Assembly: GCF_032854445.1 (NCBI RefSeq)
Contig: NC_088305.1
Coordinates: forward strand, 29,350,628-29,414,627
DNA length: 64,000 nucleotides
From: Liolophura sinensis
Taxonomy: Eukaryota > Mollusca > Polyplacophora > Chitonida > Chitonidae
Direction: 5' to 3'
Under the pieces are notes generated by a model. It was not told the DNA's origin and did no database searches. It was given only the letters and a program-made list of their open reading frames with translations. The position numbers and the translations under genes are program-made. The stretch's first letter is position 1. The number at the start of each line of letters is the position of its first letter. Positions 1-64,000 of the stretch are shown here, one piece after another.

Positions 1-881
1 TAAACACAGAGTTTTGGGTTCAAGTTCTGGATAGTTCCTGTATTAGCCGTTTACAATTAGATTTCCCATGATTTAGTTCACAATTTCCACCCAAGAGGTT
101 GACATATTTATAATAATTTTATTTCTCGAAGGTGGCTTGATCAATTTACGACGACACTGTTCTTTCTCAAGGCCTTCACAGAGGAAACAAATATGTAGGA
201 CACGCGTACTTCAGAGTCCAATCCAAAAAATACTTCAACTATATATATAGATATATATATTTATAAAGCACCATGTAGTTTGAAAAGAGAAACTATATCT
301 ATTCATATGTACAAAAAAACCCAAAAAACATAAGCTTCTACAGATGACGTAACATGTTTACTGTGCCATGGAGACTCGCTATAGGGAAGTTGCGTACATG
401 TAGGTAATGGACCTCTGGTGATATACATTGTATAATATGCACAGAAATAGCCTAAAATGGTTGAGAATGCATTTCCAGAAAATCTTTGCCATTTTGATTT
501 CGCTGCACGGGGCGAAAAGTGTTTAAAAAAAAAATTCAATTATAAGGACAAAAGTTCCTGGATCTAGCAGTTGTAATGGAGTTTGCCCACCTTTTTTGCT
601 GTCTGCTTCATTATTTGTCAGAGTTGCTGCAGGCCAACATCTTTTGTGTTATAACAGGAGTGTGATTAGCACACCTGATTTTATTCACCTGAGACTTTTG
701 CTTGCTATGTCAAACATAGACATCGTTTCAGGTGTGTGTTGGGGGTGGAAGTATGATAGGATGGCTCGCATTCGAAGGCCTCTTGCTGAGCTTGCATACT
801 GAGCTAGAATACTGAGCATTGTACATGCAGTTGCATATTGAGACGTTGTGCAGTTACTAGAACGTGGATTATGGAACATTG

Positions 882-1322
882 TCAGGTGAAAGGGGCTAGT
901 TCATTCATCTGACTGTCCGGGATGTCACTAAAAGTTATGTTCCCACTGTACCCTATTTCTTCTAATTTTTGTGACACCTGGTCTGCTCGTTTTAACCGAT
1001 GTGCATTAAGCTGTAGCAAGAATATTGAGTTTTTTCTCGCATGGTAAGACCATCTAATGAACAACAAACGTGTATTTTTACTTTTCAAAAAAGCTGGGAA
1101 AGAAATGTAATAATCTGCTTTCAGCGCTACTGTTATGTTCCAAAAATTAAAAGAATTTGGGTACATTTTGAACATGGATGACATGATAGGCTCCACAAAT
1201 GACATTCTCCATTTTTGTAATGATTGCCCTAATGATACAATATATTTTTCATAAAAGTTTATAACAGTATTCAAAGGGTTGGGATTTGAGGATTGAGGGA
1301 TAAAGCATAAGCTGTCGACCAT
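882..1322 (-). CDS. Unassigned single-exon ORF, 146 codons from ATG
   Basis: I do not recognise this protein. The frame is open for about 155 codons on the minus strand. The first ATG (1320-1322) has a purine at -3 and G at +4, a fair Kozak context, and gives 146 residues. The composition is mixed and protein-like (many F, Y, W, K and N, no low-complexity runs), unlike the repeat-driven frames elsewhere in the window. A possible splice acceptor (TAG at about 1350-1352) just upstream would extend it slightly as an exon. No signal peptide or clear membrane span is visible. It may be a small gene, an exon of a gene on the minus strand, a transposon fragment or a chance ORF. Confidence 0.3.
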   Translation of the reverse strand: MVDSLCFIPQSSNPNPLNTVINFYEKYIVSLGQSLQKWRMSFVEPIMSSMFKMYPNSFNFWNITVALKADYYISFPAFLKSKNTRLLFIRWSYHARKNSIFLLQLNAHRLKRADQVSQKLEEIGYSGNITFSDIPDSQMNELAPFT

Positions 1323-1894
1323 GTCTTCCGGTCCCACTACAATACAGGACTACTTCTAGCAATAAATTCTAAGTAAGTAAGTGTGAACTTACATTCACAC
1401 ATACAGGTAACTGCATGTCAGCAGAAAAGCTGTAGACTTACGGCACCATGTTCTATAACGAACAACAAAGACTACTGTAGATAAAAACAAATCACGATTC
1501 TTAATTTGAAGTCAATAAAATGTTGCAAGCCCTGTTTCTGGGTGTTTACTGTGTCTCTGTTGATGCTGGTAGTGAAATATTTGTAAGGAACTCGGGAGAA
1601 AGGGGCATTTTTCCTACAATTTATGCTCATACATGTGGCCCCCTGTACATCTAAAACCTTGATTTATGGCCTCAAAGCAGTGTGTGAAAGGGATGCAAAT
1701 TGTGCTGCATGCTTAGCAGATAGTATTTTATTCCTAGAGAAATAAAGGAAATGAAGTCTATAAAAGTTGGCTTAAACCCAGAATTTTAGGATTGTTCAGG
1801 ACTCCCTCTTGTATAGATAGGATTATAAACTTGGTAAGGCCTACAGAAGTCTTCCTGAATCTCCTGACGTGGTTATCTCCCATCGCAGTGTGCT

Positions 1895-2053
1895 GTAATT
1901 CTTCAATTTTTTTGCATATTTGCAAAGTGTTTATTCAACCACACTCTGAAGACAGTATTATGTGCAGACAGATTTGTCTCCAAAATCAAATTAAAAACAT
2001 GCATGAATTGCACTGAAAGTTGCTCTGTCATGTACAGAATAGTTGAGGAAACT
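1895..2053. mobile_element. MITE-like element, copy 1
   Basis: A non-coding element of about 159 bp. It starts with TAATTCTTCAATTTT and ends with AGTTGAGGAAACT, which are imperfect inverted repeats of each other. The inner text (GATTTGTCTCCAAAATCAA, then ATGAATTGCACTGAAAGTTG) matches the element at 15579-15761. The termini match those at 8326-8482. It carries no coding capacity, which fits a MITE. Confidence 0.6.
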
Positions 2054-2710
2054 GGGTAGTATTATGTATTGTGCTGTCGTATGCAATGTTACTGAAGGTC
2101 AGCTATGCAAGTAACATCAAGTAAGCAGCTATATTAATGCCTCTTTTATTCACAACAATGGCTGCTGTTTCTGTGCATCCATCTGTGCTGGCATGAGGCT
2201 ACATTAGCACTGATTATTTGCTCAGGGTATTGAGAAGGTAAAAACTAGATGTATCTACTTCCTTTTTGGTTCATAAACCTCATGGTTATCAATTATCAGA
2301 TTTTGAAATTGAAAGGGGTTTGTATCAGGCGTGTGAAGAGTGGTGTTGTAAGCTGCATGTTTGGGGGGAAATCTGTTATCACTGACAACATGCTTTAAAT
2401 AGTGGCCGCGGTGAATGTGTGTGAAACTTGATTGCATTGGTTGAATTGAAATATGTGTGGCTTAGATAGTAAGGACTATATAAGTTCAGGATTTTTCAAG
2501 TGATACGTTTTGCTAGATTCTGACTGATTCGTCAACCTTACAGGGCAACTGGTATTGTTTTTCGCGAAGTTTGATTAATTTCTTATCAGAAAAAGCTGTT
2601 GGGGTGGAGAAAAGTGTTGGCATTCAAAGTATCACGTTTAAGACCTTTAGTTTAGGTGAAGTACAGTAAATGATGGTATGTTTGATTTTTTTCTTCTGAA
2701 TCATCACCAG

Positions 2711-5700
2711 GTCTTCAAGGCAGCGTCGACGTTCCCGCAGCCGTAGTTACAGCCCACGTCGGCGCCATGGCAAGAGTGACCGCATGGGCAAGTCGTCGCG
2801 CAGAGCGCCCTCCCCTCGAAGCCCTAGTCATTCTTCACGATACTCATCCTCAAAAGTCAGTCATTCTAGCATCAAATACGCTTCCAGTTTGGCGGCGGAG
2901 CTTAGCAAACACAAGAAGTTTCGCGAAGCAGGCAGCCGCCCCAAAGACGCTAAGGGCAGTGCTGACTCCCCAATAGTGATAGACATTCGGGAGGAACCGA
3001 ACAGGAGCTTGACCCCTGACCCCAAGTCTGTGATCAAACCCGAGGCCACGGATGATCTCTATGAAGACCTGCCGAAGCCTCGTGTGTCAAACATTTCTGT
3101 CCCTTTACCTCGTGAGGCTGAGCCTCCTCGCGTAGATCCTGCAGCTCTTCCTGAGGTGCGTAAACCGGAGAGATTCGTTGGTGCTGTTGATGAAAAAATA
3201 GTAGTAAAAGTGGAAAATTTGAAGCGTGATGGTGGTAGTGGGGGTCCGGATGACGGCAGAAGGAGCGGGGAATTTCCCTCCAAGGAGCAGGAGCGGTTCA
3301 ACCCACCGCCAGACAGCAGGCGTTCACGATCCCCCCAGCGGACATCAACATTACCCAAACTCCCGCTTCCAAACGTGTCTCCCATTGACAGTGACTTTGA
3401 CCGGACGCCGTACAGTGATCGTCCTGCATCCCCACCTGTTAGGAAAAAGCGGATCACCGACCTCCCAATGCCTCCAGTCATGGATGAACCTGATATGGAC
3501 CTAGAACCAGAACTGGAGAAGGAAAATCTGAAGAAAGATCCAGACTCAAACCAGCCTAAGATGAGGAAACCTAAGTAAGGCAACTAACAGTAATCTTAAA
3601 GAATCCCTGAAAAACGTTTTCATTTAAAATAATAAATAAATATTTAGCGCCCACCCACCCTTCATTCATGATTATACCCAGGGAGTGAAATATTGAGTAA
3701 AGTGTGAAACGCCAAGATGAGGGAAACCCAAGGAAGAAGAAAATTATGAAGCAGTGTATCTAAACAATTTCCCAAAAAGTTTGCTTCAAAAAAAATTTTT
3801 TTCTCCACCCCACCCCCACCTGTCCAACCATTGTTAAAAATCTCCTACAAAATCACAAAATGATGTTTTCCTTAAAAAATTCATTTTTTCTCTCCACTCA
3901 GAAACCCAACCATGGTCTTTTGAGTGAAAAATTCTTGTTCTCCTTCCCCCCATTCCCCCTTTGGTTTTTCAGAGTATGAAAAACACAGCCTTTATTAATT
4001 CCAAAATGCCATAACAAAATGTTATTTCTGAGACAGTTACAAGTCAGCAGAGTTACAAATTTTACAGCTGTGAATGTGTTGAAAAATGACAAAAATGTGT
4101 CTTCTTCATAGGCAAATTTTTTTTTTGTTGACTTCTGTGGAAAAAGTACTGATCTTTTGGTTTGCATAACAGGATTTGTCAGTCCAGAAGGCAGAATGAA
4201 AGAAACAAAGGGGACTGGGGAGAGCGGTGTGTGGATGTGTTTAAGATCATCTGTCAGATCGGGGAGGGGACATATGGACAGGTGTACAAGGCCAAGGACC
4301 TGTATACAGGTGAGTTGTCTGTCAGGACAGTCTGTAAAAAAAGCCCTGAGGTGAGGTTGGCGGGTTTTCCTTGAAGTGAACGTGTACATATTGCCTTGGT
4401 TAGGCTAGTGCTGCACATAAAGCGATTGCAGTGAGTCAAGTTCCAGCTCATGTTGGCTTTCCCTCCGGTGGGAAGGTCTGCTAACAAGTTGCGGATGGTC
4501 GTGAGTTTCTCAAGCTGCCCGGTTTACTCGCACCATAATGCTGGTCATCATCAAATAAGTGAAATATTCTTAAACAGCCTGAAACATGGTATGAAAATAT
4601 AAATTATATTGTATATCAAATAAATAAGTTATAGGAAAAATAGTTTGAAGTGTGCCTTCTCAAAAGACAACTTATCTCTTAACCAATACTTTCAGTTCAT
4701 ATTCAGGTCATTGTTACTTGGCTTTGTATACATCATTTGATGTGTTTGGGGGCTGTTGGCAGGAAGGTGCGTTTTTGTGAATTTGTTCTCTATTTCAATC
4801 ACTAGGACACACAAGGTGTGCATTCAGTCTTATTCTCTGATGGGGAATTTTGAGCGTTCTCTTGGTACTGTACCATCTTGTGAGACCTTTTGTCTGCCAC
4901 TGCTATGACCCATACTCCTGGCATTCCAGTTACCTTAACCCATAAATGACTGCCATCATGTAAGGAATAACTACTTGAGTATGGCAATGAAAACTGAATA
5001 TATACATATGTACATGTGTGCTCAGAGATAGTGAGAATCACTTGAAAAGACAAAATATTTCCAGTTTTAAGTTAGACATTTGTGATTTCAGATGAATTGG
5101 TTGCTCTGAAGAAGGTGCGTTTGGAGAACGAGCGGGAAGGATTCCCAATAACAGCTGTCCGTGAGATTAAAATATTGAGACAGTTAAACCACACAAACAT
5201 CGTTAATCTGAAGGAGATAGTCACTGACAAACAAGATGCCATGGACTTCAAGAAAGACAAAGGTGAGGAGTGATGTAACTGTCTTAATGTCAAGGAAAGG
5301 TCTACCAGCAACCTGCGGAGTACGGCGTAAACACGAATCAAATAACTAAATGTAGATTTCAATTCTACCAGTAGGTTCCTGAACCTTAGAACCTCATATA
5401 CCATCAACAGGCTGCTAAATTCCAAAACTCAAAGAAACTCAATCCTGAAGCTTTTGAGCATAACTTCAGGAAATTCAGTTCAGATCCTAACTGTTGAAGT
5501 TATGACATATACATGTAGATGTGGTAATTCATTATTCAGGTTTCCCGAAATAGCCAAAAACTGAACTTAGTGCTGAAATAAACTCAATTCTGCAATACAA
5601 AAACTCAGTTCTTCTACTTCTATTACTCCTTGCAACATGCAGTTTTTAATGTTCTAACAAAGTGTGACAGCTCAAAGTAAAATTTCACTGTATATCCTAA

Positions 5701-8700
5701 TATGGAAATGATGGCAACCATGTTGTTGAATTGATTGGTTGTTCGCTTCTGCTTCTTTTAAAATCCGCTGAAGTACTTTGGTTTGAAGTTTGCTTCATAT
5801 TGTAAACACTTACAACATCGACGGAAGTCAACGCATAGTGTAGCTGGTATGTGTTGTGCTCCCTGATTGGTTCATCAACCGTTGTGTAACCAGTCAGCGC
5901 AGACATTACATTGTTGTACAGCATGGCAATGGGAACAACAAAAGGGAGGCGTGATATGTGTACTCACACACAAGTAGGTCTGGCGGGAATTACTTCTGGA
6001 GTTCCAATTAGTTAAGACCAGCATTTGTCAAACTATGAGTTATCAGTAAAGACATAGGTGTAACAGTTTGCTTGTAAGTGCATTATTTGATCGGTTGAAA
6101 CTTTGCCCAATGCACCCGGTGGTACAACCAAAAACAGGCATATATAATCTGCCGGCTTTAATGGAAAGGCCTGTGTTTCTGAATTGGCCTCTAGTTTTTG
6201 ATATTTTGGTTCCTGCATTGTAGGGGCATTCTACCTGGTGTTTGAGTACATGGACCATGACCTAATGGGGTTGTTAGAGTCAGGCATGGTACATTTCCAG
6301 GAACAGCACATAGCCTCCATGATGAAACAGCTCCTGGATGGTCTCAACTATTGCCACAAGAAGAACTTCTTACACAGAGACATCAAATGCTCCAACATTC
6401 TTGTTAACAACAGGTGAGGCCCACGTCTGACTGGTAAAGCCTTGTTAGAGTGTTTTTGTGAAGTGTGATAAAGTTCTTAGAAGAAAAACTACATGTTAGC
6501 ATCCAAAGTGTTATTTCAAGGTCTCTGTATGCCCCTGAGAGTGCTTTTTTTAGATTCTAAACTTCAGCTGATCATCAGTACATGAAATGCCAGTTCTTGT
6601 GTAGAGGATAACAGGGCTATTTCCTGGCCTTGTGAATGCTCATGTTTAAGGGCTGGCTGGCTGGCTGCATCAAGTAGATGAAAAGTTTAATAGCAAAAGA
6701 TAGGATGTCAAATGTTTGACCGACCAACACCCAAGCCGAGCAGTCTGCTGTAGCTGAAAATGTCAATTTGAATTGGATATTATTTATGATCAAATTCAAA
6801 AAGATAATGACTGCCCCGATAGCACAGTTGGTAGAGCAGCCACTTCAGGAGATGGTAGATCCAGGATCGTTTCAGTGAAGCAGCACTAGATGAAAAGAGT
6901 GGTGGAAGTCCGTCCTGTAACAAGGAGGCACGTTACATGCATTCTGAGGACTCCTTCGTCCTATGACTGAAAAATTGTTGAGTACGTTATTAAACCCTAA
7001 GCACTCGCTCACTCTTGTTCGCTCAAAAAGATAATGATATGATAGCATAATATAAAATTTATAATGACAGAATCATTACCTGAATATTTGAAAATTGTTT
7101 GAACTCTGGTCTGTGTTTAGCTTTGCCGTGTAAACAGTTGTACTGTTAAGTTTATTCTTTTGTGCATAATTGTTCAATAAATTATTCTGGTGATATGTTT
7201 GTGGTGAATTCACTAATAAATGAACGTCTTGTTTCCCCAGGGGCCAGATCAAGCTGGCAGACTTAGGGTTAGCGCGCCTGTACCAAGCAGATGACAAGGA
7301 CCGGCCGTACACAAACAAGGTGATAACACTCTGGTACCGTCCACCAGAGCTCCTCCTAGGTGAGGAGAGGTACGGACCTGCCATTGACGTCTGGAGCTGT
7401 GGGTAAGTCACATCTGGCCTCGGGGGACAGTTATGCTTCTCATCGTTACCTGGTTAATATGTTTGTGGTTTACCAGGTATTGGATTCTATACCCTGTTGC
7501 CATGGAGGTTTTGGTAATTCATTGTCTGGGTAATTTATGCATATAGTCTTGATTTGTTACAAGTAATGCATGGGTTGCTGCCCGGCGAGCGGGATTGGTC
7601 AGGGCAATACTTAGATTAAGCTTAAAATGCCTACTAAAAACATGTTCACTTAAAGCTAATCCATTAGGAAGAAGGTTGAAGTTGCTGTGATGTGCAGTGA
7701 ATCGTCCCAGTTGGTCTTCCGTAAAAATGATATGCCTCTGTATGATCAAAGACATCAGAAATACAGCACAGCATTTTCAATCATGTATTTAGTGAAAAGA
7801 CAATGGCAGAATGACTCTAAAATACCACCTATCAGAGTACATAATGGATGGGATCCAGGCTTGTTATGTTTTAGGTGTAGGTACCACTTTTTCACAATAC
7901 TTGTCCAGCACATACACCTGATAAAGCGTGGAGCTTTCTTCCACCCGTTAGCCTCACCTTCATGTTATAAGTGAAATATTCTTGGTTCGGCATGAGGCAC
8001 GAATCAAAATAAATCTTAACCAAGATTGAAAAATTAACTTGGGCTTTGTCTAAATGGCTATAACCTGTTTTGGCTGAGGACAGGTGCATCCTTGGTGAGC
8101 TGTTCACCAAGCGTCCGCTGTTCCAAGCTGTGCAGGAAATCCTCCAGCTTGAGCTAATCAGCAAGACGTGTGGAACACCATGCCCTGCCGTCTGGCCCGA
8201 TGTCATCAAGCTGCCCCTCTTCCACACCGTGAAGCCCAAGAAACAGTACCGTCGTCGGCTCAGGGAGGAGTTCTCATTGTAAGACTGCTTTCATGTATCA
8301 TTTCTTGATGGTTTTCTGCAATACCCTAATTCTTCAACCTTTTTAACTGCCTCTGCAACCAATATTTTGAAACGTTCTGAGAGACAATGGCAGTAGAAAA
8401 ATAATTTCCACAGCTTTATGCATGTATTCATAAATTCCAGATTAAAAGTGCTTTATTGGTTGAAAAGGTTGAGGAATTATAGCGTACACTTCTGTTATCA
8501 AATTTCCTTTTTAATGAATGCTATGAATGGGTAGGGCCTAATAAGCTCCAAAATCATTCTGAATTTTGAAAGTCCGACATGGCTTTGTAGAACCGACCCC
8601 TCATTAACAAAGCTGTACCCATACCCCCTTGAAAGGGATAATATAGGAGTGTAATACGCCTGGGCATGAACGTCGATGGTCTTGTCTATTGAAGCATGCC

Positions 8701-11102
8701 CAAGTTAGCTCTGGACCTGATGGACCACATGTTAGAGCTGGACCCAGGCAGGAGGTGTACAGCAGAACAGGCCCTGTCAGGGGCATGGCTTAAGGATGTG
8801 CGGCCAGAACTCATACCCCCTCCCAAGTAAGTCTGGAGAGCAACCCTGGGATAGGGTTAATTTAGTTTGCGCCCTGGGGGGCAATTAAGACTGAACCAGA
8901 GGGAAAAAAAGGGTTAAATTTGTGTTGGAAGCATAAACACTGGCTAATTTTTTTTGTTATTTAGAATCTCACTGTTTGTTTAGTTGTTAGGAAAGTCAGC
9001 CTAACATGGTCAACGCAAATGACATCTTAGGTTGTGAATTATGCAGTCATTTAAGTCCCACTATTGAGTCTTAACTATTAATCTGCTTGTTTGATTGTTT
9101 TTAGGTCAGAAAGTATGTTGTGGCAAAAAGTGGCCAGATTAAAACAAGGCATTATCTCACATCTTTGGGCTTTTCCGGACCCCGAAAAGAAAAAAAATAT
9201 GACTGCTTTCTTTAGCTTTCTAGGATTCTCGAACCGTCTTGAGTGCCATTGTATAATAGAAAAATTCGTGAGGATGGCATTAAGCCTCATATTGATACAT
9301 CCTTTTTTTTTTTTTTATCCAGCCTTCCCAAAGACCAGGATTGTCATGAATTGTGGAGCAAGCGACGTAAGAAGAGCATGCGAGAGGCAATGAAACAGGA
9401 GCAAGATTCTGGTGGGTCTAAAGAGGCTTACTCCAGCAAAGGCGGGGCTAACGGCGACTCCACATATGGACGCAAAAAATCGTCATCAGACTTAAGCAAG
9501 TCAGAGCCACGCAGCTCTGACAAGTCAGAGTCAAAACTTAGCAGGAATCCATTCAACTTTCGCAAGGAGCCACCCAGTATTCCTGGCCTTGATCTTGCTG
9601 AGGATAAAGACAGTGACACGAAGCAGACAACAGCAGTGGCTGCACACGGTACAGGCAGCACAGGCCGGCTGAGCACTAGTGCAGCAACATCCAGCACCTC
9701 CGAGGCTGTTCCTGCAGGAGAAAAAGTGACTAACACTGCTTCAAATCAGACCCAGCTCTCAGGCCTGATTCAGCTACTACAGTCTAACCCTGGACTGAGT
9801 ATATCTCAGCTGGCTAAAGTATTAAACGTCCCATTAGACCCCAGCACATCCACTTTGCTAGAGAACTTAAACCTCCAGCTACTGGTGGCTGCGGCCACCA
9901 AACAGGCTCAGGGAAAACTGGCACAGACCGAGTCTGGGCTAGCAGGACAACCCGCCCCGGCTAAAGCTCCGGGACCTGGGAGCGGTGGCGGCGATACAGG
10001 TAAATATGAGCGGGAGGGCTTCTCTCAAACCTCCTCCAGCTATAAACAGGGTTATAGTGCGGCCAGCAACCCACCGCCACAAACAAGCACGGCTTACTGG
10101 GATTCCGGGAAGGGCACGGGGACAGACCTGGGACAGAGTCAGGTGGGGGGAGGGTCTAGGGTAGGGGATCAACCCTCGTCCGGGGCAGGGGTCAAGGCTG
10201 CCTTAGCACAGCTTCTGGCTCAGCAGGGTATTAAAGTGACGATGGGCGGACAGAGCGGGGTAAGGCGAGACTCTGGGGCCTTTCAGGACACCCAAGACAA
10301 GGGAAAGAGTTTTACTTCTAGCTCAGAACGGCCCAGCTACAAGCAGGACAGTTACAGTCAGGCCGGTGATGGCTCATTTTTTTACTCCTCGGCAGGGAAG
10401 GCCTCGACAGGCTCTGCTTTCTCATCTAGGACAGGTGCGAGTTCTGAGGGGACCGTCACCTCCAAGGCCATCTTGGACAGTCTGCATTCTGACACTAGCC
10501 ACGACAGCTACAGCAAGTCCAGCTATTCCTCTCAGGGGTCTGTAGGGTTCGATAAGGGAGAGGGAGACAGCTTTAGGGGTAGTGGATATAGCTACAGTGA
10601 CTATGGACAGATACCTGGCAGTGGGGTGCCTGGCACAGAAGGGGGGAAGTCACTCCGTGCCAAAGTACAGAACTACCTGAGTCAGTACAGAGAGGAAGGC
10701 CCACCAGGTTCTGTGGGGCCACCAGACGTCAATGACCAGTCCTCCAGTCAAGATTACCCTTCTGCTCTCTCCTCCGCCCCATTGGACCGGCCAGCGTCCT
10801 GCCGAGCCCCTGTGATGACCTCTGCCCCACATAGCAGCTCAACAACAAATGCTGGAATACCTCCCCTTATGTCTGTGGGGGGCTCAACCCAGAATACCCA
10901 CGTGGGTAGCAGGGCTCCAAACACCCCCACCCCCACATCTGCCTTACCTAACTTCAGACCTGCCCCACCCCCTGATCACCGAATGCCCCTCCTTACCACA
11001 CCTCCCCCACGTGCACGTGCCCCACTCCTATCTTTCCCGGGCAGTAACCGTGGTGGTCCAAGTCAAGTAGGATTTGGGGGTCCTCCAAGTAGATTCATGT
11101 AA
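2711..11102 (+). CDS. CDK12: Cyclin-dependent kinase 12/13, C-terminal 1209 residues (partial at 5' end)
   Basis: Cyclin K-dependent kinase that phosphorylates the RNA polymerase II CTD during elongation; nuclear. Exons: 2711-3574, 4173-4309, 5092-5262, 6224-6413, 7241-7402, 8084-8278, 8695-8826, 9323-11102, with GT-AG junctions and consistent phases; stop TAA 11100-11102. Exon 1 has the end of the RS region ([17 protein letters not shown]), then SSLAAEL and a proline-rich segment. The kinase starts near WGERCVDVF. It shows [12 protein letters not shown], Lys in VALKK (5109-5111), the cyclin-helix motif PITAVRE (5145-5165), HRDIKCSN with Asp 6379-6381, and T-loop Thr in [15 protein letters not shown] (7311-7313). 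The family-specific extension [11 protein letters not shown] starts the last exon. The C-terminal tail is S/G/P-rich and keeps [17 protein letters not shown] and [11 protein letters not shown], both with CDK12 counterparts. Oddity: DLG replaces DFG. Invertebrates usually have one CDK12/13 orthologue, so the symbol covers both vertebrate paralogues. N-terminal exons are not in view. Confidence 0.95.
4425..4600 (+). mobile_element. SINE family A copy in CDK12 intron
   Basis: Degenerate copy of the tRNA-derived SINE seen complete at 21421-21680. It keeps the B-box side (AAGTTCCAGCTCATGTTGG), the AAGGTCTG and TGCGGATGGTCGTG blocks, and the core CACCATAATGCTGG followed by AAGTGAAATATTCTT. The 5' tRNA-like head is mostly missing. 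Confidence 0.75.
4845..5000 (+). mobile_element. Highly diverged SINE family A remnant
   Basis: Weak similarity to the 3' half of the family A SINE: ATAAATGACTGCCATCATGTAAG is followed by CTACTTGAGTATGGC, where intact copies read ATAATGCTGGCC..., TTCTTGAGTACGGC. It lies in the CDK12 intron before the 5092 exon. Confidence 0.45.
5290..5352 (+). mobile_element. Internally deleted SINE family A fragment
   Basis: AAAGGTCTACCAGCAACCTGCGG, part of the SINE body, is joined directly to GAGTACGGCGTAAACACGAATCAAATAA, the SINE 3' end. The roughly 90 bp between them in full copies is absent. It lies just 28 bp after the donor of CDK12 exon 5092-5262. Confidence 0.75.
6812..7022 (+). mobile_element. tRNA-derived SINE, family B, in CDK12 intron
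   Basis: It begins with a tRNA-like head, GCCCCGATAGCACAGTTGG followed by TAGAGC, which resembles a pol III A box. It ends with ATGACTGAAAAATTGTTGAG and GTACGTTATTAAACCCTAAG. The same 3' end closes the element at 18640-18902, so the two belong to one family, distinct from family A. Confidence 0.65.
8326..8482. mobile_element. MITE-like element, copy 2, with clear terminal inverted repeats
   Basis: The best-preserved termini of this family: CTAATTCTTCAACCTTTT at the left and AAAAGGTTGAGGAATTATAG at the right, near-perfect inverted repeats about 158 bp apart. It is non-coding and lies in the CDK12 intron between exons 8084-8278 and 8695-8826. Confidence 0.75.
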
Positions 11103-12360
11103 AACATTTTTTTTTTTTTATTTTTATTATATGATGAAATGCCATATATATGTCCAGATCTTGGAAGTTTTGGGGGAAATTTACGTGTATGTATATAGGT
11201 ATACCATGATCACAATATGTCTTGGATGTCAATAAGTCGTCTTTACAACTCTTCTGAAGATGATCTCTGAGTGGCAAAGATGTTCCCGATCGATCCGAGT
11301 GCACCCTGTGAATTCGCCGTTCCAATGCTGTTACTCCAGGTTGATGTTGCCATGAAGTGCTTACAACCAACCGTTAGGGTGAAGTCAGAAGGACTGAAGC
11401 AGCTTCACAGTGGCAGGAAAGCTGTATTACTGTACCTGTGTAGAAGACGACTTCAGCTTTTGAACCTGAACTCTGAACCACAGACTGGTTTTCTGAACGA
11501 AAAGGAAAGCTTTAGTAGACAGCACGTTTCAAGACACTGTCGAAAATTGACTCTCATGCCAGGTTTAAAATCGAATGTGTAGTGTATTTACTGACCAGAC
11601 ATTCCACTTATCTTAATATATGTACGAGAGATCTTGGTTTTAACTTAGCATCACCATTTATGGATTGCTTTATGGGCAAGGAAAATTATCCTGTTCAGAT
11701 GCAGAGAACGGCTGTTATTGTCCAGGTAAACAAAAATGGCATTGTTGAGCGAGACTGTATGCCTGTATATATGATAAAGGAAATCAAAATGTTGACGACC
11801 GAGACAAGTCAGACCATTGGTTCATTATTAAATATGTCTGGGGATAGTATATATTTTGGAAAATTGTTTGGTAGGATGTTGATAATGAGATAGAGTAAGT
11901 TGTAATGAAGCTGTTAATTTTGTGGGAATTGGCTGTCAAGGGTGCTTTCTTTGTCTGCTTCATTAAACTGTGAATCACGGCTGAATGTTGTTTTGGTCTG
12001 TTCTACACAACATGTGAAATATACAGAACATTTAACACCAGGACACACTGTTCAGGACTCCCGACAGTTTACAACTAGCTTACAGGGTTCCCACTGGTGC
12101 GTGAACTTCAAATTGTTTGAGGTTTTCAAGTCCTTCGCCTTAAGAAGGAGTCCATTTTGTAATGTGTTCTTGAAAGCATTTTTTTAAGTATGAAATACAG
12201 TGCATGCTGTTCCCTACGGATGGATAATGAGAGAACAGAATAGTATCCATTGATTTCCAAATGAAGTTTTATACTCCAGCTGAATGATTCTTGAAATTGC
12301 TGGAAAATGTTATTTGTCTGCTGGGGAAAAAAAAAGAAAAAAAACTTGTAAAGTTTATTT
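11103..12360 (+). other. Probable CDK12 3' UTR
   Basis: Sequence following the CDK12 stop codon. It starts with a T-rich tract and has only short unsupported ORFs. ATTAAA hexamers at 11827-11832 and 11962-11967 are candidate poly(A) signals, but none can be shown to be used. Confidence 0.4.
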
Positions 12361-12530
12361 GGCCTCAGACATATATTTCCTTAACGGAAGAGAACCCTGG
12401 AAGTAAAACTGGTCTAATCTGTCAAACATGAGCAAGCCAATTAAGAGTTTCAATTCCAAAACATTCTCCTTGGGCAGTGGAACTTGGAGTGTTTAATATT
12501 GCGAGAAATTTTCCATTTATGAAAACCCAA

Positions 12531-12564
<34 letters not shown>

Positions 12565-15091
12565 GCTTTTGTGTATTTCTAGCTGAAGAAAAAATTGACA
12601 TGGTTTCAAGAAATCTTGATGAATGAGATTTAATTCCAAGACTGGCATGTGTTAACATGATTCTGGCTACATGCAATCAAATCATTTACTATTTGATGTG
12701 TTAGATTGCCCAAGGCTTGGATCAAATTTGATTTTTTTGTGTGCTCAGTTATAGCAGTATGAATAAGAAGTTGCCTGCAAAAAAAAAGAGTGGCATATTG
12801 TACAGAATAGTTACATAAACAGTACTTGATTATATTAGCATTTATAGAACTATTAATTTCAATAGGTTAGAAATATAAAGATCATTCATACAAACAAAAG
12901 CTTCTTTGATTTTAACAGACTGACCTACACTGGAAGGTATGGGCCAATGCCTCAAAATATTTTTTGAATGTAGATTTCAGAAATTGTGAAACGTTGTATA
13001 CATGTATTTAAAATTTGCTTGTTCGAATGTAATTTGACCTGAAGAGGGATATGCAGTTGATGAACAGGGGAGATAATACAGGCATGAAATTTTGAACTTT
13101 GTCTTTTAAGAAACTGGTTCTAGCATAGGCAGGCTAAACCTTTTTGGGATATTTTTTTTGTGCCGAATTTCTTCCATCTGTAATTGGATATCCAACCACT
13201 CCAGTGTGTAAATATCTCTGCATCAAAGTTAACAGATTTGCATATTTAGAAAAGAGGTGTGCTGTACCTTTAAAAACCAGGACCGTTACAGATATGTACA
13301 GGAATTTGAATTAACAGAGGCACTATATACAGAAAAAGAACACAATGTTTTGAACCATAGGAAGGTTAATTGGCATGTAATAAGATTTCTCAATATTAAC
13401 CAATTGACAGTGAAATCCATTGCAGCAGTCCTTTACACGACTACTTGTACATGGAGCATAAGCGAAGTACACTACAGAGCTCTCTTGCTCAGCTTCACCA
13501 AGAGTTGGTGTTTGGGTCAAAAGTTATCTCCCTTGTATCCATGGGTTCATTGCACACTAGGAACATGCATGCTACTCCATGTTTTCCAATTACAGACAGG
13601 ACTTGCTGGATTGAACATTTTGCCATATGCGGTAATGTAGACCTCAAATGTAAAGTCTGAACAGTTGTAAAAACCAAACCGGTGCCTGATAAATTGCTCG
13701 TTACATGCACACACTCGACATCAAGTCGTCTGTAAGAAGATTTAGAGGTTGTCTCGAGTATTAATTTCACAATTCATGTGTAACTTTGCATTAAACAACA
13801 ATAACATAAAGGAATTAATCAAAATTTAGCCCACACAACATTAAATTCGAGCATTCAAAGTTAATTGTGTGAAAATTTGGTTGAAAGGCCATGATGGATA
13901 AACCATTCTCCCTGAAAGTCCTGCATTTCCCGTCGTAGTTTTACAGTGACATTCCGTGAGCAAACAAATAACCTGGCCTGCTCGTGTATTGCAAGAGAAC
14001 TGATCCATCCAGCTTGGACCCGAGTTGCCATTATGTCCCCACATAATGGCAATTTAGGAAAAGATAGCTGATTTGTGCGCCCCTGATTCAAATGTTACCT
14101 CCCCTGTATATTGTGCCTCTTGAATCATTCACTCCCCTTGTGAAATACATAAATACTTGTACATGTATAAAGGGGTGTCTGTTGGACTCTGAACATTAAA
14201 GATACGAAAGCTACAAGATAACCTTAATTACTGTAACTGATTTTAAAACGGCTGTTTCATGTTCTGTGTTTTGGAAATGTTACTATGCTTGAATGTTTTA
14301 TTATTTACTTTTTATTGCACGTGTAACTTTCAAAACTGTTTATTATGTTGATACTGTTACAATATCTTAAATGAAAATTAGTTGTCAACAAAATATAAAT
14401 GTAATCCCTTGGTGCCCACTGGCAGTGTCAGTTAGTATTACCTGCGTCTCCAATCCACAGATAGCCTTGAACCCTTTTATATTGCGCTGATGAGGAACTA
14501 GGATTTACAAAACACTGCACCAAAAAGTTGGGACAGTCTTGACAAAACTCTAACAAAATTCTCATGGGCACTGATTTGTTCTTAATGAGCAGGTACAGAG
14601 CACCCTGCAACTGTATATTGGGACTATGTGCTTGAACATTGCAGATACTCTTGACAACCCCATATCCAGTTTCAGTCTAATGGAGTTGCCGGTGTGCACC
14701 AGGACCATGTAGAAATGATATTACAGTTCACCAGAAAAGCGACCAGGCAGCTGACAGCACTGAATTGTTTTTTTGTCCATTGTCTGAAACATTGTTATTG
14801 TAAATGAATGATATACTTGTATACAATGGACAAAATGTTCAGATGAGAGTTGGCACCTGGAGTAGGCATGAAAATTCATGTGTAAGCGAGCAGTCCTTTT
14901 GATTCACCCATTTCAAATCCATTTTTAGGTATATACAGTTTTCATACTCTGGAAATTTCCTGTTTCAATTTTGGTTAAAATGTCTTTTAGACCTGAAGAT
15001 TTATGACAGTGTTTTATTCAGATGCTTCCTTGCCTGTTCGGAGTTCTGGTCAACTGATATACGTGTAAATGCTGCTGAACCATCTGTTATA
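12361..15091. other. Spacer, no gene seen
   Basis: AT-rich sequence with a long T homopolymer (about 12533-12559) and no frame that looks protein-coding. No dispersed element was recognised in it with confidence. Confidence 0.5.
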
Positions 15092-15255
15092 ATACATATA
15101 CTGTAGATCAAGGCCAGGTGTGGTGAAGAGTGGTGTAATCATTTATAATCTATACACTGTAGATCAAGGCCAGGTGTGGTGAAGAGTGGTGTAATCATTT
15201 ATAATCTATACACTGTAGATCAAGGCCAGGTGTGGTGAAGAGTGATGTAATGATC
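15092..15255. repeat. Three direct copies of a 56-bp unit
   Basis: CTGTAGATCAAGGCCAGGTG occurs at 15101, 15157 and 15213, exactly 56 bp apart. The first two copies are nearly identical and the third decays at its right end (AGTGATGTAATGATC). The region is non-coding. Confidence 0.9.
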
Positions 15256-15578
15256 AGATGGACCTTTGATAAGCCAATCTACAAGAGTCATAGACCTTTA
15301 AACAGATACTTACTTGTTTTTTTGGGTTTTTTTTTTAACTTGAAGGCATTAATGTTTAAATGACATCATTACAGATTTTTCTGTTCTTTTTGGCTTTTTA
15401 AATTCGTATGGATATAGGACATAGTGTTTTTGAGCCTTTCAGATTCACCACTAGGATTTGTTCATAAATTTTATGTTCTGTAAAAACTGACATTTTATCC
15501 ATTTTGAACAAAGCTATCCTGTAGCAACAAAACTTCACTGCTGACAGAAGCGTGTTTAAATGAAAAAATTACTTACTG

Positions 15579-15761
15579 CAATTCTTCAACCTTATGAAGT
15601 TTTCAAGCATATTTTGTGCAGACTGATAAATTTTACACTTTGTGCAAAGCCCCTATGTTGGCCAATCCAACCAATGTAATTTTGTCTCCAAATCAACTTA
15701 AAATTGTACATAAATTGCGCTGAAAATTGCGCTTTCATGTGCATAAAGGTTGAGGAATTAG
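15579..15761. mobile_element. MITE-like element, copy 3
   Basis: Left end CAATTCTTCAACCTTATG and right end ATAAAGGTTGAGGAATTAG are inverted repeats about 183 bp apart. Internally it shares TTTTGTCTCCAAATCAACTT with copy 1, and its termini match copy 2. Confidence 0.75.
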
Positions 15762-17994
15762 GGTAACAGGAATGTTGAAGTAAGTGGTAGGATAATCAGC
15801 ACATTGGCTTGATATAAGAACATTCAGACAAAGCTCGCATTCCAAATAATTTCAACATGCAAGTATTTACAACTAATTATTCCGGCTATTTTGTGCAATA
15901 TTTTTAGATCTGTTTATAATACAGTACCTCATATATACATATTTTGTCATGGTTATGTGTTTACATCTATGTGTTAATGAAAGAATCGTGTAGAGTCAAA
16001 AGTAACAGATGAAGACAAAAGAGGATTTAAAGAAAAACTCATTTATGGTGACCAAGACTTCAGAATACTGTTCCACAGTAGTGAAACCTTCAGAAATGTG
16101 AAGTGGACAGAAGATCAAAGTGGAAACAGTGTGTGCAGAGAATTGGAAATGTGAGCCAGTTTTCAGTTTTAGTGATAAAGTGTGCACATGTGCAGATCAC
16201 ACAGAACTTTCACCAGAAATTTTGCAAGATACAGGATGTTGTTAGGATTTCAGCCTTGGATCTTGGCCAACATGGAGCTATTGTTTACCATATGAAAGGC
16301 TCACTGTCGTGATTGAATCTTTCTCAGTTTTGAGCAGTTTTCGCTGACAGATCTGCATCTGAAGTCTGCAGTTGTGATTTTCGTCATATCCTGAAGTTCT
16401 CTTGTTGGAAAGTGTCTCAACTGTCTGTTCTAAACTGCAGAAGGATTCTATCAAATGATCATTGAGAAGAGTTCCAACAGCTGAATGGTGCTCAATGATT
16501 TTCCACAAAAAAAAAGAAAAAAGAAGCAATCCATGAAAGTCAAGAATTTTGGAAAGATATTCCCTGAACACTGGCACATGTTTTCTGCCAGGAGTGATGT
16601 TTTTGTGGAATAACTGTACAGCAGAAGTTTGACAGGAGTGAAAGGTGGAAGGAATTTGAACCTGTGGCTTCAACAACAGTGTTTTCTACAGATCTTGACG
16701 GCTGATTTACATAGACTGTTCTTGGACATTCAAGCTGCTGCATCAGCGATTTGCAGTTAAGTGACATTCATGTGTAGGAAGAGTGGCAAGTTCTGAATTG
16801 CCTCGCAAAGGTGGGTTTTTGTCTAGATTTGGCGTCATCATACATGTAGGTTTAAACCTATTACTAACCATATTTTATTCTCTCTATCATTTTTTAAGCA
16901 TATTTTTTATTTTTCTTTATTTCTTTGTCAACACACAACACATCTGTTTTAGGATATATATAAGGAAAAGATAGAAGATAAAACTGCCCAAAGCAGAATG
17001 AAACAAAAGAATATCACTGATACAGCTTCATCTCTAAAACCTCTTCTGTTTTTCTCGGCTTTTTCGTGATGTTGCATTGCCGTATTGGCTGCCATTTTCA
17101 CGTCAGCTATTTGAGAACCACCAAGTAACATATAAATGATCAAAAGAGGAAGCATGTTGGTTATTTCACAGCGAAATTTGACTTCTGATGGGATCGAAAT
17201 ATAGTTAAAAAACCATCAAAGGAAATGGATGACTTTGTGTCATCAATACTACCCATCGGATTCATTTGCTGGCTTTATGAGCAACATAGAGCAGGTTAAA
17301 ACAGAGATGTGAGGGCGAAGAAAATGGGATTTTACAACGTAATTGGATCCTGTCTGGTTTTGGTCGGCAAGAACTTAAAAGATGGACATTGATATGCTTA
17401 TTAAAATAATTCTTTCTGAGCCCATCACAGAACCCATACATTAAAACTGGAAATCCTTTTTTTGCATGTTGAATTCTTCTTAAAATCAGAAGTTTTGAAG
17501 TTCTTTGGTGTTTTTGTCATTGTAACGGAAAAAAAAAAAAAAAGAGGGATTTCCAGTAATTTTAATAGACCTAAACAAAAGGAACCCAGGAATCCAGCTT
17601 TTCACAATGCCATGATGATGGAGTCTGGAGTAGGATGGAAGTTTGACCCCTGCAACCAGGGGGTCCGAGGGACGAAGGTAGGTTGCAAGTAGGGACCAAG
17701 ATCAAACAAAATGCAGAGACTGTGCAGTAATGAAGGAAAACGATGCCTCTTACATATTAGTTTAATAAGGTGTCCCCTCAAATCCCTGTACAGATCAGTT
17801 AAAAGAAAATGTTCAAAGCTTTAAGAATTTCTGTGGTTCTTGGTGCTGACATGAATTTGGATTTATTATGTATCTTGGGTCCCTATTTGCAAGTGAATAG
17901 AATATGATGATGTTGACGTCCATGTGCTATTTTAAGGAGACTCCATATATTACATATTCCATGTATTGTAAAAACTTGCAGTTCACAAACTTGT
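15762..17994. other. Spacer between MITE and repeat island, no gene seen
   Basis: AT-rich sequence with an A homopolymer near 17528-17542 and no supported ORF, RNA gene or repeat array. It ends where the 32-bp array begins. Confidence 0.5.
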
Positions 17995-18625
17995 TAGACA
18001 AGGCACAATACACCACCAATCCACATTAGGCAAGGTACAATACGCCGTCAATCCACATTAGCCAGGGCTCAATACACCGCCAATCCACATAAGACAAGGT
18101 ACAATACACCACCAATCTGCATTAGACCAGGTACAATACACCGCCAATCCACATTAAGCAAGGTACAATATGCCCTCGATCCACATTAGCCAAGGCACAA
18201 CACACTTCAGTCCGCATTAGGTAAGGCACAGTACACCGCCAGCCCACATTAGGCAAGGCACAATACACTGCCAACCCACATTAGGCAAGATGAACCGCCC
18301 CCATTCACATTAGCCAAGGCACAATACACTGCCAATCCACATTAGCCAAGACTGCCCCCCCCCCCCCCCCCCCCACATTAGCCAAGGTACAATACACTAC
18401 CAATCCACGTTAGCCAAGGCAGAATCCACTGCTAATGCACATTATCCAAGGCACAATACACCACTGATGCACATCAACTTAGATGTAATACACCTACACC
18501 TAAGCAACGGTGCAATTCAACATGAATTGGTTAAGGTGCAATACACCACTAACCACACAGCTTGTGTATAATACCATCAGCATAATACACCTCCAGTACA
18601 CATCAGCCTAGCTGCAGTAGACAGC
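17995..18625. repeat. Tandem array a, about 32-bp units, diverged
   Basis: Degenerate tandem copies built around AAGGTACAATACACC, GCCAATCCACATTAG and C, with a period of about 32 bp. A run of about 20 C interrupts it at 18355-18374. The copies vary in sequence and length, suggesting an older array. The same unit reappears at 19500-19800. Confidence 0.85.
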
Positions 18626-18639
18626 ATACAGGCTTGGTA

Positions 18640-18902
18640 CACCAACACATTAGCACAGGTGACTAGTTGCAGCTACACTTGGCGCCCAGCATGGAGAGGT
18701 TAGAGCAAGGAAACTGGATTGTTTGGTTTGGTGCCCCTGTGTTACTGGATGGTGTGTCATGTCTGGTGTCTTCGGCATCATTCTTAGTGGCAACGTGACC
18801 TTTCTCTGCCTCAAGTTGACAGCGTATATATACACGCACCTAATGACTCTTTGCCACATGACTGAAAAATTGCTAAATACGACGTTAAAACCCACTCATT
18901 CG
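18640..18902 (+). mobile_element. SINE family B copy between arrays
   Basis: It contains GAGGTTAGAGCAAGGAAACTGG, a GTCATGTCTGGTGTCTTCGG block and the tail CACATGACTGAAAAATTGCT, then ACGTTAAAACCC. The middle block is the reverse complement of sequence at 40780-40880 and 59190-59300. The tail matches 6955-7000. It separates array a from array b. Confidence 0.65.
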
Positions 18903-18929
18903 TACAGGTTAACATACATGCTATACACC

Positions 18930-19499
18930 AACTCAGTCCTGGTGCAATGCACCACCAATTCAAGTGAGCTGAAGGTGCAATGCACCGCAGCGGCATACGT
19001 GTCTGAGGCACGAGAAATACATCAGTGTAGGTGCATTACACCACGAGCATAGGTGCAGTGCTTTTGCCAACATGCAGATGCGAGGCCTGAAAAACACTTA
19101 AGCATAAGTGCCATGCACCATGTGAGGCATCAGAAACAAGTCATTGTAAGTGGATTACTCGTAAGCATATTTGCAATGCACCATGTGAGGCACCAGAAAC
19201 AAGTCAATGAAAGGTGCAATGCACCACATTAGCATACATGCGAGACACCAGAAACTCTGTAGGTGCATTACACCACATGAGCATAGGTGTAATGCTTTAG
19301 CCAACATGCATGAAGAGGGAAGACACAAAAAACACTTCAGCATAAGTGCAATGCACGATGTGCGGCACCAAAAACCGGTCATTGTAAGCGCATTACTCGT
19401 AAGTATAGATGCAATGCATCAGCCAAGGTGCAATGCACCACATCAGCATAAATGTAGGTGTGAGGCACCATAAACACTTTAGCATAGGTATCATCAATA
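18930..19499. repeat. Tandem array b, irregular units around a near-palindromic 13-mer
   Basis: Repeated blocks carry GGTGCAATGCACC, which is palindromic except at its centre, with GAGGCACCAGAAACA and TAAGCATA between them. Unit lengths are irregular, and a longer block (array of about 230-240 bp) appears twice in diverged form around 19030-19140 and 19260-19380. Confidence 0.75.
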
Positions 19500-19800
19500 C
19501 ACAGGCCAAGGTGCAATACACCACTCTCCTTTAGCCTAAAGTACAATATGCTACCCTCGTTGGCCAAGGTGCACTACACCACCCATCCTCGTAAGCCAAG
19601 GTGCACTACACCACCCATCCTCATTGGCCAAGGCGCACTACACCACCCATCATTAGCCAGAGTGCAATACACCACCATCCTCATTTGCCAAGGTGCACTA
19701 CACCACCCTTCCTCATTAGCCAAGATGCACTACACCATCCATCCTCATAAACCCAGAGGCAGTGTTCCACCAGTTCACATTAGTCTAGGCAAAATACACC
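19500..19800. repeat. Second block of the 32-bp repeat (array a type)
   Basis: About nine copies of a unit near 32 bp containing GCCAAGGTGCACTACACCAC and CCATCCTCATT. It is a closer-knit version of array a, from which it is separated by the SINE and array b. Confidence 0.8.
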
Positions 19801-19854
19801 ACCAGATGATATTAACAATGCTTCAAACACGGGTCCAGTCCTGATACACTGATA

Positions 19855-22600
19855 CACCACACACATTGTGCATTTGCACTGCCTACATACAACGCCCACA
19901 AAATACATTGGTGCTCCCTAGACACCACCCACAAAATACAGTACTGCCTCGATAAACCACCCATAAAATACAGGAGTGCTGCCGACATCAAACACAGTAC
20001 ACATTAGTGCTGCCCAGATGCACTACCAACAAAATACATCAGAGTATACCACCCACAAATTACTTTAGTATTGCCTAGATATACCACACACGAATGCAAT
20101 ACCACTGCCTAGATACACAGTATACATCTTCTTACATAGATAAACCACCCACCGTACTATGAATACATATTAGTACTGCCTAGATACATAACCTACAAAA
20201 TATATAGTACTGCCTACATCACCCACAAAATACATTAGTGCTGCCTAGACACACCAGCTACAAAATCAGTTACTGCTGTGCAAATACGTCTCCACAAAAT
20301 ATGTCATACTCCCCAGATACTTCACCCGCAAAATACATCGTACTGCCCGGATACTTCACCCACAAAATACATCCTACTGTCCCGGTATATCACCCACAAA
20401 GTACATTGTACTGCCCGGATACATACCCATAAAATACATTGTATTGCCCGGATACATACCCATAAAATACATTGTATTGCCCGGATACATACCCATAAAA
20501 TACATTGTATTGCCCAGATACATACCCATAAAATACATAGTACTGCCTAGACCCATCACCCACAAAATACTTAGTACTAGATACATCACCCAGAAAATAC
20601 ATCAGTGCTGTTCAGAATGAATCGCCCACGAATTGCTTTAGTATTGCACAGATGTACCACTCACAAAATACATTACCACTGCCTAAATGTACAGTACACA
20701 TATGCTACATAGATAAACCTCCCACAATACAATGAATATACATTGCCCAGATACACCACCCACCAAATACTTAAGTTCCATCTTAGATATGCAATACACA
20801 GTGATGACTTAAAATATCAGTGGCATTCATTAGATACTGCCTCGATACATCACCCACAAAATACATAGTGCTGCCTACATTGCCCACAAAATACATTATT
20901 GCTGCCTACATTACCTACAAGATACATCATTGCTGCCTAGATACATCACCCAGAAAATACATCAGTGCTGTCTAGATACACCACCCACCAAATACATTAG
21001 TTCCATCTAGATATACCACCCACTAAATACATTAGTGTTGCCTACATCACCCACAAAATACATAACTGCTGCCTAGGTATATCACCCATAAAATACATTG
21101 CTACCTACATCACCCATAAAATACATTGCTACCTACATCACCCATAAAATACACTAGTGCTGTTGAGAATGCACAACTCGCAGATTACATGGTGCTACCT
21201 AGATAAACCACCCGCAAAGTGCAGTGCTACCTGGATAAACCACCCGCAAAGTACAGTGCTACCTAGATAAACCACCCGCAAAGTGCAGTGCTACCTGGAT
21301 AAACCACCCGCAAAGTGCAGTGCTGCTTCGATACACGACCCACAGAATACTGTGCTGCATTGATACACCATCCACAAAATACATAGTGCTGCATTGATAC
21401 ACCACCAACAAAATACATAGGGGGCCTCCGTGGCTCAGTCGGTTAAAGCGCTAGCGCAGTGTAATTACCCAGGAGTCTCTCACCAATGCGGTCGCTGTGA
21501 GTTCAAGTCCAGCTCATGCTGGCGGCCGTACGTGAGAAGGTCGGGCAGCAACCTGCGGATGGTTGTGGGTTTCCCCTGGGCTGTGCCCGGTTTCCACCCA
21601 CCATAATGCTGGCCGCCGTCATGTAAGTGAAATATTTTTGAGTACGTCGTAAAACACCAATCAAAAAAAAAAAAAAAAAATACATAGTGCTACCTGGATA
21701 CATTACTCGTGAAATACAGTGCTGCCTATAAACACCTCCCACAAAATGCATAGTGCTGCATGGATACACCAAGCACAAAACAGAGTGAATAGATACACTA
21801 CCCATAAAATACAGTGCTGCCTAGATACACCACCTTCAAAATGCAATAGTTCTTCCTAGATGCACCACCCACAAAACAGTTCTGCCTGGATAGGCCAACA
21901 ACATAATACATTTGGTTGAATAAGTACACCACACAAAATATACTAGTGCTTCATAAATACACCACCCGCAAAATAGTCCTGCCTGGATACAACCACAAAA
22001 TATATTAGGAGTGAATAGATGCACCACCCACAAATACAGATACACAGCACTAGTGCTTCCTAAATACACCGCCACCAAGATACGTTGCTGCCTAGTTACA
22101 CCAGCCACAAATACAGTACTGTCTAGATACACCACTGTTTAGATACACCACCTGCATAATGCATAGTGCTGCCTAAATGCATTACCCACAAAATACAGTG
22201 CTGTCTGGATACACCACCTGCAAAAATACATTATGCTACCTAGGTTTATCACCCACAAAATACATCAGTGTTGCCTGGATACACCACCCACAAAATGCAT
22301 TAGCACTACCAAGACACACACACCCTCAATACAATACTGCTTCTTAGATACTCCACTCACAAAGTACACTAGTGCTTCCAAGATACACCACCCGCAAAGT
22401 ATATAGTGCTGTTTGGAATATGCCACCCAAAAAGTACACTAGTGTTGCCAAGAATACACAACCCCAAAAGTAATGAATAAGGTCAAAATACTACACCCAA
22501 AATACACATTAGTGCTGACAAGTTACATCACCCACAAAATACATTAGCACCATCTTAGATGTGCAATCTACACACATTCCCAATGATGACTTAAAATATC
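19855..22600. repeat. Tandem array c, 33-35-bp units
   Basis: Diverged tandem units containing ACCACCCACAAAATACAT and TAGTGCTGCCTAGATAC. A young sub-array at about 20405-20540 repeats CCGGATACATACCCATAAAA every 33 bp with near identity, and another at about 21190-21320 repeats AAACCACCCGCAAAGTGCAG. The array is split by a full-length SINE at 21421-21680. Confidence 0.9.
21421..21680 (+). mobile_element. Full-length tRNA-derived SINE, family A, inserted in array c
   Basis: The head GGCCTCCGTGGCTCAGTCGG has an A-box-like TGGCTCAGTCGG, and GAGTTCAAGTCC is B-box-like. The body contains CAGCAACCTGCGGATGG and CACCCACCATAATGCTGG, then GTGAAATATTTTTGAGTACG, and it ends in AAAACACCAATCAAA plus poly(A). 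The array word AAATACATAG occurs on both sides, which looks like a target-site duplication, though the array itself repeats that word. It is the best reference copy for the other family A entries. Confidence 0.9.
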
Positions 22601-22619
22601 ACAATAGAATGCGTTACCT

Positions 22620-24460
22620 GGCTCACATAACCATCAATACACATCAATACATTAGCCCTTTGTACAAACATCACCAGTACACATTAGCCCTTTGTACAAA
22701 CATCACCAGTACACATTAGCCCTTTGTACAAACATCACCAATACACATTGGCCCCTTGCACAGACATCAGCATTACACATTAGCCCTTTGTACAGACATC
22801 ACCAATACACATTAGCCCTTTGTACAGACATCACCAATACACATTAGCCCTTTGTACAAACATCACCAGTACACATTAGCCCTTTGTACAAACATCACCA
22901 ATACACATTGGCCCCTTGCACAAACATCACCAATACACAGTCTTTTGTACAAGCATCACCAATGGCCATTAGCCCATTGTACAAACATATCAGTGCCCAT
23001 TAGCCCTTTGTACAAACATCACCAATACAAGTTAGCCCTTTGTACAAACATCACAAATACACATTGGCCCTTTGCTCCAACATCACCAATATACGCTAGC
23101 CCTTGATACAAATACTACCAATAGATATTAGCCCTTTGTACAAATGCCACTAATGCACATTAGCCTTTGTGCAAACATCATTATTACATATTTGCATTTT
23201 GTACAAACATCATCAATACACATTAGCCTTTTGTACAAACATCACCAATACACATTGGCCCTTTGCACAAACATCAGCATTACACATTAGCCCTTTGTAC
23301 AGACATCACCAATACACATTAGCCCTTTGTACAGACATCACCAATACACATTGGCCCTTTATACAAACATCACCATTACACATTGGCCCTTTGTACAGAC
23401 ATCACCAATACACATTAGCCCTTTGCACAAGCATCACAATACACATTAGCCCTTTGCACAGGCATCACCAATAGATATTGGCCTTTTGCATAAACATCAC
23501 CAATACAAGTTAGCCCTTTGTACAAACATCACAAATACACATTGGCCCTTTGCTCCAACATCACCAATATACGCTGGCCCTTGATACAAATACTACCAAT
23601 AGATATTAGCCCTTTGTACAAATGCCACTAATGCACATTAGCCTTTGTGCAAACATCATCATTACACATTTGCATTTTGTACAAACATCATCAATACACA
23701 TTAGCCTTTTGTACAAACATCACCAATACACATTGGCCCTTTGCACAAACATCAGCATTACACATTAGCCCTTTGTACAGACATCACCAATACACGTTAG
23801 CCCTTTGTACAGACATCATTACACATTGGCCCTTTGCACAAGCATCACAATACACATTGGCCCTTTGTACAGACATCACCAATACACATTGGCCCTTTGC
23901 ACAAACATCACCAATACACATTGGCCCTTTGCACAGACATCACCAATACACATTAGCCCTTTGCACAAGCATCACAATACACATTGGCCCTTTGCACAAG
24001 CATCACCAATAGATATTGGCCTTTTGCATAAACATCACCAATACAAGTTGGCCCTTTGCACAAATATCACCAATATATGCTAACCCTGGACACAAATACC
24101 ACCAATAGATAATAGCCCTTTGTACAAACTCCACCAATACACATTAGCCCTTGATGCAAACATCAATACACATTAGCCCTTGATGCAAACATCATCCATA
24201 CACATTAGCCTTTTGTACAAACACAACTAATACGCATTATCCTATCATACAAACACCAACAATACTTATTAGCCCATTGTACAAACATCACCAATACTCA
24301 TTAGCCTTTTGTACAAATATCAATACACATTAGCCCTTGATACAAACCGCTTCATTGTGCATTACCGGTACCCTTTTGTACAAACACTACCAGTACCCAC
24401 TAGCCCTTTGTACAACACCACCAGTACACATTAGCCTTTTATATTAGTCCTTTTATACAA
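22620..24460. repeat. Tandem array d, 32-bp units with a 478-bp higher-order duplication
   Basis: The unit carries CACATTAGCCCTTTGTACAA followed by ACATCACCAATA, period 32 bp. Variants alternate TTAGCCC/TTGGCCC and TACAAAC/CACAAGC/TACAGAC. A block starting near 23000 recurs 478 bp later: for example the word CCTTGATACAAATACTACCA is at 23101 and again at 23579. Copies become more diverged towards 24450. Confidence 0.92.
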
Positions 24461-24679
24461 GCATCACACATCAATGGGCTCATAACATCGGTCGAAAACA
24501 CAACCAGTTATTTCTCATTTGTCACAGCCATCAGTAATGCACACTCTACATCAGTCAAAAAAAAAAAAAACAGTACACATGGCATCAATCAGAAACATCA
24601 CTAATACACAAAGGACATCATGAAGAATGACCATTGAGTTAGAAACACCGATACACATCATCCTGTGTATCCCCATACA

Positions 24680-27600
24680 CATATCAGTCAGAAACCGCAC
24701 CAATGCTCACATCAGTGAGAAACCGCACCAATGCGCACATCAGTCGGAAACACCACCAATGCGCACATCAGTCAGGAACACCACCAATGCGCACATCAGT
24801 CAGAAACCGCACCAGTGCTCACATCAGTTGGAAACACCACCAATGCACACATGAGTCAGGAACACCACCAATACAACCAATGCGCACATCAGTCAGGAAC
24901 ACCAATACAACAAATGCGCACATCAGTCAGAAACACTACCAATACAACCAATGCGCACATCAGTCAGAAACAGCACCAATGCGCACACCACTCAGAAACG
25001 CCACCAATATAATCAATGCGCACATCAGTCAGAAACCGCACATCAGTCAGAAACCGCACCAATGCGTACATCAGTCAGAAACACCACCAATGCGCACATC
25101 AGTCCGAAACACCACCAATACAACCAATGCTCACATCAGTCAGAAACACCACCAATACAACCAATGTGCACACCAGTCGGAAACACCACCAATGAGCACC
25201 TCAGTCAGAAACCCCACCAATGCAACCAATGCACACATCAGTCCGAAACCCCACCAATGCGCACATCAGTCCGAAACACCACCAATGCGCACATCAGTCA
25301 GAAACACCACCAATGTACACATCAGTCAGAAAACGCACCAATGTGCACACCACTCAGAAACACCACCAATACAACCAATGCGCACATCAGTCAGAAACAC
25401 TACCAATACAACCAATGCACACATCAGTCAGAAACACTACCTATACAACCAATGCGCACATCAGTCAGAAACTGCAACAATGCGCACATCAGTCAGGAAC
25501 TGCACCAATGCGCACACCACTCGGAAACACCACCAATACAACCAATGCGCACATCAGTAAGAAACACCACCAATGCACACATCAGTCAGAAACTCCATGA
25601 ATACAACCAAAGCGCACATCAGTCAGAAACACTATCAGTACAACCAATGTGCACATCAGTCAGAAACACTATAAATACAACCAATGCGCACATCAGTCAG
25701 AAACACCACCAATGCGCACACCACTCAGAAACACCACCAATACAATCAATGCGCACATCAGTCAGAAACACCACCAATGCGCACATCAGTCAGAAACACG
25801 ACCAATACAACCAATGCAGACAACAGTCAGAAACCGCACCAATGTGTACATCAGTCGGAAACACCACCAACGCACACATCAGTCAGGAACTCCACCAATG
25901 CGCACATCAGTCCGAAACACCACCAATACAACCAATGCTCACATCAGTCCGAAACACCACCAATACAACCAATGTGCACACCAGTCGGAAACACCACCAA
26001 TGCGCACATCAGTCAGAAACCCCACCAATGCAACCAATGCGCACATCAGTCAGAAACAGCACCAATGCGCACACCACTCAGAAACGCCACCAATATAATC
26101 AATGCGCACATCAGTCAGAAACCGCACATCAGTCAGAAACCGCACCAATGCGTACATCAGTCAGAAACACCACCAATGCGCACATCAGTCCGAAACACCA
26201 CCAATACAACCAATGCTCACATCAGTCAGAAACACCACCAATACAACCAATGTGCACACCAGTCGGAAACACCACCAATGAGCACCTCAGTCAGAAACCC
26301 CACCAATGCAACCAATGCACACATCAGTCCGAAACCCCACCAATGCGCACATCAGTCCGAAACACCACCAATGCGCACATCAGTCAGAAACACCACCAAT
26401 GTACACATCAGTCAGAAAACGCACCAATGTGCACACCACTCAGAAACACCACCAATACAACCAATGCGCACATCAGTCAGAAACACTACCAATACAACCA
26501 ATGCACACATCAGTCAGAAACACTACCTATACAACCAATGCGCACATCAGTCAGAAACTGCAACAATGCGCACATCAGTCAGGAACTGCACCAATGCGCA
26601 CACCACTCGGAAACACCACCAATACAACCAATGCGCACATCAGTAAGAAACACCACCAATGCACACATCAGTCAGAAACTCCATGAATACAACCAAAGCG
26701 CACATCAGTCAGAAACACTATCAGTACAACCAATGTGCACATCAGTCAGAAACACTATAAATACAACCAATGCGCACATCAGTCAGAAACACCACCAATG
26801 CGCACACCACTCAGAAACACCACCAATACAATCAATGCGCACATCAGTCAGAAACACCACCAATGCGCACATCAGTCAGAAACACGACCAATACAACCAA
26901 TGCAGACAACAGTCAGAAACCGCACCAATGTGTACATCAGTCGGAAACACCACCAACGCACACATCAGTCAGGAACTCCACCAATGCGCACATCAGTCCG
27001 AAACACCACCAATACAACCAATGCTCACATCAGTCCGAAACACCACCAATACAACCAATGTGCACACCAGTCGGAAACACCACCAATGCGCACATCAGTC
27101 AGAAACCCCACCAATGCAACCAATGCGCACATCAGTCAGAAACGCCACCAATGTGCACGAGTCAGAAACCGCACCAATGTGCACACCACTCAGAAACACC
27201 ACCAATACAACCAATGCGCACATCAGTCAGAAACACTACCAGTACAACCAATGCACACATCAGTCAGAAACACTACCAATACAACCAATGCGCACATCAG
27301 TCAGAAACACTACCAATACAACCAATGCGCACATCAGTCAGAAACACTACCAATACAACCAATGCGCACATCAGTCAGAAACACTACCAATACAACCAAT
27401 GCACACATCAGTCAGAAACACTACCAATACAACCAATGCGCACATCAGTCAGAAACTGCAACAATGCGCACATCAGTCAGGAACTGCACCAATGCGCACA
27501 CCACTCGGAAACACCACCAATACAACCAATGCGCACATCAGTCAAACACCACCAATACAACGAATGCACACATCAGTCAGAAACACTACCAATACAACCA

Positions 27601-29075
27601 ATGCGCACATCAGTCAGAAACTGCACCAATGCGCACACCACTCGGAAACACCACCAATACAACCAATGCACACATCAGTCAGAAACTCCACCAATACAAC
27701 CAATGCACACATCAGTCAGAAACTGCAACAATGCGCACATCAGTCAGGAACTGCACCAATGCGCACACCACTCGGAAACACCACCAATACAACCAATGCG
27801 CACATCAGTCAGAAACACCACCAATACAACCAATGCGCACATCAGTCAGAAACACCACCAATGCACACATCAGTCAGAAACTCCATGAATACAACCAAAG
27901 CGCACATCAGTCAGAAACACCACCAATGTGCACACCACTCAGAAACACCACCAATACAACCAATGCGCACATCAGTCAGAAACACTACCAATACAACCAA
28001 TGCACACATCAGTCAGAAACTCCACCAATACAACCAATGCACACATCAGTCAGAAACTGCAACAATGCGCACATCAGTCAGGAACTGCACCAATGCGCAC
28101 ACCACTCGGAAACACCACCAATACAACCAATGCGCACATCAGTCAGAAACACCACCAATACAACCAATGCGCACATCAGTCAGAAACACTACCAATACAA
28201 CCAATGCGCACATCAGTCACACACTATCAATACAACCAATGCGCACATCAGTCAGAAACTCTATCAATACAACCAATGCGCACATCAGTCAGAAACACTA
28301 TCAATACAACCAATGCGCACATCAGTCAGAAACACTACCAATGCACAAATCAGTCAGAAACTCCACCAATGCAACCAATGCGCACATCAATCAGAAATCA
28401 CACCAATGCACACCACTCGGAAACACCACCAATACAACCAATGGGCACATCAGTCAGAAACACCACCAATGCACACATCAGTCAGAAACACCACCAATAC
28501 AGCCAATGCGCACATCAGTCGGAAACACCAACAATGCGCAAATTAGTCGGAAACACCACAAATGCGCACATCAGTCGGAAAAGCCACCAATGCGCACATT
28601 AGTCAGAAACACCACCAATACAACCAATGCGCACACCAGTCGGAAACATCACCAATGCGCACATCAGTCGGAAACCCCACCAATGCGCACATCAGTCAGA
28701 AACCGCACCAACATGCACATCAGTCAGAAGCCGCACCAACGTGCACATCAGTCGGAAACACCAACAATGCGCAAATTAGTCGGAAACACCACAAATGCGC
28801 ACATCAGTCAGAAAAGCCACCAATGCGCACATTAGTCAGAAACACCACCAATACAACCAATGCACACACCAGTCGGAAACGCCATCAATGCGCACATCTG
28901 TCCGAAACCCCACCAATGCGCACATCAGTCAGAAACACTACCAATGCAACCAATGCACACATCAGTCAGAAGCCGCACCAACGTGCACATCAGTCAGAAG
29001 CCGCAGCAAAGTGTACATCAGTCAGAAGCCGCACCAATGCGCACATCAGAAGCCGCACTATTGCATGCAACATTA
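24680..29075. repeat. Tandem array e, mixed 28-bp and 37-bp units
   Basis: The largest array in the window. The short unit is CAGAAACNNCACCAATGCGC plus ACATCAGT (28 bp). The long unit has 9 extra bases, TACAACCAA, after the first ACCAA (37 bp). Both lengths are 1 mod 3 and contain no stop codon in any + frame, so all three + frames stay open for hundreds of codons, one for 1294 codons. The repeat language is the same in all frames, so these are not genes. A 1086-bp block is duplicated within it. Confidence 0.95.
24951..27141. repeat. Two tandem copies of a 1086-bp higher-order block inside array e
   Basis: Sequence starting near 24951 recurs 1086 bp later at 26037 without a difference that I could find by eye. 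For example AACAGCACCAATGCGCACAC starts at 24968 and 26054. The match continues until about 27141, where AACAGCACC in copy 1 becomes AACGCCACC after copy 2. Identity this high across a degenerate array implies a recent duplication or an assembly artefact. Confidence 0.88.
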
Positions 29076-29193
29076 TCCAGAAGCACCACTTATACATTTG
29101 GCTACAATGAGAAAACCCCAATAAACGTGACACAGCAACAAGTCTTAAACACCTCAAAGAAACTTGACATTAGTGATGCAATTAAAGACGCAC

Positions 29194-29328
29194 AGAGTCA
29201 AGTCCAGCTCATGCTGGCGTCCTCTCCAGCCATGGTCGTGGGTTTCCCCGGGCTCTGCCCAGTTTCCTCCCACCGTAACCTGGCCGCCTTTGTATGAGTG
29301 AAATATGCTTGAGTACGGCCTGAGCTGT
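29194..29328 (+). mobile_element. SINE family A fragment between arrays e and f
   Basis: It starts at AAGTCCAGCTCATGCTGG and continues through CATGGTCGTGGGTTTCCC, CCTCCCACCGTAACCTGG and AGTGAAATATGCTTGAGTAC. The tRNA-like head and the terminal AAAT tail are missing. Confidence 0.85.
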
Positions 29329-29479
29329 GATGACAGGGTGAGAGTGGGCAAATGGTCACATATAACGGGTAAAATAGGACCTCTTGTCAATTTAACTAAG
29401 TCTGTACAAAGGGCTATTCTAAATGTTAAGACATTCTACCAATACAGGTAATTCTACCAATTTCAGAGCGATATTCTAT

Positions 29480-30605
29480 CACTCTGAAACAGCACCAATA
29501 CACACATCAGTCAGAAACACCAAAAGTACACAAGGCATCAAACAGAAACAGCACCAGTACACACATCAGTAAAAAAACACCACCGGTACACATGGCATCG
29601 ATCTGAACCAGCACCAATACAGCCATTAGTCAGAAACACCACCAGTACACACGGCATCAATTTGAAACACCACCAAAACACACATGGCATCAATCTTTAA
29701 AACCATCACCAGTATACACATGGCCTCAATCTGAAACAGTGCCAATACACACATCAGTCAGAAACACCAAAAGTACACAAGGCATCAAACAGAAACAGCA
29801 CCAGTACACACATCAGTAAAAAAAACACCACCAGTACACATGACATCAATCTGAAACACCACCAATACAACCATCAGTTAGAAATGCCACCAGTACACAT
29901 GGCATCAATTTGAAACACCACCAATACACACATGGCATCAAGCTGAAACACCACCAATACACACATGGAATCAATCTTAAAACCACCACCAATATACACA
30001 TGGCCTCAATCTGAAACAGCGCCAATACAACCATCTGTCAGAAACACCACCGGTACACACAACATCAAACTGAAACAGCACCGGTCAAAAACACCACCGG
30101 TACACACGGCATCAAACTGAAACAGCACCAGTACACATGGCATCAAACTAAAACAGCACCAATACACACATCAGTAAAAAAAAAACACCACCAGTACACA
30201 CGGCCTCGATTTGAAACACCACCAATACACACATGGCATCAAGCTGAAACACGACCAATACACACATGGCATCAAGCTGAAACACCACAAATACCTACAT
30301 GGCATCAATCTTAAAATCACCACCAATATACACATGGACTCTGTGAATCTGAAACAGTGCCAATACACATGGCATCAAACTAAAACAGCACCAATACACA
30401 GACCAGTCAAAAACACCACCAGTACACATGGCATCAATCTGAAACAGTACCAATACACACATCAGTCAAACACCAAAAGTACACATAGCATCAATCTGAA
30501 ACCGCATCAATACACAGATCAGTCGGAAGCACCACCAGCACACATGGCATCGACCTGAAACAACACCAATACAATCATCAGAGACACCACCAGTACAAAC
30601 GTCTG
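29480..30605. repeat. Tandem array f, about 29-31-bp units
   Basis: Units contain AAACACCACCAGTACACATG and GCATCAATCTG, mixed with AAACAGCACCAATACACACA and TCAGT. The second kind closely resembles array e. A block near 29490 recurs about 247 bp later (CAAAAGTACACAAGGCATCA at 29521 and 29768). Confidence 0.88.
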
Positions 30606-30639
30606 TCAGATACACTACGAATACACAACTGACTTCAGT

Positions 30640-30990
30640 AGCCAGAACAGAAATGTGCAGCACTCAGAAGAACCAATATACACATAACTGTCAGAAACAC
30701 CACCTTTGCATATACATGTCCAAAACACCAACAATACATACGACATCAGCCAGAACAGAAATGTGCAGCACTCAGAAGAACCAATATACACAAAACTGTC
30801 AGAAACACCACCTTTGCATATACATGTCCAAAACACCAACGATACATATGACATCAGCCAGAACAGAAATGTGCAGCACTCAGAAGAACCAATATACACA
30901 AAACTGTCAGAAACACCACCTTTGCATATACATGTCCAAAACACCAACAATACATATGACATCAGCCAGAAACACCAGTTGTACACATAA
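30640..30990. repeat. Tandem array g, three copies of a 108-bp unit
   Basis: GCCAGAACAGAAATGTGCAG occurs at 30641, 30749 and 30857, exactly 108 bp apart, with very few differences. The unit length is a multiple of 3, so the open + and - frames here repeat every 36 codons. They are artefacts of the repeat, and no coding evidence was seen. Confidence 0.92.
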
Positions 30991-31339
30991 CTGTCAGAAA
31001 TACTGCTGACACATGTACACCTGATAGAAATGAGAAAGCACATTAAACATGAAAAATCGTCTGTCATGAATACCTCCTAAACACTTGACATCAGTAAGAC
31101 ATACCACCAATACACATATATCTGCCACAAACACAAAACACAAAAATACAAATTAGATCTGTTTGCAAATACCAGCCAAAACATCACTAAGCCTAGCAAT
31201 GCACATACAGTAGTTAGTCATTCAGAAGGAACACTTGCACGCATGTGGCATCATGCAAAAACATCCTCTTATACTATTAGATCTGTTCAGATATTATCAA
31301 TATATGCACACATAAAAACACAAATACACACATTTGGAA

Positions 31340-31660
31340 ACAAGCGATACTAGTATGACACTACCAATACACATGAGACAGTAGTTCTAAACACTACCAA
31401 TACACCCGAGACAGTTCTAAACACTACCAAAAGACACAGCATTTGGAAACGCCACCAATACACATGACACCGCAGTTCTAAACACTACCAATACACATAC
31501 GAGACAGTTCTAAACACTACCAAAAGACACAGCATTTGGAAACACCACCAATACACATATGACACTGCAGTTCTAAACACTACCAGAAGAACAGCATTTG
31601 GAAACACCAATACACCCATGACAGCCATAAACCCCTCCAATACACCTGGCTGTCAGAAAC
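31340..31660. repeat. Tandem array h, irregular TTCTAAACACTACCAA units
   Basis: CAGTTCTAAACACTACCAA and GCATTTGGAAACACCACCAA blocks alternate. GCATTTGG occurs at about 31439, 31532 and 31594, spacings of 93 and 62 bp. The motif CACCACCAATACACATGACA links it to arrays e and f. Confidence 0.8.
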
Positions 31661-32609
31661 CCAACTCATACAAACCGCATTACTAAGAAATTCCACTCCT
31701 ACACAGTGGTACAACGCTATTCAGTGACCCGCACCACTACCATAATAAACTGTGTGTGAACAAAGACCTGGTTATTACCGGCATATATACTTGGGGGTGG
31801 GTACTGATGACTGTGATCTGTGTGTAATTGACAGCACTTCTGGTGAGACACAGGCTAACGCTTAGTGTGTGTTTGATGGTTCAATTCCATCAGGTGCTAA
31901 TTTTTTTTGCACAGTTCAAGTTGTTGCACGTTACACCTTTACATTGGTTATGTTGAGATTGTCATCTTGTTACCGGTATATACCTGTAATTAGTTGGCTT
32001 CTAGCTATCCACTACCGCTCCACTGAAGCAGGTTTCACAAAGGCTCTATTAAGGATAATTTTATCCAGCTCACTTGGCTAGAATATTTGTCTGGGCTGTT
32101 GATATTTCGCAATTTCGTGAAGTATTTTATATTAAATTGTTAAGGGATACCCCAACATCCTTGATCACATACGGAGGTGACTAAGATGATGCTTTTCCCC
32201 ATACATCACATACACGTGGCCAAAAGGCGAAGGATGTATTAGACACCTGCATTCTAGTTTATCTGATTAGTGTTTAATGCCATACCCAAGATTTTATTCA
32301 CTTGTATCCTGGCAGTCTATTGTATGGGTAGAGGAAACCATATTGCTAGGGGTAAACTACCATCTATTGGCAAGTTACTGACAAACTTGCGCAAACTATA
32401 TTGATGGAAGACAATAAAGGTTGAAGGTTCAAGTCCAGTCTTCTCTCGTTTAGCTGTGGTAGTTTGCCAGGTACCTGACAAAGGATGCTGATTTGACCTA
32501 ACCATTAGTGTAAAAGTTCAAAAATACTTTAGATATACTTAGTAGATATTTAACAGCAGTTAAATAAATATCAAGCTACCTGGAAAGTCAATCCTGAATC
32601 TTTATTTAT

Positions 32610-32777
32610 TCACAGCGGCCATATTTGTTGGAAAGGTCTGCAGCAACCTGCGGATGGGTTGTGGGTTTCCACCGGCCTCTGCCCGGTTTCCACCCACCAT
32701 AATGCTGGTGGCAGTTGTATAAGTGAAATATTCTTGAGTATGGCATAAAACACCAGTGAAATAAATAAATAAATATT
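32610..32777 (+). mobile_element. SINE family A copy, 5' truncated
   Basis: It shows GGAAAGGTCTGCAGCAACCT, TGGGTTGTGGGTTTCCACC, CACCCACCATAATGCTGG and AAGTGAAATATTCTTGAG, and ends CACCAGTGAAATAAATAAAT. The tRNA-like head is missing. Confidence 0.88.
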
Positions 32778-33014
32778 TATTCACAGAGACAGTAAGTTTC
32801 ATGAATTTTTTGTAGGCATGACGAAAACAGTGTGCGGATGTCCATGTGGTATTCAGTTAGCGCTACATCAGTTTATATCAAGTTATCTTTTAGGTATAGA
32901 GTGAGGACTTAAACATAGTGAGTCCTTGTCTGCGTATATGCTGCTATGATTGGATTTTCATGAAACTTTGTAAGTGGATTAGAGACCGTGTGAGGACGTC
33001 CATGTACTGTTGGG

Positions 33015-33140
33015 AGCAATACTCAAGAATATTTTGTTTATGTGACAGCATAATGCTATTGCTGGGAGTTCAAGTAAAGCTTATACTGGCTTCTTTTCTG
33101 TGGAAAAGTCTGCCAATAACCTGCAAATGGTCAAGCTAGG
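33015..33140. mobile_element. Rearranged SINE family A remnant, inverted 3' part next to direct body
   Basis: ATACTCAAGAATATTTTGTTT to GCATAATGCT reads as the SINE 3' part in reverse orientation. It abuts GGGAGTTCAAGTAAAGCTTA to AATAACCTGCAAATGGTC, which is the SINE body in direct orientation. The arrangement suggests an inversion or two nested insertions. Confidence 0.55.
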
Positions 33141-33469
33141 TGAAGGATTGGTTATTCACATATTCTCATGGGAGATTTGTAATATTGGAGCATATACTGT
33201 AAGTTTACATTGATTGCAGTGACCTGTGATGATGGCTTTAACTTTGATGGTATTCTATTCACTAATGACATACTAATGAATGTGGCATTAACCTTCTCCG
33301 AAGGAGCAGAAGCTGGATTTCCATCATGGCATTGATATCCAATAACAACATTCGTTTCCGGTGATATTATAAATGTGTATATTGCTGACACATAAATGTC
33401 CCTAATAGTAATCAGGTATCCATTTGTAGTAATGGCTTAGGCCAACATTATGGCATGTATTTCTGACAT

Positions 33470-36400
33470 TAGGTTCCCGTGGTATGGTGGTCTCCTTTAG
33501 TGGTACTGACTTCCCTGCTTATTCAAATTTCTGATATTGGATTCCACTGGTATTGTGGCCTCCATTAGTGGTATTGGCTTCTCTTCCTATTTTGGCATGT
33601 ATTTCTGACATTGGATTGCACTGGTATGGTGGCCTCCATGATTGGTATTGGCCTTTCTTTGTATTTTGGCATGTATTTCTGACATTGTATTCCACTGGTA
33701 TGGTGGCCTCCGTTAGTTGTATTGGATTCCCTTTTTGTTTTGGCATGTATTTCTGACATTGGATTCCTCGTGTATGGTGGCCTCCGTTAGTGGTATTGGC
33801 TTCTGTTTTTCTTTTGGCATGTATTTGTGACATTATAATCCACTGGTACGGTGGTCTCTGTTAGTGGTACTGGCCTCCCTGCTTATTCCAATTTCTGATA
33901 TTGGAATCCACTGGTATGGTGGCCTCCGTTATTGGTATTGGATTCCCTGCTTATTCCAATTTCTGATATTGGGTTCCACTGGTATGGTGGCCTTCGTTAG
34001 TGGTATTGGATTCCCTGCTTATTCTAATTTCTGATAATATAATCCACTGGTATGGAGGTCTCCGTTAGTGGTATTGGATTCCCTGCTTATTCTAATTTCT
34101 GACATTGTAATCCACTGGTATGGAGGTCTCCGTTAGTGGTATTGGATTCCCTGCTTATTCTAATTTCTGATATTGTAATCCACTGGTATGGAGGTCTCCG
34201 TTAGTGGTACTGGATTCCCTGCTTATTCCAATTTCTGATATTGGAATCCACTGGTATGGAGGCCTTCGTTAGTGGTATTGGATTCCCTGTTTATTCCAGT
34301 TTCTGATATTGGATTCCACTGGTATGGTGGCCTCCATTAGTGGTATTGGATTCCCTGCTTATTCCAATTTCTGATATTGGAATCCACTGGTATGGTGGCC
34401 TCCGTTAGTGGTATAGGATTCCCTGCTTATTCCAATTTCTGATATTGTAATCCACTGGTATGGTGGCCTCCATTAGTGGTATTGGATTCCCTGCTTATTC
34501 CAATTTCTGATATTGTAATCCACTGGTAAGGTGGCCTCCGTTAGTGGTATTGGATTCCCTGCTTATTCCAATTTCTGATATTGGAATCCACTGGTATGGT
34601 GGCCTCCGTTAGTGGTATTGGATTCCCTGCTTATTCCAATTTCTGATATTGTAATCCACTGGCATGGAGGTCTCCGTTAGTGGTACTGGATTCCTTGCTT
34701 ATTCCAATTTCTGATATTGGAATCCACTGGTATGGAGGCCTTCGTTAGTGGTATTGGATTCCCTGTTTATTCCAATTTCTGATATTGTAATCCACTGGTA
34801 TGGAGGTCTCCGTTAGTGGTACTGGATTCCCTGCTTATTCCAATTTCTGATATTGGAATCCACTGGTATGGAGGCCTTCGTTAGTGGTATTGGATTCCCT
34901 GCTTATTCCAGTTTCTGATATTGGATTCCACTGGTATGGTGGCCTCCATTAGTGGTATTGGATTCCCTGCTTATTCCAATTTCTGATATTGGAATCCACT
35001 GGTATGGTGGCCTCTATTAGTGGTATTGGATTCCCTGCTTATTCCAATTTCTGGTATTGGAATCCACTGGTATGGTGGCCTCCATTAGTGGTATTGGATT
35101 CCCTGCTTATTCCAATTTCTGATATTGGAATCCACTGGTATGGTGGGGTCCGTTAGTGGTATTGGATTCCCTGCTTATTCCAATTTCTGATATTGTAATT
35201 CACTGGTATGGTAGCCTTCATTAGTGGTATTGGATTCCCTGCTTATTCTAATTTCTGATATTGTAATCCACTGGTATGGTGGCCTTCATTAGTGGTACTG
35301 GCCTCCCTGCTTATTATAATTTCTGATATTGGAATCCACTGGTATGGTGGCCTCCGTTAGTGGTATTGGATTCCCTGCTTATTCCAATTTCTGACATTGG
35401 AATCCACTGGTATGGTGGCCTTCATTAGTGGTATTGGCCTCTCTGCTTATTCCAATTTCTGACATTCGATTCCACTGGTATGGTGGCCTTCATTAGTGGT
35501 ATTGGCCTCTCTGCTTATTCCAATTTCTGACATTGGATTCCACTGGTGTGGTGGCCTCCGTTAGTGGTATTGGATTCCCTGCTTATTCTAATTTCTGATA
35601 TTGTAATCCACTGGTATGGTGGCCTCTGTTAGTGGTATTGGATTCCCTGCTTATTCTAATTTCTAATATTGTAATCCACTGGTATGGAGGTCTCCGTTAG
35701 TGGTATTGGTTTCCCTGTTTATTCTAATTTCTGATATTGTAATCCACTGGTATGGTGGCCTTCATTAGTGGTATTGGATTCCCTGCTTATTCCAATTTCT
35801 GATATTGTAATCCACTGGTATGGTGGCCTTCATTAGTGGTATTGGTTTCCCTGCTTATTCCAATTTCTTACATTAGAATCCACTGATATGGAGGTCTCCA
35901 TTAGTGGTATTGGCTTCTGTTTTTTGTTTTGGCATGCATTTGTGACCTTGTATTCCACTTTTATGGTGGCCTCCATTGATAAAGTGGTATTTGGACTCCC
36001 TTTGTATTTTAGGATGTATTTCTGACACTGGATTGGTGACCTCCATGGCATGGGGCTCCTTGTATATCTTGGCATGTATTTCTGACATTAGATTTGACTA
36101 GAGAGGTGGCCTCCTTAGGTTTTATCATGCATTTCTGATGTAGGATTCCACTGGTATGGTGGCCCCCGTTAGAGGTATTGGCCTCTCTTCGTATTTTGGC
36201 ATGTATTTCTGACATTGGATTCCACTGGTATGGTGGCCTCCATTAGTGGTATTGGCTTCTCTTCGTATTTTGGCATGTATTTCTGACATTGGATTCTACT
36301 GGTATGGTGGCTTCCATTAGTGGTGTTGGCCTCTCTTTGTGTTTTGGCATGTGTTTCTGACATTGGATTCCACTGGTATGGTGGCCTCCATGATTGGTAT

Positions 36401-37000
36401 TGGCCTCTCTTCGTATTTTGGCATGTATTTCTGACATTGTATTCCACTTGTATGGTGGCCTCCATTAGTGGTATTGGCCTCTCTTCGTATTTTGGCATGT
36501 ATTTCTGACATTGTATTCCACTTGTATGGTGACCTACATTAGTGGTATTGGCCTCTCTTTGTATTTTGGCATGTATTTCTGACATTGGATTCTATAGGTA
36601 TGGTGGCTTCCATTAGTGGCACTGGCCTCCCTTCGTATTTTGGCATGTATTTCTGACATTGGATTCCACTGGTATGGTGGCCCCCGTTAGAGGTATTGGC
36701 CTCCCTTCGTATTTTGGCATGTATTTCTGACATTGTATTCCACTGATATGGTGGCCTCCATTAGTGATATTTTGCTCCCTTTGTATTTTAAGATGTATTT
36801 CTGACATTGGTTTGGTGGCCTCCATGAGTGGCATGGGGCCCCTTGTATATCTTGGCATGTATTTCTGACATTGGATTTGACTAGAGAGGTGGCCTCCCTA
36901 CCTTTTATCATGCATTTCTGACATTACATGCCACTTGTATGGTACCCTCCATACGTTTTATCATGCATTTCTGACTTCTGCCTTCACTAGTGGTATTGGA
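33470..37000. repeat. Tandem array i, 68-bp core flanked by 74-bp variants
   Basis: Copies share ATTCCACTGGTATGGTGGCC and TCCGTTAGTGGTATTGG. In the middle (about 33840-35870) the unit is 68 bp with TTCCCTGCTTATTCCAATTT. For example CCCTGCTTATTC starts at 34081 and 34149. On both flanks (about 33540-33835 and 36170-36900) the unit is 74 bp, and that segment is replaced by CGTATTTTGGCATGTATTTC. The minus-strand open frames here repeat with the unit and are not genes. Confidence 0.93.
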
Positions 37001-37857
37001 AGTTGGTGCATCTATTACGACAGCCAGGCTCTGTCTAGCAGTTTTAACAGTTTAAAGTGAAAAATCTGCCACTATGTATTCATAGAAAAAAGGATATAGG
37101 ACACAGCACAGAAAAATACGTAAAAAAAATTCTGTCAAGTTTTGAAAGCAAAGAAGATGTAAGTTCAACACTGGGGATATGGCACTGACGGAAAGTTCAC
37201 TGTCATGTTGCAGAAGACCTTGTGAACTTGGCCAAGCATTTGCGTTCAAAGCGTCAGGTGATAATTAGCTGTCACCTCAAATAATCTATTAGCTCTCGAT
37301 TGTCAGTGTGGTTTTTTTTATAGTGGATAGACAGATATCAATGCAATAAATCGGATTTTGCGGTCAGGGAAAGTTTTAAACGATAGATTTCGTACCACAC
37401 ATTTATGAGCAGGGAACTGACAACAGCTGCCCTTGTCACAATGCGTACATGTTGGGCAGGATATTCCAGTAACTTGTCAGGGTGAGCTGGCAAGAAAAAC
37501 GCCTCGCAAGAGGCATTGCTTGAAGAAAAATATTGTGACTTTGCATTATTTTTTCTCAGCAAAGTCAGATTTATTACGAAAATACCTTCCCAAAATCTGA
37601 ATGAAAGGGTCTGTTATCTATCAGGTCCTGCAATGTTCGTGGAATTGCCTGAAGTCGGTACAGCCAGTAAGGCCAAATGCTTACACCCATGCAGGACAAG
37701 GACAAGCAGAACTGCTAAAACACAACGCTTGTGTTCACAAACATCGCCCTGACCGAGTGCCAAACTAAAAGAAACATCAGCCCTTTGAGCACGGAACAGA
37801 GCTTAAACTCTTTGGTTGGGTATCAGGTGTTTTTGTTTGTGTTGTCGCATTGTTTAA
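37001..37857. other. Spacer, no gene seen
   Basis: Unique sequence between array i and the piggyBac-like element. Short ORFs are present but none looks coding. Confidence 0.5.
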
Positions 37858-39650
37858 TTAACCCTGGAAAACCCACGGGGTCAAATTTGACCCCCACTAA
37901 AAGCTCTACTCCAAAGTGAACATATGTCAGCTGTTCTGAAATTTAACCTCAAATGCCCAAAGTCCCAATTCTGACCCCCCTGCAGAGACATCTGGGTCAA
38001 GGATGAGGAACTAACTCGAGCTGGAGAGGCAGTGACAAGATGGCTGCCCTCATACCCGCTTTGTTGTTGTAAGGAAGGTGCCAAATATTTCCTCAATTGG
38101 GCAATGCAGTGGTAAGTTACTGTGTGGGTTTGTTGTTAACATATTTACTAATCGCCCGTAGAAGCCCCATAGAAGGCATTAGTGTAGTTTTAGTACTGTG
38201 TTTGATCAGGGTAGTGATTTGCAAAAATGACCCTTTGGGTCTTACGGTGAATTATGTTCCAAATATAGGTCACAGTCAAGTATATAGCTAAAGCTTCCAA
38301 ATTACTCGACATAGGCCTAGATAAATTTAGTCAAAGAAAATAATGGAAGATAAAAACACCATTTTCCAACGGAATCGATAAATATTGTAAAAATATTTTT
38401 TTTATTTTATTTCATTCTTCTTGTCCTCGGCGCGGATATAGAAATACAATAGTATGGACGATATTGCAATATTATAGTAGGTACATGTACCACTAAGATA
38501 GACCTAAAGACAATAACATGAAATAAAAGATACAAACAAGCACGGATCAGAGTGAAATGAAGCCTTGCACATAGGTCTGCATTTTTGCTATTATTACATA
38601 TACGATAACATGTACTAAGCCGATTTTCAAAGGGAAAAAAATAAAATAATCCAAAAAGGCATATATCGAATATACTAGAAACAGGTACAATTAGACCGAT
38701 AGCATGTACAAAAGTTCTGTTTTCAACACATTCAAACAATATCATATAAAATAGGTCTGTAGCAAATAAAATGAAACAAACTTATCTATGGAAGGCCTTA
38801 TCGCCAATATATTGAAATAAAACCATATGGAGTAAGCAGATTGAACTGAAATAATGTATAGTAACAATAAACTAAAAATATACTTACGTTCAAAAGAGTG
38901 ACAAAAATGCAGTCTACAGACATTTTTCTAACACGTAAAATAAGATGCTATAAAGTATAAATAAATACATTTATATAGTGCCCTGATAATTAGATTATTT
39001 ACTGCACCATATATCTGTATAAGTGTACCTGATATTTCTTTCACGCCAGTTATTACATGTGAAATAGATAATTCGCTTTCCATTACCACTTGCACATCGT
39101 TATATAAATAAAATAGGCTACGTCCGGTAACAAACACTAATTTAGTAAATACGTTTTATCTGTTCACAGAATATGACTAGTAGCAGCGCAACACCTGTTA
39201 CACCGCGTCAAAGATTCAGTGTCAGGCAAGTAATAGACCAGCTTGATGCTGATGATAGTGACTTTGGTCCGGAGATAGACAGCGATTCTGATGACGAACT
39301 ATTTCATCCGGACGAGAGTGATGGCAATGACTCCTCAACCCAAGACAATGAGTCATCCAGTGATGAAGATGTGCCGTTAGCTGAGCTCACTGGGCCACAG
39401 AAGGAGCAAAATCGAGCTGCGAAGACTTATAGATGGTTGAAGAAGGATTTTGAGGTGCCTGACGTTAACTTTCAAGATGAGCCTGCTGTATCCGGGAATC
39501 AGGACGACACTCCACTGGTGTATTTTCGTCGCTTCTTTACCGTTGATATGTTGGAAAATATTGTTGAGCATACCAACCGGTACAGCGTACAAAAGCATGG
39601 GAAATGTGTGGATACCTCAATAATACCGATGGTACAGTGAAGCTTCAAGG
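37858..39650 (+). mobile_element. 5' part of a piggyBac-like DNA transposon
   Basis: A TTAA tetranucleotide (37858-37861) is followed directly by CCCTGGAAAACCCACGGGG, as expected for a piggyBac end at its TTAA target. A perfect 18-nt palindrome, GGGGTCAAATTTGACCCC, lies at 37877-37894, and a diverged half-copy (TGACCCCCCT) follows near 37974. About 1.3 kb downstream is the transposase N-terminus (39173-39640). A possible 5' intron runs from GTAAGTTACT at about 38111 to CAG at 39169. No matching 3' end was found before 41 kb, so the element is truncated. Confidence 0.7.
39173..39640 (+). pseudogene. Truncated piggyBac-type (PGBD) transposase, N-terminal 155 residues
   Basis: The ATG at 39173 opens a frame with an acidic Ser/Asp-rich N-terminus (SDFGPEIDSDSDDE, SSSDEDVPLAEL) as is usual in PGBD proteins. 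It then reads YFRRFFTVDMLENIVEHTN and RYSVQKHGK, which matches the start of the DDE_Tnp_1_7 domain. It stops at 39638-39640 just after that point, where intact transposases are several hundred residues longer. No DDD catalytic residues are present, so it cannot be an active transposase. A domesticated short protein is possible but unsupported. Confidence 0.75.
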
Positions 39651-39867
39651 TTTTGTGAGATCATTCTAGATAGCTTTAATATGACAAAATGGCATCACCA
39701 AATGAGTGGCTCGGTACTGACGATTGTTTGCTATTTACCTTGTTGATAAGCGGTGTAGAATTTTTAAAATTTATCTAGAACATTTCTGGAGCATTACTTC
39801 ATTAATTAATTCAGCTTTAGTGGCTGACCTTATGTTCACTTTAGGATAAAATACCTAAGCTAATAAC

Positions 39868-39955
39868 TCACCATAATGCTGGCCACAATCATATAAGTGA
39901 AATATTCTTGAGTACAGCGTAAAATACCCAACAAAAAAATAAATATTATAAAAAC
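39868..39955 (+). mobile_element. SINE family A 3' end
   Basis: ACTCACCATAATGCTGGCC, AAGTGAAATATTCTTGAGTA and GCGTAAAATACCCAACAAAA followed by AAATAAAT. It is only the last 90 bp or so of the element and lies just past the piggyBac remnant. Confidence 0.85.
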
Positions 39956-40082
39956 TGTTTGTTGTATTGGCTTCCATTGATATCATTGCATTGATTGATG
40001 GCACTGCTTCTATGTGTAGAACGTCCATTGATGCTAGCTGTCTGCAGGAGCATTATTGAATTTATGTGTTTCATTAGTTTTA

Positions 40083-40285
40083 TGCCATACTCAAGTATAT
40101 TTCACGTATATGAAGGCAGCCTGCATTAAGATGGGAGGAAACTGGGCAGAACCCAGAAAAAAGCCATGACCATCCACAACTTGCTGACGGCAGGACTCGA
40201 ACTCACAGTGAGTTCTCGTAAAGGCTCCAGTGTCACTGTGCTGAGCTAAGACGTTAACCAATAGGTCATTGAGACCTTCGGTATT
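40083..40285 (-). mobile_element. Near full-length SINE family A on the minus strand
   Basis: Read on the minus strand it contains the tRNA-like region with AGCTCAGCACAGTGACACTGG, GTGAGTTCGAGTCCTGCCG as B box, the TTTCCTCCCATCTTAATGC core and ATATACTTGAGTATGGC. The B box GTTCGAGTCC is closer to a tRNA consensus than in the 21421 copy. Confidence 0.8.
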
Positions 40286-40639
40286 ATTTACTACATCCTT
40301 GTCTGGTGACATTACAGAATTCATGGGAGCATTTACTCTGGTAGTGACAAGACAAAGGTCGGTGGTTTTCCCAGGGCATTGAAGTTTCATCCACTAATAA
40401 ATGAGACCACCATATTATATCCGTGAAAAATTCTGGAGAACGAAATTAACATCAATTAAATAAATGAACGATGTAACAGACTACAGCTTCGTGACAGGAA
40501 AAACAAGTGCAGTGACGACAGTGGGATACTTAGCAAATGGTCACAGAAAACCGATGCAATAAATGAGTGAATGCTTGGGGTTTGTGTTGTACTTTATAAT
40601 TTTTAAGTCATACGACGATGAAGAGCCATTAGGAATGAA

Positions 40640-41012
40640 TGAATAGTTATGGCTTAACACCACATCGGTAATATTTCACCCATATCGTGGCGAGAGAGAG
40701 CCATTAGGTGTGCGAACATATAATGTGTCTTCTTGTGACAGAGCAAGTTCATGCCGCTAAAGTAATGCAGCCACTGAAGTATCATGCTGAAGACACCAGA
40801 CATGACACCCCACTCAGTCACATTATACTAACTCCGGGCCACCCAGTCATTTTTCCTTCCACTAACCTCTCAGAGCTGAGCGACATCGAGGCAGCAACAA
40901 GTACCATTTTTATATCATTGCCTTTGGCATGACCAAACCCGGGATGTGATCCCGTATCTCCGGACTTCGAGGCGGATGCTCTAACCATTAGTTTCCCTTC
41001 TAGCACCATGAC
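40640..41012 (-). mobile_element. SINE family B copy with tRNA-like head, minus strand
   Basis: On the minus strand it starts with a tRNA-like head: CTAATGGTTAGAGCATCCGC, TCGAAGTCCGGAGATACGGG and ATCACATCCCGGG. It continues with GAGGTTAGTGGAAGG, a GGGTGTCATGTCTGGTGTCT block and a tail near 40640-40700. The middle block recurs at 18740-18790 (+) and 59190-59300 (-). Confidence 0.65.
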
Positions 41013-41399
41013 GTAAGCAAAATCTAGTAAAAAGATGCAGTGATGGTACTCGGTTACTAAACAATATAACTATGAAGGGCAGCCATTCCAGGAGTCGGCT
41101 CTGTGTGCTCTGGATAAATTATACTGGTAATAGTAATGATAACTACGGAAAAAATACGAGAAAAATATGAAAATGATTGTCCTGGATAAGTACTATAGGC
41201 CAACATAGAGATTATGTGGCTTTGATCTTTCGCTAATACCCAAGAACAAGGGACAGAAAAAATACACTGTAACAAGCCCCTTCCCATGGTAAACTGCTAT
41301 GACAACTTTTATACAGTATTACACAAAGCTTGCATGTTAAATTTTGAAGTTTTTTTGGCAATTGTGTGAAAACCACCACTTGAACAGGATTAATTTTTG

Positions 41400-43060
41400 A
41401 TTTGTGGTATTCGTTAGTGGCATTGCTTTCCATTGGTATCGTGGTATCCTTTAGTGGCATTGGTTTCCATTGGTATTGTGGAATCCTGTAGTGACATTGG
41501 TTTCCATTGGTATTGTGGTATCCTTCAGTGGCTTTGGTTTCCATTGGTATTGTGGTATCCTTTAGTGGCACGGGTTTCCATTGGTATTGTGGTATCCTTT
41601 AGTGGCATTGGTTTCCATTGGTATTATGGAATCCTTTAGTGGCATTGGTTTCCATTGGTATTGTGGTATCCTTTAGTGACATTGGTTTCCATTGGTATTG
41701 TGGTATCCTTTAGTGACATTGGTTTCCATTGGTATTGTGGTATTCTTCAGTGTCTTTGGTTTCCATCGGTATTGTGGTATCCTCTGGTGGCATTGGTTTC
41801 CATTGGTATTGTGGTATCCTTAATGGCATTGATTTCCATTGATATTGTGGTATACTTTAGTGGAATTGGTTTCCTTTGATGTTGTGGAATCCTGTAGTGG
41901 CATTGGTTTCCATTGGTATTGTGGTATCCTTTGATGGCATTGTTTTCTACTAATATTGTGGTATCCTTTGGTGGCATTGGTTTCCATTGGTATTGTGGAA
42001 TCCTGTAGTGGCATTGATTTCCATTGGTATTGTGGTATCCTTTGATGGCATTGTTTTCTACTAATATTGTGGTATCCTTTGGTGGCATTGGTTTCCATTG
42101 GTATTGTGGAATCCTGTAGTGGCATTGATTTCCATTGGTATTGTGGTATCCTTTGATGGCATTGTTTTCCACTAATATTGTGGTATCCTTTGGTGGCATT
42201 GGTTTCCATTGGTATTGTGGTATCCTTTGGTGGCATTGGTTTCCACTGGTATTGTTGTATCCTTTGGTGGCATTTGTTTCCATTGGTATCATTCAGTGGC
42301 ATTGATTTCCAGTAGTATTGTGGTATCCTTTAGTGGCATTGATTTCCTTTGATATTGTAGTATCCTTTAGTGGCATTGGTTTCCTTTGGTATTGTGGTAT
42401 CATTTGGTCACATTGATTTCCATTGGTGTTGTGGTATCGTTTAGTGGCATAGATTTCCTTTGATATTGTGGTATCCCTTAGTGGCATTGGTTTCCTATGG
42501 TATTGTGGTATCCTTTAGGGGCATTGATTTCCATTGGTATTGTGGTATCCTTTGATGGCATTGTTTTCTACTAATATTGTGGTATCCTTTGGTGGCATTG
42601 GTTTCCATTGGTATTGTGGAATCCTGTAGTGGCATTGATTTCCATTGGTATTGTGGTATCCTTTGATGGCATTGTTTTCCACTAATATTGTGGTATCCTT
42701 TGGTGGCATTGGTTTCCATTGGTATTGTGGTATCCTTTGGTGGCATTGGTTTCCACTGGTATTGTTGTATCCTTTGGTGGCATTTGTTTCCATTGGTATC
42801 ATTCAGTGGCATTGATTTCCAGTAGTATTGTGGTATCCTTTAGTGGCATTGATTTCCTTTGATATTGTGGTATCCCTTAGTGGCATTGGTTTCCTATGGT
42901 ATTGTGGTATCCTTTAGGGGCATTGATTTCCTTTGGTATTGTGGTATCCTTTAGTGCCATTGGTCTCCGTTGACACTGCTTTCCATTGGTACTGTGGTAT
43001 CATTTAATGGCATTAGTTTCCATTGGTATTGTGGTATCCTTAATGGCATTGATTTCCACT
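41400..43060. repeat. Tandem array j, 37-bp units with 111-bp and 510-bp higher orders
   Basis: The unit contains GGCATTGGTTTCCATTGGTA and TTGTGGTATCCTTTAGT, period 37 bp. Three-unit sets recur every 111 bp (CATTGTTTTC at 41938, 42049 and 42160). A larger block recurs 510 bp apart (ATTCAGTGGCATTGATTTCC at 42291 and 42801). Open minus-strand frames of 95-181 codons follow the repeat (37 is 1 mod 3, stop-free unit) and are rejected as genes. Confidence 0.93.
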
Positions 43061-45349
43061 GGTATCTGTTTTACAACAAGTATTTGTGGTTTTTGTGAGA
43101 AGTTAATAGGTCAGTCCAGGCTGAGTTATGCATTGATTGGAAATCTGAGTATCCGAGTCTGTGCCAAAACTGTTTTGCTACATGCTGACAAAACTGTTTA
43201 ACCAGCAATTCTATGAATTGCTGGATTTCAGTGTCACTTTCAACCACGCCAACATTATTTGTATCCCAAATAAGCGCTGCCTTATTGAAGTATCACAGTG
43301 TGGACACCACAGTTTAATCAACTGACAACAACAGGCATGAAGCACCACCCTGTCAGGTCACTTTATAATGAAATTTTACGATATAGTGCTGCCTTAATGA
43401 AGCATCATGCAGACACCACTTCTCAGGTGAAGACACCAGACATGGGTTGCACACAGTCATGTTATACCAATATTTTACAACACAGTACTGTCTTAACAAA
43501 GTATCATGATGTAGACACCACTGACTAACTCTCCTGCATGTGATACACACAATTTAACCTACAGAGCCCATCTTGTATGCTGTGTTGATGGAAAGCAGGT
43601 GATCTCTGATGGCCTTCATGTAACACCACCTGAACAGCACTGTTTATCGCTTACTGGCAACAGTACCCCAATACCAATGGCTGGGGAGGTGGAATGTCAA
43701 GGAGTTGGAATAAACCAGCACATCATGTGTCATAGCCAGTGAAAGACAAGGGCAAACAAGTAAAACATGATAGCAATTTAATGTTGCCATAAAAGTTGAT
43801 TTAAATGACAATAAAACTGTCTTACTGGGACGACATTCCCAGCAGTGTTAACCTGGAAACATTGAGTGTTTCTGCATTCTGTACAATAAAGGGGAATTTT
43901 GAAGAGATAAGGGATCAATTGTGATTGGTTGACTGGACGAACGTCACTGATGATTGGCTGCCTCTGATGCTGATTGAAAGTATCAAGAATGGGTTCGAAG
44001 AAAAATATTTGGATGCTCCCTTACGATTAGTAACGAATGATAAAAACTGACGGAGAAAACATTTTTAGGTTTTAGATTACCCAATGTCCTCGTGAAATTC
44101 CTTTGGCAAGACCTAAGTACTGGTAAATTAACTGTTTACAAAAAAAAAGCTGGTAAACCGACAAAAATTTTTAAAACAGTAACTACGAGTTCCAATAAAA
44201 TATGAAATGTTGTATGAATAAAAAAAATCTTGGTTGTCCTATTTAAAATAACCTTAACACTCAACAGTTAACATAAAACTTCAATCACCTTTAACAAAAT
44301 TGAAAAATAAAAAGTCAGCAATAAACCAAACACCTTTCAAAGTTAACATTGGCATTCCAGATTGAACCCTTTTATATAAGAGGGTCTACAGTAGAGTGAC
44401 CTATAAAAGCCCCTAAGATCTCTACAGATCATCAAATATCAAGTTAAAAATTAAAGAAAAACACAAAAGACGATTGAAAATCAAGCTCTTGAAAGTCCAT
44501 AAAGGAGGCCGTCTCTTATAGACCCTCTTCACTGTTTATTTATTAAAGACAAAATCCTTTTAGTTCATAACACATACGATACCTGTACTTAACCTTGACA
44601 AGAAAAAAATTTGTGATTTTTAATTCATAGATTACGCTCGATGTGTAAGGAATATTAATAATAGTTCACCTTGTCAATTTGATAAATGAGAAAATGACAT
44701 GTAACGAACAATAATTATTTGCTGTGCTCTCAAATAAAAATTATTAAATGACATGCTAAGCAAAAACACCCTCAAATGAAAAGAACAAAAATATTCAAAT
44801 GAATGGCAAATATTAGCTTCAGCTTTACAATCACTTTGAAAGTAATATTAATAGAAAATATTTTCTAGTTTATTCAACAGTATCATGTATTCAGTCACAC
44901 AATGCTGCAATGTCCTCGACACATTACGTTGTAACATTTAACTTCATACTTCATATTTTTAAGTCCATACTGATAAAATTTTTAAAACATTGAAATTTCC
45001 ACCATGCTGTTAAGTCTACATTTGTGTTCAGGTTCAAAAGCAATGTACAATTATCCATGCACCAACTTTGATTCTGATTAACTTTAAAATGGCAGAGAAA
45101 ATAGGATGGGGGTGCCTGAAGGTGGGGATCTTCTTTGATCAAACTAAAGATATATTACTTTCTATCTAGCCAACACCCCTTAGCCATATCGTATATGCAA
45201 AGTTAATCCTTTTTATATAAAAAAAATGAACGACATAAAGCAAATGGAGATACGGCATCTACACATATACCCTCAATAATTTGTACACGAAAAACCGCTA
45301 TATCTTTCATGTTGACCAAAATACTGTGGATTTGGAAGAATGTCTTTAC
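43061..45349. other. Spacer, no gene seen
   Basis: AT-rich unique sequence. A short piece near 43425-43450 (GAAGACACCAGACATGG) resembles family B SINE, but too little is left to annotate. No coding frame, RNA gene or array was recognised. Confidence 0.5.
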
Positions 45350-46135
45350 CATCTACATTTTGTCACTCACTGTTCTGTAAACCATCTTGTTACTGATCAA
45401 CCAACCATGTCACTGGCTATACTGTAAGCCATCTTGTTACTGATCAACCAACCATGTCACTGGCTATATTGTAAGCCATCTTGTTACTGATCAACCAACC
45501 ATGTCACAGGCTATATTGTAAGCCATCTTGTTACTGATCAACCAACCATGTCACTGGCTAAATTGTAAACCATCTCATTACTGATCAACCAACCATGTCA
45601 CTGGCTATATTGTAAACCATCTCGTTACTGATCAACCAACCATGTCACTGGCTATATTGTAAGCCATCTGGTTACTGATCAACCAACCATGTCACTGGCT
45701 ATATTGTAAGCCATTTTGTTACTGATCAACCAACCATGTCACTGGCTATATTGTAAGCCATTTTGTTACTGATCAACCAACCATGTCACTGGCTATATTG
45801 TAAACCATCTTGTTACTGATCAACCAACCATGTCACTGGCTATATTGTAAACCATCTTGTTACTGATCAACCAACCATGTCACTGGCTATATTGTAAGCC
45901 ATCTTGTTACTGATCAACCAACCATGTCACTGGCTATATTGTAAGCCATCTTGTTACTGATCAACCAACCATGTCACTGGCTATATTGTAAACCATCTTG
46001 TTACTGATCAACCAACCATGTCACTGGCTATACTGTAAACCATCTTGTTACTGATCAACCAACCATGTCACTGGCTATACTGTAAGCCATCTTTGTTACT
46101 GATCAACCAACCATGTCACTGGCTATATTGTAAGA
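45350..46135. repeat. Tandem array k, 47-bp units, highly uniform
   Basis: About 16 copies of a 47-bp unit with TTACTGATCAACCAACCATG and TCACTGGCTATATTGTAA. For example GATCAACCAACC starts at 45395 and 45442. Differences between copies are few (AAGCCATCTTG/AAACCATCTCG), so the array was homogenised recently. Confidence 0.95.
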
Positions 46136-47535
46136 CACCAAGTTGCTGTCAATTCAAGCACGCTATGTCAGTGACTATTCTGTAAACCGTATTGTTATTA
46201 ATAAACAAAACTTATAGACTCAGTGACTGTACTGAATATCCAAACATACTGTGTCAGTAACTGTACTGTGAACCATCTTGTTACTGATGATCCAAACCTA
46301 CTGTGTCAGTGACTGTACTGTAAATCATCTAGTTACTGATGACCCAAACATACTGCGTCAACGACTGTACTGTAAACCATCTTATTACGGATGACCCAAA
46401 CGTACTGTCAATGACTACTTTAAACCATCTTATTACAGATGACCCAAACGTACTGTGTCAGTGACTATACTGTAAATCATCTAGTTACTGATGACCTAAA
46501 CATACTGTGTCAGTGACTGCACTGTAAATCATCTAGTTACTGATGACCCAAACATATTGTGTCAGTGACTGTACTGTAAATCATCTTGTTACTGATGACC
46601 CAAACATACTGTGTCAGTGACTGTACTGTAAATCATCTTGTTACTGATGATCCAAACATACTGTGTCAGTGACTGCACTGTAAATCATCTAGTTACTGAT
46701 GACCCAAACATATTGTGTCAGTGACTGTACTGTAAATCATCTTGTTACTGATGACCCAAACATACTGTGTCAGTGACTGTACTGTAAATCATCTTGTTAC
46801 TGATGACCCAAACATACTGTGTCAGTGACTGTACTGTAAATCATCTTGTTACTGATGACCCAAACATAATGTGTCAACGACTTTACTGTAAACCATCTTA
46901 TTACAGATGACCCAAACGTACTGTGTCAGTGACTTTACTGTAAACCATCTTATTACAGATGACCCAAACGTACTGTGTCAGTGACTATATTGTAACCCAT
47001 CTTGTTACTGATGACCCAAACATACTGTGTCAATGACTGTACTGTAAATCATCTAGTTATTGATGACCCAAACATACTGCGTCAGTGACTGTACTGTAAA
47101 CCATTTTGTTACTGATGACCCAACCATCTGTCAGTGACTACTGTAAACCATCTAGTTACTGATAACCCAAACATACTGTGATATACACTGTACTGTAAAC
47201 CATCTTGTTATTGATGACCCAACCATGCGGTGTCAGTGACTGTACTGTGAACCATCTCGTTACTGATGACCCAAACATATTGTCAGTGACTGTACCATAA
47301 ACCATGTTCTGATGACCCAAACATACTGTGTCAGTGACTGTACTGTAAACCATCTTTTTACTGATGACCCAACCATACTGTTCAGTGACTGTACTGTAAA
47401 CCATTTTGTTACTAATGACCCAAACATACTGTGTCAGTGACTGTACCATAAACCATGTTCTGATGACCCAAACATACTGTGTCAGTGACTCTACTGAAAA
47501 CGTTACCTTGTCACTGATGACCCAAACATACATGT
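46136..47535. repeat. Tandem array l, about 52-bp units, diverged relative of array k
   Basis: The unit carries TTACTGATGACCCAAACATA, CTGTGTCAGTGACTGTACTG and TAAATCATCTTG. ATGACCCAAACATACTG is at 46751 and 46803, a 52-bp step. It shares ATCTTGTTACTGATNA and the GTCANTGNCT segment with array k and follows it directly. More copies are truncated or mutated, so it looks older. Confidence 0.92.
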
Positions 47536-49452
47536 AAATCCCAATGACAAGAGAATTGATTAAGACAACAACAAACCATGATGTACAGTCAATGTTCAAT
47601 GAATTAGCCCCCCAAAACACTAAGCACTCTGCTACTAAAACACAACTGACAAAATTTAATAAATATCCAAGACATCAGGATTGAAAGTACAAGTCATGAA
47701 AATAATCTATCACCGAACCCAGTTACATTGAGTTGTCAGCAAATCACAAATAATTATGTATGCGGTTCAAACAAGTAGGTGTTTGATATCTGTTTATACA
47801 TCGTAAAAGGTGAAATGCTGATGATAATATGAAACTGACTATTTTCAAATGATTCATTTCTTGGTATATTCTTTGATACTTTTGTTTTACATTCTAATAA
47901 TAAGTCCATATAAAAAAAACTTCAAGAGTGCTGTATTCATTAGATAAAGCAGCCTGTTGTCGCAAAAAAAAGTGGTGATCAAAATGTACGTGTTCACGTT
48001 CAATGACGTAAACACCATAAAGAAGACAACAAAAAAATCAACATTAAAAAACACCTAGTTAACAAGCTAAAACATTTCACTTCAGACTGGCATGGCAGAC
48101 TGACATCAAACGTTGCGGAGAGTGAATATAACTGGATTGAATTCAGTTTTAAAAAAGTCAATAGATCTTCTAAAAACAGAATCTTGGAACAGATTCTAAT
48201 CATTAACAAATCTTGGTATACATTTCGTGTCCTCTCACTTGGGGAAGCCATTCATAAGCTTTTCAATGGCAAAGTTTATCAATCCGTCAATCATTGTCAC
48301 ATATACATCTTCCGCTATGCTGGGATAAGCACAGCATCAACAAAACAATGAACGTCTCTATCCCCTTCGTTCTGACAGTGCGACTTTCTTACCTAAGCCA
48401 TGGAAAACTGGCCAACAATTCCTGCGGAGAAACAGTTCGGTGCTATCAAAGGTTTTCTAAAACCTAGTCACTAGGGCTAATGATACATTAGCTCAGTCAA
48501 TACACTGCCCTTTCAACGTCACAGAGCATCCATATAAAAAGTCTCACATATTATGCGCACTGTCATATATGTATTTTGCTGTACATATTTCCAGCTGATG
48601 GCCAAGCTGTAATTTGTCTGGTCAACGTGTTTTTCTCAAAACCGCCCATGGATTCACTTCCATGCCACGCAGATACACTATTCCTTCCTCACTCTTTCTG
48701 CACAATAACGTTTTCCTGGTGTCTTAAAGGGGCAACTACTGGAATTTTCGAGAGTTTCTATCACTGACAGATACATACAAGCTGTCTTCAAGTTCATCCT
48801 TTTTCAATGCTGAGGTCAAACCTGCTGGCATGACATCACCATGTTTTCACTTACACATATAAATGCAAGAACATTTTGATGGGTACAAGTTTCAACTCTT
48901 CCAGTTCTAGCATCACACAATTTTTATGACAGGACGTCTGAGAAAAGAAAAGCCATCATCAACACCTGATATGCATTCAAGTACAGCTTTCAAAGCTAAT
49001 TTGTGACTGGCCAGTTTGGAGCTGCTCTTCATAGCTCTGCAATGATGCCCTTCACTCTCTTACAGATTATGCACATCGAATGTACATTTGAAGTCGTAGA
49101 ATAAACAGAGTATACGCATCCCAGCCTTTTCCCCTGAACTTCCAATCAGCAGGCATTTTCACAAGTCACAGTGCAGCAATTTCAGCTTCTCAAGTAAGCC
49201 TCAGTATTCAAGGAATAATGACTTGTCATTGCAAACAAGCAACATTTACGCTCAAAAGTTAATGCCATGTAACCATACATTCCCACTTACATGTGAATTT
49301 TCCATGGTGCTCAAACGTGTTGTCTATCATGTTTTCACATGATGTTATTAAAAAGAGCAAAACAACGTCATGTATATGAGTGTGATGTGGATGCCATATG
49401 AAGAGCTGGGATCTCGTACTTTATGGAAATCGAAAACATGTGTATCCATTTA
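47536..49452. other. Spacer and probable MPLKIP 3' UTR side, no gene seen
   Basis: Unique AT-rich sequence with no supported ORF. The part nearest 49452 probably holds the MPLKIP 3' UTR on the minus strand, but its end cannot be set from the sequence. Confidence 0.45.
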
Positions 49453-50477
49453 TCACGTGGTTGAGGGTGGGGCGTTTATGAACGGTTTGGGTGACAATCT
49501 TTTCCAGGGGTCCTCCATCATTGAGTTATTATAATACATCCTAATATCAGAACTCCCACCAGGATTACAGTCAATATTCTGAAAAGCAAAATAAAGATCG
49601 CATTATGATTTTACTAAATTTAACCAGGACGAATTGAAGAACTAAATTTCTATCATATCAACATCTGGGAAAAGGTAACTGAATAATTTGATGTACACGA
49701 TGACATAATCAGCCCAATCCCTGATTTTCATTTGTAACTTGTGATGAGCTGATCAACCTTTAGGTAACATTTTACTGTAATATATAAACCTCAAAGAAAA
49801 AAATCAACAAAACCCAGTGCATGAAAATACTGCACAAGAAATCAAGGTCTGTATGTTAATACTTTGCATCATCTGTTGTTAGTTATCAGAGTGTTGAAGC
49901 TGATGCCTGATGATTTAAAAATTCTGCAATTTTTCGCTTTGCACCTTTAATGTGCCGCTCAACATGACCAACTTACTGTTCAAGTTAAGTATGTTGGCCT
50001 AAAATGTACCTTATTTTTGCCCCTTCCTGGTCTGCCACCTCTGAACTTCGGCGTGGAGGTTTTTCCCTGTGAAAAGTTCCCTCTTCCTCGAGGAGAGGAG
50101 CAGTATGGGAAGGTATTCTGGCGTGGTGAGAAATGCCGAGGAGAACGTTGTGCGGAGTATGGGCTTATGCCGGGGGCACCCTGAGAATAGCCACCCCTCG
50201 GAACGTGGCCGCCTCCCCCGTAAGGACTAGGTACTGCCGGCCCAAGAAACATAGCTTCCATGGGAGACCTAGGGATTTGAAACTGGGGTGACGGCGAGGT
50301 GTATTGCTGTGAGCCACGAGGACTCGGTGTTCGATAATGCTGTCTCTGTTGAAAACCGCAGTTTGTTAGATTTGAAGTGCCGTTGTTGTTGTACGGGTTG
50401 TAGTGATGGTTCCCCCCACTACCTCGTCTGTTTGGCGAAAATCGCGGACTTTGTGGCGGATACCCTCTACTGTACAT
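49453..50477 (-). CDS. MPLKIP: M-phase-specific PLK1-interacting protein (TTDN1) homologue, two exons, 197 aa
   Basis: In vertebrates MPLKIP/TTDN1 is a disordered nuclear protein that binds PLK1 in mitosis and the lariat-debranching enzyme DBR1; its loss causes non-photosensitive trichothiodystrophy. Exon 1 is 50477-50010 (ATG, 156 codons) and exon 2 is 49578-49453 (41 codons plus TGA at 49453-49455). The donor AAG/GTACAT and acceptor TTTTGCTTTTCAG join in phase 0. Exon 1 is rich in Gly, Pro, Ser, Arg and Tyr with many SP sites (QSPRFSPNRRG, RSPRHFSPRQ). Exon 2 has the diagnostic C-terminal motif YYNNSMMEDPWKRLSP, matching the conserved MLEDPW segment of MPLKIP. The total of 197 residues is close to the human 179. 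Without splicing, exon 1 would read through into a nine-residue tail that lacks this motif. Confidence 0.85.
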
Positions 50478-50610
50478 GGTTAACGGTTCACGGTGAAAGC
50501 TACAATATCGAAAAAAGTTGCAAACGAAGATAAAATACCTGACGGAAGCCTAAAAAAACATGTTTTAACGCGAAACGTGTAAGCGGGAACACGTCTTCTT
50601 GTGAACTGTC

Positions 50611-50931
50611 CTACTTTAGCTTGGGGAATCCCATGATGTACACTGGTTTTGGTGACGTCATGGGGTTAGCGTCACGGGGAATCACCACCGTACAGATGTC
50701 TTTGGCTTCCCAATCTAATAAGTTGACAAAAAAGGGATTAATTCCACCGGCTGTGACGTTTTCCTGGTGAAGACCTTTGGCAGAAAACCGTCCTTTGTTT
50801 TTGTGCTGTCTTGTGGTGTCAAAGTCAAGATGCATAATGTCACAAAGGCGGTACAAGACCGAGGTAAGGGGGTGGCGTGGCGTTGTACCTTCTGTTCGAA
50901 GTTCAACATGACTGTTCAAGTACTGCACATT
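50611..50931 (-). CDS. Unassigned ORF or exon upstream of MPLKIP
   Basis: I do not recognise this protein. The frame is open for 106 codons and ends at TAG... read as stop at 50611-50613. The first in-frame ATG is about a third of the way in (CDIMHLDFD), so the upstream part can only be coding if an exon enters here; a TAG at 50932-50934 precedes it and could itself be a splice acceptor. The sequence looks like real protein: YRLCDIMHLDFD, then KGLHQENVTAGGINPFFVNL, LDWEAKDICTVVIPRDANP and a C-terminal YIMGFPKLK. It lies on the same strand 133 bp upstream of the MPLKIP start. It could be the last exon of a small gene whose other exons lie between 51 and 52.5 kb. Confidence 0.4.
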   Translation of the reverse strand, partial: NVQYLNSHVELRTEGTTPRHPLTSVLYRLCDIMHLDFDTTRQHKNKGRFSAKGLHQENVTAGGINPFFVNLLDWEAKDICTVVIPRDANPMTSPKPVYIMGFPKLK

Positions 50932-50934
50932 CTA

Positions 50935-52270
50935 TCTTGTCACGCCAAATATTTTGTTTTTCACGTTCTCTAAAAAATAATTATGTCTTTAACTGGCCAA
51001 TGTTTAGTATTGAAATTCACAGAAAATAATAAAATCTTAAATCTATTTATTTATTAGATAAAAGATTAAGAAAATAATAGGCCCCACTTTATTACTATAT
51101 TTCACCTACATGTAAGTTTGGTATTTAAGGAAAACTTAATGCACTGATCTTTTTTCTGTGATAAGAAATCTGTTTAAACTTCACAAGCAAACTCTTTAAG
51201 TTGAATGAGTCAATTAGACTCAAACAAAATGTGTTACTTTAAAAATGTTAAAATTTAATCACACCTAATTGTAGTTTTATTTTAACTACATTGGCAACAC
51301 AGGATAAAAACAAGAGATAATCACAGCTAGATTAGGCTTGCTTATTAATTCAATCACTGTGTCTTTTACCAGCCAGGGATCAGTACACGAGCTGGCCATG
51401 AATATTTATTTTTACGTGTATGGCAAATGTAAGCCTACACGTATAGGGGATATTGATGCATTGACTTATTTGATTCTTAATCAAGCATAGATCTGTAATA
51501 TGCTTTGGAAATTTAATAGTTTTTCAAATCTTAAAATGTATTAAGTGATAACTATTCAATTGCCAGCTGTTAGCCATCATATCTGAACTGGTAATCATTA
51601 TAGACTTCAGGTCATGTTCAAAGCAAGCTGTCTACATTGTCAACATGTGGTCTGCTCGGCATGTCTTAAACCTGAGTGTTGCATCACAGAGGGATTAACA
51701 GGTGTTAATGGCATGATTTGTGAACCGTATATTACCTTGATTACTTGATTCCAGACAGGTAGAAATGAAAAATGTTGTTGACAGTGTTTTGTAGATGTTG
51801 ATTTAATGAGATTTAATGACATGCAGTGCACAAAACAATTCACGTTAATTCCTTAACATTAAATTTGCATCGTGTCTCGCTGGGAAAGTATGAAGCTTTT
51901 TCCTTTTAATTTGGTATTTATTTATGACACCAAAGGTTAAAATACAGTGTACGATGGCAGGATAATATACTTATTTATGAACAGTCAGCTGTAGTGTAAG
52001 GACAGAGGGATGTTTTATGAAGTAAAAAAAAATCATTATTCATTAATATTTATGTCATATCATGTATTCAGTTATCAAGAAAGAATGTGATAATAGTTAT
52101 GATAAATGTTTTCTCATTATGGACTAATCTAGCTCTCACTAAGATATGAAGATCTTTCTGTCAAAATCATCATCTGCATGTGTATGTGTCAAAAGATGAA
52201 ACAATTTATTAAGACACACAGTTTGAGCTAAATGTGAAGTGATAGAAAAATGTAACACCCTTTCTATGAG
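50935..52270. other. Spacer between minus-strand genes and WDR24
   Basis: AT-rich sequence, probably containing the 5' ends and promoters of both the minus-strand ORF and WDR24. No coding exon could be recognised, although the first WDR24 exon is expected somewhere upstream of 52541. Confidence 0.45.
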
Positions 52271-52279
52271 CTACTATTG

Positions 52280-52455
52280 TGTACGTTCGCCTTGTGCACA
52301 CACACCTTTCTTGTGCACACGCACACCTCTTGTGCTCGTGCTCCTATTTATGTACATGTACACATACACCTCTGATGTACATGTACACCTCTAATGTACA
52401 CATACACCTCTTGTGTACAAGTACACCTCCTGTGTACATTTACACCTCTAACAGG
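52280..52455. repeat. Short degenerate tandem repeat of TGTACACCTCT type
   Basis: Repeats of about 20 bp around ATGTACATGTACACCTCT, ending 85 bp before the first recognised WDR24 exon. Units vary in length, and the word TGTACA is palindromic. Confidence 0.75.
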
Positions 52456-52540
52456 AGGCTTGTATGCATGAATGATCCATCGGATTAGGTGTAATACACA
52501 AAATAATCAAATGCTTGTGTTTTTTTCTGTCGGTCTCCAG

Positions 52541-55500
52541 TCACCCCTAGCTCTGCTAAGACGATGCACATGTCGTTTGACAATCCTGCTAGGGTGATCA
52601 TCAATGCCATAAGTCTGAACAAGGACGCTACACAAGTTGTCATAGCAGGCAGAAACAGTAAGTATTTTTCCGTACACCCTAAATGACCATAAATTTCGTC
52701 CAAGACTAACTTTTTGCTGATTGTGAGGGTTCTGTTGATTTTAGAAAGGTGTTTTGAGGATTGCTTGGAACTTGGGATGATATTCTGCTGGAAAATTTTG
52801 TGAAGGTTTGCCGCACCAAGAAGCATGTTTGGTTCTTCTGTGGTGTAGTCGTTTTATATCCTTTAGTTTCAAATTTTATCTTGTGTTTTTGTTACTCATT
52901 TGTTTAAATATGACGTCTCTCATTGGAGTCCTGGACTAATAAACCTGAAATATTTGTATGTTTGTGTCTTTTCCATAAAATATTTGAATATTTAACTTAC
53001 AAATTTTTTAACATTTGCATTCACAGTTTTCAAAATAGTGTCCATCGAGGAAGATCATTTTGTGGAGAAGACCAACCTTAGGGTGGGGAAAAACATCAAT
53101 TTGAACTTCAGTGCTGCAGATGTAGAATGGAATCAAAAGGAAGGTGAGTCGAGAGCCAGTCTCTGTTTACAGTTTAGCGCCATTTATCTGCAGAGATCAT
53201 CTGACAGAAAAAACCTCTGTCCATTAGATATTCATAAACATAGTGTATTTCATTCAAAAATAACGCACAAATCATTCAGGCTTTAAAGTTCTCTGACTTT
53301 TTCATATTTTTCTTTTTGCAGATCACATTTTAGCATCTGCTGCAACAAACGGCTCTGTTGTGATATGGAATTTGAACAAACCGTCCAAGTCAAAACAAGG
53401 TATGTAGCCATGCTCTTGTGTTCATGAATTTTGATCTAAAATACTCCAGTCAGCTGTGTCAAGTGGTTCAGTCCGGCAATGATCTACATGTGTGCAATGA
53501 TCAACATGAACGGGGGTGTGGACTCAGTCCCTTTCTTGGTCAGTGAAACTCCATGGTTTGTGTTAGGGCTTTGGTGACAAAAAGCGATTAGCAGCAATTT
53601 GTGGGCGATTTGCACAGGTTATCTTACGGGAAGGTTGTCCCACCATGAATATGACATGCCCGCTTACGTCGCTCTGCAGGTGAAAATCTGTCTGACACGT
53701 GGAAAAGTCTGTTAGTCCCTTGTAAAATATAAATGGTTAACTTCTGCATGTCCTTCAGTAACGATAAAATTGAGTGGGATGAGTTGCTCATACAAAGCTT
53801 CTTGATGTTTGTATTGATTAAAACTTGTCCTGTAACAGTCATTTTAAAAATTCAAGTGTGAAAGTCAGCCAGCTTTAGGCAATCTTAGAGGCTCGAAGAA
53901 CCCTTTGAGTACACACTACCAAACCTTGACTACTGCTGTACTCTAGGGTATCAGCAAACATCGAGAAACTTACCAAACTGTCGAAAATATATTATTTTAT
54001 ATGTGTTTGTGAAGGCCTTGGGGAAAGACAGTTTCGTACAAATTGACTGAATTGCCTTCAATAAATAAAGATATCACCATATAAAAGACTGTAAATAACC
54101 TAAAAATCTCTCCTTGAGTGTTAAAAGTGGCTCATTTGTCCTGATTCTGAGAGTTCTGTTTATCTTATAGGAAAGGTGCATTTAACTGAGTTTTGTTTTG
54201 AAGGTAGGATGATATTCTGCTGAAAAAATATAAGTTTCGAAACTAAAAGTAATTTTTTATGACATATATTTTGACCTCCTTAAAAATGCACTTCTAGGGA
54301 CAAAATTTGAAAGTCATTGACAATAAATAAACAAACAATTAAACTGGGATGTAAATGTTCATATTCTTGCTTTGTAGAACATGTGTTCAACGAACATGCG
54401 CGGGCTGTGAACAGGGTTTGTTTCCACGCCATGGAACCTCACATGCTTCTGAGTGGAGACAATGGGGGCTGCATCAAGCTGTTTGTAAGTACATGTACAT
54501 ATACTTGGTGGCATAGGTTTATCCAGGTGGGGTGTCTCAATGTCTTTGACACATCCTTTTGTAAAAAATTAAAATGGGAGAGATGGGTAGACTGGGAATG
54601 AGATGGCCTGATTTCAAATTCTAGCTAAATCTATGCTTAGTGGTATCTCAGTACAACAGTGATAGACCGAGAATGGTGCCCTCTTAGATGGAATGTCTAC
54701 AGGGCATGATCTACATGTAGGATAACAGTCTGGGCACCCATACACTCTAACATTCATTTGGTTAATTTGAATAAGGAGTTTTTCATATAATACAATATTT
54801 TCACGTAAATAGCCTTATTTGGTGTTGTAGAAAAGTTCCACACTTAAGAAACCAATTATTTTGGATGTATTAAAGATATATGATCATGATTACCCTTCCC
54901 CCACCCCTCCCCCACACTTAATTGTTTTCTCAGTTTAGTGAAGACCAACCTTATATGCATGTATATGAATAATCATCCTAGATCGGGTCATGGGGCCGAG
55001 GTGGCCAGCATGCCAGCCCAGTGCAGTGACACAGGAGCCTCTCACCAATGCAGTCACTGATAGTTCAAGTCCAGCTCATGCTGGCGTCCTCTCAAGTCGT
55101 ACATTGGAAGGTCTGGCAGTAACCTATGGATTGTCATGAGATTCCTATGGTTTCCTTCCAACATATTGGTGGCCGCTGTTGTATGAATGAAATATTCTTG
55201 AGTATAGCGTAAAACACGAATCAAGTAAAATAAATAAAAGGCGACTGGTATTTTTTGTGTGTTACTCAGGATGTCAAGCGTAAAGAAGTGAGTATGTCGT
55301 TCAACAGTAACTCTGAGAGCGTGCGTGATGTTCAGTTTAACCCTCACCATTACTTCCTGTTTGCTGCAGCCTACGAAAATGGTAATGTTAAGGTGAGTAA
55401 ACAGGGCTAGAGATCTTCTTTTTTGAAGAAGGGAAGTCAGTGTTTCAGGAAATCAGTTTTCAAGCTTTTCATTTTATTTTTTGGAAAAAACGTGTGAATT

Positions 55501-58500
55501 ATTTTTTAAAAACATTCGCTTGATTTTGTACTCATCGTCGTCTAGTTTATAGACTTTTCCAAGCCCTATATTCAACAGTATTGACATATGTTATTCCTAT
55601 TTTTATCAAATAAAAACAGATTGTACTTTTGTATGCAGGTGGATTGACACCTTGCCTGTCAGTCAGTTCATCCAAAAAAAAAATAAACAGCTTTCCAGAC
55701 TTGATTGGTTGATTTTATTGAACTTGGGTAACAGCTTCACCAATGCAAGTTTAAGATCACATTTTGGCCTGTTTCATCCACTTTTTGACAAAATGATGAC
55801 TGTTTATTCTTCTGTTATGGACTTTGACATGCAAATTTTGCTATCTGTATTATTCTGAAGGCAGAAACTTGTAGGGGACATGTGTTTTTGTTAAGTAAGA
55901 ATGCTGTTTTTTTTTTACTTACGGTGCATCCTTTCTGACTGCAGCAGGTATAGGTAATTTTTATAAAGCTCAGGGGGATTAAAAGCTGGAAGATCCAGAT
56001 TTCATGTGGTCATAATTTATTTCCTACAAATTTATTTCACGTTTTTCATTTTTTGCCCTTAGATCTGGGACATGCGGAAGCCTGATCGGTGTGAGCGTCA
56101 GTTTACGGCTCATGGGGAGCCCATCTTCACCATTGATTGGCACCCAGAGGATTCTAATTGGATAGGCACAGCTGGTAGGGACTGTACCATTAAGGTAAGT
56201 CAACAATTCCAATTGATTTGATTGATGAAAGTTTTCAGGGATTTACCCAGATTTCAGGATATATTTTAATAAATAAAAAGTTAAATTCCCCTAGCCTAAT
56301 TTCTAGAAAGTTTACTAAATTTTGCATATAACTTGGCAATTTCCATATTTATAAAAGTTATCTGCTTTCACCCCTGTAGAATCTTGCAATGCATGTAGTT
56401 TTTGTCCTGGTAGATCTGTGGTCGTAAGTTCAAATCCAGCACTCACTGGCTTGGCTACTGCAGTTTTAAGTTGGGAGGTTTCTCAAGTGGCTGGGAAATG
56501 GTGGCGGTTTACTTGATCACATCACTTTCCTCCACCATAAACTACACCACTGGCCTATAAGCGTGAAATTCTTGAACACACTGTTAAGCATCAATCACAT
56601 TTCACAATTTGTCATTTTTTCTTTGATGCATGACATCAACAAAGTTTAGTTTCTGGCTGAATGTGAGATATTTTACAGACTCTGACAGTTATACACAGTG
56701 GTCCAAATGGCAGAAAAAACACATCATATTCTAGGGTAATACTGCTGTGTTGTGGACTGCCTAAACCACACATACAGGCAGTAAGAAATGTTACAAGGTC
56801 CCCATTTCAACTGTGTCTTTCAGAAAATACCGGAGAAATTAACAAATATTTATATTTATCCAAAGAATTACACTTATTCCTCAGGTGTGGGATTTAAGTA
56901 AGATGAAGTCAGTTCATATAGTCCAGACTATTGACCCAGTGTCCAGGATAAAGTGGCGGCCTCAGAGGAAGTACCATATTGCCAGCTGCTCCCTTCAACT
57001 GGACTTCAACATCAACATCTGGGACATCCGCAGACCTTACATCCCATTTGCTGCGTTCACAGAGCACAAGGATGCAGCCAAGGGTGGGCAATCAGTAGAT
57101 TATTAACTTGATTGTTTGGTTAACGTTTAATAACTTAAAAAATAACGTCTGTGCCTAAGAGTTTCTCACTCATTCGATGGTTCCCAGTTTCCTAACACCA
57201 TAATGCTGGCTATCTTTGTACAAGTGAAAGATTCTTGACTATGGGGTTTAAAACACCAAACAAATATATGTCAGCTGTTTGGGTAGTTGTCAGGTTTATG
57301 GGTGGAAGAAAGCAGTGGACCATAAACCAGTGACCTTCAGTAGGTACATGTACCTAAAGATGCCCTTGACATAAAGCGAAACAAAATAAGCTGAATTTAA
57401 ACACTCTTGTTTCATTCACCGGTAACAGCAGTCCTGGTACCGGTACCGGTAACTGAAAACCGGTAACTGAAAACCGGTAACTGAAAACCGGTAACTGAAA
57501 AAATTCTTCTGCATAGAATATATTGTTTCGTTTTGGATATGACAACTATAACTTTGGAAATTTGTGAGCATTATCAATTTCATAATGCCTAAAGGCAGAA
57601 AACTGGTTTCAAGCACTGAGGTATTCTTGTTTCGTTAACCTAAAAGCCCTTAAACAGTCATGTAGATGTAAGTGATAAATTCTTAAGTATGGCTGTGAAA
57701 ACCAATCATTTAAATAAATAAATTTGTAAAATTTTGAGTTTTTAGGTTGTCCCTACATTTAGATACCACATATGACAGATTTTACCTTTGAAAATTCTTA
57801 ATTACAGTGTTAAATACCAAACAAATACATAACTAACTGACTTTTTGAAACCTTTGATCACCATTCCATGCAGGTCTGGCATGGAAGCATCAGGACCCAC
57901 ACGTGTTCCTCAGCTGTGGTCGTGACAACACGCTTTACCAGCATGTATTCCGGGATGCTATCCGCCCTGCTGATCATATCGTACCTGCCGGACTCGACTT
58001 CAGTCTTCACGGAGCTGTCTCGTTTGCTAACTGTGATAAAGGAACTGTGGGTATGTACCATTATAGCTGATTGTAGAGCCTTGGTGATAAGTGGTGAACA
58101 GCATATGTAGGGCCGTTTGCCACTCTCACATTGTTGAAGACCTCTTTTCCTCCCCCTATAATATGGTGTGTAAATTTATACGTCACACCTAGGAAAGTTC
58201 ATCAGTGACTTGCCCAAGGTTTATGGTTTTCCGCCAGTAAAGCTCCACCATTTCATAAGAGAAAAATTTGTAACTTTGGCATTGCTCACCATTGAATTGA
58301 TTGTACAACAGCCGCAAGTGCGGGGTGCATTCAGATCAGTGGGATCTTCGGGGACAGCACTGTTGGTCGTGTTGTTGTCTTTTGTATGTATGAATGTATA
58401 TAGCTTCACTTTTTAAACTACACTATACTTTACCTTGTTTTATATGTATTGGTGCATCTTTTTTATTGGACTCTGAAGTACATGTTTACTGTATATTGTG

Positions 58501-61500
58501 TTCTCTGTAAAGGCCTTGGGGAAGAACGGTTTCATTATAAATTGACTGAGATACCTCTGACAAATGAAGATATTACTATAATGGAATATGTGCTCATAAA
58601 CACTTCCCAAGATGCAGTTAGTTTTGTTCAAGACTCTGACTTTGTTTTCTCCACCCACCACTAAACATGACCGCCATTTTTGAGTATGGTAAAAATCAGA
58701 AAAATCAAAAAAAAAGACATGTAGACGTATTTACTCTAATTTATCAGCCTTTCTGCAGAAATTAAAATGGAATTCAGGATATTTTGTGTTGTTGTGTGAA
58801 ATAAAATGTCTTTGCTGAAAAATACGGATACATGTATACACAAAACAAAGTGGAATACAGATAACATGAAGAATAAATTTGATGACATTTTTGATCAGCA
58901 GAAATTGTTTTTTTCTCATTTCATCCGTCATTCTTGAATGAACTCTTTCGACAATGAAAGGTTCGCGACCAAGTGGCTTGACATCAATCTTCAGGAAAAC
59001 CCCTGACAGAAGTGAACAGTTCTCCCAACAGGTCACCAGCAGTCTCTTTATGGCAGACGACATTGAAAAGGTATTAAAACGTAACTCACTTGTGAAATAC
59101 ATGAAGAATATTTGCTTTGGGTTGCAGGGAATTAGGCAATTTGAAGTGACTGAAAAAGTGTATTTGTATGCTTGGGTTTTTACGACTATCACACTGAAGA
59201 CACCAGACATGACACTGGTGTCACCTTATCCTCTCACCTTATGCTGCCAACCAGTTCTGTTTCCTTGCTCTAACCTCTCAAGATCTGAGCACCAAGCAAG
59301 GCAGCAACATCTATATTTCATTGACAAGCCAGTGTTGAAATTGACAGATTGACCCCTGCCATTTGTCAAAGCGACAGTGTCACATCACAAAGGGGACATC
59401 ACTCTGTTGTAGTATTAATGTATAGCTAATGTGTCCCACACGGTCATTTTTCCATGATTTTCATCCAATATTTAGTCTCGTATGATTCAAAACATTGTTG
59501 ATTCACATTCCATCGTTCCCATTTTGTGTGTAGTATGGCTATGATTCTGAATTTTTAAAGCCGTTTTTGCTTTGTTGTCACAGTCCATTAATGTAAATCT
59601 GTCACTGGATGGGTTTGTGGAGTCTGCGAGAGGATACCAGTTGTCAGGGCGACCCATCGAGGAACTGTTCGACCTCAATGCAAATGTTGCTCTCAGTCTT
59701 GAAAAATTTCAGGTAGGTGGAGCATTCACACTATTTTACTTAATGTATTTCTCCTCAAGTTTGATATTTATTTATGCTCTTTAGAAAGGCGTAAAGTCCT
59801 TAAAATGATACTTTTGATGCCAATGCTTGAGTTTTTCTCAACTTTTAAACTTTTCTTATAATTATAAAATGGCCGTGTTAGGTTGATGAATCAGTCACAA
59901 TCAAGCAAAATGAGTCACTTGAAAAATGCTAAAAATGCTAATTGAGTACGGCATTTAGTTCTGTATTTGTTTTTGTTGGTCTCTAAATGTGATTTTTAGT
60001 GGATCAAGATAAACATGTGCTAAAAGTCAATTGCGCTGCCATAGCCAGGTGGTTAGGACATCTTACTTACCGTGAGGGAGGGTAGATATACACACTTAGC
60101 ACAAGCTGGTTATGTATTTGATTTATTTAATAGGGTTTTCTAGACACTTTGTAAGTTCCAGAAGAAACCTTCCTACCAATATTTCCTGCTCTTTGTATTT
60201 TGATTTATGGCCTTACATGAGAAATTCATTATGTATTTGTAATTTATAATTCATTCATAGCACAGCAAGGTTAATCATAAACAACTAAGCCGAAAAAAAA
60301 AGAAATGACCCTGAACGTTTCTGTTGTTCTCCATCAGGTAGCACAGACGTGGCAGATCCTCAAGCTGCTTTACTCCAACAGTTTGACCTTCACGCCGACC
60401 TTTGGCACTCAGCAGAGCCGCTCCATGTCCCTGACGCCTCAAACCATAGAGAAGCAGGATATAGAGAGATGTAAGTGTGATGGGAGGGCTGGGAAGGATT
60501 TTGAGAGATGGTGGGGTGGGGAAGAGAGATCATGTGACATTTTAAGATATCTTCCCAGATATTTCAGTACACTGTACCTTGCAGATAAATACTCAGTGAT
60601 TTATTTCTTTGATTTAGGTGTCACAACGGTGTCTCTTTCTAGCAGGCACCATCCAGTTCTGAGAGTTTTATTGATCTAAAAAAGGTGTTTGGTTTTAGAG
60701 AAGATAGGATAATATCCTACTGGAAAATTGTAAGCTTCAGTGCCAAAAATAGTATTTTATGACATTTATTTGCAGCTAAAAAAGCACTTTTTGATACAAA
60801 ATTTTAGTTCATATTTATATATGATTACATGTTAGTAAGGTTGCCTAATGTTAGTATGGTCGCCTAATGTTGGTACAGTCACCTAATGTTAGTACGGTCA
60901 CCTAATGTTAGTATGGTTGCCTAATGTTAGTATGGTCGCCTAATGTTAGTACGGTCACCTAATGTTAGTATGGTCGCCTAATGTTAGTACGGTTGCCTAA
61001 TGTTAGTATGGTCACCTAATGTTCGTATGGTCACCTAATGTTAAAGTGGTAATGTGGCATGGTCGGGCAGTCAGGTTGTATCGTTACGACACACAAGGGT
61101 TCAATCCTGGCCTTGTATGGAGAATTTCTCCATTGTGCCCCTCTGGCTGACAAGGTATCTTCGCGGGACCTTGGTAACAATAGGCAGTCTGTTTGTGTCT
61201 GTGTGGCCGTCCGCACAGTCTGATGCTGAAGACCAGTGGTCAGTACAGTGTGCAGATTTGTACGTCACACATGGGAAAGTTCACGTTTTTATTATCGCTC
61301 GGGTTTCCTCCATCCATTAAAACTGTCTGTCATGACAGAAGTGAAAAATTCTTGAACATGGCATTAAGCAAAAAATCTTACGAATAAATAAATAATGTTT
61401 TGGCATTCTGTGTAGGGTATAATTTATTATTTTGTAAATCATCGAATAAGACTTTTTTATTTATTATTGTACATCATTTTCTTTGTGCTCAGTAAAACAG

Positions 61501-64000
61501 AACCTGGACAACACATTCCCTGATATCCAGGCTGTGGGATGGGGAGGGGAAGAGGGAAGGAACCACCTCAGGTGAGTTACAACATTTGACAGGAACACTG
61601 GGGAAACTCTCCGCTGTGTCTGGTAAATTGAAGACCACTCCTAAAATGGGGACAGATGGATGGAATTTTTGTCCGCACACGAGTACATCATCCTGTTCAC
61701 TTAGAAACAAGGGGTAGTCGTATTTGATATACCTGTATATTGCAAATTTACATATGTCTCGTTAGCTTGTACTCCCTGTCACTGTTCATGGGGCCTTAGG
61801 GATAAAGAGTGGCTGAAGATGCCCTGTCTATCATTCATTTAAGACCTCTTGTGTCCCACCAATATGGGATGCATATTTATCGCGTCACATGGCCACATTT
61901 CACAATTCACTTTCCATTTACTTTCATGTTAACGTTTAGCCTCACAGCCCTGCCCCTAAATCTACAAGCCCTGAAAGCTGTTAATCCTCATTTCCTGACA
62001 CAACTGCACTCAAATTCCTGATAGAGGTTGACAGATGAAATTTTTCACAAAATTGACAAACAGCTGATGGAGGTCAAACCCACCTGGGCGGAGGCCAGTG
62101 GACCAGGACTTTTCACTACTTTTGCCTAGTGTGCAGCCGCCACCATACTTGAAAAACTTTGAAACCTTTGCTACAAAATGATACCACGTTGCAAGCAGAA
62201 ATAACGAAAAAGGGCTGCCCAAAGGAGCAAAAGAAAATATATTAAAGAATAGCTCAGCTTCGTCCTTCCCAACCCGGAAGCATTAATTGTGGACTGAAAC
62301 CACATAGGGGAAAGTTTGGTTGACCTCGTTCTCTGTGGTTTCTTCCACTGACCGCTATGCTATAAGTTAAAAATTCTTGAGTATGGCGTGAACTTGTAGC
62401 AACAGTCAGATAAGTAAGAAAATCCAAACGTTGTAATCACTAGGCCTATATTTAGCTGCTTTTGGCCTGCAATGGATTGTCCTCTGTATTTTTATTCTCG
62501 GGAGTACAAACCTGTACATCACAGGTGGGAGAGTTCTTCAGTAACTTGCCAAAGGTCAGTGGTTTTCCTCTGGTATGCTTTAAAACTACATGATAGAAGT
62601 GATATAAACAAAAATAATGCTCCTTGAAGTTCCTGGTGGCAGTGGTAATGTGCTGCATATTTTTCTTGTAATTTAAAATTTTCATGGTCCTGCTACCAGA
62701 CTTTCTGGTAGATTCCAGATAACCCAGTAGAGTATGGGGTTCTCTGTTTGATATGTATGTTTGCACATGGCCTGCAACTGACAGCAGGGTGGAGTAGATT
62801 ACATTCTCAAATGTTTGTGTATTGATTGTGACTCTCTGCGCAGGTGGCACAGAGGATGACTCTGATGCGGAGAACTCTGAACAGGAAAACCTGGCTGAGA
62901 TAGCCACGGGATTGGGCAATCAGTGCAGCGACTTTTTCTTCGGGGACGTAGACGTAGAACAGCTAACTTGGAATTCAGTTCGCTGAAGCTCTTTGATATT
63001 GACAACCCTGGAAAGGTAGGTACAGGTTGCCATCTTGGGAGTCATATAGCAAAAAGGTCACTTTGTTGTTGATGAGCATTGTTTGTTCTCTATTTCTGAA
63101 AATAATACAGGAAGACAAGTTTTGTGATGCTTTGCAGGTGTGAGGTCACACAAGAACATTTGGTGTCACCCATCGCTAACACATAGCCACACATGACACT
63201 GTACTTTATGAGGCTGTAGGCGTCATATCAGTTTAATCACCTTACAGGCTGACACCTGATTCATAGTGACACTAGGAACATCATCAGACAAATTTCCGCA
63301 AACTGGTGAAGATTTTGTTCTCATGGACTTTTCAGTTATAGGGGTTAAATAATTGCATATCCTTTCGAACAATATTAGCTCATTTAGGATTTCGTTCCTA
63401 TAATTTTAGTGTTACCTTATAGTATCCGTTGGAACTGAAGTAGCATTGCATTTGTATCCCTGTGTAGGTTCTGGACACTGAACACACTCAGGATTGTGTA
63501 TCTGTTACAGTAGTAATCCCATTAGTAATCATGCTACTTCCTTGCATGGTTTTCAGTTTAGGACAATGGGCTCTGGTTGAGTATATGGTGATTATGTGGG
63601 GTGTCATGTCTGGTGTCAGGATACTATGGGGTGTCATGTCTGGTGTTAGGATACCATGGCTCAGGATGTCGTGTCTGGTGTCCGTGTACTGTGTGTAGGT
63701 GGGGTGCCATATCGCGTGTTTGTATGCTGTGTGGGATGGGGCATCTTGGAATGGCCTTCCAGTGAGGCAGCACTGTAAATGTTGGCATAGTGGCTGGAAT
63801 ACAAACACACTCACACTATTACAGATATAATATTGAGGGCATCATGATACCTAAGCTAAGCTGAACACATTCTCTGTTTGTTTCAGCTTCAAGACTTGAC
63901 CCTCCCTAGCGAAGCCTTCCAGCCCCGTCATGAAATCCTTGATCAGTCCACGCCCCCGGAGACACAGCTTCTGAACGGGGCCATTGACTCTCCGCCGAGC
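52541..64000 (+). CDS. WDR24: WDR24, GATOR2 complex subunit (partial at both ends)
   Basis: WDR24 is the GATOR2 subunit that relays amino-acid sufficiency to mTORC1 at the lysosome, with MIOS, WDR59, SEH1L and SEC13. Exons: 52541-52657, 53027-53143, 53322-53399, 54378-54484, 55270-55392, 56063-56194, 56885-57083, 57874-58050, 58961-59070, 59584-59712, 60338-60470, 61493-61571, 62844-63015, 63887-64000. Exons 1-8 encode the WD40 propeller: [92 protein letters not shown] and [16 protein letters not shown]. Exons 10-11 carry [19 protein letters not shown] and [12 protein letters not shown]. The last reads [12 protein letters not shown], just before the C-terminal half; the RING/zinc end is outside. 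The ATG at 52564 may be internal. The 58961 acceptor is weak. The 62844 exon has a frame conflict. Confidence 0.95.
52690..52800 (+). mobile_element. Dispersed repeat D, copy 1, in WDR24 intron
   Basis: GAGGGTTCTGTTGATTTTAG, AAAGGTGTTTTGAGGA and GGGATGATATTCTGCTGGAA match sequence at 54140-54230 and 60645-60740. Family unknown and non-coding; it may be a non-autonomous element. Confidence 0.6.
53985..54320 (+). mobile_element. Dispersed repeat D, longest copy, in WDR24 intron
   Basis: The left part (GTGAAGGCCTTGGGGAAAGA, ATTGACTGAATTGCC) matches 58500-58580. The right part (GAGAGTTCTGTTTATCTTA, GATGATATTCTGCTG, TTTTTATGACATATATTTTG) matches 52710-52800 and 60645-60815. The full element may thus be about 340 bp, with other copies truncated. 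Confidence 0.6.
54988..55240 (+). mobile_element. Full-length SINE family A in WDR24 intron
   Basis: Head GGGGCCGAGGTGGCCAGCAT, B-box region AGTTCAAGTCCAGCTCATGC, body AAGGTCTGGCAGTAACC, core ATGAATGAAATATTCTTGAG and tail AACACGAATCAAGTAAAATA plus AATAAA. It ends about 30 bp before WDR24 exon 55270-55392. Confidence 0.88.
56400..56605 (+). mobile_element. Diverged SINE family A relative
   Basis: It keeps TAAGTTCAAATCCAGCACTC, a CTCCACCATAAACTACACC core and GCGTGAAATTCTTGAACACA, then TTAAGCATCAATCAC. The body between differs from the reference, so it may be a separate subfamily. Confidence 0.65.
57160..57275 (+). mobile_element. SINE family A 3' part
   Basis: GGTTCCCAGTTTCCTAACAC, CATAATGCTGGCTATCTTTG, AAGTGAAAGATTCTTGAC and TTTAAAACACCAAACAAATA. 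It lies 77 bp after the donor of WDR24 exon 56885-57083. Confidence 0.8.
57425..57502. repeat. 14-bp tandem repeat CCGGTAACTGAAAA
   Basis: About four near-perfect copies following GGTACCGGTACCGGTAAC. It lies in a WDR24 intron. Confidence 0.92.
57655..57722 (+). mobile_element. SINE family A tail
   Basis: GTAAGTGATAAATTCTTAAG, TATGGCTGTGAAAACCAATC and ATTTAAATAAATAAAT: only the terminal part of the element with its AAAT-type tail. Confidence 0.65.
58064..58270 (+). mobile_element. Dispersed repeat C, copy 1
   Basis: GAGCCTTGGTGATAAG, GTGTGTAAATTTATACGTCA, AGGAAAGTTCATCAGTGACT and TTATGGTTTTCCGCC recur in diverged form at 61249-61290 and 62505-62580. It begins right after the donor of WDR24 exon 57874-58050. 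Confidence 0.6.
58490..58645 (+). mobile_element. Dispersed repeat D, left-end copy
   Basis: GTAAAGGCCTTGGGGAAGAA, ATAAATTGACTGAGATACC and AATGAAGATATTACTATA match the left part of the element at 53985-54110. Confidence 0.6.
59190..59345 (-). mobile_element. SINE family B fragment, minus strand
   Basis: It shares GAAGACACCAGACATGACAC, GCTCTAACCTCTCA, AGATCTGAGC and GGCAGCAACATCTATATTTC with the element at 40775-40920, in the same orientation. The tRNA-like head is missing. Confidence 0.7.
60645..60815 (+). mobile_element. Dispersed repeat D, copy in a third WDR24 intron
   Basis: CAGTTCTGAGAGTTTTATTG, AAAAAGGTGTTTGGTTTTAG, GATAATATCCTACTGGAAAA and TTTTATGACATTTATTTGC correspond block by block to 54135-54315. 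Confidence 0.65.
60833..61042. repeat. 19-bp tandem array, about 11 copies
   Basis: The unit is TTAGTATGGTCGCCTAATG, with variants ACGGTCACC and ACGGTTGCC. It sits between dispersed repeat D and a repeat C-type SINE in the WDR24 intron before exon 61493-61571. Confidence 0.95.
61050..61395 (+). mobile_element. Long tRNA-derived SINE, family C
   Basis: TGGCATGGTCGGGCAGTCAGG resembles an A box, and AGGGTTCAATCCTGG a B box. The body has GATTTGTACGTCACACATGG and GAAAGTTCACG, then TCGGGTTTCCTCCATCC. The 3' end is GAAAAATTCTTGAACATGGC, TTAAGCAAAAAATC and AATAAATAAATAAT, so it shares the 3' end style of family A with a different body. It ends about 100 bp before WDR24 exon 61493-61571. Confidence 0.7.
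62330..62600 (+). mobile_element. SINE fragments of families A and C
   Basis: At 62345-62395, ACCGCTATGCTATAAGTTA and AAATTCTTGAGTATGGCGTG are a SINE 3' end. At 62460-62600, GGATTGTCCTCTGTATTTTT, CCTGTACATCACAGGTGGGA and GAGTTCTTCAGTAACTTGCC match repeat C. Boundaries are approximate. Confidence 0.55.
63585..63700 (+). repeat. Short duplicated block from SINE family B
   Basis: GGGGTGTCATGTCTGGTGTC, AGGATACTATG is repeated as TGTCATGTCTGGTGTTAGGA, TACCATG and again as TCGTGTCTGGTGTCCG. The words match the middle block of family B, so this looks like a local tandem amplification of a SINE piece in the last WDR24 intron. Confidence 0.6.

What the first reader, a model, noticed from the sequence alone, without database searches (positions are those of the whole stretch)
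17995..47535. Repeat island of at least ten different tandem arrays between two gene blocks
Arrays a to l with unit lengths of 28/37, 32, 33-35, 29-31, 37, 47, 52, 68/74 and 108 bp follow each other across about 29 kb, with little unique sequence between them. One locus hosting so many separate satellite-like arrays is unusual. It suggests a site prone to repeated unequal exchange, rolling-circle amplification or slippage, or one that recruits such sequences.
Basis: seen in the sequence. Interest (0 to 1): 0.75.

Follow-up and report, generated by a model that had tools for sequence, protein, structure and literature searches.

The report
Private minisatellite cluster in a chiton
A stretch of chiton DNA between two genes is packed with short tandem repeats that look like a few families that grew in place, an extreme but ordinary case in a genome rich in such repeats.

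Summary
The repeats are real: 15 array blocks of at least 150 bp; tandem arrays cover 59.6% of 17,995-47,535. They are not ten unrelated satellites. Composition-controlled unit and profile comparisons reduce them to about five families (A/B, C, D-H, I/J, K); counting weak links differently gives three to six. Genome searches found I, J, K and B/C only here. D and F also matched four other loci at 67-73% identity. One of two control minisatellites gave a similar match, and a 16-bp-unit array matched many loci.

It is minisatellite-rich: 15 of 20 control 10-kb slices hold an array of at least 150 bp, mean cover 5.8%. This island is extreme in total array length, not in number of families. Denser mixtures lie just right of the window (7 arrays in 10 kb) and on C10 (11 in 30 kb).

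Block duplications (1,092-bp offset at 98.5%; 478; 510 bp) fit in-place slippage and unequal exchange. Verdict: known kind, extreme example.

The parts
17994..19850 (+). Family A/B: 32-bp unit (17994-18462, 19555-19748) with degenerate copies between; holds a run of 20 C at about 18355-18374 and a dispersed element at about 18.66-18.89 kb
19851..22547 (+). Family C: 33-35-bp unit, interrupted by the SINE-like element
   Evidence: only this locus found in the genome (query 19555-21418)
21421..21678 (+). SINE-like dispersed element with A tail inside array C, between two AATACATAG copies (21412-21420, 21679-21687); the 39 other full matches listed are 93-96% identical. The label SINE is by recall (tRNA-like head, A tail)
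22649..24440 (+). Array D: 32-bp unit, 478-bp block lag; link to E-H moderate only
24683..29049 (+). Array E: 28- and 37-bp units, 1,219-bp block repeated at offset 1,092 with 98.5% identity
29478..30597 (+). Array F: 59-bp composite unit, clearly related to E
30640..30971 (+). Array G: 108-bp unit, 3.1 copies, 98% matches, related to E/F
31358..31705 (+). Array H: 33/93-bp unit (TRF 31358-31609) with a degenerate tail to about 31705
33459..37001 (+). Family I/J, array I: 68- and 74-bp units, each about two 37-bp units (TRF to 36879, degenerate tail to about 37.0 kb)
41402..43065 (+). Family I/J, array J: 37-bp unit, 510-bp block lag
45361..47531 (+). Family K: 47-bp (left) and 52-bp (right) units; no relative found in the island
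39149..39640 (+). Open frame with a weak match to transposase family DDE_Tnp_1_7 (E 0.0044, 16.8 bits, below the 22.4-bit cut-off); piggyBac type by recall
4261..11102 (+). CDK12/13 gene (kinase exons to last long exon), left neighbour, reading towards the island
49456..50477 (-). Right neighbour gene, MPLKIP-like by recall only, reading towards the island
   Evidence: Pfam found nothing

Best explanation
The island is a cluster of a few (about five) locus-private minisatellite families in the gap between two convergent genes of a chiton. Each family began as a local duplication of a short stretch (about 30-50 bp). It grew by replication slippage and unequal exchange (or gene conversion), drifted by point changes and small indels into sub-arrays with different unit lengths (28/37, 47/52, 68/74), and was re-expanded by duplication of blocks of 0.5-1.1 kb. 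Shown: the closer family relations, units found at no other locus (or only at low identity), block duplications, mixed unit lengths, the genome background. Inferred: the order of events, the molecular mechanism, and the lack of function.
For: Profiles built from the units match family mates above dinucleotide shuffles: F on E 54.5, H 29.5, G 28.3, D 24.3 bits (best shuffle 6.3); I on J 52.3 (5.6); J on I 30.9 (9.3); A on B 36.2 (no shuffle listed). Genome searches with I, J, K and B/C returned only this locus. Block duplications: E 1,219 bp at 98.5%, offset 1,092; strong lags of 478 bp in D and 510 bp in J. Neighbouring units are more alike than distant ones in 4 of 8 arrays (E r -0.07, I -0.33, K47 -0.33, K52 -0.19). 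Background of one array of at least 150 bp per 10 kb on average, present in 15 of 20 slices. Unit spacings are multiples of three in 12 of 292 cases over five arrays, so no reading frame is kept.
Against: Likeness did not fall with distance in 4 of 8 arrays (D, J, A and C; C was tested with the SINE-like element left in), and the effect in E is tiny. Both edges are lower than the centre in E, I and K52, clearly only in I. D matched C1 and C6, and F matched C10 and C13 (67-73% identity, best E 7.6e-27); the F profile scores 22.0 bits on the C10 locus and 14.7 on the C13 locus, and D scores 14.3 on C6, all above shuffles, so a shared ancestor elsewhere is not excluded. The D-F link (24.3 bits) is hardly stronger than F-C10 (22.0). 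Unit comparisons with other loci reach z 10.4 (D-C6), above A-D (8.6), and an array from an unselected slice reached 6.1 with B, so the weaker family links are uncertain. Total array length (17.4 kb) is far above background and no reason for that is shown.
Confidence: 0.85

Rival explanations
1. Dispersed satellite or transposon-borne repeats (for example Helitron-carried satellites, as in oysters) landed here by transposition or by reinsertion of circles.
For: Matches of D and F at four other loci, above shuffles in profile tests. Helitron-linked scattered satellites are reported for the Pacific oyster (PMC8268682, abstract seen). A transposase-like fragment and a SINE-like element lie in the island.
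Against: I, J, K and B/C were found nowhere else. A control minisatellite from an unselected slice found another locus at the same level (67%, E 3.3e-26; F to C10 was 67%, E 7.6e-27), another found none, and a 16-bp-unit array matched many loci (51 first-look candidates, 40 scored). A 14-mer of the units occurs 15 times in the genome (4 in this island; its backward control 7), a scrambled 14-mer 16 times (backward control 12).
Confidence: 0.07
2. The locus is a special hot spot that keeps seeding or recruiting new minisatellites, for example by chronic breakage or replication stress where two genes converge.
For: 59.6% array cover over 29.5 kb and seven more arrays in the 10 kb right of the window. 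15 separate blocks would have Poisson P 5.5e-7 if they were independent.
Against: Counted as families, five or more in 29.5 kb has P 0.18 and six or more P 0.08 at one array per 10 kb. The left flank is ordinary (L019, 6.1%), and another cluster exists on C10.
Confidence: 0.15
3. The arrays encode a repetitive protein or form a functional transcript.
For: A 1,294-aa open frame at 24,951-28,835.
Against: The consensus unit of array E has no stop in any of the three forward frames, so long frames are open by composition; spacings in E are multiples of three in 3 of 114 cases. No Pfam match for that frame. Transcription was not testable.
Confidence: 0.02
4. Assembly artefact (collapsed or mis-joined arrays).
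For: Reads average 8.3 kb at 14x (PMC11068029, passages seen), so the 13.7-kb left block needs overlapping reads within repeats. Reads were not available here.
Against: No N in the window. The longest single array (4.4 kb) is shorter than the mean read, and units are heterogeneous.
Confidence: 0.04

Closest known systems
Locus-specific minisatellites (VNTRs) of animal genomes (general knowledge)
   Same: Units of 28-108 bp, arrays of 0.2-4.4 kb, unit sequence found only here or only at low identity elsewhere, variant units, block duplications
   Different: Several families side by side with unusually large total length; variation between individuals not tested
Scattered satellite DNA of molluscs, including Helitron-associated satellites of the Pacific oyster (PMC8268682, abstract seen)
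   Same: Short scattered tandem arrays in a mollusc genome; similar share (6.33% satellites there; 5.8% minisatellite cover in 20 slices here)
   Different: The oyster satellites are families spread over the genome and often tied to mobile elements; here the same units were not found at high identity elsewhere
Higher-order repeats of satellite arrays (general knowledge)
   Same: Blocks of many units (best lags 33 units in E, 15 in D, 14 in J) repeated as wholes
   Different: Few rounds of block duplication, in intergenic minisatellites

Membership tests
Minisatellite array | Head-to-tail units of roughly 10-100 bp, arrays up to a few kb | tested here: met
   G has a 108-bp unit
Minisatellite array | Unit sequence specific to the locus | tested here: met
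   I, J, K, B/C only here. D/E and F-H also gave low-identity matches at four other loci. The search of 17,994-22,547 was filled by the SINE-like element (40 of 6,280 candidates scored). Array A had no search of its own and appeared as a relative of B. Tool counts are lower bounds.
Minisatellite array | Copy number variable between individuals | not testable with these tools
   one assembly, no reads
Dispersed satellite DNA family | Same unit in many or very long arrays across the genome | tested here: not met
   14-mer count
Helitron- or TE-borne satellite | Arrays bounded by the same element ends at many loci | tested here: inconclusive
   lack of high-identity copies argues against it; element ends were not searched for

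The most novel reading that the evidence does not exclude
Chiton genomes contain discrete nurseries where new minisatellites are born repeatedly. This gap with its right flank and the C10 cluster are two of them, driven by a local property such as breakage, replication stress or convergent transcription rather than by the repeat sequences themselves.
Probability: 0.15. Interest if true: 0.5.

Novelty: new member of a known kind. Interest (0 to 1): 0.22.

Why it matters
It shows that a mollusc genome whose published repeat table gives 0.08% for 'simple repeat, microsatellite, RNA' (PMC11068029, passage seen) carries minisatellites in 15 of 20 sampled 10-kb slices, about 5.8% of the sampled sequence. 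The island also keeps a readable record of block duplication. If such clusters prove non-random, they would be a natural system for asking where minisatellites are born. As a single locus it is ordinary.

Tried and rejected
Core motif shared by minisatellites genome-wide: CACCACCAATACAC occurs 15 times (11 outside this locus; backward control 7), a scrambled control 16 times (backward control 12). Not supported.

Inverted relation between the CA-rich arrays (D-H) and the GT-rich arrays (I/J): no minus-strand match between them in the self-comparison at E 1e-10 (its minus-strand matches lay in spacers and flanks), none among the 60 best of 552 unit comparisons shown, none among the profile rows shown. 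Not supported.

Strand asymmetry as a signal: units E, F and G are individually rare against unique stretches of equal length (P 0.006, 0.004, 0.001), but B, C, D, I and K are not (0.07-0.46), and related units are not independent. Over 25 independent arrays of the 20 control slices the mean percentile is 0.54, KS p 0.08, 5 of 25 at or above 0.95. Not established.

Coding arrays: not supported. RNA families at gathering score and tRNAs: none in the window.

The search of 17,994-22,547 scored 40 of 6,280 candidates, nearly all SINE-like copies, and says nothing on arrays A-C, so one search was run on 19,555-21,418.

Literature: searches (minisatellite, tandem repeat, chiton, mollusc, island, unequal, slippage and similar) listed up to 15 titles each out of up to 1,450; none of the listed titles was on such chiton islands. 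Only listings were seen for these, apart from one outline with abstract (PMC8268682). The eLife chiton comparison PMC12005716 (three passages seen) holds no occurrence of 'satellite' in its main text. This is not proof of absence.

Full report
WHERE IT IS. The window is contig C11, 29,350,628-29,414,627, of a 609,464,459-base genome in 632 contigs. Of the 13 large contigs whose lengths one search gave, 9 are identical to lengths in the published table of the chiton assembly GCA_032854445.1, 2 (C10, C13) differ by 5.4 and 3.3 kb, and 2 (C6, C7) were not in the passages I saw (PMC11068029, passages; comparison). The contig count of 632 and the N50 of 37,343,639 also agree; the published total is 31 kb longer. 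The species was published as Liolophura japonica and corrected to L. sinensis (PMC12441733, whole text). C11 equals scaffold_7 in length, and the window ends 3.4 Mb before its end. The assembly used PacBio HiFi reads averaging 8,347 bp at 14x plus Omni-C.

NEIGHBOURS. On the left a CDK12/13 gene reads towards the island. The frame 6,202-6,414 matches solved CDK13 and CDK12 chains best (E 8.9e-34 and 9.6e-34, the next kinase CDK9 at 5e-14). The long open frame ending at 11,102 is read as its last exon by recall of the CDK12/13 tail. On the right a gene on the minus strand reads towards the island. I read it as MPLKIP from its N-terminal make-up and a 'MEDPW' exon; that name is recalled and Pfam gave nothing. 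Frames with weak WD40 matches below the cut-offs follow (the name WDR24 is recalled). The island therefore lies in a gap of about 38 kb between two convergent genes.

THE OBSERVATION. The repeat finder gives 82 rows in the window. Merged, the island holds 15 blocks of at least 150 bp, 17,435 bp in all; arrays with units of 15 bp or more cover 59.6% of 17,995-47,535 and 77% of 17,994-31,710. The flanking parts of the window hold 0.9% and 2.6%. Twenty control slices of 10 kb, placed by hand at round coordinates on 13 large contigs, hold 0-18.8% (mean 5.8%). 15 of 20 hold at least one array of 150 bp or more, one per slice on average, the longest 1,236 bp.

HOW MANY FAMILIES. Two tests controlled for base composition. 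In one search, 24 unit consensuses were compared in all pairs and both directions (552 comparisons, 200 shuffles each). In one search, a profile from unit pairs of each of 10 arrays was run against the island, 28 fetched loci and five dinucleotide shuffles of each block. A and B go together (36.2 bits, z 18.1). C stands on both sides of the SINE-like element (56.7 and 52.0 bits). E, F, G and H go together (F profile: E 54.5, H 29.5, G 28.3; best shuffle 6.3). I and J go together (52.3 against 5.6). K stands alone. D joins E-H with moderate support: 24.3 bits and 16 hits under the F profile, z 9.1 with F, but only 7.7-7.9 bits in the reverse test (best shuffle 7.0). Against this, the F profile also scores 22.0 bits on the C10 locus and 14.7 on the C13 locus, D scores 14.3 on the C6 locus, and D-C6 reaches z 10.4, so D's link is not much better than matches to loci elsewhere. 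A and D are linked weakly (z 8.6; 8.1 bits, 12 hits). C and D are linked more weakly (z 3.4, no profile match). The answer is about five families, three to six depending on these links, and not ten.

DISPERSED OR PRIVATE. Whole-genome searches with I, J, K and B/C returned only this locus. A stretch of D/E returned this locus plus four rows at two loci on C1 and C6 (69-73%, E 5.4e-6 and 3.5e-5). F-H returned this locus plus five rows at two loci on C10 and C13 (67-72%, best E 7.6e-27). Three further searches put these in proportion. A 61-bp array from a control slice was private. A 26-bp array from another had one other match, 67%, E 3.3e-26. The 16-bp-unit array of the C10 locus matched many loci (42 rows; 40 of 51 candidates scored). 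Low-identity cross-matches are thus not rare among arrays of this genome and need no shared descent, though they do not exclude it. Two controls are few. The tool warns that it skips very common words and that counts are lower bounds. One search was filled by the SINE-like element and is no evidence on A-C.

HOW IT GREW. Array E holds a 1,219-bp block repeated at offset 1,092 with 98.5% identity; D has a strong lag at 478 bp and J at 510 bp, in line with best unit lags of 33, 15 and 14. Unit lengths come in two states within arrays: 28 and 37 in E, 68 and 74 in I, 47 and 52 in K. Likeness falls with distance in E, I, K47 and K52 (1, 0, 1 and 5 of 500 permutations as extreme; r -0.07, -0.33, -0.33, -0.19) but not in D, J, C or A (97, 127, 416 and 110 of 500); C was tested with the SINE-like element left in. 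Both edges are lower than the centre in E, I and K52, clearly only in I. A SINE-like element 93-96% identical to its 39 best listed copies sits in array C between two AATACATAG copies, so that point of C seems not to have been re-amplified since. AATACATAG-like strings also occur in the unit, so the target duplication is likely, not proven. All this fits local slippage plus unequal exchange of blocks. The molecular step was not observed.

IS THE SITE SPECIAL. At one array per 10 kb, Poisson probabilities in 29.5 kb are 0.57 for three or more, 0.18 for five or more and 0.08 for six or more, against 5.5e-7 for 15 independent blocks. With 17.4 kb of array, the unusual feature is size more than variety. 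Variety is higher elsewhere: the 10 kb to the right of the window (L020) holds seven arrays, the best of 42 comparisons among them at z 3.9; a 30-kb stretch on C10 (L021, L001, L022) holds 11, with two of 110 comparisons above z 6. C10 was found through its match to array F and L020 is a flank, so neither is a random draw, and the background rests on 20 slices.

REJECTED READINGS. The 1,294-aa open frame follows from a unit without stops in any forward frame, and spacings in E are multiples of three in 3 of 114 cases. A genome-wide core motif is not supported. Strand asymmetry is marked in E-G but not clearly above chance over independent arrays. An inverted relation between the CA-rich and GT-rich halves was not found.

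VERDICT. A real, large cluster of largely locus-private minisatellites in a minisatellite-rich chiton genome: a known kind at an extreme size. The nursery reading remains open at low probability and can be tested with public data.

Noticed in passing
L020 (G000:C11:29414628-29424627), directly right of the window: Seven minisatellite arrays in 10 kb (31.6% cover), units 19-172 bp, hardly related to each other.
   Followed up: partly
L021, L001, L022 (G000:C10:29438500-29468499): A second cluster: 11 arrays in 30 kb with units of 16-105 bp, 23-53% cover per 10 kb.
   Followed up: partly
whole genome (20 control slices): Sampled minisatellite cover is about 5.8%, while the published table gives 0.08% for simple repeats, microsatellites and RNA; the arrays may sit among its 14% unclassified repeats (a guess).
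   Followed up: no
window 18355-18374: A run of 20 C within array A; a candidate for local instability or a sequencing error.
   Followed up: no
window 21421-21678; partial copies near 4.4-4.6, 29.2-29.3, 32.6-32.8, 39.9, 40.1-40.2 and 55.0-55.2 kb: SINE-like dispersed repeat with 6,280 first-look candidates genome-wide; several partial copies in the window share its 3' part.
   Followed up: partly
window 18662-18871 and 40670-40902 (also 59187-59309): A second dispersed element, in opposite directions in the first two places.
   Followed up: no
window 4261-11102 and 49456-50477: CDK12/13 next to an MPLKIP-like gene; these are neighbours in human by recall, so the pairing may be an old microsynteny.
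   Followed up: no
window 60829-61043 and 52356-52449: Two further small 19-bp tandem arrays outside the island.
   Followed up: no
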